Assembly (NCBI GenBank): GCA_964017235.1
Contig: OZ024929.1
Location: 161,929,609-161,993,608, forward strand
Direction of reading: 5' to 3'
DNA: 64,000 nt
From: Sabellastarte sp. h YS-2021
Lineage: Eukaryota; Annelida; Polychaeta; Sabellida; Sabellidae
The notes below the pieces were generated by a model. The model saw only the letters and a program-made list of their open reading frames with translations. It was not told the origin of the DNA and made no database searches. The first letter of the stretch is position 1. Each line of letters starts with the position of its first letter. Positions 1 to 64,000 of this stretch are shown here, piece by piece. Position numbers and translations under genes: made by a program.

Positions 1-528
1 GCCCAGCCACAAGTAGACTTGTTTGCAATCCGGTTCAATCACAAACTTCCTCAGTTTGTATCACCGGTACAGGATCCGACAGCCTGAGCAGTGGACGCCC
101 TCAGTCTTCCATGGGAGAATTTGGACGTGTACGCCTTTCCGCCAGTCTCTCTGGTTCCCCAGGTGGTGGCCAAAATGATAGATCAGGGCTGTCGGAGGAT
201 GATTCTCATTACGCCAGGTTGGCCGAACATGCCCTGGTTTTGGGACCTGGTAAATTTGTCGGTTCAGATTCCCTTCACTCTTCCACTGGTAAAGGACCTG
301 GTGACTCAACCGTTCAACGGACTAGTTCACAGGAACCTCGGCAATCTGAATCTGCATGCTTGGCTCCTAGAGCCTCTGCCATCCACAAACAAGGTTTCTC
401 TAATGAGGTGGCAGAAAGAATTGAGGCTCCTCAGAGAGTCTCAACCAGAGCCGTATTCAAATCAAAGTGGGCCATTTTTGTTAAGTGGTGTGAGTCACAC
501 GAGGTGGACTTCAGGTCGCCCTCTGTGA
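1..528 (+). pseudogene. DIRS RT/RNase H C-terminal fragment
   Basis: Reading frame 1 from the first base gives the C-terminal part of a DIRS RNase H region: PQVDLFAIRFNHKLPQFVSP, then after a stop PWENLDVYAFPP and ITPGWPNMPWFWDLV, all typical of DIRS and Ngaro polyproteins. A TGA at 85-87 falls between DPTA and AVDALS, where relatives have tryptophan, so it is most simply a TGG to TGA change. The frame then stays open to 528 and overlaps the recombinase frame by about 400 bases. The N-terminal part lies outside the window. Confidence 0.8.
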
Positions 529-1436
529 ACCAAATTGCGGATTTTCTTTTGCATCTTTTCAAAGAGAGGAATCTGCAGCCCAGTACCATTGAAGGCTATC
601 GAACAGCCATTGCAGACATGGTGGGCAATGTCGAACTGAACATTAGCAAGGATGAAAATCTCACTCGTCTTCTGGACAGTTTTCATAGGGATAAGCCTAA
701 AGGAAGATGGGGTGTGACCTCGTGGAACCTATCTCTGGTACTCCACCAGTTAACTAAGGCTCCGTTTGAACCCTTGCGAAAGGCCTCTCTCAAACATTTG
801 ACCTTTAAAACAGTTTTTCTCCTAGCCCTGGGTTCAGGTAAAAGAAGAAGTGAAATCCATGCCTGGCTATACAGAAATATCAGACACCAAGAAAACTGGA
901 GTCAGGTCTCACTCTATCCTTCACCCAGTTTTCTCTCCAAAAATCAGCTAGCTCGGGATGGTCCGGCCTCTGTGGCTCCGGTGGTCATCCCGGCTTTGGC
1001 CCCTACTCTGGACAAGTCCCTGTCGGACGACAAGTCACTCTGTCCGGTGAGGGCCTTACGGTATTACTTAGACAGGACCAAGGACCTCAGAAAAGGAAAA
1101 GACTTGGTGTTCATGTCCTTCAGGAAGGGTTTTCAAAAGGACATTGTTCCTGCCACTATCTCTTCCTGGATTAAACAGACAGTGCTGTTGTGTTATCAGC
1201 TCTCAGACCAAACATCCCAAGATTTTCATCAAGTTAGAGCTCATGATGTTCGGGCCTTTGCAGCTTCTCAGGCTTTTCAGGGAGGGGTTTCACTGGAACA
1301 GATCCTCTCAGCCTGTCCTTGAAAAGCCCACAACACCTTTACCCAGTTCTATCTAAAGGACTTGGCTTGGGCAGATTCTGAGCTGTATCATTTGGGCCCC
1401 ATTGTGGCAGCCCAACAGATACAGGAGGGCAAGTAA
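111..1436 (+). pseudogene. DIRS tyrosine recombinase, interrupted by a TGA
   Basis: This frame encodes the DIRS integrase-like tyrosine recombinase. The first ~90 codons overlap the RNase H frame and may not be translated. The helical DNA-binding domain follows (KWAIFVKWCESH, NQIADFLLHLFKERN, TIEGYRTAIADMVG), then the catalytic domain. Expected active-site residues are visible: an Arg in GSGKRRSEIHAW (about residue 244) and the HxxR in RAHDVRAF (about residues 377-380). A TGA at 1320-1322 replaces what should be Trp in LSACP-stop-KAHNTF. In frame beyond it come HNTFTQFYL with the presumed nucleophile Tyr (codon 1350-1352) and a natural TAA at 1434-1436. A protein ending at 1320 would lack the catalytic Tyr and be inactive. 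Confidence 0.85.
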
Positions 1437-1849
1437 ACCAATCCTCCAGCTCTCTTTTGTACATATTGTAGACTCTGTAAAAAAAAAAAAAAACCTTCCA
1501 CTATCTTGCTCCTGGTCTGCCATGATCCAAAGTGGGTCCGGGAGTATTGGAAAGATAGTGTCATGGTTCCTGTTCTTCTTCCTCGATATCTCAGAACTCT
1601 CATTCCCCTAGGTCCTATGGTGCTCTCTAGCCGAGCCAGTACTAAGACCTATGTCCAGGGGGGGCAAGGGTGTTGTTCCTATACGTTGGCTAACTTAGCC
1701 ATTACCGGATCCACCCTTTATGTATCTCGAGTTCTTAGGAATCCCCCCCTTTTTATTCGGGCTACCCTCCATCCAATGGGTAGTCATTCTGCATCTGTCC
1801 ACTAGGTAAGATGTATTAACGCAATAAATTGGAAAATTTAATAAGTAAA

Positions 1850-2841
1850 CTAGAAATAGGACGCCCTGTTGATAGTAGGTGCGACATATGAATAGAAACA
1901 GGATAGCATAGAAGAACACACATTATCATGTGTAATGTCCACCCCATGAACCTTTTGCCAAAATTGTACAGTAGTCTTACAAGACCCTGTTTCATTTGTG
2001 AAATATATCAATGATGGTTAAATATTTATTAGTGTTATTAGTGTACATGTAAATTATTTCAGCTTCATGCCTTTTTGCATTGGTTGGGTCGAAAATTTTG
2101 ACGAAATCACTCTAGCTTGCACGGTTAAGAAGATAGAAGCAAATTTCTGTTTTTCTATTTTTGGAAAAAATTTGAAAATTCAAAATGGCCGCCATTTTTG
2201 GGAAGAGGAAAATTTTTTGAAAATTGCCAAGAGTACATTTCTTAGATACCCTGTGGGTCGAAAATTTTGACGAAATCGCTCTATCTCGCACGGTTAAGGA
2301 GATAGAAGCAAATTTGTGTTTTCCCATTTTTGGCAAAAATTTGAAAATTCAAAATGGCCGCCATTTTTGGGGACGGGAAAATATTTTGAAAACTGCAAAG
2401 AGTACATTCCTTAGATACCCTGTGGGTCGAAAATTTCGACGAAATCGCTCTATCTCGCACGGTTTAGGAGATATAAGCACATTTGCCTTTTTCAGTATTC
2501 AAAATAGCCAATTACTCATTTATTTAATTAATTACTCACTCATCTATGAAGCAATTACCCCCAAAAGCAATCCCATACAAGCTATTAACCCAATGAACCT
2601 CCATACCAAATTTCAGAAAGATAGGCTTAATAGCATTCCTTAAAATGTCTGGAAACCAAAGAGATACTCAAAAGTAGCAAAGTAGCTATTACTCAGTTAG
2701 CTATAGAGCTATCATCACCAAAAGCAATCCCATACAAGCTATTAACCCAATAAATCTGCATGCCAAATTTGGTAAAGATAGGATAAGAACTGTTGTCTAA
2801 AATGTCTGGATAATATGTCCACCCCCAGTGGGTGGACATAA
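1850..2841 (-). mobile_element. H1 element (pearl/HINE-like), short reverse copy
   Basis: Read on the - strand it starts TTATGTCCACCC with a short palindrome (2810-2841), then has a 5' segment containing repeated YAATAGCTAC-type words. About three ~165-bp monomers containing AAAATGGCGGCCATTTT follow. The 3' part has GGGGTGGACAT, which is the inverted 5' arm, a hairpin (ACACAT-GATA-ATGTGT) and the terminus TTTCTAG followed by T. It sits in AT-rich DIRS terminal sequence whose uninterrupted form is seen at 30376-30415, so both boundaries are defined to within about 2 bases and no long target duplication is present. Those terminal features match Helitron/Helentron-type non-autonomous elements. 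Confidence 0.75.
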
Positions 2842-3172
2842 TTAAATTTTTATAAGTTAATACCTTACCTAGTGGACAGGGGGATTCCCACCCTACCTTC
2901 CCCGCTAATCTATGCCTTAAAAAGGGGGGCATTCTAAGATAGGCAACAAAAAGAGGAAGAGCGCATGCGCAGTACACCGGCAGGTAGGCTACACAGCCAC
3001 CTGATGAATGAACAGGACACTACCGGTCCCGGCCAGAGCCCAGCTCAGGACGTTTTTTTCTAACGTTTGGCGAGACCGGCAGGGCGCCGGACAATTGCAT
3101 CTGTCCACTAGGTAAAGTATTAACTTATAAAAATTTAATTTACTTATTAAATTTTCCAATTTATGTTTTACA
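2842..3172. mobile_element. DIRS-related inverted terminal repeat segment
   Basis: A segment bounded by two inverted copies of a ~40-bp sequence: 2842-2879 (AATTTTTATAAGTTAATACC, then CTAGTGGACAG) and 3106-3150 (CTGTCCACTAGGTA and its continuation), with one or two mismatches. The same CTGTCCACTAGGTAA word ends the DIRS element at 1795-1810, so the three copies form inverted arrangements as expected for DIRS inverted terminal repeats and their internal complementary region, or for a small derivative using the same ends. The interior is GC-rich and has no coding potential. Confidence 0.45.
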
Positions 3173-3219
3173 GTCTGCACCCTAGCTAGGTAAAGCTAAA
3201 GTTTATATTTTATTGCTTC

Positions 3220-4165
3220 CAGATGGGCAGGCGGGCAGCGGGAAAAAGTTTGTCTAGGCTGTATCTCAAAAAACATACGGTGTAGGAAGTTGAAATGTGG
3301 TAGGGACACTGGTGGGGGGTGTAGGTGTGCAGCATCATGGTCTAACCTTGACTTGACCTTGCTGTAGTGACCTTGAGTTTGAAAATCTTGTCCGGGTTAT
3401 ATCTCAGGAACTGTTAGGCTGCAACATCATGGTGTGACCTTTATTTGACCTTGCTGTAGTGACCTTGACCTTTAAAATCTTGTCTTGGCTTCATCTCGGA
3501 AATTTGATAGAGACATCAGGTTGGGGGTTGCAGATGTGCAATGTCATAGGGTGACCTTGATTTGACCTTGCAATAGTGACCTTGAGTTTGAAAATATTGT
3601 TCGGGTTATATCTCAGAAACTGTAAGATGTAGGAAGTGGAAAGTTGGTAGGGACATTGATTGGGGGTATGGGTGTGTAACATCATCGCGGGACCTTAATT
3701 TGACCATGTTACAGTCACCTTGACCTTTAAAATCTTGTCTTGGCCAGATATCAGAAACTGTAAGTTGTAGAAGGTTGATTCTTTGATGGGTCATTGGTTG
3801 GGGTGTGTAGGTATGCTAAGTCAAGGTGTGATCTTTAACCTTGGCCCTGCCAAATTGTGTTCACCTGCCATAATTGAGACATATTTCTCTTTTGACAAAG
3901 ATATATGGATTGCTGTAACTGATTAATATTAAATGTACTTTTACTTACTTGTGCCATTTCTGTTGATAGTTCTACTTCAGTTAATAAATTTTACAGCTTC
4001 ATAATATACAGACATTTCCTCTCTCATTATTTGTCTTTACCAACATTATTATGACCTTTACATAATTGACATTGTTTGCTGTGAAAGTCTCCTCATCTTT
4101 GTGCTGTTTCATGTCTATGTCTCATGGTGTCAAAAACTATTTCCCCGGGTATCTCAGATGCCAAT
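3220..4165 (+). mobile_element. H5 element, 5'-truncated copy
   Basis: It begins at the GC-rich patch GATGGGCAGGCGGGCAGCGG without the usual 5' palindrome. About four ~145-bp units follow, each with a 'tatctcaGAAACtgTAAG' phrase, 'GGTAGGGACATTGG' and clusters of TGACCTTG. The 3' part (about 4100-4165) is a decayed form of the H5 end seen at 9060-9140 and 20930-20999: TCTCATGGTGT, CTATTTCCCC and ATCTCAGATGC. Confidence 0.65.
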
Positions 4166-6762
4166 TTTCATGTGTATAAATGACAGCTGACTTTTACTGA
4201 TTATGACACAGCCGATCTGAAAAACGGATAATAAGTTGCAGTATACTCTGGTTTTGAATTTCAGACAGCAGCAGGTACTTCAGGAAATCAGCCGTAATCT
4301 CCCCCTGCTGCCACTAGAAATATTCAAAGTCATCAGATGCTTGTATCCTGATGTTTTCCTGAATATCAATTTATGTCCTACACTTTAATCAGATCATTCA
4401 TAAAGTTATCTGGTTTATCAATCAGGCAATTATTAGTATAAAGAATAATACTGTGATGAAACTGATGAATTAATGAAAAAGTTCTTATTCAATGTCTCGT
4501 ATGTACGCACATTACAGCCATGTTGTTTTTTTGGTACCTGCTCTTTACCCCAGGACTGTCAAAAGGTAATATTCATTCCAAAGTTTATTACTTAATCAGA
4601 ACAAGCATTTACTGATATATGTTATATTAACATGCCAGAACTGTGTCTAAAAAATGTTCTGATGGAAATTTGACACTACAATTTTAAGATTACAGCAAAT
4701 GGGTACCTGGCAATTGGAAAAATGATTTTTATAGTCATTTTTAGCTTTGTAAGTTTTGTTTATTGTTAATTCAATCTTAAGTGAGATATATTGCCATTCT
4801 GTGATACTTACAAATGAACACATGTTAGATATGTAGTGAAATTCTTAAACTATATTTCTTTAATAAAGAACATTCATTATTGGTTAATAAAGATATAATC
4901 TAAAATCTTTAAGGTGTCTTTCTTTCATACAGAATAGCCATTTTGTTGGTTATTCTGTATAAATTTACAGTACCCTGGAAATGCTTAATATTAAAGTTGA
5001 GGAAAATCATAAATCTTTTAGACACCTATCACTTTGAGAATTAAGGATGTATACAATTGAACTGTTTCAAGTGTAAGTTATATGGATGTTGTTTTTGCTC
5101 CCATATCAAAATACACACTATATAAGATGCTCTGCATCCTTCATTGTGATCCTGACACACTTCAATTTAAATTTTGTCTTTTTGGTCTGAGGTTGTACAT
5201 GCGTCTTATCCAAAATGGCCATATTCCATTAAAGTTTACATAGGTTTGAATTTTCAAATAGATTTCACTCCATAACAGAAGGGTTCATTTCAAGTTTTTC
5301 ACACAACTAACACTGGGAAACATATCTCTGTTCTACGCTAATTTTGGCTCTTACATTGTAACATGGAGAAAGTATTAACATGATGTTTGCCAACTTTTTT
5401 CAGAAGTATTCCTGTTGAATGTTGATCAAACTTTTTTTTTCCTCTTTTACTCCCAATAGCAATTCTCATAAGCTGTTTTAACTTTTAATATTTAAATACT
5501 GTTTTATCTCTGTCGACTTTTCTGTTACTAGCCCTTATCAGCTTTCCGTCCAGTGTTTCAAGAATTAAGCTGGACAAAAAGGTGAGAAGGAAATGGAACT
5601 AGTCTATTCAGTGAACTCGCTAATTTCTTTTCCATACAATCTCTTTCCCTGTTTCTGGCACCCTGGATACCTAAAGGTATACCTTGCTTAGTATTATATT
5701 TCTTTTCATGTTTCCCTGAAGAATCCAAAACTTTCAATGATAATATGAACATATATTCTTTTATTAACATTGTATATTACTTCACTAACACTTGAGTTAG
5801 AAATAATTATTTCGATATGTATCCATACTGCTGGTAGACATGTAATTTGCCCTTATCAGCCATCCGTCCTAAAATTTAGAAGTACTTAGGATGAAGTGAT
5901 GTTAAGGCCAAAAAACACGATCATAACTAATGTAACACATTCTTCTAAAGATGAATTTTAGGATTGTTGAGTCATATTTTGTTCACCAATGATAATTGGA
6001 TTCCATTTTATCTCACATAAAATACCATCATATCCTCACAAAATCTTAGCTGCACTCCACATGCTTGATGCTTCATGTTGCACCTTTTAGAAATCATTTG
6101 TAAAGCACAAATCTCCATGGATGAAGTACATGACATACATGGAATGGTGCACCAATTACACTGAGAAGTTTTCACTGACTACAGCAATTTATATGCTCTT
6201 CATCTCCATTCAATTTGCTGGAAACCTGCAACATCTTTGTTTTTCTCTCTGATAAGTATAATTGTTTGCAAGTACATTCTTGACCTAGTCAGACTTCATA
6301 ATATCTGAAACCATGGTACAGCTGTTTATTATTTATAAATATCTCGCAGTTTCATTCAGATTTAATGCACCATATTAACCAAGAAATTTCTAAATCAGGG
6401 AATCATTATAAAATTGTGTCAGTAACTAGCCAATTTTTTTAACAACCGAAAATGTGATTTCTCAAAAATATATAAGGGATTAAATCCAAAAGATGAACAT
6501 AAAGATTCAAATAAGAAATAAAAAACACCAGATGATAGGTTGCAGTAAGAGCCTCTTTAATTTTAAACAACTTGAGTAAAGATAAAACTGTGCCAAGATT
6601 AGTTTAATTTAGACCAAAATCAGTTTTCAGGCTTACTCTCAATTGTACGAAACAACTTACTATATATCTTGAAACACAACACTTTACAAAACTTAATGAA
6701 TAGAAACCAAACATATACATATCTTTTTTTTTGACTGTGCTGAGTTGGTTACTCATAACTGG
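4166..6762. other. AT-rich intergenic stretch, no gene seen
   Basis: I find no credible coding sequence, RNA gene or element ends here. The only repetition I noticed is GCCCTTATCAGC followed by a CCGTCC word, at about 5531 and again at about 5851. The one ORF (5558-5770, - strand) has no recognisable similarity and no supporting context. Confidence 0.6.
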
Positions 6763-6920
6763 TTATAACCCCACAGCCCTTGTTTTTACCCATGGTGTCC
6801 GGATGGGCGGGCGGGCGATGGGGAAAAAGTTTGTCCGGCCTGTATCTCAGAAACCATAAGGTGTAGGAAGTTGATACTTGGTAGGGACACTGGTTAGGGG
6901 GTGTAGGTGTGCAACATCAT

Positions 6921-7473
6921 CAGAGATGTTGCCAGACTGCGCGACTGCGAGAATCTGGCAATTTTTTTTATATCTATCGTGATTTCGAAACTACAGTGCG
7001 GTATATTAGAGGTTTACTACACGCAAATGCAACATACACTTAACATACACTAAATATTTGCTGTATCATCGCTAGATGACAGGAAGAGTTGTCAATGCGC
7101 ATGTGTGAACTCAACTGTAAGGAATTTTTCTATTGGTCGAGACATGACCCCTTTCTAATTCTCGTCCAATCAGAATCGAGCACACAGACGTCTTCGGTAG
7201 CAGACAAAAATATTGTGGTTATATGGTAGGTGTTTAAAGGATAAATATGGATGCAAACGAAATTAAAATTAATCGAAAGAGACGTTTAGGTAATACAATA
7301 AATACGTCCATTAATGATCTAATCAAACCCAACGTGTGCAACACAGATGGAAACAATAATGCTAGCAGTTCAGTAATCAGTAATCCCCCTTTTTATTTAT
7401 TTTTGAAATCCCCCCTTTTTTTAGACCAAGGGGGGAATTCCCCCCCTTTCATCAAAAGCTGGCAACATCTCTG
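6921..7473 (+). mobile_element. DNA transposon derivative with 15-bp TIRs and 6-bp TSD
   Basis: Perfect 15-bp terminal inverted repeats CAGAGATGTTGCCAG and CTGGCAACATCTCTG bound a 553-bp insert in the middle of an H5 tandem unit. It is flanked by CATCAT at 6915-6920 and 7474-7479; uninterrupted units read CAACATCATGGTGTG, which confirms a 6-bp target duplication. Inside, an ATG at 7247 opens a 79-codon frame with a basic start (MDANEIKINRKRRLG). It could be the remnant N-terminus of a transposase fused by internal deletion to the other end. CAGAG ends resemble hAT ends, but hAT normally makes 8-bp duplications, so the superfamily is uncertain. Confidence 0.75.
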
Positions 7474-7479
7474 CATCAT

Positions 7480-8690
7480 GGTGTGACCTTGATTTGACCT
7501 TTGACCTTGCCGTAGTGATCTGGACCTATAAAATCTTGTCCGAGCTATATCTCGGAAACCGTAAGGTGTAGAAAGTTGATATTTGGTAGGGACATTGGTA
7601 AGGCGGTGTAGGTGTGCAACGTCATGGGGTGACCTTGATTTGACCTTGCCGTAGTGACCTTGACCTATAAAATCTGGTCCAGGTTATATCTCGAAAACCG
7701 TAATGTGTAGGAAGTTGATACTTGGTAGGGACATTGGCTTGGGTGTGTAGATGTAAAACGTCTGTGTAACCTTGATTTGACCTTGCCATATTGACCTTGA
7801 CCTATAATGCCTTGTCCAGGCTATATTTCGGAAACCATAAGATGTAGGAAGTTGATATTTGGTAGGGACATTGGTCGGGGGTGTAGGTTTGCAACGTAAT
7901 TGTGTGACCTGGAATTGACCTTTGACCTTGCTGTAGTGACCTTGACCTATAAAATCTTGTCCGGGCTATATCTCAGTAACCGTAAGGTGTAGGAAGTTGA
8001 TACTTGGTAGGGACATTAGTTAGAGGGTGTAGGTGTGTAACGTCATGGTGTGACCTTGATTTGACCTTGACCTATAATATAAAATCTTGTCCAGGCTATA
8101 TCTCGGAAACTGTAAGGTGAAGGAAGTTGATACTTGGTCAGGACATTGGTTAGGGGGTGTAGGTGTGCAACGTCATGGTGTGACCTTGATTTGACCTAGC
8201 CATAGTGACCTTGACCTATAAAATCTTGTCCGGGCTATATCTCGGTAACCGTAAGGTGTAGGAAGTTTATATTTAGTAGGGACATTGGTTAGGCGGTGTA
8301 GGTGTGCAATGTCATGGGGTGACCTTGATTTGACCTTGCCGTAGTGACCTTGACCTATAAAATCTGGTCCAGGCTATATCTTGGAAACCGTAAGGTGCAG
8401 GAAGTTGATACTTGGTAGGGACATTGGCTAGGGTGTGTAGATGTAAAATGTCATGGTGTGCCCTTGATTTGACCTTGTCGTAGTAACCTTAACCTATAAT
8501 GCCTTGTCCCGGCTATATTTCGGAAACCAGGGTGTGTAGATGTAAAATGTCATGGTGTGACCTTCATTTGACCTTGTCCCGGCTATATTTCGGAAACCAT
8601 AAGTTGTAGGAAGTTGATATTTGGTAAGGACATTGGTCGGGAGTTATAGGTGTGCAACGTCATGGTGTGACCTGGATTTGACCTTTCATC
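7480..8690 (+). repeat. ~145-bp tandem array dense in nuclear-receptor-like half-sites
   Basis: About eight diverged units of ~145 bp. Each has three AGGTCA-type half-sites (as TGACCT) within about 40 bases, usually written TGACCTTGATTTGACCTTG, a short spacer, and TGACCTTGACCT. The rest of the unit is AAATCTTGTCC, 'GCTATATCTCGGAAACCGTAA', GTGTAGGAAGTTGATA and TTGGTAGGGACATTGG. Related arrays lie at 3230-3860 and 19430-20090. Confidence 0.85.
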
Positions 8691-9140
8691 TTGCATCTCT
8701 GATGCTATGTTAACTCTCTACAGGGATATGTGACACTATTTTATCTCTCTTATATCTTTTTACTTTAATCTTGGTTGTTGCACCTTTGGGTGTCTTTTGA
8801 TATAGATTATGCACTGTTAAAGTTATATCAAAATTCTAAGTTTGCAACTTCCCATTGTAACAGATGGTATTGCATCAAGTGAGTCACAGGTTTGCCCCAA
8901 CTCCACATATAAGCATGTATTACCACATCTGTATATATGGGTAATATTCAAAACATTCAAACCATAATTCGACCCACATAATTGTGATATTTTCATTGAC
9001 AGCTATTCTCGAGTTAAGAAATTATACAGCTTCATAACTTTTAGTTTACTGAATTGTTTTGTTTTAATACTTCTGTATCTCATGGTGTTGAAAAATATTT
9101 CCCCAGGTTGTGGGGTACGTGCATCTCTGATGCTATTTTT

Positions 9141-9504
9141 AACAAATTTGGTTGGACAGGTCAGTATATCCTTCATGGATACCATATTTCAACAATCTAT
9201 CTCTACTGTATCACTGACTGTTTTATCACAAACCAGAAATAGAAAGAACATCAACTTTCTTTAATATAGAAGCATTTGCCCATGACCTCCAACAAAAGTA
9301 ATATACTGTGGGAGTTCACTGGTAGGCGTTCATGGGAGTGCCAGTATTGGTCCTAAGGGTGCACTTAAACTGGAGTGCCTCGATCAGGATTTATGTGAAA
9401 CGTCAGAAAAATTATGTATATTAAAGGACCCTTAAAGGCAAGACATGCCTTTCAGCAAAAATAAATAGAAACTGACCTTGATCAGTGACAGAAATCCACT
9501 GTTA
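9141..9504. other. No feature recognised
   Basis: AT-rich sequence immediately downstream of the H5 3' end. I see no coding potential, element ends or strong repeat. Confidence 0.5.
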
Positions 9505-9738
9505 CTGTCTTGCTACCAATTATCACCTTGTAACAATTATCGCCAGACAGAATTCAAATAGATATAACTTCACCAAAGTAGCATCCCAAGTCTACCAAAT
9601 AAGGTAAAACTATTTCCAAAGTGAATGGAACAAATACACAACAAAAAGCTTTCAAAATATATGACCATTACTGAAATATGAACGTTTTATATTCTGGTGG
9701 CGATAATTGGTAGCCGGTGATAATTGGTAGCAAAGCAG
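9505..9738. mobile_element. MITE with ~45-bp TIRs, TA target duplication
   Basis: Long imperfect terminal inverted repeats: left CTGTCTTGCTACCAATTATC, right its inverted form ending in TTGGTAGCAAAGCAG. They are flanked by TA at 9503-9504 and 9739-9740. Each arm contains two copies of the ACCAATTATC / CAATTATCGCC word. Length is 234 bp with no coding capacity. TA duplication and CTG-starting ends suggest a Tc1/mariner-related MITE, as inference. Confidence 0.7.
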
Positions 9739-9991
9739 TAGAATGATTAAATAAACTGAAAAAGTATTTTTCATTAGTTTCATAAAATCGTCCCCCTAGA
9801 ATTTTTAGTCCCTCCCCACATTTTGTGCAGTGATGCACTTTTTAAAATTCCTAGAATCAACTCAGTGGGATTTCCAGGCAAACATTTTAAAGTACAATAT
9901 GCAAACTAGAAAATATGAGGTCTTGGTCGAAACGTCTCTGAATACATAAAATTTGGGTGAAAATAGGGGTCAAACTGTCTTTCAAGAAGAA

Positions 9992-10143
9992 GTCAAAGTT
10001 GGGGTTTTACATCCCGTTCAACAGCCAGGGTCATATTGGGACAGGTCTTCAGCATTGTCACTTGTGGGAGTTGAACGCAGACAGAGGTGACAATCTGTGA
10101 TTAGATGCCAAGCTTGCTAATCACTAGGCCACCGACGACCTCT
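9992..10143 (-). mobile_element. tRNA-derived SINE, family 1
   Basis: On the - strand the element starts GAGGTCGTCGGTGGCCTAGTG, an A-box-like tRNA head. It continues with a serine/leucine-like TTAGCAAGCTTGGCATCTAATCAC region and a B-box-like GTTCAACTCCC, then GTCCCAATATGACCCTGGCT. It ends with GTTGAACGGGATGTAAAACC and CCCAACTTTG. The same element occurs at 13335-13485, 15000-15115 and 54987-55140. Confidence 0.75.
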
Positions 10144-10187
10144 TTCAAGGTTGAAACATCTGGATACCAGAATTTGAATTTATTGGG

Positions 10188-10222
10188 GTGACAGACTTCA
10201 CTTCCTGAGCGGTACAGTAGTG
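10188..10222. repeat. Solo MITE terminal repeat
   Basis: GGGGTGACAGACTTCAC followed by CTGAGCGGTACAGTA matches the inverted end of the MITE at 10646-10863. No partner end is visible nearby, so this is probably a solo or truncated end. Confidence 0.4.
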
Positions 10223-10411
10223 GCATTCTACAAGTGAACGTCCACCTTGTGTTTCTTTGATATTGGGTGTTCACTGGTACTTAAGTTTGCAGTAAAAAAT
10301 TGGCTGATAAAATCATAATAGGGATATTTTATCAAAATACATACTACTTAGAAACAAATATAAGCAAATTTAAAATCATTTGATAGCTTTGTTCAACAAT
10401 ATAACCTACTG

Positions 10412-10643
10412 TATTTATTTATTTGGGGTTTTACGTCGCTTTCAACACTGCACAGGTCATATCACGACGGATAGTTGGAAGGGCAGAGGAAACCAGTACA
10501 TGCAGTTTGTCAGGGTTCTGTACTGTAAACTGCAAACCAACGGCAAGCACCTACCAGCTTTCCCACTTGAGGCCGTGCCGGGAACCGAACCCCGGCCTCA
10601 GAGGTGGGAGGCAAGAGTGTTACCACTATGCCACCGTGGCCCC
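10412..10643 (-). mobile_element. tRNA-derived SINE, family 2
   Basis: On the - strand the tRNA-like head reads GGGGCCACGGTGGCATAGTG (A box) and GGGGTTCGGTTCCCGGC (B box). A body with GTTTGCAGTTTACAGTACAG and CTGGTTTCCTCTGCCC follows, then the tail GTTGAAAGCGACGTAAAACC and AAATAAATA. The copy at 13034-13262 is the same family. The two short ORFs across this stretch are shadows of the SINE. Confidence 0.8.
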
Positions 10644-10645
10644 TA

Positions 10646-10863
10646 CTGGTCGGACAGTGAATTTTGTCACCCCAGTGAAGTTCGTCATCTGCTGTAAAAA
10701 ATGCTCAAGGACAGGCAATATTCACATTTAAATAAATGGAATAGCTGCTTCCAACGACAAGGTATACCTATATGCCGTAACTGGACAGTAAAAACTCTTT
10801 AATATTGTCATAAAATGCAGGTGACGAACTTCACTGGGGTGACGAACTTCACTGGCTGAGCAG
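10646..10863. mobile_element. MITE with ~48-bp TIRs, TA target duplication
   Basis: The left end is CTGGTCGGACAGTGAATTTT and the right end, inverted, is CTGCTCAGCCAGTGAAGTTC. Each continues with GTCACCCCAGTGAAGTTCG. It is flanked by TA at 10644-10645 and 10864-10865. Length is 218 bp, non-coding. It sits directly against the tRNA head of the SINE ending at 10643. Confidence 0.7.
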
Positions 10864-10938
10864 TATATATAACCTACTGTAAAGCAGATCACATACCGGT
10901 ATTTAAATTTAAAATATTAACCACAGCCATGGCGTTTA

Positions 10939-11147
10939 CTGCTTCCCTGCATAAGTTGGCCGCGGGTCGTAAGTTGGCCGTCATCATCATATTTTGAAAT
11001 TTCTATAAATCTAAAGGCCTGTATCATTCTTGAATGGTCTATTATAATAAGATTTATTATAACTACCACTTTTAAAACCTGTGCAACCACACATTTGTCT
11101 GTTTGATACATTTAAATGAGTGGCGGCCAACTTATGCCTAGAAGCAG
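10939..11147. mobile_element. MITE with ~26-bp TIRs, TA target duplication
   Basis: The left end is CTGCTTCCCTGCATAAGTTG with GCCGC, and the right end is GCGGCCAACTTATGCCTAG with AAGCAG. Flanks are TA at 10937-10938 and 11148-11149. Length is 209 bp, non-coding. An extra AAGTTGGCCG copy follows the left end. Ends start CTG as in the two neighbouring MITEs, but the inner TIR sequence differs. Confidence 0.7.
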
Positions 11148-11149
11148 TA

Positions 11150-11537
11150 CACACAAAAATTCTATTCATGAGCAAATGAAGTTATATTGCAAATATTCAC
11201 TTTATATCGCTTCAATTTAATGAAAAAGTATGTTGTAGGGGGTACATTTACACGTGGTACATCTACAGAAGCTTTCTTGTATGGCCATAGCTTTTATAAA
11301 ACATTTTGCAGTGTCCCCCTTAAAAATGTCACTTACGTCATAGTATAGAAAATAACAATACTATATTCAGACAGAAAAATTAAGAGGATTTTTTTTAACA
11401 AGAAAAAACTATGTTGTTACTTTCTCCAGTTTCAGCTTCCGCACCCAGCTGTTTATCTTCCTCCTTCCGGCATCATTTTTTTCGGGCAATTAAATATCTG
11501 TCGTTCCCTCTGATAATATTTCGGGAGTTTAATTTTT
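11150..11537. other. No feature recognised
   Basis: AT-rich sequence between MITE and tandem duplication. I see no coding, RNA or element signal. Confidence 0.5.
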
Positions 11538-11768
11538 AGGTTATATTTGCATCAGAAATTGATACGCTGTGTCGTTTGTTTTTTGTTTTCTTTCTTTTTT
11601 TTTTCAAAAAAAAAAAAACAAAAAAACCCCCAGATACATGGGAAGACGTATAAGGTTATATTTGCATCACAAATTGATACGCTGTGTCGTTTGTTTTTTG
11701 TTTTCTTTCTTTTTTTTTTTTCAAAAAAAACAAAAAAAAACCCCAGATACATGGGAAGACGTAGAAAT
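11538..11768. repeat. Two tandem ~114-bp units with T-run/A-run palindromes
   Basis: Each unit starts GGTTATATTTGCATCA and ATTGATACGCTGTGTCGTTT, then runs into a T-rich tract, a short C, and an A-rich tract that is largely its inverted complement. It ends CCAGATACATGGGAAGACGTA. The two units start at 11538 and 11652 and differ slightly in the homopolymer lengths. ORFs on both strands here only reflect this palindrome. Confidence 0.85.
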
Positions 11769-11867
11769 CGTGACCATGGGAACTCGCTAACAGTCGCTAT
11801 CACATCTCTCAATACATATCCTTGCACTGCCAGTTTTGGCGACTATATATATTTTAATCTATTTTGA

Positions 11868-12045
11868 TTTATAATATTTCTAGGAAACCCCAACAGAATT
11901 CTATGGCCTCAAGTTTTCTAATTTGCATATTTTATTATATTTCTAGGAAACCGCCACGGAATTCCATGACCTCACGTTTTGTAATTTGCATATTTTATTT
12001 TATAATATTTCTCGGAAACCCCACAGAATATTTAAAACTGTTGAC
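11868..12045 (+). repeat. Three tandem ~66-bp units
   Basis: Units share TATAATATTTCTAGGAAACC, CACRGAATTC, CATGACCTCA and AATTTGCATATTTTATT, starting near 11870, 11936 and 12000. The third unit is truncated and diverged. No function is evident. Confidence 0.7.
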
Positions 12046-12351
12046 AGAAAATAACTTAACTTATAATTCAATGGGATTGCATAGCAATCTTCCAGTAATA
12101 AAACAAACGTTTTCTATATATTCTTTATATATTCTTTATTTTCCAACATTCACCACATTCATGAAAACAGCTATAATTAATTATTTTATTGGTAGCAAGA
12201 TGTGGTAGCGAGTTACTGGAAGCGAGATGTTGTGGTAGCGAGTTAAATGTAAATTGATACATATATTTGTAACCTTTTTATATAAGTCTTATGGCATGGT
12301 TAATCCTAGATACCATGAAGTTGCAGAGAATAGAAGAAAAGGCTTTTCTGT

Positions 12352-12830
12352 TACACATGAAATTTATAGTGCTTAATTTCCATCAAAAGACAGACTAAGA
12401 TGCAACAAACAGGAAACAAAAGGTCCAAAAAGTTCAAAGTCCAGAGATATAAAAAGAACATAAGATGAACCCAGGGTGGGTAGGCTTTTGTGGAAAGAGA
12501 ACTTTCAGTTTCTTCCTAAAAGATAGGAGAGATGTGGTAGAGTGAATGACATCCAGCAACTCAATCCATACCTTGGGAGCATCATAATAGGCAAAACCAA
12601 ATTGTTTGTTGACTTCTGATTGTATGGAATAAACTTTGGCATCTCAAGAACTTCTTCAATCTCACTACTAGTAAAACACAAACTCCTGTGATTGAAAAAA
12701 GCACTGAAACATCAAGGATAATCACTCTGGAGGAACCCATAGACTATTGTTGCTGTTTTGAGCATTGAACATGCAAACTCTCAAGTACCACAGACACTGA
12801 ACATGACTAGAAAAAAAAACGGAATCAAAC
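12352..12830 (-). pseudogene. LINE 3' end with reverse transcriptase ORF tail
   Basis: On the - strand 12603-12465 encodes YYDAPKVWIELLDVIHSTTS followed by LLSFRKKLKVLFPQKAY, the typical C-terminal tail of non-LTR retrotransposon reverse transcriptases. The downstream part ends with GAAATTAAGCACTATAAATTT, resembling the GCGCTATATAAAT-type 3' ends of CR1/L2-group LINEs. It is 5'-truncated with no upstream RT motifs in an open frame. The clade assignment is inference. Confidence 0.7.
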
Positions 12831-13033
12831 CACTCAACAACCCTTGTAAAAAAATGATTGTGGGAAAAATACCTTGTAGAAAAATGTCTTGGCTGCCTTA
12901 AGAGAATGAAAAAAGTTCTTGTGTAAATATACCTTCATATTGCATTATATTTTTACAATAAAAACATGCTTCAAATGCAAAACGTGAAAAAACTAACAAA
13001 ACATCATATACTATATTCATTATATATACACTT

Positions 13034-13262
13034 GAGGTTCAATGATGACGCAGTGGTAAGACACTCGCTTCCCACCTCTGAGATCAGTGGTTCAAACCCT
13101 GTTCCTTGTGTGGAAAAGTTGGTAGTTGCTTGCCCATAGTCAGCAGTTTACAGTACAGAACCTTTACCAACTGTATTTTACTGGTTTCCTCTGCCCACAT
13201 GACTGCCCTTTGTGACATGACCTGTACAGTGTTGAAATTGATGTAAAACTATAACTAACATA
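13034..13262 (+). mobile_element. tRNA-derived SINE, family 2
   Basis: The tRNA-like head has GATGACGCAGTGGTAAGACA (A box) and GTGGTTCAAACCCTG (B box). A body with CAGTTTACAGTACAG and GGTTTCCTCTGCCC follows, then the tail CAGTGTTGAAATTGATGTAA and AACT. It is diverged but collinear with the - strand copy at 10412-10643. Confidence 0.75.
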
Positions 13263-13334
13263 TACACTTAAATATATTATACTTTCACAAAACGGAAACC
13301 AGTCTAATATGTAATGTCCTATACCTTGTGATAA

Positions 13335-13485
13335 GAGGTCCTCGATGGCCTAGTGGTTGGCAAGTTTGGCATCTAATCACAGGCATTCACCTCTGTGTGG
13401 GTTCAACTCCCTCAAGTGATATTGCTGAGGACCTGTCCCAATATATGACCCTGGCTGTTGAACAGGATGTAAAGCCCCAACTTTG
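13335..13485 (+). mobile_element. tRNA-derived SINE, family 1
   Basis: The head GAGGTCCTCGATGGCCTAGTG carries the A box and GGGTTCAACTCCC is the B box. The body CTGTCCCAATATATGACC and the tail CTGTTGAACAGGATGTAAAG follow. The tail matches the family 2 SINE tail in position and wording. Confidence 0.8.
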
Positions 13486-13559
13486 AACCTGTACCTTGTA
13501 AAAACAATCTTCAATGGACTTTGCCCCCACTTCTGGCATTACAAAGGTAGAAGTGTCTT

Positions 13560-14610
13560 CACTGTAAATCTTTGGTGGTTTTTGGTACTCACTTGGTGGG
13601 TGTTTGAACTCTATATTTCTGCAAGATAGCAGTCATCATTTAGCTTTCAACCTCCTTCAGTTGGGCATTATGTCATCAGATAGAAAGAGGGCTGTAGCCA
13701 ACTAATATCTTTAAAAAGTTGTTCCATCCTTCACAATGGTTGCTTTTATGATAATCATCATGCAGACAATGTTAGCTTATGTACATCCCACAGTTTAGGA
13801 GCAAATAGTGGTGGCAATCACCTGAAGCAGACAATGCAGGTTTCTTCATTATCATCAGGCCATCAAATGGGTCAATGTGTGATTGACACATAAGTGTGGC
13901 ATCAAAACAACAAGAACAGACCCAGCTTTTTTTAGGTACATTATGTCTGCATGTACATCATCCTCTGGAAGAAAAGTTAGGCCATCTATCATGTCACAGA
14001 AATACTCAATGCCTTCATCTTATTTGTTAGATCTTGATAAACCAAGTTCTTGAACTTTTCTCCATGTACTTTATTATAAAATGATAAAAGCATTTCAAAG
14101 TGTTCATATGTGGCTCAAAAGTATGCTTCACTGCATTGATAATAGATCCACATTAACTGTCACTGGATCTAAAGTAAATCACAATCCCTTTGTCATAAAT
14201 TGCCTACAAAAACATTTCCTCATATAACCCTTGGGACTTCTGCAGCAAAGCACATGCACATGGAAAAGCTGATTGACCAAGGTTGGCTAAAATGATGTAC
14301 AGCTGTGTGAACAGCTTCAGTGCAGTGTAGAAGGTACCATCCATGAACCATTCTCCTTTGGTGGCTAAGTGACAGATGCTTTCATTGCTTGCAAACATTA
14401 TTGCCCTTTGGATTTTGGCCACCCATTGTAAATTAAAAATTGCTCTCCATTAGCAGCTTGCACCCATTCTCCTTCATTGCTGAGTTCAGACAAATTCTTT
14501 AGCTCCTATGGCCAAGCACCTCTCTGTCCATTTCTGATGTTGTGCTTCAAGCTCTCCAAATTTCCAACTTTTAATTGATGATTACCTGCTCGGGAATACG
14601 CACATGCATG
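13560..14610 (-). pseudogene. MULE (Mutator-like) transposase remnant
   Basis: On the - strand, broken frames read in order. First comes an N-terminal region (FGELEAQHQKWTERCLA, EQFLIYNG). The core follows: FASNESICHLATKGEWFMDG, TFYTALKLFTQLYIILANLG and CALLQKSQGLYEEMF. Then come INAVKHTFEPHMNTLKCFYH, KVQELGL, LTFLPEDDV and CEGWNNFLKILVGYSPL. This is the order found in FLYWCH-associated MULE transposases, including the DGTF motif with the first catalytic Asp. Several stops and at least two frame changes make it a decayed copy. No terminal inverted repeats or 9-bp duplications were identified. Confidence 0.75.
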
Positions 14611-14999
14611 GGTGGTTCAAAAATGAAATTGCTTCAGAAGCCTACTGAGGTTTTGATTGACAGGCTGTTTTAAAAGGACCAGCTCGTGTAGTTCTTGCAA
14701 TTACTTACTTTTACAATCTTGTAATCATGTTTTCTATCCTTTGTAAAGAATTTAGGGATTTTTTTTGTAAGCTTGATCAAAGTAACTATGTTTAATTACC
14801 TTTACAATTACTGCATCACTGTATTGCTGAGCAATAACATATGTAATAATGCTACATAAAAATATTATAAAACGTAAAGTTTTCTTTTATACTGTTCTCA
14901 AAAGGAACAAGGCATTCTTTCTACAAGGGATTTTTTTCCAAAAAGCATTATTTTAGATTTACTGACAACTGGGAGCTGAAAGTATAGACCTGGTGAACA

Positions 15000-15115
15000 A
15001 AGTCCTCAGTAGCCTAATGGTTAGCAAGTTTAGCATCTAATCACAAGCTGTCACCTCTGTGTTGATTCGACTCCCACAAGTGGAAATCCTGAGGGCCTGT
15101 CCCAATATGACCTTT
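15000..15115 (+). mobile_element. tRNA-derived SINE, family 1, 3'-truncated
   Basis: It reads AAGTCCTCAGTAGCCTAATG (A box), GTTAGCAAGTTTAGCATCTA, and a B box decayed to TTGATTCGACTCC. It ends in CTGTCCCAATATGACC and lacks the GTTGAAC tail present in the other copies. Confidence 0.7.
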
Positions 15116-15699
15116 CACAGAGAGATTTTCTGATGTTCAAAATCACTGAAATGGCTGCAAACCTGTGAGACATCACAGAGGATAATGGAGCATGTGTAGA
15201 ACCATCTGTTTTTAAACAACCACAAGAAATTTTCTCCACGAGGCACTTTTTCCCTGATTCATAGATAGTATCCCATCCCCTTCACTAGTAATACTGTTGT
15301 AAGCAACAATAGCATTCTGATAATAGACTCCAATCACTCAACAACAAGTCTCCCAAAAATGTCTTCTATAACAAAGACACATATTTGAAATAAAATTTGA
15401 ATTAAATTGTTTGTGATTTTTTTTACACCTTAAATATTGAATTGTGTGTCATAAGCAAAAACTAACACACCCGAGGACCTTTTTATAGCAATGAATAAAA
15501 ATTTTATATTGTTTATATTCTCTTCAAAAGTAAAAATTATTATGTTTTGTGGGGAAATGTTGTTTTATGGAAATGTTTTTGTAGTTTCAAAGCATGACGT
15601 TTGCTAAATACTGAAGACTTTTTTATGGAGTTCTGGAGTTCAAATTTTCAATAAGTATATCATATACTTTGCCCGATGGTTAGAAAAATAAATAACACT

Positions 15700-15877
15700 A
15701 GAATTGCCCTGATTATTGTGCATAGAAATATGTAATCTTTGGGTAAAGGAATTCAATGTAGAATGTAAACCACCGCGCAACGGGAATATAACAACATAGA
15801 AATCGTATGTATAACAATGCTTGAGATTTATTCTTTCTCGTAATTGTTAGAAACACGTCTACTTCCGTTGATAAAAT
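15700..15877 (+). promoter_or_regulatory. Candidate HM13 5' UTR and proximal promoter
   Basis: The region just upstream of the HM13 start is AT-rich, without a TATA box or CpG island that I can recognise. An ETS-type core ACTTCCG sits at 15861-15867, 11 bases before the ATG. The start context AAAATATGG has A at -3 and G at +4, a good animal initiation context. The transcription start is not defined by sequence. Confidence 0.35.
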
Positions 15878-16057
15878 ATGGCAGATGTTATGAATGAAAC
15901 TGCTCAAAATTTGAGCGACACTGCTCAAAATGAGACTGCCAAAATTCCCGCAACCCCAGAAGGAATGGCTGTTGCATATGGCAGTCTGGTAGTCATGGCT
16001 CTAGTGCCAATTTTTTTTGGCAGCTTCAGATCCGTTAAATTTCTTCGTGAGCAAAAG
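15878..16057 (+). CDS. HM13: HM13 exon 1 (residues 1-60)
   Basis: It encodes the lumenal N-terminus with three N-x-S/T sites and transmembrane segment 1 (AVAYGSLVVMALVPIFFGSF). The donor is AAAG|GTGAGC, phase 0. Intron 1 is 1026 bases. Confidence 0.96.
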
Positions 16058-19000
16058 GTGAGCCTCATACCGGCATTTCCAACAAAATCTTCACACGCAG
16101 TGAAAATGTGTATTTTTATATCCTGAATTATTAAAATTGATAAAATCAACTGTATTACTTCCCCCTATTAACTTTTTAAGCAATTGTGACTTTCTGGGCT
16201 TTAAATTACACCTGCAATATGTTTGGCCATCAGAAATGATCTAGTACTGTACACTCGGTATCTGATATTAGATTACTAGGCGTTTCGACCTTCGAAATGT
16301 TTTTGACCCCCTATTTTAGCCCCAAATTAGATGCATGTATACAGTACAGGTGTTTTGACCGTCTTTTTAAAAATTTTTTTAAAAATTATGTGTCTTCCCA
16401 ACTCCTGCAGCGATTTTATTTTGCTAGGAAACCCCATGGAAGGCCCTAATTACTTGAAAAAAGCAGCAATTCAATTGCCACTCAGACAAATAATGATAAC
16501 TACACGGGCATGTCACTGAGATCAATGGTCACAGAGATAAACAGTCTTCAAAGTTTTAAAGTTTTTGCAGTAGAAATAGCAAAATCACACAAACTAAATA
16601 ACAAAATAGACTTAAACAATGCTGGTTTGCATTATATTGTTTCTATGTGAGAATTTCTGAAGACCATTTATCTCTATGACCGTTTATCTCAGTGACCAGT
16701 GACCACCCATGTAGTATGAGCGGTAAACGGGTACCTTTAGTATAGACATGGTTACCTTGGCTCTACTTGACTTACATGTTGTTAATACTTTCATAATTTC
16801 ATCGCCCTGTATCTCCTTTATTATTGGTGTAAGAGGTTTGGCATGTGAAGATAACTCCTAGGAAATCATGTGCCCAAAATCAAAGAAGTCATCAAAGATT
16901 CAGGGCCATCATGATAATTGGTGGCCTTGGACTATGTACCGGGCCAGTGGCCATTTCGAACACTGTTCATATCTTCTATATTTCATGGTGTCAAATGCTA
17001 TTACTTGTGTCTGTGGGATACAGGCTTCTCTGGTGCTATTTTTTTCTATTGCAGTCTTTAGAAGTATAATTGTTTCTTCACAGGAATCTGGAGAAAAAGC
17101 TGAAACTATGACTGGTCGAGATGCTGCTATGTTCCCTATCATTGCAAGCTGTACACTATTTGGAATATACATATTCTTTAAGGTGACTACAAGCATAAGC
17201 TGATGATTATAGTTTGACATATTTCTTGTCATTTAAATCACTGAGAAAGTGGAAATATCTTCTGTATTTTGGATATCATTTTGTTGTTGGAAATCAGAAA
17301 CATTTTTACTTACACAAATTTTTATCCATAAAATAGCTTTACTTTAGCATCGTCGCGCCATTTTATGAATTTAGTAACTCAGCTTTAGAAAGTTAATCGA
17401 TATTTTTTTCTGTCTTGCCTGTTCAGCATAGAAAGAGAGAAAATTTTTGAAGTTAGGTCTTTTATATACTTAGTTTTGTATTTCTGATGCATTTCACATT
17501 GAACCGGTTTTCAAAATGTGTGTATTATGTAGAAAGTAATTTTGGACAGAGAAACCTTGTTCTAGTGTCAATATTATCACAATTCCATTAAAGTTATTAT
17601 GCTGTGGTAGAAAATTATGTGCATATGTGTTTTAATGACAAATTTGGTTTATATTTTAGTTATTCTCTAAGGAGTACATCAACATGCTACTGGCAGTGTA
17701 TTTCTTTTTCTTGGGAGTTTTGGCTTTGTCACACATTCTCAGGTAGGTGTTAGGCTAACAAAGACAAGCCTGTATTTCTGTTTTAGTAGCTCTACCCCAC
17801 AGCCTATAAAGGCTGTGCTGGTATTTTTTTCCTCCATGTGGTTTGATTGGGTAGGCAGGTGGGAGTCGGGAGAGGTGATTTGGGTGGTGACTGCCAGTCA
17901 CCTCCACAATTTTCTACTTGTCTGCCCATACATTTTTACCCCACAGCCCTTAAGGGCTGTTGGGGTATTGTTTTCACCCATGGTGTCCGGATCAGACTTG
18001 TAATCTATTACAGCCAATCTATTACTATTACATTTGAAAATATTCAATCTATTACTATTACATTTAAAAATTTTAAATCTATTACTATTACTATTACTGT
18101 GGCATCTATTACTTCTATTACTTTCTATTACATTCTATTACAATTTGGCGCAAACTTGAGAGGTAATTTTAACACAGAAATAAAACTGACAGGATACTTT
18201 ATACATCTAATTTTATTGAAAATGTTTCAGATTATGCCATACAAGGATAAAATATCACAAATATATCACTTGGTATATTTACGATTAAATTAATAGATCC
18301 CGTATTTATTCTATTTAAGAATGACCTGACTACTTGGAGAATTTATGACAATTCTATATAAAGCCACTTAAGTGCTCCAAATTTTGTAATGAGAGGTATA
18401 TTTCTGTCAAATTCTGTGAAAAGCTTTTTAAATGCTGAAAAATATGTTATCAGTAAATATTATCTGTAGAATATACACTGTTGTCAAACAATTCTCATAA
18501 TTCTCATATTTATTCACTTTATGATGAGTTGTTAGATTTGAAAAACCCTTATTATTATGAGAAATACTTGATGAGCAGTGTTTGCAAAAGAAAACACTGC
18601 ATTCAAAGAAACCCCTTCTTTCAAATTCTTTGCTTGCAGAGCCCACCTTAAAATGATTCAAAAACGACATTTATGTTTGAAAATAATAACTCCGGTAATT
18701 TAATGTAAATCAGTGAAACAGCTAACACATGCCACAATGCTGCCCTTATTATACACAATAGTGACCTGTGTGATTGCCTTTCATGCGTCACAGTTTCTCC
18801 TTAGTCAGGAACATTTAGTTAATCCTTCCAAAGGTTAAATTGGCCTCTTTAATCCTTTAATAATACCACCTCAAAGACAGTTGTTTTAGAACACTCAATC
18901 AAAGAGGGACAATTAAAGGTCCCTTGATATTTCAAAGTTATTTATTTCAATGCTTTTGTGTTTTATTTAGTATTCTTTGATGAATATCAATACATTACAT

Positions 19001-22000
19001 ATTGATTATTTGAAAAGTTTATGGATGAAAGTTTGAAATGAATTTGACTTATGAGTGCTACAAAATTAATTCATTATTGTTTGAAGTTTATTTAAAGTGA
19101 TGATTTTATGACAGTTAATTCATTTTTGTATCAAAGTCCATTTAAAGTATTCATTTATGTGAAAACTAATTCATTACAGAATTAAAGTCCATGTTAAGTG
19201 ATCATTTTTTCTACAATCTCCTGAAAAAAAGCAAAGGGTAAATTGTAATAGAAAAATAATAGAAAGTAATAGATGTAATAGATAGAATTTCAATCTATTA
19301 CTATTACATTTGAAAAATTTCAATCTATTACTATTACATCGAAGTTGACTCCAATCTATTACTTTTCTATTACTTCTATTACGTTGTTTACAAGTCTGGT
19401 CCAGATGGATGGGTGGGTGGGCGGCGGGAAATAGTTTGTCCAGCATGTATCTCATAAACTAACGTGTAGGAAGTTGATACTTGGTACGGACATTGGTTAG
19501 GGGTGTAGATGCGCAACGTTATGGTTTGACCTTGATTTGACCTTGCCGTAGTGACCTTGAGTTTGAAGATCTTGTCCGGGCTATATCTCGGAAAACGTAA
19601 GGTGTAGGAAGTTGATATTTGGTAGGGACATTGGTTAGGGGTGTAGGTGTGCAACATCATGGTGTGACTTTGATTTGACCTTGCTGTAGTGACCTTGAGT
19701 TTGAAAATCTCGTCCGAGCTATATCTCGGAAACCGTAAGGTGTAGGAAGTTCATACTGGGTAGGGAGATTGGCAAGGGTGTGTAGATGTAAAACGTCATG
19801 GTGTGACCTTAATTTGACTTTTGACCTTGCCGTAGTGACCTTGACTTATAAAATCTTGTCTGGGCTATATCTCGGAAACCATAATGTGTAGGAAGTTGAT
19901 ACTTAGTAGGGACATTGGTTAGGGGTTCTATGTGTGCAACGTCATGGTGTGACCTTTGACCTTGCTGTAGTGACCTGACCTATAATGCCTTGTCCAGGCT
20001 ATATCTCAGAAACCATAAGGTGTAGGAAGTTGATATTTGGTTGGGGGTTATGGGTGTGCAATGTCATGGTGTGACCTGGATTTGACCTTTGATCTTGCAT
20101 ATCTGATGCTATTTTATCTCTCTATGGGTATATCTGATACTATTTTATCTCTCTTATATCTTTTTACTTGAATCTTGGTTGTTGCATCTTTGGTTGTCTT
20201 TTGATGTAGATTAAGCACTGTTAAAGTCATATTAGAATTCATTGAGGGTTTTACTTATGCAACTTCCCATTGTAACAGATGGTATTTCATCAAGTGAGGC
20301 ACAGGTTATGGCCCAACACCACCTATAAGCATGTATTGCCACATCTGTATGTATGGGTAGTATTCAAAACATTCAAACCATAATTTGACCATACAAAACG
20401 AATATAAAAATGGGAGAGGTCTTAAATCTTCACACAAATGTACAAGGCCACTTTGGTATATTTGAACAATATCCAAAACATGCAAACCATAAATTCAACT
20501 GTGGGAAATGTGCATGAATAACCATCTTACAGCTTCCAGGACAAACAGACTGGCAGGGTCTAAAGCTTTTCAACTCGAAAGCATTTCTGTCGGTCGTAGA
20601 CTGGCGGATCGGCTCTAGTTTCGAACCCTGCCTTAGATTTGACCTTGACCTATAATATATGGTCCAAGCATATCTCGGCAACCATAAGGATATGGATTGC
20701 TGCAACTGATTATTATATGTACTTTTACATAATTGTGATATTTTCATTGACAACTATTCTCCAGTTAATAAATTTACAGCTTCATAATTTTTAGTTTACT
20801 GAATTGTCTTGTTTTAATACTCAATCTTTACATCTTTTCTTTCTCTTATGTGTTATTTTCTCTACTTAAACATTATTTGGACACTGACGCTGCTCTGAAA
20901 GTATCCCGATCTGTGTACTGTTTCACTACTTCTATATCTCGTGGTGTTGAAAACTACTTCCCCAGGCTGTGGGGTACGGGCATCTCTGATGCTATTTTTC
21001 TGAAAGACCTACATTTGAAGTGTTTCCTTTGTAATTTTTGTACTTTTTTTCATTTGATTCCAAAGTCCCTGTGTTTCACACATAAATTTTGAAACCATAT
21101 TTTTATATATTTTTTTATTTCTCTGTAACTGTTGGTGCGACCAATTAATCTTTGGAACAATTTCAGCGCAGCACCAAATTCTGAATAATACAAAGTATAT
21201 TCTATCTTTGTATGCATCAGTTGATACACAGTGAATATGTAGTTACGCCTGGTACAGTTACATACAAATATATATGGTAAGCACACAGAACATAAACCTA
21301 ATCTGATCTTACTCATATACCCTATCTTATGCATACATATCCCTAATATGTTTGACACCGCCGATTTTAACACACCCAGTGCCCAGTCACCAACACTACA
21401 CTAGGCTCTGGAACTTAAATGCAGCAAGCACAAAAATGCCTGGCACTGGGCATCTGAGTACAGGGACATGGTGATGGGAAGTGGAAACCCAGAGCGGAGA
21501 CACTTTATAACTAAGAAAAGTTACTCAAATTAAATATGGTAATATTTCACTGATTTCTCTTCACTCTTGGTTACTGGTTAGTAATGCAAAGCTCAGTCAC
21601 TGAGGGGTGGACATATTATTTTTGCTTTTTCCGCCGTCCGTCGTCCGGATGCTTGGTTTCCGCTCATTTGAAGGAAAAGTATTTATCCTATCTTTACCAA
21701 ATTTGGTATGGGTGTTTATTGGGTTAATAGCTTGCATGGGATTGCTTTTAGTGAAGATAGGTCTATAGCTAACTGAGTAATAGCTACTTAGCTACTTTTG
21801 TGTACTTCTTTTGTTCCCGGGCATTTTAAGGGAAAATATTTGACATATCTTTACCAAATTTAGTATGAGCATTACTTAGGTCGATAGCTTGCTTGGGATT
21901 GCTTTTAGTGATAATAGCTATATAACTGAGTAATAGCTACTTTGCCAAAAATGGAAAAACACAAATTTGCTTCTATCTCCTTATCCGTGCGAGATAGAGC

Positions 22001-25000
22001 GATTTCGTCGAAATTTTCGACCCACAAGGTATCTGAGAAATGTACTCTTGGCAATTTTCAAAAAAATTTCCCCTCACCAAAAATGGCGGCCATTTCAAAT
22101 TTTGGAATTTTTGCCAAAAATGGCAAAACACAAATTTGCTTCTATCTCCTTAACCGTGCGAGATTCGACCCCCAGGTGTCTAAGAAATGTACTCTTGGCA
22201 ATTTTCAAAAAAAATTTCCCCTCCCCAAAAACGGCGGCCATTTTGAATTTTTGAATTTTTGCCCAAAATGGCAAAACACAAATTAGGTTCTATCTCCTTA
22301 ACCGTGGGAGATAGAACAATTTCGTCAAAATTTTCGACCCACAGCGTATCTGTGAAATGTACTTTTGGCAATTTAAAAAAAAAAAAATTTCCCCTCCCCC
22401 AAAATGGCGGCCATTTTGAATTTTCGCCAAAAATGTCAAAACACAAATTTGCTTCTATCTCCTTAACCGTGCGAGATACAGCGATTTCGTCAAAATTTTC
22501 AACCCACAGGCTATCTGAGAAATGTACTCTTGGCAATTTTCAAAAAAATTTCCTCCCCAAAAATGGCGGCCATTTTGTATTTTCAAATTTTTGCCAAAAA
22601 TGGGAAAACACAAATTTGCTTCTATCTCCTTAACCGTGCGAAGTAGAGCGATTTCGTCGAAATTTTCGACCCCCAGGGTATCTGAGGAATGTACTCTTGG
22701 CAATTTTCAAAAAATTTTCCCCTCCCCAAAAATGGCGGCCATTTTGAATTTTCGAATTTTTGCCAAGAATGGCAAAACACAAATTTGCTTCTATCTCCTT
22801 AACCGTGCGAGATAGAGCGATTTCGTCGAAATTTTCGAGCCACAGGGTATCTCTCAGAAATGTACTCTTGGCAATTTTCAAAAAATTTTCCTCTCCCCAA
22901 AAATGGCGGCCATTTTGAATTTTCGCCAAAAATGACAAAACACAAATTTACTTCTATCTCCTTAACCGTGCGAGATAGCGATTTCGTCGAAATTTTCGAC
23001 CCACAGGCTATCTGAGAAATGTACTCTTGGCAATTTTCAAGAAAATTTCCTCTTCCCAAAAATGGCAGCCATTTTATATTTTCGAATTTTTGCCAAAAAT
23101 GGAAAAACACAAATTTGCTTCTATCTCCTTAACCGTGCGAGATAGAGCGATTTCGTCGAAATTTTCGACTCACAGGGTATCTAAGAAATGTACTCTTGGC
23201 AATTTTCAAAAAATTTTCCTCTTCCCAAAAATGGCGGCGATTTTGAATTTTCGAATTTTTGCCAGAAATGGAAAAACACAAATTTGCTTCTATCTCCTTA
23301 ACCGTGCGAGATAGCGATTTCGTCGAAATTTTCGACCCACAGGCTATCTGAGAAATGTACTCTTGGCAATTTTCAAAAAAATTTCCTCTCCCCAAAAATG
23401 GCGGCCATTTTGTATTTTCGAATTTTTGCCAAAAATGGAAAAACAGAAATTTGCTTCTATCTTCTTAACCATGCAAGATAGAGTGATTTCGTCAAAATTT
23501 TCGACCCACAGGGTATCTAAGAAATGTACTCTTGGCAATTTTCAAAAAATTTTCCTCCCCAAAAATGGCGGCCATTTTGTATTTTCGAATTTTTGCCAAA
23601 AATGGAAAAACACAAATTTGCTTCTATCTCCTTAACCGTGCGAAGTAGAGCGATTTCGTCGAAATTTTTCGACCCCCAGGGTATCTGAGGAATGTACTCT
23701 TGGCAATTTTCAAAAAATTTTCCCCTCCCCAAAATTGGTGGCCATTTTGAATTTTCGAATTTTTGCCAAGAATGGCAAAACACAAATTTGCTTCTATCTC
23801 CTTAACCGTGCGAGATAGAGCGATTTCGTCGAAATTTTCGAGCCACAGGGTATCTCTCAGAAATGTACTCTTGGCAATTTTCAAAAATTTTCCTCTCCCC
23901 AAAAATGGCGGCCATTTTGAATTTTCGCCAAAAATGACAAAACACAAATTTACTTCTATCTCCTTAACCGTGCAAGATAGCGATTTCGTCGAAATTTTCG
24001 ACCCACAGGCTATCTGAGAAATGTACTCTTGGCAATTTTCAAAAAATTTCCTCTTCCCAAAACTGGCGGCGATTTTGAATTTTCGAATTTTTGCCAGAAA
24101 TGGAAAAACACAAATTTGCTTCTGTCTCCTTAACCGTGCGAGATAGAGCGATTTCGTCGAAATTTTTGACCCACAGGGTATCTATGAAATGTACTCTTGG
24201 CAATTTTCAAAAAATTTTCCTCTTCCCAAAAATGGCGGCCATTTTGAATTTTCGAATTTTTGCCAGAAATGGAAAAACACAAATTTGCTTCTATCTCCTT
24301 AACCGTGCGAGATAGAGCGATTTCGTCGAAATTTTTGACCCAACCAATGCAAAAAGGCATGAAGCTGAAATAATTTACATGTATACTAATAAATATTTAA
24401 GCATCATTGATATATTTTACAAATGAAACAGGGTCTTGTAAGACTACTGTACAATTTTTGCAAAAGGTTCATGGGGTGGACATTACACATGATAATGTGT
24501 GTTCTTCTATGCTATCCTGTTTCTATTCATATGTCGCAGCTGCTATCAACAGGGCGTCCAATTTCTAGTATTAAAAATTAAATTTTCAGCCCAGTATTGA
24601 GAGGATTGATGCCCAGGGCTTTTCCAAATGAGGATTATCACTTGGTGCTTACTCAAGGAAAAGATAAGAAGAAAGAAGGTAAATCAAAATAAATAAAAGG
24701 CATCTGTGATGATTAAAACTGTTTTTTTATCAACTCGAGTCCAATGAATGCAAGTACATCTAGGACGTGACTTTGTTAACCCACATCCTACCATGACATC
24801 CAACCATGACAAAAATAGCAACTTTATGATTTGTATTCCTTTTATGGAGTCAGTGCTAATGAAATCAAATTAATGTCCACCATGGCAGTCTTACTCTGGC
24901 CGGATGTGACAAAAAGGGAGTATTTTAAAAATTACCTTGTTTACATACTTCTACCATGGTGAAGTAATGGTCAGATCTGAGGAAGCACACATACCTTCAG

Positions 25001-28000
25001 TTCTGACTTTATCCCCTTGCATATTGTCAGATCTGATGAACTATGAGTTTGACCGTGTGGACTTAGTGACCCTTGCTCTCTGTGCTGGAATTGGTGTCTG
25101 GTACCTCACAAAGAAGGTAAGACTAGAAAAAAGTATTTCACCTTAAGTAGATGTTGCAGGACTGCCCTATATGTAGGGTTGGTCTAAACTATTATATAAT
25201 TTGTAAAAGCGTATGTTTATAGAGTCGTTACTTGCCTCCTGAAATTAGAGGACAAGGAGTGATTCAAATGTTTTATTGCTCCTGTGTTAGCTTTTTAAAA
25301 TTTAGTTACCTGATGCTAATCCCTGTTAACACTAAAGATATTCTGAATAATGTGAATTACACCATATTTGTCATATGATAATGCATTTTCACAACTTTAT
25401 GCTCTTATAGTGAGCATTCTGAGAGTGGTTGTAAGTTTATCCAACAGCCTTATGCAAAAGTGACTATCACAACAGGTCTAATGTTGATTTTAGTTTTTTT
25501 ATTATGAGGTAAGGCACTGAAAAATAACAGTTGTTTATACCATTGCATGGTCTTGTATTGCCTTTACTTTACTTTGAATGGTCACGATTTTGTTCACAAT
25601 CCTGGTACTGTTGACTGTTCCATTCTCTAATGTAATAAATCAAAAACCATCAGATATTGTTACACATCACAACTCTGTGAATGTTTCCTTTTCAGCATTG
25701 GATTGCCAATAATCTCTTTGGCCTGGCCTTTTCACTGAATGGTGTGGAGTTTCTCCAGCTTAATCGCATCAGCACTGGCTGCATTCTTCTTGGAGGACTA
25801 TTTCTCTATGATATCTTTTGGGTAGGTCAAACAGGGTTTCCTGTATAAGTCTAGTACTTGTTATATCCCCAGACGAAAGTCGGGGATATATTGGATTCAG
25901 GTCCGTCGCGCCGCCGCCGCCGCCGCCGTAGAAATTTCCTTGTGGACGCGATAACTCAAAAACAAATTAATATTTTTTTTTCAAACTTGGTACACATGTT
26001 AAGGGTGTCCAAAGGAAGATCCCTATTTTAAGGTGACCTTAAACTCCCAATAAAAGAGAACTTATGGCCACCTTAAGGTCAGAAATTGCACTTTTGGCCA
26101 CTAAGAGCCCTCTAGGTCACAAACTATGATGCTCAGCTGGCTGAAATTTCACCTGAGAACACATTAATATGTTCTTAGTACATGTGCCGAAAATCACGAC
26201 TTTAAGTTGAGGAGAAAATTGTGTTTGAGGCCCATAAAGACCCCCACTTAGGGATTTTTTGCTATATTTTTCACATATTTTGCCCTATAATTTGGAAGTG
26301 GTAACTCTGATGAGTCTCAAACTGCACTAGGTATAACTTTGATATGTAATCCTTGTCTGTAGAAAATTTTAGGGCTGTAGGTTTACCCAAAGGGGTCGAC
26401 TTAAGGTCTCAAAAGTGCCCACAGAGACCCACTTTATGCACTTTTTGCCACTTTCGAGCACTGTAGCTTTCAAACTATGTCTCTCATCTAAGTTAAATAT
26501 CATCTGAGAATATATCTATGTGTTTTCTTATATCTGCCCCAAAATTTAGGCCTTTAATAGACATTTAACCTGTGTGTGAGGACCATAAACACCCACCCGA
26601 GTGACCCTTATAAGACATTTTTCACATATTTTTCCCTGTAACTTGGAAATGGTAAGTCTGAGAAGTTTCAAACTGTATTAGATATACATTCTATGTGTAA
26701 CCTTTGAATGTGAAAGATTTTTAGTCTGAAGCTTTGATTTGAAGGTCACATTGAGGTCTCTAAAAGGCCCACAGAGACCCGATATTTTGCCTTTTTGCCA
26801 CTTTTAAGCCCTGTGACTGTTAAACTATGTTACTGATAGAGCTGAAATCTCACCTGGGAATATATCATTATGTCATTTTTACATGTGCCAGAAATAAAGG
26901 CTTTAAGTAGACATTTAACCTGTGTGTGAGGACCATAACACCCACCCGAGTGACCCTTTTTAGACATTTTTCACATATTTTTCCCTGTAACTTGGAAATG
27001 GTAAGTCTTGAGAAGTTTCAAACTGTATTAGATATACATTCTATGTGTAACCTTTGATTGTGAAAGATTTTAAATCTGAAGCTTTGATTTAAAGTTCACA
27101 TTGAGGTCTCTAAAAGGCCCACAGAGACCCAATATTTGGACTTTTTGCCACTTTTAAGCCCTGTGACTGTTAAACTATGTGACTGATAGAGCTGAAATCT
27201 CATCTGGGAATATATTATTATGTTCTTTTTACATGTGCTGAACATCAAGGCCTTTAGTAGATATTTAACCTGTGTATGACGACCATAGATACTCACCCGA
27301 GTGACCCTTTTTAGACATTTTTTACATATTTTGCCTTGTAACTTGGAATGGTAAGTCTGAGAAGTTTCAAACTATATTAGATATACATTCTATGTATAAT
27401 CTCTGATTGTGAAAGATTTTAAGTCTGAAGCTTCAATTTGAAGGTCACATTGAGGTCTCTAAAAGGCCCACAGAGACCCAATATTTGGACTTTTTGCCAC
27501 TTTTCAGCCCTGTGACTGTTAAACTATGTGACTGACAGGGCTGAAATCTCAACTAGGAATACATTATTAAGCGTCTTCTTTTTCCATGTACCGAACATCA
27601 AGGCCTGTAGTAGACATTGAACCTGTGTATGACGACCATAGACACTCATCCAAGTGACCTTTTTTGACATTTTCTACTGTATTTTGCCCTGTAATTTGGA
27701 AATGCTTAGTGTGACAAGTCTTAAACTGTATTATATCTAATTTTTGTTTGTTATGTATGTCCCCCAAAAAGTTTCAGATCTGTAGTTTAATTGCTAAGGT
27801 CTCTTTAACAATTGTAAAATGCCCACAGAAACCCAATTTATGGACATTATGCCACTTTAAAGCCCTGTAACTGTCAAACTATGTAGGTCATAGAGCTGAA
27901 ATCTTTGAATTTTTAAAAGGAAGTGCCTGTCTCTTTAAATTTTGAATATTAATGATGTTATGGCTATCTTAGTCTTTTAAGAACTTATTTTTGTGTGTTG

Positions 28001-31000
28001 TACCTCTGCTTGCTGAGTTTTTAACTCTTTAAAATGAAACTGGTTAAACATATTCAAGTAGGCAAAATGGACACTGTTATTTTCTGGTGAGCTTTAAGTC
28101 CCAATATTAATAAAAGTATATCCTTATGTAGTAAAACTAGGGGATTTTTAACCCTCAACTAGCCCAGTTTTATTCAACTTGCCTCAGTTAATTTTGACAC
28201 AGCTCCTACAGTTATGAACTCATTTCAGTTGATAATCACATACTTAAAATTCTCAATTCTTTTTGTATTTGATTACCCCTTTGATATATATCAGATTGTT
28301 TGTTTACCATTTATGCTGTAGTCCCAACCCACATCCCCCACCCACCTCTGGGACCTCCAGCTATATTGAGTGACACTAAATAAACAAAGGTATTTAGTGA
28401 TATCAAATGAGAAACAAAGAACTCAATGGGGTTGCAGATCTTGTGTAATAGTGAGAGAGGTGTGGAGAAGGGGAGAGGGGTGGGGTAGGAGGTGGTGGGC
28501 TTCATCATATAACACAAAGGGGAGTCAGAACTGAGATTGTGTCACATATTTAGGTTGCATATATATGGACCACATATATAGGAATAGAGGAAATGAATAA
28601 CTGAAAACAATTTACAAATTCTATAAATAATATAATAAAATAATAATATAAATAATTTTTTTTTAAATAATATTTTATTTGTGAACAAATATAGAAACAG
28701 ATATGCGCTTTTGGGATTATGAATTTTAGAATGGACATTCAATCATCAATCATTTAAATACTTTGAAATTAGGTTAAGAGTTATCATTGCAGGAAGATTG
28801 AAAAGTATGATGTTGAGTTAAAAATAATATTTTATTTGTCAACAAATATAGAAAGAGATATGCTCTTTTGGGATTATTATTTTAGAATGGACATTCAATC
28901 ATCAATCATTTATTAATAAATACTTTGAAAATAGGTTTAGAGTTATCATTGCAGGAAGATTGAAAATATAATTTGAGTTATGTATTCGGCGTCTGGGGAT
29001 ACACCATCTTCTTGGGAAGATACAAACAGAGTAGATTGATGTGCTGAAGTTCATATAATAATGGGTAATTATGCTTTAAAAAATTCCCGATCAAAACCTG
29101 TGGCGTGAGTGATGACCTGTCTGGGGATATGTTGGCGCCGAGTTGGCCCAATCTAGTTTTGAAATGGATTATAGTTAAAGTTTTCACTTCTATCCAATAT
29201 TTAAAATCTATTTGCATGTTCAGTTTTCCAACGGAAATTACCATTCGGACAAAACTGTCAATGTATTGCCATCTAATGTTTCTCAGGTATAACACATTGT
29301 CAGAATATTTCAATTAACTGAATGTAATTCTGTTCTGTGGGATACAATATTAAGCAAGCAGTCATATAAGTGTAGATTTTTTTTGACCGTACATGTATTT
29401 TGTGTTTAATGCTATAATATATGAAAAACTTGCATCTTGTGTGTAAGATTGCTAAAGTTTGTTTTTGTTTCCTCAGAATGTGTCGATTGAACACAAAATA
29501 TGTGCTGTAAAGCTGTGTTTTTATCTCCCGCCGGCCGGGCGGGAGATTATAAAACGCATTCCGTGCGTGTGTTCGTGTGTTATTGAGTGTGTGTCACGCT
29601 TTTATAAAGGGCTGTACATCACACTGGTTGTTTCTCCTTGGCCTTTTCAATGTTTTTTATGACCTTATTGCTTATGTCTTTTCATTTGATGCTGTTATTT
29701 CACACCTAGGACCATAGCTAAGTGAGTAATAGCAATGGTGGTTACTCTGAGTAAAGCGCTCATAACTCCAAAACGACTGCATTTAGAGTGTTTCTGTAAA
29801 ATACGTTGTTCAGCTACTTTCTCCATGCCTACAAGTAGTGGTGGGAATCGGACTTGAAAATCCGAATCGATTAATCGGAAAAGCCCAGAGATGATTAATC
29901 GAGTTGAATCGATTTTTGGGTCATACAGGGAATTTTACAAAATTCCTTACATAAGAAATACGGTCTGGGCTACTGTCAGTGATGGATTTATAAATATTGA
30001 TCTTGGTTTCCAGTAAAAATAACTGTTGTAATTTTCTTTGAAATATGTCAATCTTTCATGATATTTTATTGATATATATGTTGTACTGTGGTTCTATGTT
30101 ATCTTAAATTCAATTACAATAATAGTTATAATATATATTATAATAATCGTTATTTTCTGGAATAAAATGGATATAAGTTCTGTCACTTTATTGTCAAGAA
30201 GTTTCACAACTTGCAGTTAAGTTTCATAGATTATAATTAACATGTAAACTTCTAAATAGCACTAGTGGGTCCAGGGGGGTCAGGGGGTTCAAACCCTCCT
30301 TTGAAAAATAATGTAATGAGGTTCAACCCAAAGTACAAAATTATTTCTTGAGAGTGGTCTTACATTTACAGGAAATTGCAAATTTAATAAGTAAATTAAA
30401 TTTTTATAAGTTAATACCCTATCCAATGGACAATTGCTAATCCGGTCGGCGCAGACCGGCCCGCCAAATGTCAGAAAAAGATGTCCTGTGTCGCCACCGG
30501 CAGGCCGGTCCCTAGAACTATGCACTCCCCAGATGGCGCCTCGTACTTCCTGTCTAGACAACATGACGTCAAAGCGTCTATATTTTCACTAAAAATTAAA
30601 TTTTTTGGTTAATAATATTTTATAAATTGATATGCTGGTTTAAGATTAAAACTACTAGTACCTGCCTCATTAATATTAATGAGCAAATAAAAGGTCACGG
30701 CAGTTTTTTGAACGGTTTCCTAACAATGTGATACAAATCGAAATACAGCTAATTAAACTGAACACAATGGTGAAAAAATGATAAAAATTGGACAAGAAAT
30801 AAGGAAGTTATGGCTATTTAAACATACATTAAACATAAAAACGAAGTACCGCAACCGCATGAATTCCCGATTATCGCCCATTAAAATCAATTTAGTTACC
30901 GCTAATGCTTCTTAAATTGTAGCCAGTAAGTTCGCCTTCAGAATATAGCTATTCCTTTTAAAACCACGCAAGTTGTGTGTTATTTCTTCATTGTAGCTAG

Positions 31001-33908
31001 TATTTCTATTATCGTCCACTCAAAACGTCTTCTGTGGTTTCGTTTTTTTTTTTTTCGTCGCTGACGTTTCCAATAGGGATCGATGTAGATGCTAAAATGC
31101 GGAATCGAGTCTACGAATCGAGTTTTCGTTGAATCGTTCCACCACTACCTACAAGATGGTACCATTTTTAGGGTTCTATCTTCATAGCTAAGTGAGTAAT
31201 AGCTATTTTCTGTTATTAACAATGAGCAAAATGAGTAAATTGATTTTGTCTTTGTAACTGTTACTTACAATATTGGCCTGAAATATGTTGTTCGACAACT
31301 CCTTCATGTACTATATCATGGTGAGGTGTCCAAGGTGTAGCACCATAGCTAACTGAGTAATAGCTATACTAAGTTTAACATTTGACCATTGAGCAAGTCA
31401 CTTATAACTCAAAAGCTATTGAATATAGAGGATTTTTGTCGAATATGTCGTTCACCTATCTTTTGGATATACTGTATTGTGAATTTTCACAGCTGTAACT
31501 CCATAGCTAACTGAGTAATAGCTACTTTGATGATAACCATAATGAGTAAATGGCTTATATCTTCAAAAGTATTGCAGCTACACAATTTTGTTCCAATATG
31601 TTGTTCAGCTACTATCTCCACAGCTACAACATGGTCACTAGTTTGGAAGTGTATATCCACAGCTAAGTGAGTAATAGCTACTTTGTCAATTTTTAATGAT
31701 AACCATTATGAGTAAATGAGTAAATCTTCAAAAGTATTGCAGCTACACAATTTCTCTCAAATAAGTTGTTCATCTACTTTTTTGTGAGCTGTAACATATT
31801 TAAGTTTCACAACTGTTGCTCAATGTACAAGTGAGTAATGGCTACTTTATTGCTACTTTTGGTGAAAATGTGAAAAATGACAAATATCTCGCAAACCGTA
31901 ATAGCTACTTTGTCAATTTTTAATGATAACCATAATGAGTAAATGCCTTATATCTTCAAAAGTATTGCAGCTACACAATTTCTCTCAAATAAGTTGTTCA
32001 TCTACTTTTTAAGTCATTCATCTACTTTTGGGAGAGCTTTCACATGGTGAAGTTTCAGACTCATAGCTAATTACTCGCCTACTGAAAATGAGTAAATGCG
32101 AATTATCTCTAAAAGTATTGCAGATAGCCGATTTTTCTCAAATAACTCGTTCACCTACTTTTGCGAGAGCTTTCACTTGGTGAAGTTTCAGACCCATAGC
32201 TAATTACTCACCTACTCAAAATGAGTAAATGCGAATTATCTCTAAAAGTATTGCAGATAGCCAATTTTTCTCAAATAACTCATTCACCTACTTTTGGGAG
32301 AGCTTTCACTTGGTGAAGTTTCAGACCCATAGCTAATTACTCACCTACTCAAAATGAGTAAATGCGAATTATCTGTAAAAGTATTGCAGATAGCCAATTT
32401 TTCTCAAATAACTCCTTCATCTACTTTTGGGAGAGCTTTCACATGGTGAAGTTTCAGACCCATAGATAATTACTCACCTACTCAAAATGAGTAAATGCGA
32501 ATTATCGCTAAAAGTATTGCAGATAGCCAATTTTTCTCAAATAACTCATTCACCTACTTTTGGGAGAGCTTTCACTTGGTGAAGTTTCAGACCCATAGCT
32601 AATTACTCACCTACTCAAAATGAGTAAATGCGAATTATCTCTAAAAGTATTGCAGATAGCCAATTTTTCTCAAGGAGTTTTGTCAAATATGTTGTTCACC
32701 TACTTTTTGATGTAGTGCGGCGGGAGATCATACCACGGCAGTGGTCTTGTGCTCTTGTAAACATGTTTATACACAGAGAACTAGTAAAAGTAACAATAAA
32801 AAAACCATTAAAATATGTGTATTGGTTTGCAGGTTTTTGGTACAGAGGTAATGGTGACAGTTGCCAAATCATTCGATGCCCCAATCAAATGTGAGTCATC
32901 CATGCAGTATATGTAAAATGTGGGCATTCAAGGTTAAATGTATAAATTTAAATAACTAAATTACTTTTACAGACAGGTAAGACTAACGTGCATTTACTGT
33001 CATTATATCCCTGTATGAAAGTTGGTTTTGAGTTCTTCGCATGACTTTTTCAGAAGTTACCATTAACTCAAAATACTTGACCTAGAGTTTTTGTATGTAC
33101 CTATATTTGTGCAAGGGTATGCATCTTTTTTTCTTGTGACTTTTTACCCAAGGCCAGTCGCAGTCTTGGAAAAGTCTATTTTTTTGCATTTTTATCACAT
33201 TTTGGTCAGCTTCTCAAATACTTGACCTTGGATCATGTGTTGGTATGTATCTCTTCTTTAAACCAACATTTCACCTTTAATGTTTTTGTATTAGGTCACC
33301 ACAGAGTCCAAAGCTTAAAAAGAACTTCCAAAAAACTTTCAAAGAATCCCTAAAGAGGATCTAACCAGGGAACCTGTTTTCAAGGACAAACATCAATTTA
33401 CCATAAACTTCTTGTGTCTCTTACTGTTGGGACTGCCCTCCAATTTTCATGGTCGATTATTTGTTCATTTTTCTGACTGATAGTCGAGCCATAATTGATT
33501 AACTTTACTCCATTGTTGGCCATAATTTCCTGAAACCTCTCTGATGTAAAGGTCAATCCGGTAATAATAACGCTGTTCCAGCATTTATATATGCCAAAAA
33601 TACCCCACTTCCTGTAAATAAGGTGGTAGACATAAGCTTGAATTTCATGACAAATCCAACAGTTTATTAAATAAAAATGCCTAAAATACTTTTAAAAAAT
33701 ATGCAGATAATGAGGTATATAAGGAAAGGTAAGATTTAAGATGAATAATGGATTATAGAAAATGTCATTGACCAACTGGGATTGTACACTATCACCAATG
33801 ATTAATGAAGCACACTTCTAATCGTCCCACCACTAGTATCTCCTATACATGTATAAGATAATTATATCCCCAGACGAAAGTCGGGGATATATTGGATTCA
33901 GGTCCGTC

Positions 33909-33954
<46 letters not shown>

Positions 33955-36900
33955 AGAAATTTCCTTGTGGACGCGATAACTCAAAAACAAATTAATATTT
34001 TTTTTTCAAACTTGGTACACATGTTAAGGGTGTCCAAAGGAAGATCCCTATTTTAAGGTGACCTTAAACTCCCAATAAAAGAGAACTTATGGCCACCTTA
34101 AGGTCAGAAATTGCACTTTTGGCCACTAAGAGCCCTCTAGGTCACAAACTATGATGCTCAGCTGGCTGAAATTTCACCTGAGAACACATTAATATGTTCT
34201 TAGTACATGTGCCGAAAATCACGACTTTAAGTTGAGGAGAAAATTGTGTTTGAGGCCCATAAAGACCCCCCACTTAGGGATTTTTTGCTATATTTTTCAC
34301 ATATTTTGCCCTATAATTTGGAAGTGGTAACTCTGATGAGTCTCAAACTGCACTAGGTATAACTTTGATATGTAATCCTTGTCTGTAGAAAATTTTAGGG
34401 CTGTAGGTTTACCCAAAGGGGTCGACTTAAGGTCTCAAAAGTGCCCACAGAGACCCAATTTATGCACTTTTTGCCACTTTCGAGCACTGTAGCTTTCAAA
34501 CTATGTCTCTCATCTAAGTTAAATATCATCTGAGAATATATCTATGTGTTTTCTTATATCTGCCCCAAAATTTAGGCCTTTAATAGACATTTAACCTGTG
34601 TGTGAGGACCATAAACACCCACCCGAGTGACCCTTATAAGACATTTTTCACATATTTTTCCCTGTAACTTGGAAATGGTAAGTCTGAGAAGTTTCAAACT
34701 GTATTAGATATACATTCTATGTGTAACCTTTGAATGTGAAAGATTTTTAGTCTGAAGCTTTGATTTGAAGGTCACATTGAGGTCTCTAAAAGGCCCACAG
34801 AGACCCGATATTTTGCCTTTTTGCCACTTTTAAGCCCTGTGACTGTTAAACTATGTTACTGATAGAGCTGAAATCTCACCTGGGAATATATCATTATGTC
34901 ATGTTTACATGTGCCAGAAATAAAGGCTTTAAGTAGACATTTAACCTGTGTGTGAGGACCATAACACCCACCCGAGTGACCCTTTTTAGACATTTTTCAC
35001 ATATTTTTCCCTGTAACTTGGAAATGGTAAGTCTTGAGAAGTTTCAAACTGTATTAGATATACATTCTATGTGTAACCTTTGATTGTGAAAGATTTTAAA
35101 TCTGAAGCTTTGATTTAAAGTTCACATTGAGGTCTCTAAAAGGCCCACAGAGACCCAATATTTGGACTTTTTGCCACTTTTAAGCCCTGTGACTGTTAAA
35201 CTATGTGACTGATAGAGCTGAAATCTCATCTGGGAATATATTATTATGTTCTTTTTACATGTGCTGAACATCAAGGCCTTTAGTAGATATTTAACCTGTG
35301 TATGACGACCATAGATACTCACCCGAGTGACCCTTTTTAGACATTTTTTACATATTTTGCCTTGTAACTTGGAATGGTAAGTCTGAGAAGTTTCAAACTA
35401 TATTAGATATACATTCTATGTATAATCTCTGATTGTGAAAGATTTTAAGTCTGAAGCTTCAATTTGAAGGTCACATTGAGGTCTCTAAAAGGCCCACAGA
35501 GACCCAATATTTGGACTTTTTGCCACTTTTCAGCCCTGTGACTGTTAAACTATGTGACTGACAGGGCTGAAATCTCAACTAGGAATACATTATTAAGCGT
35601 CTTCTTTTTCCATGTACCGAACATCAAGGCCTGTAGTAGACATTGAACCTGTGTATGACGACCATAGACACTCATCCAAGTGACCTTTTTTGACATTTTC
35701 TACTGTATTTTGCCCTGTAATTTGGAAATGCTTAGTGTGACAAGTCTTAAACTGTATTATATCTAATTTTTGTTTGTTATGTATGTCCCCCAAAAAGTTT
35801 CAGATCTGTAGTTTAATTGCTAAGGTCTCTTTAACAATTGTAAAATGCCCACAGAAACCCAATTTATGGACATTATGCCACTTTAAAGCCCTGTAACTGT
35901 CAAACTATGTGGGTCATAGAGCTGAAATCTTTGAATTTTTAAAAGGAAGTGCCTGTCTCTTTAAATTTTGAATATTAATGATGTTATGGCTATCTTAGTC
36001 TTTTAAGAACTTATTTTTGTGTGTTGTACCTCTGCTTGCTGAGTTTTTAACTCTTTAAAATGAAACTGGTTAAACATATTCAAGTAGGCAAAATGGACAC
36101 TGTTATTTTCTGGTGAGCTTTAAGTCCCAATATTAATAAAAGTATATCCTTATGTAGTAAAACTAGGGGATTTTTAACCCTCAACTAGCCCAGTTTTATT
36201 CAACTTGCCTCAGTTAATTTTGACACAGCTCCTACAGTTATGAACTCATTTCAGTTGATAATCACATACTTAAAATTCTCAATTCTTTTTGTATTTGATT
36301 ACCCCTTTGATATATATCAGATTGTTTGTTTACCATTTATGCTGTAGTCCCAACCCACATCCCCCACTCACCTCTGGGACCTCCAGCTATATTGAGTGAC
36401 ACTAAATAAACAAAGGTATTTAGTGATATCAAATGAGAAACAAAGAACTCAATGGGGTTGCAGATCTTGTGTAATAGTGAGAGAGGTGTGGAGAAGGGGA
36501 GAGGGGTGGGGTAGGAGGTGGTGGGCTTCATCATATAACACAAAGGGGAGTCAGAACTGAGATTGTGTCACATATTTAGGTTGCATATATATGGACCACA
36601 TATATAGGAATAGAGGAAATGAATAACTGAAAACAATTTACAAATTCTATAAATAATATAATAAAATAATAATATAAATAATTTTTTTTTAAATAATATT
36701 TTATTTGTGAACAAATATAGAAACAGATATGCGCTTTTGGGATTATGAATTTTAGAATGGACATTCAATCATCAATCATTTAAATACTTTGAAATTAGGT
36801 TAAGAGTTATCATTGCAGGAAGATTGAAAAGTATGATGTTGAGTTAAAAATAATATTTTATTTGTCAACAAATATAGAAAGAGATATGCTCTTTTGGGAT

Positions 36901-39900
36901 TATTATTTTAGAATGGACATTCAATCATCAATCATTTATTAATAAATACTTTGAAAATAGGTTTAGAGTTATCATTGCAGGAAGATTGAAAATATAATTT
37001 GAGTTATGTATTCGGCGTCTGGGGATACACCATCTTCTTGGGAAGATACAAACAGAGTAGATTGATGTGCTGAAGTTCATATAATAATGGGTAATTATGC
37101 TTTAAAAAATTCCCGATCAAAACCTGTGGCGTGACTGATGACCTGTCTGGGGATATGTTGGCGCCGAGTTGGCCCAATCTAGTTAAATTATATGCAAATA
37201 TTAATATTGTTTCAATTGAATTTAAAAAAAACACCTCCAATAATTGCTCAAATCAGACACGGCCAAAAATGTTCTCGAAAGTAGTCAGTGTCAGTATAGT
37301 ACCAGTGAAGACACTAACATGGTTACAGTCTCTCCTTTCAGTGGTCTTTCCTCAAGATTTACTGGAGAATGGTCTGAATGCTAACAACTTTGCCATGCTG
37401 GGACTGGGGGATATTGTCATCCCAGGGATCTTCATTGCCATGATGCTGAGGTTTGATGTCAGGTATGTAGAGTGGCGAGAATGTAGCACTCTTTAATCTG
37501 GGGTGGTTTCTTGTGATCCCGATCCATTATTGTGCCTATAGTCAAAATGTCTTGGTATTGACTAGAGTCAACGCTTACAAAAACTAATTTGCTACCACAG
37601 GCACCGTTTATCAGATAATTTGTGCTCACTTAAAAGAACACCATTGTAGATATTTCCACTAGATTGTATGTATAAGTTCTTCATGCCAATAGACTACTTG
37701 GTATGAACTTCAGATGCATTAAGTAACAAACACGCACACACAAAAAGCCCTATATGGTTACTACTATGAAAAGTATATTTAATTTCCGTAGAGTCTGTTT
37801 TATTATTTCCTGTTTATAGTTTTTTTACTTGGGGCAATATCTAGAGCACAAATTTTTATGTACCCCATATTCAGAATAGGTATGCATTAACTGGATAGCA
37901 ACATGAAACGTACTATTGACCCATTCCCAATTTTAACACAAGACTGGTTTATTCTGTATAAGTTAGGAGCCTTGTTTTACCCATTATGACAAACATGGTA
38001 ACATAGAAGTGTGGAATATTTGTTTAAAACATTTTTTGTGTGTCTTAAATAATCGTCAGTGAAAGTAGTGTGTAATGAGGAAACATTTAACCCAGAATTA
38101 ATTCTCAACATTTTCCTTCTTTTTTATTTTCTTCTTTCAGTATTAACAGAAACAAGAGGACATACTTCTATGCCACATTCGGGGCCTATGTATTTGGTTT
38201 GCTTGCAACTATTTTTGTGATGCATGTGTTCAAACATGCCCAGGTAAATTATAGCAGAAAACAACAGTTTCATATAATTAAGCGGCCCGTCAGGGTGCTT
38301 ATTTGTTTTCTTGTAAGTTCGACTGATTGCTGCCGCCGCATGATTATGGTCTCCCTTGAATAACTTCTTGGGCTTTCAAATTTTTATTTCCTTCTTATCT
38401 TTCTTTAAAACTATAGGGGTGGGAAAAATTTTTGGGATACTTTGCGGAGACCTTAAGCTTAACTTAAGGTAACCTTAAGCATTTTTCAAAACCACCCTGT
38501 CATCGCATTTAAGGGAAAAACCACACACACCTGTGCTATAAAATTTATCAGGTACATTCTAGACCTAAATCCGCAGGTCGGAAAGGATTTTCTGATCAAT
38601 CGGACCATAGATGCCTAGATGGGAGGCGTTTCATTTTTGTAAATTTTTTAAAAATGGATACTTTGTATCTCAAAAATGGTCAGGATTTCGGCATTTTGTT
38701 GGAATACTTTTTAAGCAACTTTTTGATAATCTTTCATATGCCGAGGTTTTTAGCCCTGTATCTGCAATCTTAAGGTCACCTTAATGTCAAAAAGGGGGTT
38801 TTAGCCCTCCAGTTTGCTTAGTTTTTCACTTTTTATCAACCAAACTTGGCATATATATTAAGATATACCAAAGGATTATCCTGACTTTATGGTGACATTA
38901 AACTGTTAATATAATTGGAGCTATGGCCCCCATAAAGTCATAAAATTGGAATAAAACCGTCTGGGCCCTTTATATTTCTATTTTTAAAGAATCTAACTTA
39001 TTATGTCCACCCCCCTGGGGGGTGGATATATTATTTTTGCTTTTTTCGCCGTCCGATGTCCGGCGTCCGATGTCCGGCGTCACGCATGGTTTCCGCTCAT
39101 TTAAAGGAAAAGTATTAGAGCTATTGTCACCAAATTTGGTATGCAGGCTTATTGGGTCAGTAGCTTGCTTGGGATTGCTTTTGGCTGTTGTACCTCTTTT
39201 GCTTACTGAGTAATACTTAAGTACAGCTATTTTCAGTACCCATTGGTTTCCGTGCATTTAAGCCAAAATAATTAAAGATATTTTACTACAATTTTGAATA
39301 CAAGATTGTTATGTCCATAGCTCGCTTGGTATTGCATTTGGGACTGATAGCTTTGTCAGTACATGAGTAATAGCCATTTAGGTACTTCATTGTGTATTTT
39401 CAGTACTACTTTTGAGTAATTTGCTAATATCTCAGAAACCGTAAGAGATAGAGCGATTTCGTCGAAATTTTCGACCCACAGGGTATCTAAGGAATGTAAT
39501 ATTTGCAATTTTCAAAAAATTTTCCCCTCCCCAAAAATGGCGGCCATTTTGAATTTTCGAATTTTTGCCAAAAATGGCAAAACACAAATTTGCTTCTATC
39601 TCCTTAACCGTGTGAGATAGAGCGATTTCGTCGAAATTTTCGACCCACAGGGTATTTAAGGAATGCAATCTACAATTTTCCAAAAATTTTCCCCTCCCCA
39701 AAAATGGCGGCCATTTTGAATTTTCGAATTTTTGCCAAAAATGGCAAAACACTAATTTGCTTCTATCTCCTTAACCGTGCGAGATAGAGTGATTTCGTCG
39801 AAATTTTCGACCCACAGGATATCTAAGGAATGCAATCTTTGCAATTTTCCAAAAATTTTCCCCTCCCCAAAAATGGCGGCCATTTTGAATTTTCGCCAAA

Positions 39901-42900
39901 AATGGCAAAACACAAATTTGCTTCTATCTCCTTAACCGTGCCAGATAGAGCGATTTCGTCAAAATTTTCGACCCACTGGGTATCTGAGCATTGTACTCTT
40001 GGTAATTTTTAAAAAATTTTCCCCTCCCCAAAAATGGCGGCCATTTTGAATTTTCGAATTTTTGCCAAAAATGGCAAAACACTAATTTGCTTCTATCTCC
40101 TTAACCGTGCGAGATAGAGCGATTTCGTCGAAATTTTCGACCCACAGGGTATCTAAGGAATGTAATATTTGCAATTTTCAAAAAATTTTCCCCTCCCCAA
40201 AAATGGCGGCCATTTTGAATTTTCGAATTTTTGCCAAAAATGGCAAAACACAAATTTGCTTCTATCTCCTTAACCGTGCGAGATAGAGCGATTTCGTCGA
40301 AATTTTCGACCCACAGGGTATCTAAGGAATGCAATCTTTGCAATTTTCAAAAAATTTTCCCCTCCCCAAAAATGGCGGCCATTTTGAATTTTCGAATTTT
40401 TGCCAAAAATGGCAAAACACTAATTTGCTTCTATCTCCTTAACCGTGCCAGATAGAGCGATTTCGTCAAAATTTTCGACCCGCAGGGTATCTGAGCATTG
40501 TGCTCTTGGTAATTTTTCCAAAAATTTTCCCCTCCCCAAAAATGGCGGCCATTTTGAATTTTCGAATTTTTGCCAAAAATGGCAAAACACTAATTTGCTT
40601 CTATCTCCTTAACCGTGCGAGATAGAGCGATTTCGTCGAAATTTTCGACCCACAGGGTATCTAAGGAATGTAATCTTTGCAATTTTCCAAAAATTTTCCC
40701 CTCCCCAAAAATGGCGGCCATTTTGAATTTTCGAATTTTTGCCAAAAATGGCAAAACATAAATTTCCTTCTATCTCCTTAACCGTGCGAGATAGAGCGAT
40801 TTCGTCGAAATTTTCGACCCACAGGGTATCTAAGGAATGCAATCTTTGCAATTTTCCAAAAATTTTCCCCTCCCCCAAAATGGCGGCCATTTTGAATTTT
40901 CGAATTTTTGCCAAAAATGGCAAAACACAAATTTCCTTCTATCTCCTTAACCGTGCCAGATAGAGTGATTTCGTCAAAATTTTCGACCCACAGGGTATCT
41001 GAGCATTGTACTCTTGGTAATTTTTAAAAAAATTTCCCCTCCCCAAAAATGGCGGCCATTTTGAATTTTCGAATTTTTGCCAAAAATGGCAAAACACTAA
41101 TTTGCTTCTATCTCCTTAACCGTGCGAGATAGAGTGATTTCGTCGAAATTTTCGACCCACAGGGTATCTAAGGAATGCAATCTTTGCAATTTTCAAAAAA
41201 TTTTCCCCTCCCCAAAAATGGCGGCCATTTTGAATTTTCGAATTTTTGCCAAAAATGGCAAAACACAAATTTGCTTCTATCTCCTTAACCGTGCCAGATA
41301 GAGCGATTTCGTCAAAATTTTCGACCCACAGGGTATCTGAGCATTGTGCTCTTGGTAATTTTAACAAAATTTTCCCCTCCCCAAAAATGGCGGCCATTTT
41401 GAATTTTCGAATTTTTGCCAAAAATGGCAAAACACAAATTTGCTTCTATCTCCATAACCGTGCCAGATAGAGCGATTTCGTCAAAATTTTCGACCCACAG
41501 GGTATCTGAGCATTGTGCTCTTGGTAATTTTAACAAAATTTTCCCCTCCCCAAAAATGGCGGCCATTTTGAATTTTCGAATTTTTGCCAAAAATGGCAAA
41601 ACACTAATTTGCTTCTATCTCCTTAACCGTGCGAGATAGAGCGATTTCGTCGAAATTTTCGACCCACAGGGTATCTAAGGAATGTAATATTTGCAATTTT
41701 CAAAAAATTTTCCCCTCCCCAAAAATGGCGGCCATTTTGAATTTTCGAATTTTTGCCAAAAATGGCAAAACACAAATTTGCTTCTATCTCCTTAACCGTG
41801 CGAGATAGAGCGATTTCGTCGAAATTTTCGACCCACAGGGTATCTAAGGAATGCAATCTTTGCAATTTTCAAAAAATTTTCCCCTCCCCAAAAATGGCGG
41901 CCATTTTGAATTTTCGAATTTTTGCCAAAAATGGCAAAACACCAATTTGCTTCTATCTCCTTAACCGTGCCAGATAGAGCGATTTCGTCAAAATTTTCGA
42001 CCCACTGGGTATCTGAGCATTGTACTCTTGGTAATTTTTAAAAAATTTTCCCCTCCCCAAAAATGGCGGCCATTTTGAATTTTCAAATTTTTGCCAAAAA
42101 TGGCAAAACACTAATTTGCTGCTATCTCCTTAACCGTGCGAGATAGAGCGATTTCGTCAAAATTTTCGACCCACAGGGTATCTAAGGAATGCAATCTTTG
42201 CAATTTTCAAAAAATTTTCCCCTCCCCAAAAATGGCGGCCATTTTGAATTTTCGAATTTTTGCCAAAAATGGCAAAACACCAATTTGCTTCTATCTCCTT
42301 AACCGTGCCAGATAGAGCGATTTCGTCAAAATTTTCGACCCACAGGGTATCTGAGCATTGTGCTCTTGGTAATTTTTCCAAAAATTTTCCCCTCCCCAAA
42401 AATGGCGGCCATTTTGAATTTTCGAATTTTTGCCAAAAATGGCAAAACACTAATTTGCTTCTATCTCCTTAACCGTGCGAGATAGAGCGATTTCGTCGAA
42501 ATTTTCGACCCACAGGGTATCTAAGGAATGTAATCTTTGCAATTTTCCAAAAATTTTCCCCTCCCCAAAAATGGCGGCCATTTTGAATTTTCGAATTTTT
42601 GCCAAAAATGGCAAAACACAAATTTCCTTCTATCTCCTTAACCGTGCGAGATAGAGCGATTTCGTCGAAATTTTCGACCCACAGGGTATCTAAGGAATGC
42701 AATCTTTGCAATTTTCCAAAAATTTTCCCCTCCCCCAAAATGGCGGCCATTTTGAATTTTCGAATTTTTGCCAAAAATGGCAAAACACAAATTTCCTTCT
42801 ATCTCCTTAACCGTGCCAGATAGAGTGATTTCGTCAAAATTTTCGACCCACAGGGTATCTGAGCATTGTACTCTTGGTAATTTTTAAAAAATTTTCCCCT

Positions 42901-45900
42901 CCCCAAAAATGGCGGCCATTTTGAATTTTCGAATTTTTGCCAAAAATGGCAAAACACTAATTTGCTTCTATCTCCTTAACCGTGCGAGATAGAGTGATTT
43001 CGTCGAAATTTTCGACCCACAGGGTATCTAAGGAATGCAATCTTTGCAATTTTCCAAAAATTTTCCCCTCCCCAAAAATGGCGGCCATTTTGAATTTTCG
43101 AATTTTTCCCAAAAATGGCAAAACACAAATTTGCTTCTATCTCCTTAACCGTGCGAGATAGAGCGATTTCGTCGAAATTTTCGACCCACAGGGTATCTAA
43201 GGAATGCAATCTTTGCAATTTTCCAAAAAATTTTCCCCTCCCCAAAAATGGCGGCCATTTTGAATTTTCGAATTTTTGCCAAAAATGGCAAAACACAAAT
43301 TTGCTTCTATCTCCTTAACCGTGTGAGATAGAGCGATTTCGTCAAAATTTTCGACCCACAGGTATTTCAGCATTGTATTCTTGGCAATTTAAAAAAAAAT
43401 TTCCCGTCCCCTACAATGGCGGCCATTTTGAATTTTCAAATTTTTGTCAAAAATGGCAAAACACAAATTTGCTTCTATCTCCTTAACCATGCGAGATAGA
43501 GCGATTTCGTCGAAATTTTCAACCCACGGGGTATCTAAGGAATGTAATCTTTGCAATTTTCAAAAAATTTTCCCCTCCCCAAAAATGGCAGCCATTTTGA
43601 ATTTTCGAATTTTTGCCCAAAATGGAAAAACACAAACTGGCCTTAACCGTGCCAAATAGAGTTATTTCGTTGAAATTTTCGACCCATAGGGTATCTAGAA
43701 AATGTACTCTTGGCAATTTTCAAAAAAATTTCCTTTTCCCAAAAATGGCGGCCATTTTGAATTTTCAAATTTTTGCCAAAAATAGAAAAACAGGAATTTG
43801 CTTCTATCTTCTTAACCATGCCAGATAGTGATTTCGTCAAAATTTTCAACCCAACCAATGCAAAAAGGCATGAAGCTGAAATAATTTACATCTACACTAA
43901 CAAATATTTAAGCATCATTGATATATTTTACAAATGAAACAGGGTCTTGTAAGACTACTGTACAATTTGGGCAAAAGGTTCATGGGTGGACATTACACAT
44001 GATAATGTGTGTTCTTCTATGCTATCCTGTTTCTATTCGCATCTACTATCAACAGGGCGGCCGATTTCTAGTATTGATATTGAGGTTGTTCAAAAGAAGA
44101 CTTTAACTACCTTATGATTTAAATATTAACAATGTTATGGCAATATTAAACTTAAAATGTAGGGCCTAAGTTTGGTTAATGTTTAAATGTTTAAAATAAA
44201 ACTTGGCACATTTATAAAGGTTGCCAGAAGGGATATTCTGATTTTATGGTCACCTGAAAGTCCCAATATCAATGAATATATGGTCACCTTACAGTGAAAA
44301 AAGGAAGTTTTCAGCCTTCAGCTATCTTATTGTTCAACTTACCTCAGCTAAACTTTGTGCACTTATAAAGGATGACTAAAGGGACATTCTTTTATAGTCA
44401 CCTTAAAGTCCCAATATGAATGAATTTATGGCCACCTTGCAGTGAAATTATGGAGTTTTTAACCTCCAGCTATCGTATTGTTCAGCTGACCTCAGTTAAA
44501 TTTTGCACACTTATTAAAGATGGCATTTGGGACATTCTAATTTTCTGTCCACTTTGTAGTTCCAATACAAGTACAGCAATGGCACCATGACATAAAAATG
44601 AGTGTTTTCAGCCGCCAACTGACTTACGCTTCAAAAATACCACTTTAACTTGACACTTTGATTAAGCTTAAGCAAGATTTTTATATCCTTTTTTCTTAAA
44701 ATTCTTGTAGTTCAGAGACTTTGGCCATCATAACATAGTAATTATATAGTTCTTGCTCCCACCTCATTTTTATGTCAGCTGAGACATGCTGTTTAAAAGA
44801 CACCTTATCTATCGAGGATGATAAATCGTAAAATTCATGCAGATCAGTCTGTTCGTCTGTTTGCTAGAGCCATTAGAAGAGCCAATATCAATTGTATCAA
44901 AAGTATGAAAATTTCAACACTTTATCACAATTTTCTCATTGACTATTGCAGGGATCTCTCTCTTTTCTTGCATATATGTACTGGGCCATAAGTAAATTCC
45001 CTTATGTGAGTATCAGGCCTGGATCTTTCCTAATTAAGCGTCCCGCAAGGGACGCTTGTTTGTGTATGGGAGAGCTTCAGGCTCCGCCGGCTCCGCATTT
45101 TGTTTTCCTTATAACTCTGTAACCGTTAGGCGGATTCTTTTCAAATTTGGCAGGTTTAGGCAGTAGCCTTGGGGAATTTTTTTTGAATATGCTGCAGTGA
45201 CATTTCAACCAATCAGAGAGGTCACATGACCAAAAATGTCTTTTTTCGATGGGGAAGCTTGTCCGGATGATAACTTGAAAGGAATTTTATCAATTCACCT
45301 GAAACTTGGCAAATACATTCATTCTATTAAAATCTGGAAATCATTAGATTTTGGCATTGATTGGTCAAGAAATGGCCGAGTAATTAATGATTAATTAATC
45401 ATTACGAATTTTCCAAATAAGGAAAACACAAAAATGCTTATATCTCGAAAACCGTGCTAGATAGAGCGATTTCGACGAAATTTTTGACCCGCAGGGTATC
45501 TCTGCGGAGTAGTTTTCCCAATTTTCAAAAAATTTTTGTCTCGCCCAAAATGGCGGCCATTTTGAATTTTCGAAATTTTCGCAAAAATTGCAAAACACAA
45601 AAATGCTTATATCTCAAAAACCGTGCTAGATAGAGCAATTTCGACAAAATTTTTGACCCGCAGGATATCTATGCGGAGTACTTTTCCCAATTTTCAAAAA
45701 ATTTTTGTCTCGCCAAAAATGGCGGCCATTTTGAATTTTCGAAATTTTCGCAAAAATTGCAAAACACAAAAATGCTTATATCTCGAAAACCGTGCTAGAT
45801 AGAGCGATTTCGACGAAATTTTTGACCCGCAGGGTATCTCTGCAGAGTAGTTATCCCAATTTTGAAAAAATTTTTGTCTCGCCAAAAATGGCGGCCATTT

Positions 45901-48900
45901 TGAATTTTCGAATTTTTCGCAAAAATTGCAAAACATAAAAATGCTTATATCTCGAAAACCCTGCAAGATAGAGCGATTTCGACGAAATTTTTGACCCACA
46001 GGGTATATCTGCAGAGTAGCCATGCCAAGTTTCAAAAAAATTTTGTCTCGCCAAAAATGGCGGCCATTTTGAATTTTCGAATTTTTCGCAAAAATTGCAA
46101 AACATAAAAATGCTTATATCTTGAAAACCCTGCTAGATAGAGCGATTTCGACGAAATTTTTGACCCACAGGGTATCTCTGCAGAGTAGCCATGCCAATTT
46201 TCAAACAAAAAATTTCTCGCAAAAAATGGCGGCCATTTTGAATTTTCGAATTTTTCGCAAAATTGCAAAACACAAAAATGCTTATATCTCGAAAACCGTG
46301 CTAGATAGAGCGATTTCGACAAAATTTTTGACCCACAGGGTATATCTGCAGAGTAGCCATGCCAAGTTTCAAAAAAATTTTGTCTTGCCAAAAATGGCGG
46401 CCATTCTGAATTTTCGAATTTTTCGCAAAAATTGCAAAACATAAAAATGCTTATATCTTGAAAACCCTGCTAGATAGAGCGATTTCGACGAAATTTTTGA
46501 CCCACAGGGTATCTCTGCAGAGTAGCCATGCCAATTTTCAAACAAAAAATTTCTCGCAAAAAATGGCGGCCATTTTGAATTTTCGAATTTTTCGCAAAAT
46601 TGCAAAACACAAAAATGCTTATATCTCGAAAACCGTGCTAGATAGAGCGATTTCGACAAAATTTTTGACCCACAGGGTATCTCTTCAGAGTAGCCATGCC
46701 AATTTTCAAAAAAATTTTATCTTGCCAAAAATGGCGGCCATTTTGAATTTTCGAATTTTTGCGCAAAAATTGCAAAACACAAAAATGCTAATATTTCGAA
46801 AACCGTGCTACATAGAGCGATTTCGACGAAATTTTTTATCTTCAGGGTATCTCTGCAGAGCAGCTATCCCAAAGAGCTTTCACTTGGTGAAGTTTCAGAC
46901 CCATAGCTAATTGCTCACCTACTCAAAAAGAGTAAATGCGAATTACCTGTAAAAGTATTGCAGATGGCCAATTTTTCTCAAATAACTCATTCACCTACTT
47001 TTGGAAGAGCTTTCACTTGGTGAAGTTTCAGACCCGTAGCTAATTACTCACCTACTCAAAATGAGTAAATGCTAATTATCTCAAAAACTATTGCGGATAC
47101 CCAATTTTTATCAAATAACTCATTCATGTACTTTTGGGAGAGCTTTCACATGGTGAAGTTTCAGACCCGTAGATGATTACTCGCCTACTCAATATGAGTA
47201 AATGCGAATTATCTCTTAAAAGTATTGCAGATAGCCAATTTTTCTCAAATAACTCATTCACCTACTTTTGGAAGGGCTTTCACATGGTGAAGTTTCAGAC
47301 CCATAGCTAATTACTCACCTACTCAAAATGAGTAAATGCGAATTATCTCTAAAAGTATTGCAGATAGCCAATTTTTCTCAAATAACTCATTCACCTACTT
47401 TTGGGAGAGCTTTCACATGGTGAAGTTTCAGACCCATAGCTAATTATTTACCTACTCAAAATGAGTAAATGCTAATTATCTGTAAAAGTATTGCGGATAC
47501 CCAATTTTTATCAAATAACTCATTCATCTACTTGTGGGAGAGCTTTCACATGGTGAAGTTTCAGACCCATAGCTAATTACTCACCTACTTAAAATGAGTA
47601 AATGCTAATTATCTCTAAAAGTATTGCAGAGAGCCAATTTTTCTCAAATACCTCATTCACCTACTTTTGGGAGAGCTTTCACTTGGTAAAGTTTCAGACC
47701 CATAGCTAATAATTCACCTACTCGAAATGAGTAAATGCTAATTATCTCTAAAAGTATTGCAGATAGCCAATTTTTCTCAAATAACTCATTCACCTACTTT
47801 TGGAAGAGCTTTCACTTGGTGAAGTTTCAGACCCATAGCTAATTACTCACCTACTCAAAATGAGTAAATGCTAATTATCTCAAAAACTATTGCGGATACC
47901 CAATTTTTATCAAATAACTCATTCATGTACTTTTGGGAGAGCTTTCACATGGTGAAGATTCAGACCCGTAGATGATTACTCGCCTACTCAATATGAGTAA
48001 ATGCGAATTATCTCTTAAAAGTATTGCAGATAGCCAATTTTTCTCAAATAACTCATTCACCTACTTTTGGAAGGGCTTTCACATGGTGAAGTTTCAGACC
48101 CATAGCTAATTACTCACCTACTCAAAATGAGTAAATGCGAATTATCTCTAAAAGTATTGCAGATAGCCAATTTTTCTCAAATAACTCATTCACCTACTTT
48201 TGGGAGAGCTTTCACATGGTGAAGTTTCAGACCCATAGCTAATTATTTACCTACTCAAAATGAGTAAATGCTAATTATCTGTAAAAGTATTGCGGATACC
48301 CAATTTTTATCAAATAACTCATTCATCTACTTGTGGGAGAGCTTTCACTTGGTGAAGTTTCAGACCCATAGCTATTTATTCACCTACTCAAAATGAGTAA
48401 ATGCTAATTATCTGTAAAAGTATTGCGGATACCCAATTTTTATCAAATACTCATTCATCTACTTGTGGGAGAGCTTTCACATGGTGAAGTTTCAGACCCA
48501 TAGCTAATTACTCACCTACTCAAAATGAGTAAATGCGAATTATCTCTAAAAGTATTGCAGATAGCCAATTTTTCTCAAATAACTCATTCACCTACTTTTG
48601 AGAGAGCTTTCACTTGGTGAAGTTTCAGACCCATAGATAATTATTCACCTACTCAAAATGAGTAAATGTGAATTATCTCTTAATAGTATTGCAGATAGCC
48701 AATTTTTCTCAAATAACTCATTCACCTACTTTTGGAAGAGCTTTCACACACGAAAATGAAAAATTGTGAATATCCTGGAAAAGCTATTTCTTCTGCTTTA
48801 ATGCTCGGCGGGAGATACACACCGCGGCAGTGGTCTTGACAAAAATTTTTGTCTCCCCAAAAATGGTGGCCATTTTGAATTTTCAAAGTTTTTGCAAAAC

Positions 48901-51900
48901 ACAAAAATGCTTATATCTCGAAAACCGTGCTATATGGAGCGAACTCAACAAAATTTTGGACCTGCTGGGTATCTCTGCAGAGTAGCCATGCCAATTTTCA
49001 AAATATTTTTGTCTCGCCAAATATAGCGGACATTTTTAATTTTTTTATTTTTTGCAAAACACAAAAATGCTTATATCTTGAAAACCATGCTAGATAGAGC
49101 AGACTGCGCTGACTTTGGTCGCCACAACAGTATAAGGCTAGAAACGAAGCATTTTCTTAATACTTTAGCACTCACCTTTATATCCTTTTCGGGACGCTTT
49201 GTTTTTGCTATGCAAAAACATTATCTTTTTTTTTTGCGAGCGATCCTCTAGTTGTTTTTTTTTTACGAATTTTTAAAATATTTTTTTCATGCATTAAAAC
49301 TGACAAGTTCATGCAGTAAATCATTTATAACTTGAAAAGCATTGCATTTAGAACATTTTGTTAAATATGTTTTTCACCTACTTTTCTTTCAGCTATAACA
49401 TAGTAAAATTTCAGACTTGTAGCTGATTGCAAATTAATGTTTATAGCTGTATATAAAACTATACATTTGCTACATTTTCTGATCTGTGCAGAATCTGCAT
49501 CAGAGAAAAGAATTGTCTGTGTGTATGTTACAGAAAACAGAATTGCCTCTGTGTGTGTGTTATATATGTCTTTGTTTTTCTCCCATCAGTTGAAGTGGAG
49601 AGGGGTGGGGGGAGGGGAAGATTTTCAACATCTCCTAAGGTGACTGAACTTAGGTAAACACTCACTCCTGCATATACAGATTTACTGCAGTTCACACACA
49701 AACATTCTTTGTTTTTCTCTTAGTGTACATTATTGAGACACAAATATCACTTAAATTCTATGAGTTATTTTGTGTTGCAAGTTTACCTTTAAAAATATTT
49801 AATTTAGAGTTAGAAAATGGGTCTACAACACTGTTCTGTATTCACATTGTCCCAGGTTTTTAATGGAGAGGGGTTGCAAAATACATGTACTTGAATATTT
49901 TGACAGATTACCCCAAAAAATGTTTCTGCAAGTTAAAAACAAAGCTTATTATGGTCAGCCTTACTTTGTGGAAAGTCAAAATAAATGCATTAGCAAAGAA
50001 AATCCATAAAAAATCCTTATTACATGCACAATTTGTATATGATCAAGTATATTTTAAATTCATATTTTGACATATTCAGAAATATTACCTTATACTAATA
50101 TCTTTTCATTACTACCATAAGGAGGTTATCTGTTTGGATGTGTTTGTATCTCTGTTTCTTATTACTCGAAAAGACATGAACAGATAATTGTGAAATTTTT
50201 ACGTACATTGATCGGGCCTGATTGAAGGAAATGAAATTAAATTTTGTGAAAAATCCAGATCTCATTCTGGATACAAAAACCCTGAATTTTCAAATGAACA
50301 ACTTCTTCTCCAAAACCTTAACTATCATGGATGAAAAAGTGCTCAAGGCATGCAGATATGTTTGTTCGTCTGTTCCCCAGAGCTATTACAAGAGAGCTAC
50401 CCCCACCCAAAGTGTGAAAATTTCAATACTTTATCACAAATTTCTCATTCAGTATTGCAGGGATTTTTCTCTTTTCTTGCGTATATGTACTAGACCACGA
50501 GGGGATTCCCTTGTGTGAGTATCAGACCTGGATCTTTCTGAATTATTATATCCCCAGACGAAAGTCGGGGATATATTGGATTCAGGTCCGTCGCGCCGCC
50601 GCCGCCGCCGCCGTAGAAATTTCCTTGTGGACGCGATAACTCAAAAACAAATTAATATTTTTTTTTCAAACTTGGTACACATGTTAAGGGTGCCCAAAGG
50701 AAGATCCCTATTTTAAGGTGACCTTAAACTCCCAGTAAAAAAGAACTTATGGCCACCTTAAGGTCAGAAATTGCACTTTTGGCCACTTAGAGCCCTGTAG
50801 GTCACAAACTATGATGCTCAGCTGGCTGAAATTTTACCTGACAACACATTAATATGTTCTTAGTACATGTGCCGAAAATCATGACTTTAAGTTGAGGAGA
50901 AAATTGTGTTTGAGGCCCATAAATACCCCCACTTAGGGATTTTTTGCTATACTTTACACATATTTTGCCCTATAATTTGGAAGTGATAATTCTGATGAGT
51001 CTCAAACTGCGCTAGGTATAACTTTGATATGTAATCCTTGTCTGTAGAAAATTTTAGGGCTGTAGGTTTACCCAAAGGGGTCGACTTAAGGTCTCAAAAG
51101 TGCCCACAGAGACCCAATTTATGCACTTTTTGCCACTTTCAAGCACTGTAGCTTTCAAACTATGTCTCTCATCTAAGTTAAATATCATCTGGGAATATAT
51201 CTATGTGTTTTCTTATATGTGCCCCAACATTTAGGCCTTTAATAGACAGTTAACCTGTGTATCAGGACCATAAACACCCACCCGAGTGACCCTTATAAGA
51301 CATTTTTCACATCTTTTTCCCTGTACCTTGGAAATGGTAAGTCTGAGAAGTTTCAAACTGTATTAGATATATATTCTGTGTGTAATCTTAGTATGTAACA
51401 GATTTTAAGTCTGAAGCTTTAATTTTGAAGGTCAAATTGAGGTCTCTAAAAGGCTCCCAAAGACCCAATATTTGGACTTTTTGCTACTTTTAAGCCCTGT
51501 GACTGTCAAACTATGTGACTGATAGAGCTCAAATCCTATCTGAGAAGATATTAGTATGTTATTTTTATATGTGCCAAAAATTAAGGCTTTAAGAAGACAT
51601 TTAACCTGTGTATGAGGACCATAAATCCCCACCCGAGTGACCATTTTTAGACATTTTTCACATATTTTTCCCTGTAACTTGGAAATGGTAAGTCTAAGAA
51701 GTTTCAAACTGTATTAGATGCATATTCTATGTGTAATCTTAGTATGTGACAAATTTTAAGTCTGAAGCTTTAATTTGAAGGCTACATTTAGGTCTCTAGA
51801 AGGCCCATAAAGACCCAATATTTGGACTTTTTGCCAATTTTAAGGCCTGTGACTGTTAAACTATGTGACTGATAGAGCTGAAATCTCATCTGGGAATACA

Positions 51901-54900
51901 TTATTATGTTCTTTTTACATGTGCCAAAAATCAAGGCTTCAAATAGACATTTAACCTGTGTATGAGGACCTTAAACACCCACCTGAGTGACCCTTTTAAG
52001 ACATTTTTCACATATTTTGCTCTGTAACTTGGAAATGGTAAGTCTGAGAAGTTTCAAACTTTATTAGATACATATTCTATGTGTAATCTTAGTATGTAAC
52101 AAATTTTAAGTCTGAAGCTTTAATTTGAAAGCCACATCGAGATCTCTAAAAGGCCCACAATGACCCAATATTTGGACTTTTTACCACCTTTAAGCCCTGT
52201 AACTGTTAAACTATGTGATTGATGGAGCTGAAATCCCATCTGGGAATGCATTATTATGTCCTTTTTACATATGCCGAAAATCAAGGTTTTTAGTAGACAT
52301 TTAACCTGTGTATGAGGGCCATAGACACTCGCCCAAGTGCCTTTTTTGACATTTTTTCCGTATGTTGCCCTGTTATTTGGAAATGCTTAGTGTGACAAGT
52401 CTTAAACTGTATTATATATAATTTTTGTTTGTTATGTATGTCCCCCAAAAAGTTTCAGATCTGTAGTTTAATTGCTAAGGTCTCTTTAACAATTGTAAAA
52501 TGCCCACAGAAACCCAATTTATGGATATTATGCCACTTTAAAGCCCAGTAACTGTCAAACGATGTGGGGTATAGAGCTGAAATCTTTGAATTTTTAAAAG
52601 GAAATGCCTGTCTATTTAAATTTTGAATATTAATAATGTTATGGCTATCTTAGTCTTTTAAGAACTTATTTTTGTGTGTTATACCTCTGCTTGCTGAGTT
52701 TTTCACTTTTTAAAATGAAACTGGTTAAACATATTCAAGTAGACAAAATGGACACTTTAAGTGAGCTTTAAGTCCCAATATTAATGAAATTATATCCTTA
52801 TGTAGTAAAACTAGGGGATTTTTAACCCTCAACTAGCCCAGTTTTATTCAACTTGCCTCAGTTAATTTTGGCACAGCTCCTACAGTTATGAACTCATTTC
52901 AGTTGATAATCACATACTTAAAATTCTCAATTCTTTTTGTATTTGAGTACCCCTTTTATATAGATTGTTTGTTTACCATTTATGCTCAACCCACATCCCC
53001 CACCCGGATTCCCCCCACCCACCTCTGGGACCTCCAGCTATATTGAGTGACACTAAATAAACAATGGTATTTAATGATATCAGAAGAGAAACAAAGAACT
53101 CAATGGGGTTGCAGATCTTGTGTAATAGTGAGAGAGGTGTGGAGAAGGGGAGAGGGGTGGGGGTGGGAGGTGGTGGGCTTCATTACATATAACACAAAGG
53201 GGAGTCAGAACTGAGATTGTGTCACATATTTAGGTTGCATATATATGGACCACATATATAGGTATAGAGGAAATGAATAACTGAAAACAATTTGCAAATT
53301 CTAAAAATAATATAATAAAATAATAATATAAACAATTTTTTTTTAAATAATATTTTATTTGTGAACAAATATAGAAACAGATATGCGCTTTTGGGATTAT
53401 GAATTTTAGAATGGACATTGAATCATCAATCATTTAAATACTTTGAAGGAAGATTGAAAAATATGATGAGTTGAGTTAAAAATAATATTTTATTTGTCAA
53501 CAAATATAGAAACAGATATGCTCTTTTGGGATTATTATTTTAGAATGGACATTCAATCATCAATCATTTAAATACTTTGAAAATAGGTTTAGAGTTATCA
53601 TTGCAGGAAGATTGAAAATATAATTTGAGTTATGTATTCGGCGTCTGGGGATACACCATCTTCCTTGGGGAGATATAAACAGAGTAGATTGATGTGCTGA
53701 AGTTCATATAATAATGGGTAATTATGTTTTAAAAAATTTCCGATCAAAACCTGTGGCGTGAGTGATGACCTGTCTGGGGATATGTTGGCGCCGAGTTGGC
53801 CCAATCTAGTTTTTTTATGAATTTTTAAAATAATTTTTAATGCTTTAAAATTCCTGAAATCATGCGCTAAATCACTTATAACTTGAAAAGTATTGCATCT
53901 AGAGCATTTTGTTAAAATATATGTTATTCACTAAGACAAATATGACCTGCAGTGTGTGCTATTGTGCACACTGAGTGAAAAGGTTGATAAGGGATATCAA
54001 GATGGATTCATTTCTTTTCATTAAGGGATATGCTTACAGGTAGATCTTTTTGGGGGTAAAACAATTCAAACAAGGATAATTATCTATAGGTTCATGGAAG
54101 TGGATCCTTATGGAAGTAATATTTTGTGGAAAGAATATCTTGTCTGTTTTGAGAGACTGGAAAAAGCCTTAAATTAAATATATCCTGGAAACAATTTACA
54201 ATTCCACATTTACTGCTACAGTTTCTCTTCAGCCAACCTCTAGCAAAAATGATGCGGAAAATATACTACTTTACGAAACACAATAAAACTCACATTCTGC
54301 TTACAGTTTAATACTGCAACTGCTACAGTTTTTAAATAATCCACTTTTCGATCAGATACAAAACACAGTAAAGCTTATGTTCTGCTTACAGTCTCATACT
54401 GCAACTACTACAGCTCTGCATCCGGGCCGTTCGTTTTTGTTAGCAAAAACCTTTTTCTAGTTGCATTTTTTTTGGTAAATTTACCCACACCAGGGAGAAA
54501 CAGAAATATTACAGGATCAATTTTGTACGGTCAAGTGACCCATGGTGAACAAAAACAAAGGCTGAAATGTAATTTTTCTACATTCTCTGCAGGTGTACAA
54601 AAGAGATCTTTGTGAAGCTGCAGACAAAAAAAAAGTATCTGTGTGTACTCACAGCTACTGTGAATATGTGCGAGGCATAAGCATAGACAAACTATTGATC
54701 TGCTGTGTATGTATTGGTGCTGCAAAATCATTTAGCATTTTAGGTTTGGGGTTTGGTATCTGTACAAGCTGGGAAACTTTGATCTAGTTCAACAACAAAG
54801 CTGCACAAATTTAACCAAAAACTGGTCACTTTGTTGAAAATATGTCAAAAAAAACCCCAAAAAATTAAAAAAACATTAATTCATAGATATTTGGGGAAAA

Positions 54901-57900
54901 TTTCAGCACATTCTCAAGAAAACCGAAGTTTTATAGATGGGCAAAAAAAGCATCTTTTGTGGTGTTGGTGATTTTAAATGTTTTGCGAAGTCCTCAGTGG
55001 CCCAGTGGTTAGCTAGTTTGGCATCTAATCACAGACAATCAGATCTGTTTGGGGTTGACCCCACAAGTGGCAATACTGATGTCCTGTCCCATTATGACCC
55101 TGGCTGTTGAACGTCACATGAAACACCAACTTTGACTTCCAATGTTTTGTGTAGTCCGAATTTCAGACATTTGAACCAACCTATCTTTTCCAGGCAGCAA
55201 ATTAGCAAACTATCAAACTTCTACAAATATCATCACGTCACTTGTATGAATGAGTCATACATACAAGTGATGGGATGATATCTGTAGTGTGATTCTTCTG
55301 GTGATCTAAACTTGATATTTGAAATAAAGACATTTGTAATGAAGACAAGACAAGACATTTGTAATAAAGTTGTTTATAAAAAAAATTATTTAAAATTGTA
55401 GGATTTTAATTCCATATTTCGATAGGCAAAATAAAACTAATTTATGATTTTTAAACCAAATCAATAGATTATTGTATCCTCAGACGAAAGTCAGGGATAC
55501 TTAGGATTCAGTATGGTCATGCCGCCACTGCCGTAGAGATTTCCTTTCAGACGCGATAACTTAAAAAATATTTTAGTTAGACCTTCCAAATTTTGTGTGT
55601 GGGTATAAATGGGCAATGCCACAAACGCTGTTGTTTTGTGACCTTGACCTTCAATTTCAAGGTCATTGGTGGCCTCTTTCACATTTTGGCACAGTTCTCA
55701 TATACAGAAAGTTGGATCATCCTATGGGTGGTATATATAATACATATATATGTCCTCTGTAAGCATGCAGAAATTATGTCCACCCCACTGGGGGGTGGAC
55801 ATATCATTTTTGCTTTTTTTCGCCGTCCACCATCACACTTGGTTTCCGGTCATTTCAAGGAAAAGTATTTATCCTATCTTTACCAAATTTGGTATGGGTG
55901 TTTATTGGGTTAATAGCTTGCATGGGATTGCTTTTGGTGAAGATATCACCGTTACCACTCTAACAAAAAAATATTATAGCTAGCCTTCTCAAATTTGCAG
56001 GATGTATTCATAACCATAAAATCTTGGCTGGGAATATTTTTGGCCTCATTTTGAAAATAAGATGGCTTCCATGGGCGTTTTTTCGACTTTCAGCAAGGAC
56101 TTTTGTTGGCCCTTTAGAACAAAGGGTATTATAGGTAGAGATCTCAAAATTTGCAGGATATGTTCCTCAGTACAAAATCGTGAATATTTTTGGCCTCATT
56201 TTGATAAACATGATCGCCGCCACGAGCATTTCTTTGTCAGTCATGAAAAGTGCTTATATCACCCTTATTATTGGTCTTAGAGGCTTGGTATGGGGCCCCT
56301 CCTTCAAGGTCAAACGAGGATAGCCAAATCTAAAAGTGGTTATTATTGGTCTTAGAGGTTTGCAATGTGAAACCAACCTATAAGAAATCATGGGTTGGGA
56401 ATCTTTTGATGTGGACAGGTTTCACCTTGGACCCCTCCTTCAAGGTCAAACAAGGATACCCAAACTTCAAGGTCAAATGAGGATAGCCAAACTTAAAAGT
56501 GCTTATATCTCTCTTATTATTGGTCCTAGAGCTTTGCAATGTGAAACCAACCTATAGGAAATCATGGGCTGGGAATCTTTTGATGTGGCCAGATTTGACC
56601 TTGGGCCCTTCCTTTGAGGTCAAATGAGGATAGCAAAATCTAAAATGCTTATAAATCGCTTTTTCTTGGTCATAGAGGTTTGTAATGTGAAAGGAATCTT
56701 TTGATGTGATCAGATTTGAGCTTTGGCCTCTCTTTCAAGGTCAAATGAGGATAGCCAAAACTGAAAGTGCTTATAACTCGCTTATTTGTGTTCCTAGAGG
56801 TTTACAATGTCACACCAACCTATTGGAATTCATGGGCTAAGAATCTTTTGATATGGTCAGATTTTACCTTGGGCTCCTACTTCAAGGTTAAGTGATGGTT
56901 GATTGGCGAGTTTTCTTTCTGGTGGATACAATTTGCATCGGTTCTCCGATGCGCTACATCTAGTTACATTTGTATCTTTCATTAAGCAAACATTTTGTTT
57001 ACTTAGTGTCAGTACAAGTTGCTCCCATAAACATTTAGGCTCCTCCCCACAGGGGTATATTTGTGTCAACCATAATACTCTGTATGTCACGCTTCAATCA
57101 TGTCCCGTCCGGGGATACACTGCGTCGATATGCAATCTCTAGTTTTAGGTGTTCTAATGGCTGATACTTCATCAAAGCAATAAAAAAATCTATATATTTG
57201 CTGAAGTATGTCACATTTTTACTTGATACAGGGTAAAAATTATGTGTACTCAGTTAAAAATATCTTGCAAAAGCTGTTGCTGGTTATAAATTATGACTCA
57301 TGTACGTTTGTGGTTAATTTTGACCATAACAAATTATGAAATACCTGATTTAGTTTGTTTCAAAGCCATGGAAACTGATTTTGTTTATTGTAAATGATTC
57401 CTTCACTACCTCAATATGACCCTAACTATTAAAATGGAATGCTTAAAAAAACTTTGACTTAGGCCTGTTGGCTAATTACTTATTTATATATGACTCAGTA
57501 AAATTTGGTAATGTATGTCAGTACTTTGGACTTATGCATCAATTGTTTGTGTTACAGCCAGCACTGCTGTACCTGGTTCCTGCATGTATTGGTACGCCAC
57601 TCTTTGTAGCTCTAATCAAAGGCGAACTCAAAGAACTTTTCAGGTAGGTAGTAGTGAAGGAAGGATTTTTTTTTATCTCAAGGCAAATTTTGGTACAATT
57701 TATATTGCTACAGTATTTGCTTTTTGGAAAAGTTAATATATTGTCCATTATCTGACTCAAAGCTTCACCTATTCTGATTCGAAAAATCTTTGTATTTATG
57801 CAATCCAATATGGGAAATGGATGAAGGTTGAGTTCATGAAATTCTGAAATTATGTCAAAGTAATGAAACAAGGATAGTTATTGAAAATGATTGTTGCATA

Positions 57901-58238
57901 GAATCCTGTAAATATTATTTGTTTTATTGCACCGCAGATAATAGTGAAATGTTTCTTTCAGCTGCATCTTTAGCAGAGGCCCCACTAGCTGATTGGTTAA
58001 CATATGTGACATTTAATCACTTAACTCTCACATTTTTGGTCATGGGTTCGAGTCCAGGCTATATAGTAGCTTTGTAGCCCTGCCCTGATGTGGGAAGTAA
58101 AATAAAACCCAAACTTTCATTTATGTCTTTAGTTATGAAGATAATCCAAGCACTGGGGAGACACCAAGTGACAGCAAAGACAAGGACAGTGGTGAGGTCA
58201 AAGCCAATGGACCCACTGAAGAGAAGAAAGATAAATAA
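15878..58238 (+). CDS. HM13: Signal peptide peptidase (minor histocompatibility antigen H13), 11 exons, 378 aa
   Basis: SPP is a nine-span ER intramembrane aspartyl protease of the presenilin family that cuts leftover signal peptides and takes part in ER quality control. Joining 15878-16057, 17084-17182, 17660-17742, 24590-24678, 25031-25116, 25696-25821, 32833-32890, 37342-37462, 38141-38243, 57558-57643 and 58133-58238 gives an uninterrupted 378-residue protein, against 377 for human HM13. Seen directly: STPEG-like ATPEGMAVAYGSL start, three N-terminal glycosylation sequons (N6, N11, N18), catalytic LYDIFW (D218) and MLGLGDIVIPG (D264), QPALLYLVP at 315-323, and an acidic/lysine-rich tail ending KKDK, a KKxx ER-retrieval form. 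All ten introns are GT-AG and phases agree throughout. The first ATG is chosen because it matches the family start; a second in-frame ATG is at codon 5. Introns 3, 6, 7 and 9 are swollen by elements. No inactivating change was found. Confidence 0.97.
16955..17050 (+). mobile_element. Decayed H5 3' end next to exon 2
   Basis: The wording TCTATATTTCATGGTGTCAA, GTGTCTGTGGGATACAGG and CTTCTCTGGTGCTATTTTTT is collinear with the H5 ends at 9075-9140 and 20935-20999 (TATCTCRTGGTGTTGAAAA, GGYTGTGGGGTACG, CATCTCTGATGCTATTTTT). It finishes about 33 bases before exon 2. Confidence 0.55.
17084..17182 (+). CDS. HM13: HM13 exon 2 (residues 61-93)
   Basis: It encodes ESGEKAETMTGRDAAMFPII and the rest of transmembrane segment 2 (ASCTLFGIYIFFK). 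The acceptor is TTCTTCACAG and the donor AAG|GTGACT. A second TTCTATTGCAG acceptor-like site lies 30 bases upstream, but using it would put a TAG in frame within three codons. Confidence 0.96.
17660..17742 (+). CDS. HM13: HM13 exon 3 (residues 94-121, split codon)
   Basis: It encodes LFSKEYINMLLAVYFFFLGV and LALSHIL, transmembrane segment 3, closely matching the family. The acceptor is TTATATTTTAG, the donor CAG|GTAGGT, and the last codon is split after two bases. Confidence 0.96.
17788..17936 (+). mobile_element. H5 5'-end fragment
   Basis: TACCCCACAGCCTATAAAGG and CTGTGCTGGTA is a diverged H5 terminal palindrome, followed by TTTTTTTCCTCCATGTGG and a G-rich patch. It has no tandem units and stops where a second, better-kept H5 5' end begins. 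Confidence 0.6.
17937..20999 (+). mobile_element. H5 element in HM13 intron 3
   Basis: It starts TACCCC with the perfect palindrome ACAGCCCTTAAGGGCTGT (17943-17960), then CCATGGTGTCCGGAT. After the hAT insert (17993-19398) come GATGGATGGGTGGGTGGGCG, about four ~145-bp units (19430-20090) and the non-repetitive 3' region. The 3' end has GGCTGTGGGGTA, the inverted 5' arm, then the hairpin GCATC-TCT-GATGC and a T run. A further unit fragment (TTGACCTTGACCTATAATAT) lies at 20638-20660. Confidence 0.75.
17993..19398. mobile_element. hAT-like non-autonomous transposon with TCTATTAC subterminal repeats
   Basis: Terminal inverted repeats CAGACTTGTAA and TTACAAGTCTG are flanked by an 8-bp duplication, GTCCGGAT at 17985-17992 and GTCCAGAT at 19399-19406 (one mismatch). 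Both subterminal zones are packed with TCTATTAC words (AATCTATTACTATTAC and variants): nine or more within 150 bases on the left and a similar set on the right, in both orientations at the right end. The 1.4-kb element has no transposase. An 8-bp duplication and CAG-type ends fit hAT, and subterminal repeats in hAT elements are known transposase-binding sites. Confidence 0.75.
21000..21597. other. Intronic stretch, nothing recognised
   Basis: Intron 3 sequence between two elements. A 107-codon ORF on the - strand (21050-21373) has no recognisable motif and no supporting features. A loose inverted pair, CCCAGTGCCCAG and CTGGCACTGGGCA, occurs around 21378-21450. Confidence 0.5.
21598..24568 (+). 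mobile_element. H1 element (pearl/HINE-like) with 15-unit satellite core
   Basis: The 5' terminal palindrome is clipped, starting at GAGGGGTGGACATATTATT. The CCGCCGTCCGTCGTCCGGAT patch, a 5' region with two TAGCTTGCNTGGGATTGCTTTT units and the satellite array follow. The 3' region has the inverted 5' arm GGGGTGGACAT, hairpin ACACAT-GATA-ATGTGT, an inverted CCTGTT...AACAGG pair and the terminus TTTCTAG|T at 24565-24568. It ends 21 bases before HM13 exon 4. Confidence 0.8.
21942..24330 (+). repeat. ~166-bp satellite array (H1 core), about 15 units
   Basis: Monomer markers such as GCCAAAAATGGMAAAACAC recur at about 21942, 22113, 22261, 22427, 22592, 22762, 22927 and 23091, and on to 24262, an average of ~166 bases. 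Each unit has CTATCTCCTTAACCGTGCG, AGATAGAGCGATTTCGTCG, TTTTCGACCCACAGGGTATC, TGTACTCTTGGCAATTTTC and AAAATGGCGGCCATTTTG. Long ORFs on both strands are by-products of this repeat. Confidence 0.95.
24590..24678 (+). CDS. HM13: HM13 exon 4 (residues 121-151, split codons)
   Basis: It encodes the loop PVLRGLMPRAFPNEDYHLVL followed by TQGKDKKKE, matching the TQG loop of animal SPPs. The acceptor AAATTTTCAG-like site has a weak pyrimidine tract and lies only 21 bases after the CTAG end of the H1 element at 21598-24568. The donor is GAAG|GTAAAT. Confidence 0.95.
25031..25116 (+). CDS. HM13: HM13 exon 5 (residues 151-179)
   Basis: It encodes DLMNYEFDRVDLVTLALCAG and IGVWYLTKK; NYEFD is a family signature just before transmembrane segment 4. 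The acceptor is GCATATTGTCAG and the donor AAG|GTAAGA. Confidence 0.95.
25696..25821 (+). CDS. HM13: HM13 exon 6 (residues 180-221), first catalytic Asp
   Basis: It encodes HWIANNLFGLAFSLNGVEFL, then LNRISTGCILLGGLFLYDIF and W. The YD motif supplies catalytic D218. The donor TGG|GTAGGT is followed 39 bases later by the H2 element at 25861. Confidence 0.97.
25861..29156 (+). mobile_element. H2 element copy 1 (3.3 kb)
   Basis: It starts TTATATCCCC with a hairpin (TATCCCC-A-GAC-gaaa-GTC-GGGGATA), then GGATTCAGGTCCGTCGCG(CCG)6. The core has about six ~350-bp units. A non-repetitive 3' third follows, with two similar AT-rich blocks (28645-28790 and 28815-28975). The 3' end has GTCTGGGGATAT, the inverted 5' arm, then a hairpin TTGG(C)GCC-GAGTT-GGCCCAA, then TCTAG|T. 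It lies 39 bases after exon 6. Short ORFs inside recur in the other copies and are not genes. Confidence 0.85.
26100..27900 (+). repeat. ~350-bp tandem units of H2
   Basis: The phrase 'agccctgtgactgttaaact' recurs in evolving form at about 26107, 26457, 26811, 27161, 27510 and 27861, giving a steady 350-base period. Unit divergence is highest at the two ends of the array. The same array is present in copies 2 and 3. Confidence 0.85.
29836..31147. mobile_element. hAT-like non-autonomous transposon
   Basis: Ends TAGTGGTGG and CCACCACTA are flanked by an exact 8-bp duplication CCTACAAG at 29828-29835 and 31148-31155. CCGAATCGATTAATCGG-like words follow the left end and AATCGAGTCTACGAATCGAG precedes the right. 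The 1312-bp insert carries no transposase. A DIRS-terminal fragment is nested at about 30365-30560. TA(A/G)NG-type ends with 8-bp duplication are typical of hAT. Confidence 0.8.
30365..30560 (-). mobile_element. DIRS-related terminal fragment nested in hAT
   Basis: AATTTAATAAGTAAATTAAA and TTTTTATAAGTTAATACCCT are the intact form of the AT-rich terminal sequence around 1835-2860 and 3110-3165. A GC-rich part follows (GGCGCAGACCGGCCCGCCAAA) that parallels 3040-3100 on the opposite strand. It serves as an empty-site reference for the H1 insertion at 1850-2841. Confidence 0.5.
32030..32690 (+). repeat. ~133-bp tandem units of H4
   Basis: About five units, each with AGAGCTTTCACTTGGTGAAG, TTTCAGACCCATAGCTAATT, ACTCACCTACTCAAAATGAG, TAAATGCGAATTATCTCTAA, AAGTATTGCAGATAGCCAAT and TTTTCTCAAATAACTCATTC. 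The same units reappear at 46875-48730. Confidence 0.9.
32833..32890 (+). CDS. HM13: HM13 exon 7 (residues 222-241, split codon)
   Basis: A 58-base exon encoding VFGTEVMVTVAKSFDAPIK, the loop between the two catalytic segments. The acceptor is GGTTTGCAG and the donor AAAT|GTGAGT. Its length is not a multiple of three, so loss or skipping would shift the frame. It lies between two near-identical H2 copies. Confidence 0.96.
33818..33835. repeat. hAT-like terminal relic
   Basis: CTAATCGTCCCACCACTA resembles the right end of the hAT element at 31131-31147. No convincing left partner or duplication was found. Confidence 0.3.
33862..37182 (+). mobile_element. H2 element copy 2 (3.3 kb)
   Basis: It is almost identical to copy 1 at 25861-29156; I noticed only a handful of substitutions, one extra C in a C run (34264-34270) and a longer CCG tract (14 repeats against 6). 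It has the same 5' hairpin, inverted 3' arm, 3' hairpin and CTAG|T end (37179-37182). The near-identity indicates a recent transposition, duplication or gene conversion. It occupies most of HM13 intron 7. Confidence 0.9.
37342..37462 (+). CDS. HM13: HM13 exon 8 (residues 241-281), second catalytic Asp
   Basis: It encodes VFPQDLLENGLNANNFAMLG and LGDIVIPGIFIAMMLRFDV. GLGD carries catalytic D264. The acceptor is CTCTCCTTTCAG and the donor TCAG|GTATGT. The H2 copy 2 ends 159 bases upstream. Confidence 0.97.
38141..38243 (+). CDS. HM13: HM13 exon 9 (residues 281-315)
   Basis: It encodes SINRNKRTYFYATFGAYVFG and LLATIFVMHVFKHAQ, transmembrane segment 8. The acceptor is a strong pyrimidine tract ending CTTCTTTCAG; the donor CAG|GTAAAT opens a 19.3-kb intron, and the H3 element starts 35 bases into it. 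Confidence 0.96.
39001..44071 (+). mobile_element. H1 element with ~26-unit satellite core
   Basis: It starts TTATGTCCACCCCCCTGGGG and GGTGGATATA, an almost perfect terminal palindrome. TCGCCGTCCGATGTCCGGCG, GGTTTCCGCTCATTTAAAGG and a 5' region follow. The satellite array runs 39440-43850. The 3' region ends with GGTGGACATTACACATGATA, an AACAGGGCGG word and TTTCTAG|T (44068-44071). Confidence 0.85.
39440..43850 (+). repeat. ~169-bp satellite array with three-unit higher-order pattern
   Basis: There are about 26 units. Three recognisable types alternate: one with GCGAGATAG and GGAATGTAATMTTTGC, one with GCGAGATAG and GGAATGCAATCTTTGC, and one with GCCAGATAG and GAGCATTGTRCTCTTGGTAA. The order a-b-c repeats at ~510 bases over much of the array, and longer identical blocks recur about 1.52 kb and 1.86 kb apart. 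Confidence 0.9.
45420..46870 (+). repeat. ~169-bp satellite array, variant of the H1 monomer
   Basis: About nine units, with the marker CGTGCTAGATAGAGC at about 45452, 45622, 45790, 45962, 46130, 46298, 46465, 46638 and 46807. Units share GATAGAGCGATTTCG, GACCCRCAGGGTATCT and AAAATGGCGGCCATTTTGAA with the H1 monomer. They differ in ATGCTTATATCTCGAAAACC, CTGCRGAGTAG and TTTTTGTCTCGCC. Confidence 0.9.
46875..48838 (+). mobile_element. H4 3' fragment inside satellite
   Basis: About fourteen ~133-bp H4 units begin abruptly mid-unit (AGAGCTTTCACTTGGTGAAG) in the middle of a satellite monomer. They end with CGGCGGGAGATACACACC and the hairpin ending GTGGTCTTG, after which satellite sequence resumes. 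There is no 5' palindrome and no CTAG end, so it is a truncated insertion or a recombination product. Confidence 0.7.
49252..50545 (+). other. H3 host sequence between nested elements
   Basis: No gene is visible. The segment just after 49252 (TACGAATTTTTAAAATATTT, ACTTGAAAAGCATTGCAT) is homologous to 53810-53935. The end of the segment (50340-50545) is homologous to 44830-45033 (TTTGTTCGTCTGTT, TGAAAATTTCAAYACTTTAT, GAGTATCAGRCCTGGATCTT). Confidence 0.65.
50546..53809 (+). mobile_element. H2 element copy 3 (diverged)
   Basis: It starts TTATATCCCCAGACGAAAGT and carries (CCG)6. The ~350-bp units and 3' third are collinear with copies 1 and 2 but show many substitutions and small indels. It ends GTCTGGGGATATGTTGGCGC and CCCAATCTAG|T. 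It is older than the other two copies. Confidence 0.85.
53810..54456 (+). other. H3 host sequence, no gene
   Basis: The first ~125 bases repeat the sequence at 49252-49430. The rest is AT-rich and includes two similar phrases around TACTGCAACTGCTACAG and CATACTGCAACTACTACAG (54312 and 54397). No coding signal. Confidence 0.55.
54987..55140 (+). mobile_element. tRNA-derived SINE, family 1
   Basis: GAAGTCCTCAGTGGCCCAGTG (A box), TTTGGCATCTAATCACAGAC, a decayed B box GGGGTTGACCCC, CTGTCCCATTATGACCCTGG and the tail CTGTTGAACGTCACATGAAA. It lies in HM13 intron 9, downstream of the H3 3' end. Confidence 0.75.
55469..57142 (+). mobile_element. H6 element (H2-like ends) with two candidate 3' ends
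   Basis: The 5' end is TTATTGTATCCTCAGACG and AAAGTCAGGGATAC, a hairpin related to H2. The core has units with AAGGTCAAATGAGGATAGCC, AAAGTGCTTATAWCTCNCTT and TTTGCAATGTGAAACCAACC, about 115-160 bases apart (56280-56890). A first 3'-like end has GGATACAAT, hairpin GCATCGG-TTCT-CCGATGC and ATCTAG|T at 56963. A second has CGTCCGGGGATACAC, a better inverted match to the 5' arm, and ATCTCTAG|T at 57142. An H1 5' fragment is inserted at 55774. Confidence 0.6.
55774..55946 (+). mobile_element. H1 5'-end fragment
   Basis: TTATGTCCACCCCACTGGGG and GGTGGACATATC form the H1 terminal palindrome, followed by TTTCGCCGTCC, GGTTTCCGGTCATTTCAAGG and TTTGGTATGGGTGTTTATTG. It stops after GCTTTTGGTGAAGATAT, before any satellite unit. 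No CTAG end is present. Confidence 0.75.
57143..57557 (+). other. Intron 9 end, nothing recognised
   Basis: Plain AT-rich intron between the H6 element and exon 10. No repeats or coding signal seen apart from the splice acceptor. Confidence 0.5.
57558..57643 (+). CDS. HM13: HM13 exon 10 (residues 316-344), PAL motif
   Basis: It encodes PALLYLVPACIGTPLFVALI and KGELKELF; with the last Gln of exon 9 this gives the conserved QPALLYLVP in transmembrane segment 9. The acceptor is TTTGTGTTACAG and the donor TCAG|GTAGGT. Confidence 0.96.
57975..58116 (+). mobile_element. tRNA-derived SINE abutting the last exon
   Basis: AGAGGCCCCACTAGCTGATTG resembles an A-box region, and CATGGGTTCGAGTCCAGGC is a clear B box. 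The 3' end GTGGGAAGTAAAATAAAACC and CAAACT is similar to the GTAAAACCCCAA tail of the other SINEs. It ends 16 bases before exon 11. Confidence 0.65.
58133..58238 (+). CDS. HM13: HM13 exon 11 (residues 344-378, stop)
   Basis: It encodes the cytosolic tail SYEDNPSTGETPSDSKDKDS and GEVKANGPTEEKKDK, then TAA at 58236-58238. The KKDK end fits a dilysine ER-retrieval signal, as in human HM13. The acceptor TATGTCTTTAG lies 17 bases after the tail of a SINE. Confidence 0.96.
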
Positions 58239-61065
58239 CAGTATAAGCACAGATGTCTAGTCAATTGGCTTGGTGTTTGAAATATTCCAATAGTTTTATT
58301 TTTCCTTCTTTGTCAAAATAATTAGGTAATTGTTATTTGTTTTTAAGTGCGACTACAGTTGTCTAAATACTTCAGTTTCTCAACATGAAGGTGTCAAACT
58401 TTTTTGTGAGAGTAGGACACACTCCCATGACAAGTTGGTTGTATTAGGAGAATGTATCTGACAAACTGGTTATTGTTCATTTCTAATTTACCAGAGCGTG
58501 GAAAATACAAAGAATCCCAAATCTTTAAATGGGTGACTGTGTAAAGGCTATGTGTAAAACTACAAGTTACAGCCTTTCAAACACTATTTTTTGCTGTTAT
58601 AGAATACTCAAGGACATACTTCAGAGTAGAATAGAATGATAAAGAGCATTTGAAGCATAGAAGTGGGATAAGACTTCAGTGTCAGTCATTTTCAAAATAG
58701 ATTTATGTGTATCGATTAATTTAAATTGTGGCAGCCTTATTGTTTTTGCATACAATTTCAGGTTATTAGTGCAAATATATTGGCCTGTCTTTGACCTGTC
58801 AATACATTTTCTTTTTTCTTTTACAGCGTAGTTTAAAACAATCAATCAAAAATAAGCTGTAAGCCCACCTCTACATCCTCAAGTTCTGAACATAGCAATC
58901 AAAGTCTAAATTTGTACTTTTCAGTATGTTAAGTAAAATGACAGATTTCATGTGAGCAAATTTCATAAAACTTTATACCAGTTAGTCTGTACCTAGAATT
59001 TACCTTAACCAAGATTATATTTTCTTCCACAAATTAACACTCCAGCAACAGAAATGCTGACAATGATAACATCATTTTACTGCTTCCTGCAGTTAATTGA
59101 CAAAAGAGTGTCTGTACCCGAGCATGTATCGTGTCAGTATTTGTAATTAGTAGGTGTGTTAATCATTCTGACTATTAGATGAGAAGTGTGACTAAGATGT
59201 TGTTTGAATGGTGCTGGGATTAATTTATACATATAAACTTTCAAATACCTTTTCTGTAAACCTCCAGGAACAAATCACTGTGACGGTCATATATGGGTTG
59301 ATATTGTTCAACAAGAAAACAGTCTGTTTGAAACCAGTGTACTTCTCCGCACTGTTTTACTTCATTTCAAAACTTGAATGTGTAAGAGTAAATATATGTG
59401 GATTTAAAGTAGTAAATATATTTTAATTAAAATATTTGTATGTGTTACAGTGAATCTGTGAAACGAGTCATTGTAATGCCTAAAATTTTTGTTCGCCTTA
59501 CTCCAGGACTGAAATTCAGGTTCATATTTTTTGTGTAATGACTGAACACAAAAAGAATGAACAATAATGTGAACTATATATTTGCCACGTAAAATTGAAT
59601 GCACAAAATTAATAAGGTAAAAACATTAAATGAGTGTACAGGTCTGGTACACTTAAATATGAAAATTAAACACATTGAAACACTTGACAAATGAAAACAT
59701 TGCAATAGTGAAAGACTTGAAAAAGGTACGACACTTAGAGGCACACAGGTTCACAAATTATGTTATGTAGGATTAGTGCTATTCTGTTGGTATATTACTT
59801 GAAAAATATATATTACCAAACACAGTGACCGTGTGAAAAATGCATTCCAACTAAAAATAACAGTGCTGAACAAAGTGATTACTGATTAGCGTTACAGAGC
59901 AGTGTGTGTACTTCCATTCATTTATCCACAGTGACTAGTTTCACAGATCATTGTAAGATAATATACAGCAATAAAATGGCAATATTTATTACTAGAAAAC
60001 AATTAAATAATTTATCATGGTTTCTAGGTGGGCTTATTTTTATTGGAAAAACATACCTACTCAAGGATGTGTCACAATGTCCCATAGCACCTTTTCATTA
60101 AGTTAAACATACTGGTTTTTGGGGGTTTTTTTTACTACCATTAAACTTTAGCCATACTACACCGTGTTTTCTGTTTATAAACTAATATTAAATTATCAAT
60201 AGCTGTCAAATTATCAACTGTTACATTTAAATTTATTAAACTGACTAGATCACTTTTTTCCTATTGGACAGTAGATTGTTGTCACAATGGTTGTGTTGTG
60301 ATTCCGTGTAAGTTATGGAATCCTTAAAGACAGATAAAGGCTTTCTATTGTCAAATCTTGTGCAGTTGTAATGTTGAAGAGAGATCTGTTTGTATACTTG
60401 GTACACTATTATGGATTTTGTCATACATGCAATTTTTGTCAGAGGGCTTCTTTGTGATTTATGTGGTGCAGTTGTGTTTTAGGCTATGAAACTGTCACTC
60501 ACAGAGAAAAGTTGCTGTGCACATAGAATAATTCCTAAAATTTTAAGTGTTTATGCTAAATTAATTCTGATTTTCCAAAGCAGTAAGAAGTTACCATGGA
60601 ATGTGTGAAAAATTATATGATCTTCTGAAATCTTGTTAGTAAATCTAACTTTCTTCAAACTTGTCTGTCATGTATTCATTTATTTATTCATGTCGATTAA
60701 TGTTTTAAGTTGCAAGTTTTTTTGTAGTTTTCACACACAAATTTTGGTTGCCACTGGTGAGACCAAAATACAATTACAGCCAAAATATAATGAGCACGGA
60801 ATATTGTGAAAAAGGGAAACTATCTTAAATCAGACAGCTACCCAGACTCCACTGTGAAGCTGTTTTATATTAATAGATGTGAATATGGTGACTGAAATTC
60901 ATACAAAATCCTGAACTATTTTGTGTACTTTTCAAGATATGACTTTCCAATCATTTGTGTTGTGTGTTAAATTATGCCTGTAGTGTATTCAACTTTGTTA
61001 CATATTGTGAAAAAATTTACGAGAGATACCAATAAAATTTCAAAAATAAAATGAATGTTGCATCT
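58239..61065 (+). other. HM13: Probable HM13 3' UTR
   Basis: No gene, element end or obvious repeat follows the HM13 stop for ~2.8 kb, while AATAAA signals occur at 59970-59975, 61031-61036 and 61045-61050. The last pair is followed by T-rich and GT-rich sequence. Which signal is used cannot be told from sequence alone; ORFs here are short and unremarkable. Confidence 0.4.
61031..61050 (+). terminator. Paired polyadenylation signals
   Basis: Two AATAAA hexamers 14 bases apart on the HM13 strand, followed by TGTTGCATCTG and a T-rich stretch. They are candidates for the distal HM13 poly(A) site. Confidence 0.35.
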
Positions 61066-61538
61066 GAAAACTAATTTTTTGATATTTATTTTAGTCGTTG
61101 GCCAAAATGCTCAAGGGTAGTAGTCCATTTCATTCAGTAAATTTCAAGTTTGACATTTTGACATTCTAACAGTCTTCCTGAAACATTACAACACAGTGGT
61201 AAAACATGCAAATGCTATGATATAAAATGGCAACCAAATTATCAAATTTATGAAACTGTGAACCCACTTCCAACTATTGGTGCCATCACGAGCAGCAATA
61301 TCACAGATTTACTGGTGATAAAAGAAATGGACGATAATCGAGGATTAATGATCATCCACGATACATCTCATAAACATATTCCACCATTAACTTTAGTTTA
61401 TTTTCGAAGGGATTTAATAAAAATATGATGAAATATTCATAGAATTTCTACTTTTATGCAGTTTTGATTTGTGACATAACTATGGTGAAGACAACTTCCA
61501 CTTCCTAAATGAGTGAAGAAACGTAAGTTTTGTTTTTG
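61066..61538. other. Intergenic, nothing recognised
   Basis: AT-rich sequence between the candidate poly(A) site and the next H3 element. I see no gene or element. Confidence 0.5.
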
Positions 61539-61745
61539 TTAAGCGTCCCTGAAAGGGCGCTTATTTGTTTTCACCTCAGTTTCCTCGCCGCCACATTATG
61601 GTCTCCCTTGAATATCTCCCTTATTATTAGAAGGATTCAAACCATATTTGGCACTTATATACCTTAGGCGTGGGAAAATTTTTCTGCATGCTTAAATTTG
61701 ACCTTTATGAAGGTCACATGATCAAAAACAATTTTTTTAAGTACA

Positions 61746-61746
<1 letters not shown>

Positions 61747-61776
<30 letters not shown>
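61747..61776. repeat. Poly-C tract (30 C)
   Basis: An uninterrupted run of 30 C. A second run of about 20 C lies at 62919-62938 and shorter ones in each H3 unit. Lengths of such runs are often unreliable in assemblies. Confidence 0.9.
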
Positions 61777-61777
<1 letters not shown>

Positions 61778-62093
61778 TCATCACAGTTCAGGAAAAACTA
61801 CTTGCTACACAGCCTTATGCTTTGACACACCTGTTCATACTATCGAAAACGCGAGCTGATTAGATTTTGGGAGCAATCCCTTGAAAAATGTCTCATTTAT
61901 GGGTGATTTCCTCACACCTTCCAATCTGAGAGCCTTAAATTTAGGTCAACCCCCCTATTATCTTCTTAAGTATTGCATTTAGAGCCATAAAATGTATTGG
62001 GAGGTAATAGGAAACCATATGTGGAGAGTCTAAATAGCCGGTCAGTTTTACCCCACGGCCCCCCCTTATGGGTCAAACTGGGGTCATAAAATA

Positions 62094-62320
62094 CTGTAAA
62101 ACGAGAAATGTTTGCAGCTATTAAAGTTCGTGGTTTTCCCATTAAAATGATATTGGCACTATTAAAGTTCGTCCGACAATTCCCGTTTTTTTGAGCGATA
62201 ATTCCCGTATATGGGTGTATACTAGTACTAAACTAAATTTCGGTCGATTAATTTTCGTGCTTTTCCCGCGATTGCGAAATTCGCCAAATAAATCGTCGGT
62301 AAACATTTATCGTTTTACAG
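62094..62320. mobile_element. MITE with 22-bp TIRs, TA target duplication
   Basis: The ends are CTGTAAAACGAGAAATGTTT and the inverted AAACATTTATCGTTTTACAG, flanked by TA at 62092-62093 and 62321-62322. The neighbouring tandem units read CATAAAATAGCTGATTTTGA without the insert, which proves the boundaries and the TA duplication. Subterminal ATTAAAGTTCGT occurs twice. Non-coding, 227 bp. Confidence 0.85.
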
Positions 62321-63162
62321 TAGCTGATTTTGAGTTTTTGCCTTATATCTCCTTTATTGTTGCTTTTATAGCTTCAGAATGTATTAAGAGGTATTGGGAA
62401 AGCATATGTGGAGAGTCTAAATAGCCGGTCAGTTTTACCCCCCGACCCCCCCTTATGGGTCAAACTGGGGTCATAAAATAGCTGATTTTGAGTTTTTGCC
62501 TTATATCTCCTTTATTGTTGCTTTTATAGCTTCAGAATGTATTAAGAGGTATTGGGAAAGCATATGTGGAGAGTCTAAATAGCCAGTCAGTTTTACCCCC
62601 CAACCCCCCCTTATAGGCTAAACTGGGGTCATAAATAGCTGCTTTGGAGTTTTTGCCTTATATCTCCTTTATCGTTGCTTTTATAGCTTCAGAATGTATT
62701 AAGAGGTATTGGGAAAGCATATGTGGAGAATCTAAATAGCCAGTCAGTTTTACCCCCCAACCCCCCCTTATAGGCTAAACTGGGGTCATAAATAGCTGCT
62801 TTGGAGTTTTTGCCTTATATCTCCTTTATCGTTGCTTTTATAGCTTCAGAATGTATTAAGAGGTATTGGGAAAGCATATGTGGAGAATCTAAATAGCTGG
62901 TCACTTTTATCCCCTGATCCCCCCCCCCCCCCCCCCCCATGGGTCAAACTGGGGTCATAAAATAGCTGATTTCGAGTTTTTGTCTTATATCTCCTTTAAT
63001 GTTGCTGTTATAGATTGAGAATGTATTAAGAAATATTGGGAAAGCATATGTCGAGAGTCTAAGTAGCCGGTCAGTTTTACCACCCGACCCCCCCCCCCCC
63101 TTATGGGTCAAACTGGGGTAAAAAATAGCTGTTTTGGAGTTTTTAACCTGATATCTCCTTCA

Positions 63163-64000
63163 TTATCTCCCGCCGGGCTTTAGCCCGGGAGGGAGATTAT
63201 GAAATGATGTCTGTGTGTGCGTGCGTGCGTGTGTGTGCGTTAGTTAGTCACGCAGATTTCTCCAAAACTGCTACAGCTACAGATTTTTTGTAAATTAATT
63301 GTCCCAATGAATTTTCATGCCCTTGAAAATTTTTTTGGTTTTATTGACTTAGGCCTAAAGATATAGTGAGTAATAGCAATCTTAGCTACTTTGAGTAAAG
63401 GGCTCATAACTCAAAAACTATTGCAGTAACAAGTTTTTCTTCAAATATGTTGTTCAGCTACTTTGTCCTTAACTATAAGATGGTACATAGTTTGGGGTCC
63501 CATTGCATGCCATAAGTGAGTAATAGCTATTTTCTCATTTGTAGCTAAATAACAGAAGAAGTAAATGTCAAATATCTTCAAAAGTATTGAAGTTAGGGAA
63601 ATCTTTTCAAATATGTTGTCCATCTTCTTTTTGGTAAGCTATCACATACTAAAGTTTCAGACCTGGTGCACCTTGGATAGCTGAGTAATAGCTACTTTGA
63701 AATTCTGACTGGTGAGTAAAGCGATTGTAACTCCAAAACTATTGCAGTTCGAGTATTTTCCTAAAATATGTTGTTCAGCTACTTTGTCCTTAGCTATAAG
63801 ATGGTACATAGTTTGGGGTTCTATTGCATGTCATAAGTGAGTAATAGCTATTTTCTCATTTGTAGCTAAATAACAGAAGAAGTAAATGTCAAATATCTTC
63901 AAAAGTATTAAAGTTAGGGAAATCTTTTCAAATATGTTGTCCATCTACTTTTTGGTAAGCTATGGCATAGTAAAGTTTCAGACCTGTTGCACCTTGGATA
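63163..64000 (+). mobile_element. H4 element, 5' part, continues beyond window
   Basis: TTATCTCCCGCCGGGCTTTA and GCCCGGGAGGGAGATTATGA form the terminal palindrome, followed by a TGTGTGCGTGCG microsatellite. Units with GAGTAATAGCTA, AACTCNAAAACTATTGCAGT and ATGTTGTTCAGCTACTTTG follow. A ~324-bp period is visible (63510 and 63834). It interrupts the H3 element at CTCCTTCA. Confidence 0.8.

Follow-up and report, generated by a model that had tools for sequence, protein, structure and literature searches.

Non-autonomous Helentron rolling-circle transposons (HINEs) have already been described in mite and fly (PMC4067079) and in oyster (PMC7492417). The available portions of PMC4067079 describe elements of Metaseiulus and Drosophila (DINE-1) that share several features with those reported here: subterminal inverted repeats set back 2-4 nt from the 5' terminus and tens of bp from the 3' terminus, a 3' palindrome, a TT target with no clear duplication, and an origin as deletion derivatives of partners with Rep, PIF1 and AP endonuclease domains. 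The Cg_HINE elements of the Pacific oyster also resemble ours, forming several families of different sequence with a subterminal repeat, local complementary inverted repeats 1-12 bp apart, a microsatellite (GTCC-type in several), satellite-like arrays, a 3' subterminal repeat and a palindrome; according to the accessible text, no autonomous partner could be related to them, whereas here we found one for one end type (PMC7492417). The part of PMC5148889 available to us reports asymmetric terminal inverted repeats with hairpins at one or both ends, as here, for the Helitron2/FoHeli elements, which target TTTT before T or C. In the same way, sections of PMC4778049 describe a 3' hairpin preceding CTAG, again as here, in Helraiser/Helibat, where the hairpin is the terminator, a stem swap retains ~90% of activity, and read-through (terminator bypass) yields new 3' ends. 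Helraiser is, however, a canonical Helitron with a 5' TC, and a distal inverted arm is absent from its description in those sections.

We analysed a 64,000-nucleotide window of contig OZ024929.1 from the annelid Sabellastarte sp. h YS-2021. A sequence-only reading of this window had proposed that six element families of different sequence, H1 to H6, share one terminal blueprint resembling that of HINEs. The elements and their parts are as follows.

1850 to 2841, minus strand: short complete H1 copy, found by the strict scan described below.
6768 to 9135, plus strand: second H5 copy.
17936 to 20994, plus strand: H5, from a TTACCCCACAGCCC hairpin to AGGCTGTGGGGTA, a GCATCTCTGATGC hairpin and CTA followed by a T run; interrupted by a nested hAT-like element.
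21600 to 24568, plus strand: H1 copy without the 5' arm.
25861 to 29156, plus strand: H2 copy a, with a TTATATCCCC hairpin at the 5' end, central tandem repeats, 3' arm, hairpin and ATCTAG before TT.
28991 to 29005, plus strand, and also at 37017 and 53643: internal 3'-end-like arm GTCTGGGGATACACC in H2, ~165 bp before the end; the following hairpin was read by eye.
29521 to 32749, plus strand: H4, from a TTATCTCCCGCC hairpin to GGCGGGAGAT, a hairpin and GTGGTCTTG; 5' boundary seen in 10 genome copies.
33862 to 37182, plus strand: H2 copy b, which matches copy a at 99.1% identity.
39001 to 44071, plus strand: H1 copy a, from a TTATGTCCACCC hairpin to GGGTGGACAT, a hairpin and TTTCTAG before T.
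45034 to 49251, plus strand: H3, from a TTAAGCGTCCC hairpin to CGGGACGCTT, a hairpin and CTCTAG before T; found by the strict scan, with a paralogous empty site.
46873 to 48838, plus strand: H4-type 133-bp array and H4 3' end embedded in H3, seen in self-alignment.
50546 to 53809, plus strand: H2 copy c, at the start of a T run within a host repeat; paralogous empty site in L059/autoC.
55472 to 57142, plus strand: H6, with a TTGTATCC hairpin at the 5' end, arrays and two tandem 3' terminators.
55773 to 55945, plus strand: H1 5'-end fragment inside H6, beginning where the homology of L006 to H6 ends.
56922 to 56963, plus strand: inner H6 terminator, consisting of GTGGATAC, a GCATCGG/CCGATGC hairpin and CTAG; similar ends in L042 and L007.
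57111 to 57142, plus strand: outer H6 terminator, consisting of GGGGATAC, a hairpin and CTAG; similar end in L005.
63163 to 64000, plus strand: second H4 copy, cut short by the window edge so that only its 5' part is included.

The blueprint runs in the order TT, hairpin arm, inverted copy of the arm near the 3' end, small hairpin, and CT[A/T]G before a T. In the window, TT with a hairpin arm and a distal inverted arm were seen in all six families. A strict scan, requiring TT, an 8-bp arm, its inverse across a loop of at most 14 nt, a distal inverted arm and CTAGT within 90 nt, gave seven matches in the window (six on the plus strand and one on the minus strand), against a mean of 0.15 and a maximum of 1 in 20 dinucleotide shuffles. 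The seven were the three H2 copies, H3, H4, the minus-strand H1 (2841-1850) and a pair at 49201/54460. Only five are kept without reservation, since the 49201/54460 pair is accidental and the H4 match uses a CTAG (32784) that is probably flank. H1 copy a, H5 and H6 have imperfect arms and were missed by the scan; a looser architecture scan was swamped by tandem arrays matching themselves and was discarded. Across the genome, exact 5' hairpins numbered 3,220 for H1, ~7,700 for H2 (3,948 on the plus and 3,767 on the minus strand), 3,880 and 3,905 by strand for H3, where at least one listed site matches both strands, and 1,145 for H4, with none for the reversed-pattern control in each case.

The common blueprint proposed earlier thus holds in its arms and in the strict scan against shuffles, and gives way in several details of the ends. 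We defined the ends of H1, H4, H5 and H6 by homology boundaries. For H4, the CTAG at 32784 was rejected as the end and is likely flank, because the homology of two H4 copies ends 35 bp earlier: the sequence common to H4 and the H4 piece in H3 stops at GTGGTCTTG (32749 and 48838), so that in these two copies the 3' end is probably CTTG rather than CTAG. The earlier statement that all families but H5 end in CTAG is therefore borne out for several 3' ends and for the exception of H5, and probably fails for H4. At the other end, ten H4 copies hand-picked from the listed places were conserved inside the element and nowhere outside except for T's; TT flanked nine of them, and the tenth has TT in the opposite orientation. 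In the H5 copies finishing at 9135 and 20994 of the window, the 3' end is GCATCTCTGATGCTA followed by T's; variants of it occur in L042, a weaker copy lies near 17040, and two partial copies (L025, 4086-4149) break off before reaching it. Matches to this end at L025 and in the L011 region were rejected as Rep termini, as they look like neighbouring H5 elements. A query taken for H5 matched mostly the nested hAT-like element and not H5 itself.

Most arms differ fully, but the 5' ends of H2 and H6 (the GTATCC group) are homologous over ~100 bp at 75-76% identity, and H6 begins with TTG rather than the TTA described as the usual start. The arm base that differs between H2 and H6 is altered at all three places (A/T/T to G/C/C), which represents one event. 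The three H2 copies in the window are 91.4-99.1% identical in pairwise comparison. In the H6 of the window, two 3' ends follow one another in tandem (56963 and 57142), and each is like the ends of other copies; we infer that terminator bypass produced this tandem arrangement, and perhaps the one in H2 as well.

We evaluated the 3' hairpins with nine spacers, one hand-picked copy each, covering seven end types, with three of the nine from the related GTATCC group. As a set they were non-random against single-base shuffles by DNA folding energy (Fisher p 2.5e-11) and by stem length (Fisher p 2.8e-7). Taken individually, H5 was not significant by energy, and H1, H2, H5 and RepA (introduced below) were not significant by stem length. 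Among six GTATCC-group hairpins, 97.6% of cells pair, versus 17-50% when the alignment is slid. Two of seven pairs are altered on both sides, a result reached by 80 of 500 shuffles; further pair types were matched by 191 of 500, and the number of cells changed and the covariation score were reached by 7 of 500. In the mechanism proposed below, the 3' hairpin would act as a terminator recognised mainly as a structure.

Empty sites, two for H2 and one for H3, supported the ends of those elements. One H2 lies within a RepA copy on C11, two codons past the HUH histidines, and the L015 copy supplies its empty site, TTTA followed across the insertion point by TTTTGG. H3 and H2 copy c have a common paralogous empty site at a T run, supplied by the L028/L029 Rep region; because this paralog is only 78-87% identical, the junction can be placed only within a few bases. 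At the H2 and H3 empty sites the insertions are at TT or T-rich targets that are otherwise unmodified, and no target duplication of fixed length was found beyond ambiguous T's, a possible TT duplication being indistinguishable from terminal T's.

Searches for autonomous elements identified RepA; across four of its copies (L012, L014, L015 and L017) the protein sequence of the Rep domain is 96-98% identical. The L015 copy has a stop-free ORF of 2,245 codons with the motif VEFQHRGSPHLH, a YxxxY motif and a Walker A. Pfam matches were found to Peptidase_C48, DUF6570, Helitron_like_N and PIF1, and to Exo_endo_phos at E 4.8e-5, slightly below the curated cut-off; no OTU match was listed among the scanned pieces, and RPA went undetected, the 236-aa ORF upstream giving no hit in Pfam. 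The C48 (Ulp1-like) match differs from the Helentrons in the available portions of PMC4067079, and the endonuclease-like match sets RepA apart from a Helitron2 without endonuclease, as the fungal FoHeli elements are described in the accessible part of PMC5148889. Some ends given there (CTCCTGT or ATTTT) resemble the CTCTTG before T of RepA and the T-run end of H5.

The 5' end of RepA consists of a T run, AGG[C/T]GGGTTG, an 8-nt loop, CAACCCGCCT, a GTCC-rich microsatellite and arrays in all three copies read (L014, L015 and L017). The 3' end, CAACCCGCCT, a hairpin and CTCTTG before T, is identical in three copies with different flanks, and a fourth copy (L012) has lost the final 3' bases. Judged from its sequence, RepA is apparently an intact autonomous Helentron with the blueprint of H1-H6 but an arm distinct from theirs, the seventh. 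We counted its 5' hairpin at 2,066 places in the genome (control 0), and ten such ends hand-picked from the listed places were conserved inside only, T's aside, with a TT flank in all ten. Each of the three loci read fully, out of the 2,066, consists of the RepA 5' end, an array and the last 140-190 bp of RepA, one of them 100% identical to the RepA 3' end over 161 bp. By this comparison, the HINEs with the RepA arm at these loci are internal-deletion derivatives of RepA.

We conclude that H1-H6 are HINEs, that is, non-autonomous Helentron rolling-circle transposons, with a probability of roughly 0.87. The earlier assignment to this class is supported by the terminal architecture, by T-rich insertion with no evident duplication, and by the presence in this genome of an autonomous Rep/PIF1/endonuclease element built on the same blueprint. 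Subterminal inverted repeats with a 5' palindrome or local complementary repeat are present, and so is the 3' palindrome when the hairpins are taken as a set, H1, H2, H5 and RepA being weak singly on at least one measure; a partner with Rep (RGS motif), PIF1 and AP endonuclease was found for the RepA arm type alone, its endonuclease match being under the cut-off. Canonical Helitrons (Helitron1), with 5' TC and CTRR 3' inserted between A and T, would account for the several 3' ends in CTAG with a hairpin before them, yet the elements have no 5' TC, their targets are T runs, a 5' hairpin and distal inverted arm are present, and the partner encodes an endonuclease-like domain as well as RGS, the Rep motif of Helentrons, so we regard a Helitron1 origin as highly improbable. 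Foldback or TIR (MITE-like) cut-and-paste transposons also have inverted arms at both ends, and the available text of PMC7492417 notes that the bivalve Pearl was formerly called a MITE. Against such transposons, for which we see very little chance, stand the asymmetric ends, empty sites of H2 and H3 that show no target duplication of constant length, and a Rep-encoding relative with the same end design. As HINEs, the elements would move when the Rep/helicase/endonuclease of a Helentron makes a nick in a T-rich site and takes the 5' hairpin arm as the start; the strand would then be copied and peeled away through the tandem-repeat body until the inverted arm and small 3' hairpin signal a stop shortly before CT[A/T]G and T (farther for H1 and H3), and the strand or circle would enter another T run without duplication.

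Of the two options offered by the sequence-only reading, several autonomous partners or one replicase that reads structure, the first has support from a single end type, that of RepA, which is not among H1-H6. The genome holds at least six Rep groups with a mutual identity of at most 61%. We followed seven Rep regions (RepA, auto9, auto10x, auto11, auto18, auto21 and L028/L029) outwards for several kb, and only RepA had a convincing pair of ends; L028/L029 had no blueprint ends, and at auto9 two AT-rich pairs with CT[AT]GT were rejected because an H5 copy contains them. We found no autonomous element carrying an arm of H1-H5; no family among H1-H6 has a proven partner whose ends match its own, and H2 in particular has none despite its ~7,700 intact 5' ends. 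We infer that every arm type has, or once had, its own cognate Rep lineage, as the RepA arm, the one supported case, suggests. For the GTATCC group (H6/H2), the RepB lineage (L010/L016), with its ORF reversed relative to the ends, is a tentative candidate. At L016, a GTATCCCC 5' end (L053:2049, minus strand) and a GTATCC-type 3' end (L061:2923, minus strand) lie ~20.7 kb apart and flank RepB, both reversed, with no intervening GTATCC-type 3' end in the part of the locus that was read (all but two stretches), and reversed ORFs are reported for FoHeli4/5 and other Helitron2-like elements in the accessible part of PMC5148889. The L010 copy, however, shows neither end in the stretches read, the L010/L016 homology ends at auto10x 2650, before the 3' end, and similar 5' ends occur elsewhere (L013), so the L016 pair could be nested HINEs. 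It is unlikely, in our estimate, that all families were moved in trans by one or a few Helentron replicases recognising the three-part fold of arm, nearby inverse and hairpin-bearing distal inverse instead of the arm sequence. A constant layout with fully different arms in most families, the abundance of H2 without a proven partner, the restriction of the highest-identity Rep pairs seen to RepA and RepB copies, and 3' hairpin stems that vary yet remain paired would all fit such replicases. RepA nevertheless has its own arm, and the HINEs examined that carry it derive from RepA by deletion. The arm base separating H2 and H6 changed in all three places in one event, which would be expected if the enzyme recognises the arm sequence too, and the diversity of Rep groups argues against few structure-reading enzymes.

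Rolling-circle elements make up on average ~5.9% of the surveyed bivalve genomes and 12% in Crassostrea, according to the available portion of PMC10294476. The accessible text of PMC7992393 judges the elements of the oyster genome likely inactive because there is no autonomous element there, and our searches of open-licence PMC texts listed no paper that links bivalve HINEs to an autonomous partner. The main addition here is that a single assembly contains a stop-free autonomous Helentron, RepA, its own HINE derivatives and several further end types. The H2 that interrupts the Rep domain in one RepA copy shows one parasite disabling another's engine. With cognate and non-cognate ends in one assembly, whether a replicase reads arm sequence or fold becomes a testable question. 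Should a few Helentron replicases read a sequence-independent terminal fold, so that new arms arise freely if all three copies change together, which we think quite improbable, then H1, H2 and H3, with thousands of intact 5' ends each, would be mobilised in trans by Reps with other arms.

All six families, H1-H6, are present in the window at or near the positions assigned to them by a sequence-only reading, and the shared terminal blueprint proposed there proved real once corrected. Every family starts with TT and a hairpin arm; near the 3' end the inverted arm comes back, with a small hairpin after it. A strict blueprint scan of the window returned seven matches against a mean of 0.15 (maximum 1) in 20 shuffles; one of the seven is a chance pairing, and that for H4 depends on a CTAG now thought to be flank.

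Ends of the six families (a slash marks the boundary)
H1: 5' arm TTATGTCCACCC; 3' end TTTCTAG/T, 3 copies
H2: 5' arm TTATATCCCC; 3' end ATCTAG/T, 4 copies
H3: 5' arm TTAAGCGTCCC; 3' end CTCTAG/T, 1 copy
H4: 5' arm TTATCTCCCGCC; 3' end CTTG, 2 copies
H5: 5' arm TTACCCCACAGCCC; 3' end CTA then T's, at 9135 and 20994 in the window; L042 and a site near 17040 show variants
H6: 5' arm TTGTATCC; 3' end CTAG/T, two forms

The proposal that all but H5 end in CTAG thus probably fails for H4. Two further partial H5 copies end before the CTA/T's terminus. Ten H4 copies, which we picked among the listed places on contig C1, share a conserved interior and nothing outside it except T's; TT precedes nine of them in the script's orientation and the tenth once flipped. 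A solitary H3-like 3' end (GTTTTTGTTAGCAAAAAC...TTTTTCTAG/T) lies at 54430-54460, with no 5' counterpart noticed in its vicinity.

The assembly around the window comprises 1.79 Gb in 647 contigs. The window spans a gene with exon peptides matching signal peptide peptidase (PF04258; exons near 25700 and 37340), whose introns house many of the elements. Exact 5' hairpins were counted genome-wide for H1-H4: 3,220 for H1, 3,948 on the plus and 3,767 on the minus strand for H2, 3,880 and 3,905 for H3 (at least one site being counted on both strands) and 1,145 for H4, with 0 for the reversed-pattern controls.

Searching with Pfam PF14214 yielded 24 matches out of 36 candidates, including four near-identical loci (L012, L014, L015, L017) of an autonomous Helentron, here RepA. 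In the L015 copy a stop-free frame of 2,245 codons matches C48-like, DUF6570, Helitron_like_N, PIF1 and endonuclease domains (the last just under its cut-off) and contains HUH, YxxxY and Walker A motifs; Rep motif 2 bears the RGS signature published for Helentrons (PMC4067079). An upstream 236-aa frame is without any Pfam match. The L015 copy (20.5 kb read, element length ~12.3 kb) begins at a T run with AGG[C/T]GGGTTG, an 8-nt loop and CAACCCGCCT; a GTCC-rich microsatellite and tandem arrays come next, and a second 5' end lies 600 bp in from the first. The 3' end, CAACCCGCCTTTTGGGGCACCTCTGACCCTCTTG/T, is the same in three copies, after which the flanks diverge; L012, the fourth, is missing its final bases. 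The 5' end is doubled, 0.6-0.8 kb apart, in all three copies with the 5' side read:

Doubled RepA 5' ends
L038: 2193 and 2793
L039 (reverse): 2363 and 3131
L063: 403 and 1167

The RepA 5' hairpin occurs at 2,066 genome places (control 0). Three loci, a small sample taken as the first listed places with content playing no part in the choice, each lack the ORFs and join the RepA 5' end and array directly to its final 140-190 bp, as in non-autonomous Helentrons (HINEs); in L066 the identity to RepA is 100% over 161 bp. Several listed places of this type are likewise paired, about 0.4-0.8 kb apart. This relation between autonomous element and HINE is of the kind demonstrated in mites (PMC4067079) and missing for oyster (PMC7492417; PMC7992393).

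Element boundaries were also read from empty sites. A single H2 copy, seen in L012 and L037 (G000:C11:69208216), breaks the RepA Rep ORF two codons past the HUH histidines; in L015, where the ORF is uninterrupted, the empty site reads TTGTTTA/TTTTGG, and the occupied site TTGTTTA(TTATATCC...ATCTAG)TTTTGG. H3 (45034) and H2c (the H2 copy at 50546..53809) sit at the same T-run start in two paralogous host repeats and so share a target, and an empty third paralog (L059, 78-87% identical) fixes this junction to within a few bases. No fixed target duplication was seen at these H2 and H3/H2c sites beyond T's assignable to either side.

Several elements are mosaics. The window H6 ends in two tandem terminators, each like the ends of other copies, and includes an H1 5' fragment; H2 has an additional 3'-like arm ~165 bp inside its end, and H3 holds the H4 array and an H4 3' end. 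Arrays seem to move between families. Either terminator bypass, known for Helraiser (PMC4778049), or nesting could account for the H6, H2 and H3 mosaics. The 133-bp H4 array was observed inside H3 at 46873-48838 and, reversed, beside the gene of RepB, the Rep lineage of L010 and L016 (L041/L046/L053). A 1.4-kb hAT-like element (17993-19398) is nested in H5. Its inverted ends are short (CAGACTTGTAA...TTACAAGTCTG), and by eye it shows an imperfect 8-bp duplication, GTCCGGAT/GTCCAGAT; 39 other copies at 92-96% identity were found among 40 candidates scored.

The sequence-only reading left a choice between several autonomous partners and one replicase that reads structure. Several partners fit the present data: RepA and its HINEs have one arm in common, used by none of H1-H6, and the Rep matches form at least six groups with a mutual identity of at most 61%. 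This comparison covers the 19 of 24 matches with at least 100 aligned residues (L025, L027, L028, L030 and L031 being too short to place).

Rep groups
A: L012/14/15/17
B: L010/16
C: L011/19/20
D: L018/23
E: L021/22
F: L024/32

L009 is closest to group D (52-54%); L013, L026 and L029 are placed less clearly. RepB may be the partner of the H2/H6 end type: at L016 it lies between a GTATCCCC 5' end and a 3' end of GTATCC type, both reversed and ~20.7 kb from each other. The L010 copy, however, gives no confirmation, and nested HINEs would give the same picture. No convincing ends emerged from the L028/L029 region or from five further Rep regions, and therefore no partner is proven for H1-H5. By eye, an interspersed repeat with inverted ends (AAATTTTTATAAGTTAATACCC...) interrupts a RepB copy (auto10x 16866-17200, L046) and lies also inside H4 (window 30379-30600).

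As for what is read at the ends, the likeliest division of labour, as an inference, is that the 3' hairpin is read mainly as structure and the arm as sequence, because the hairpins vary yet pair, the arm copies changed together in one case and a reconstructed bat Helitron tolerated a stem swap (~90% activity, a loop swap acting like deletion; PMC4778049). The 5' ends of H2 and H6 are homologous, and the outer arm base by which they differ is altered in the 5' arm and in its local and distal inverses alike. That is a single event, and the 5' arm of the window H6 has another, unmatched internal change. L006, L013 and L053 at their 5' ends and L005 at its 3' end carry the H6 form of the base. Among six GTATCC-group 3' hairpins, a part of that group, sequence varies and pairing is kept (pairing in 97.6% of cells, against 17-50% after sliding); both-side changes affect two of seven pairs, a level reached by 80 of 500 shuffles, and 7 of 500 equalled the covariation score. 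Over nine spacers and seven end types, the 3' hairpins are non-random as a set, some being weak singly.

H1-H6 belong to a class already known, the HINE/Helentron elements. New here are an autonomous Helentron, free of stops, that follows the same blueprint and has HINEs of its own in the same genome, and a precise H2 insertion within the Rep domain of that autonomous element.
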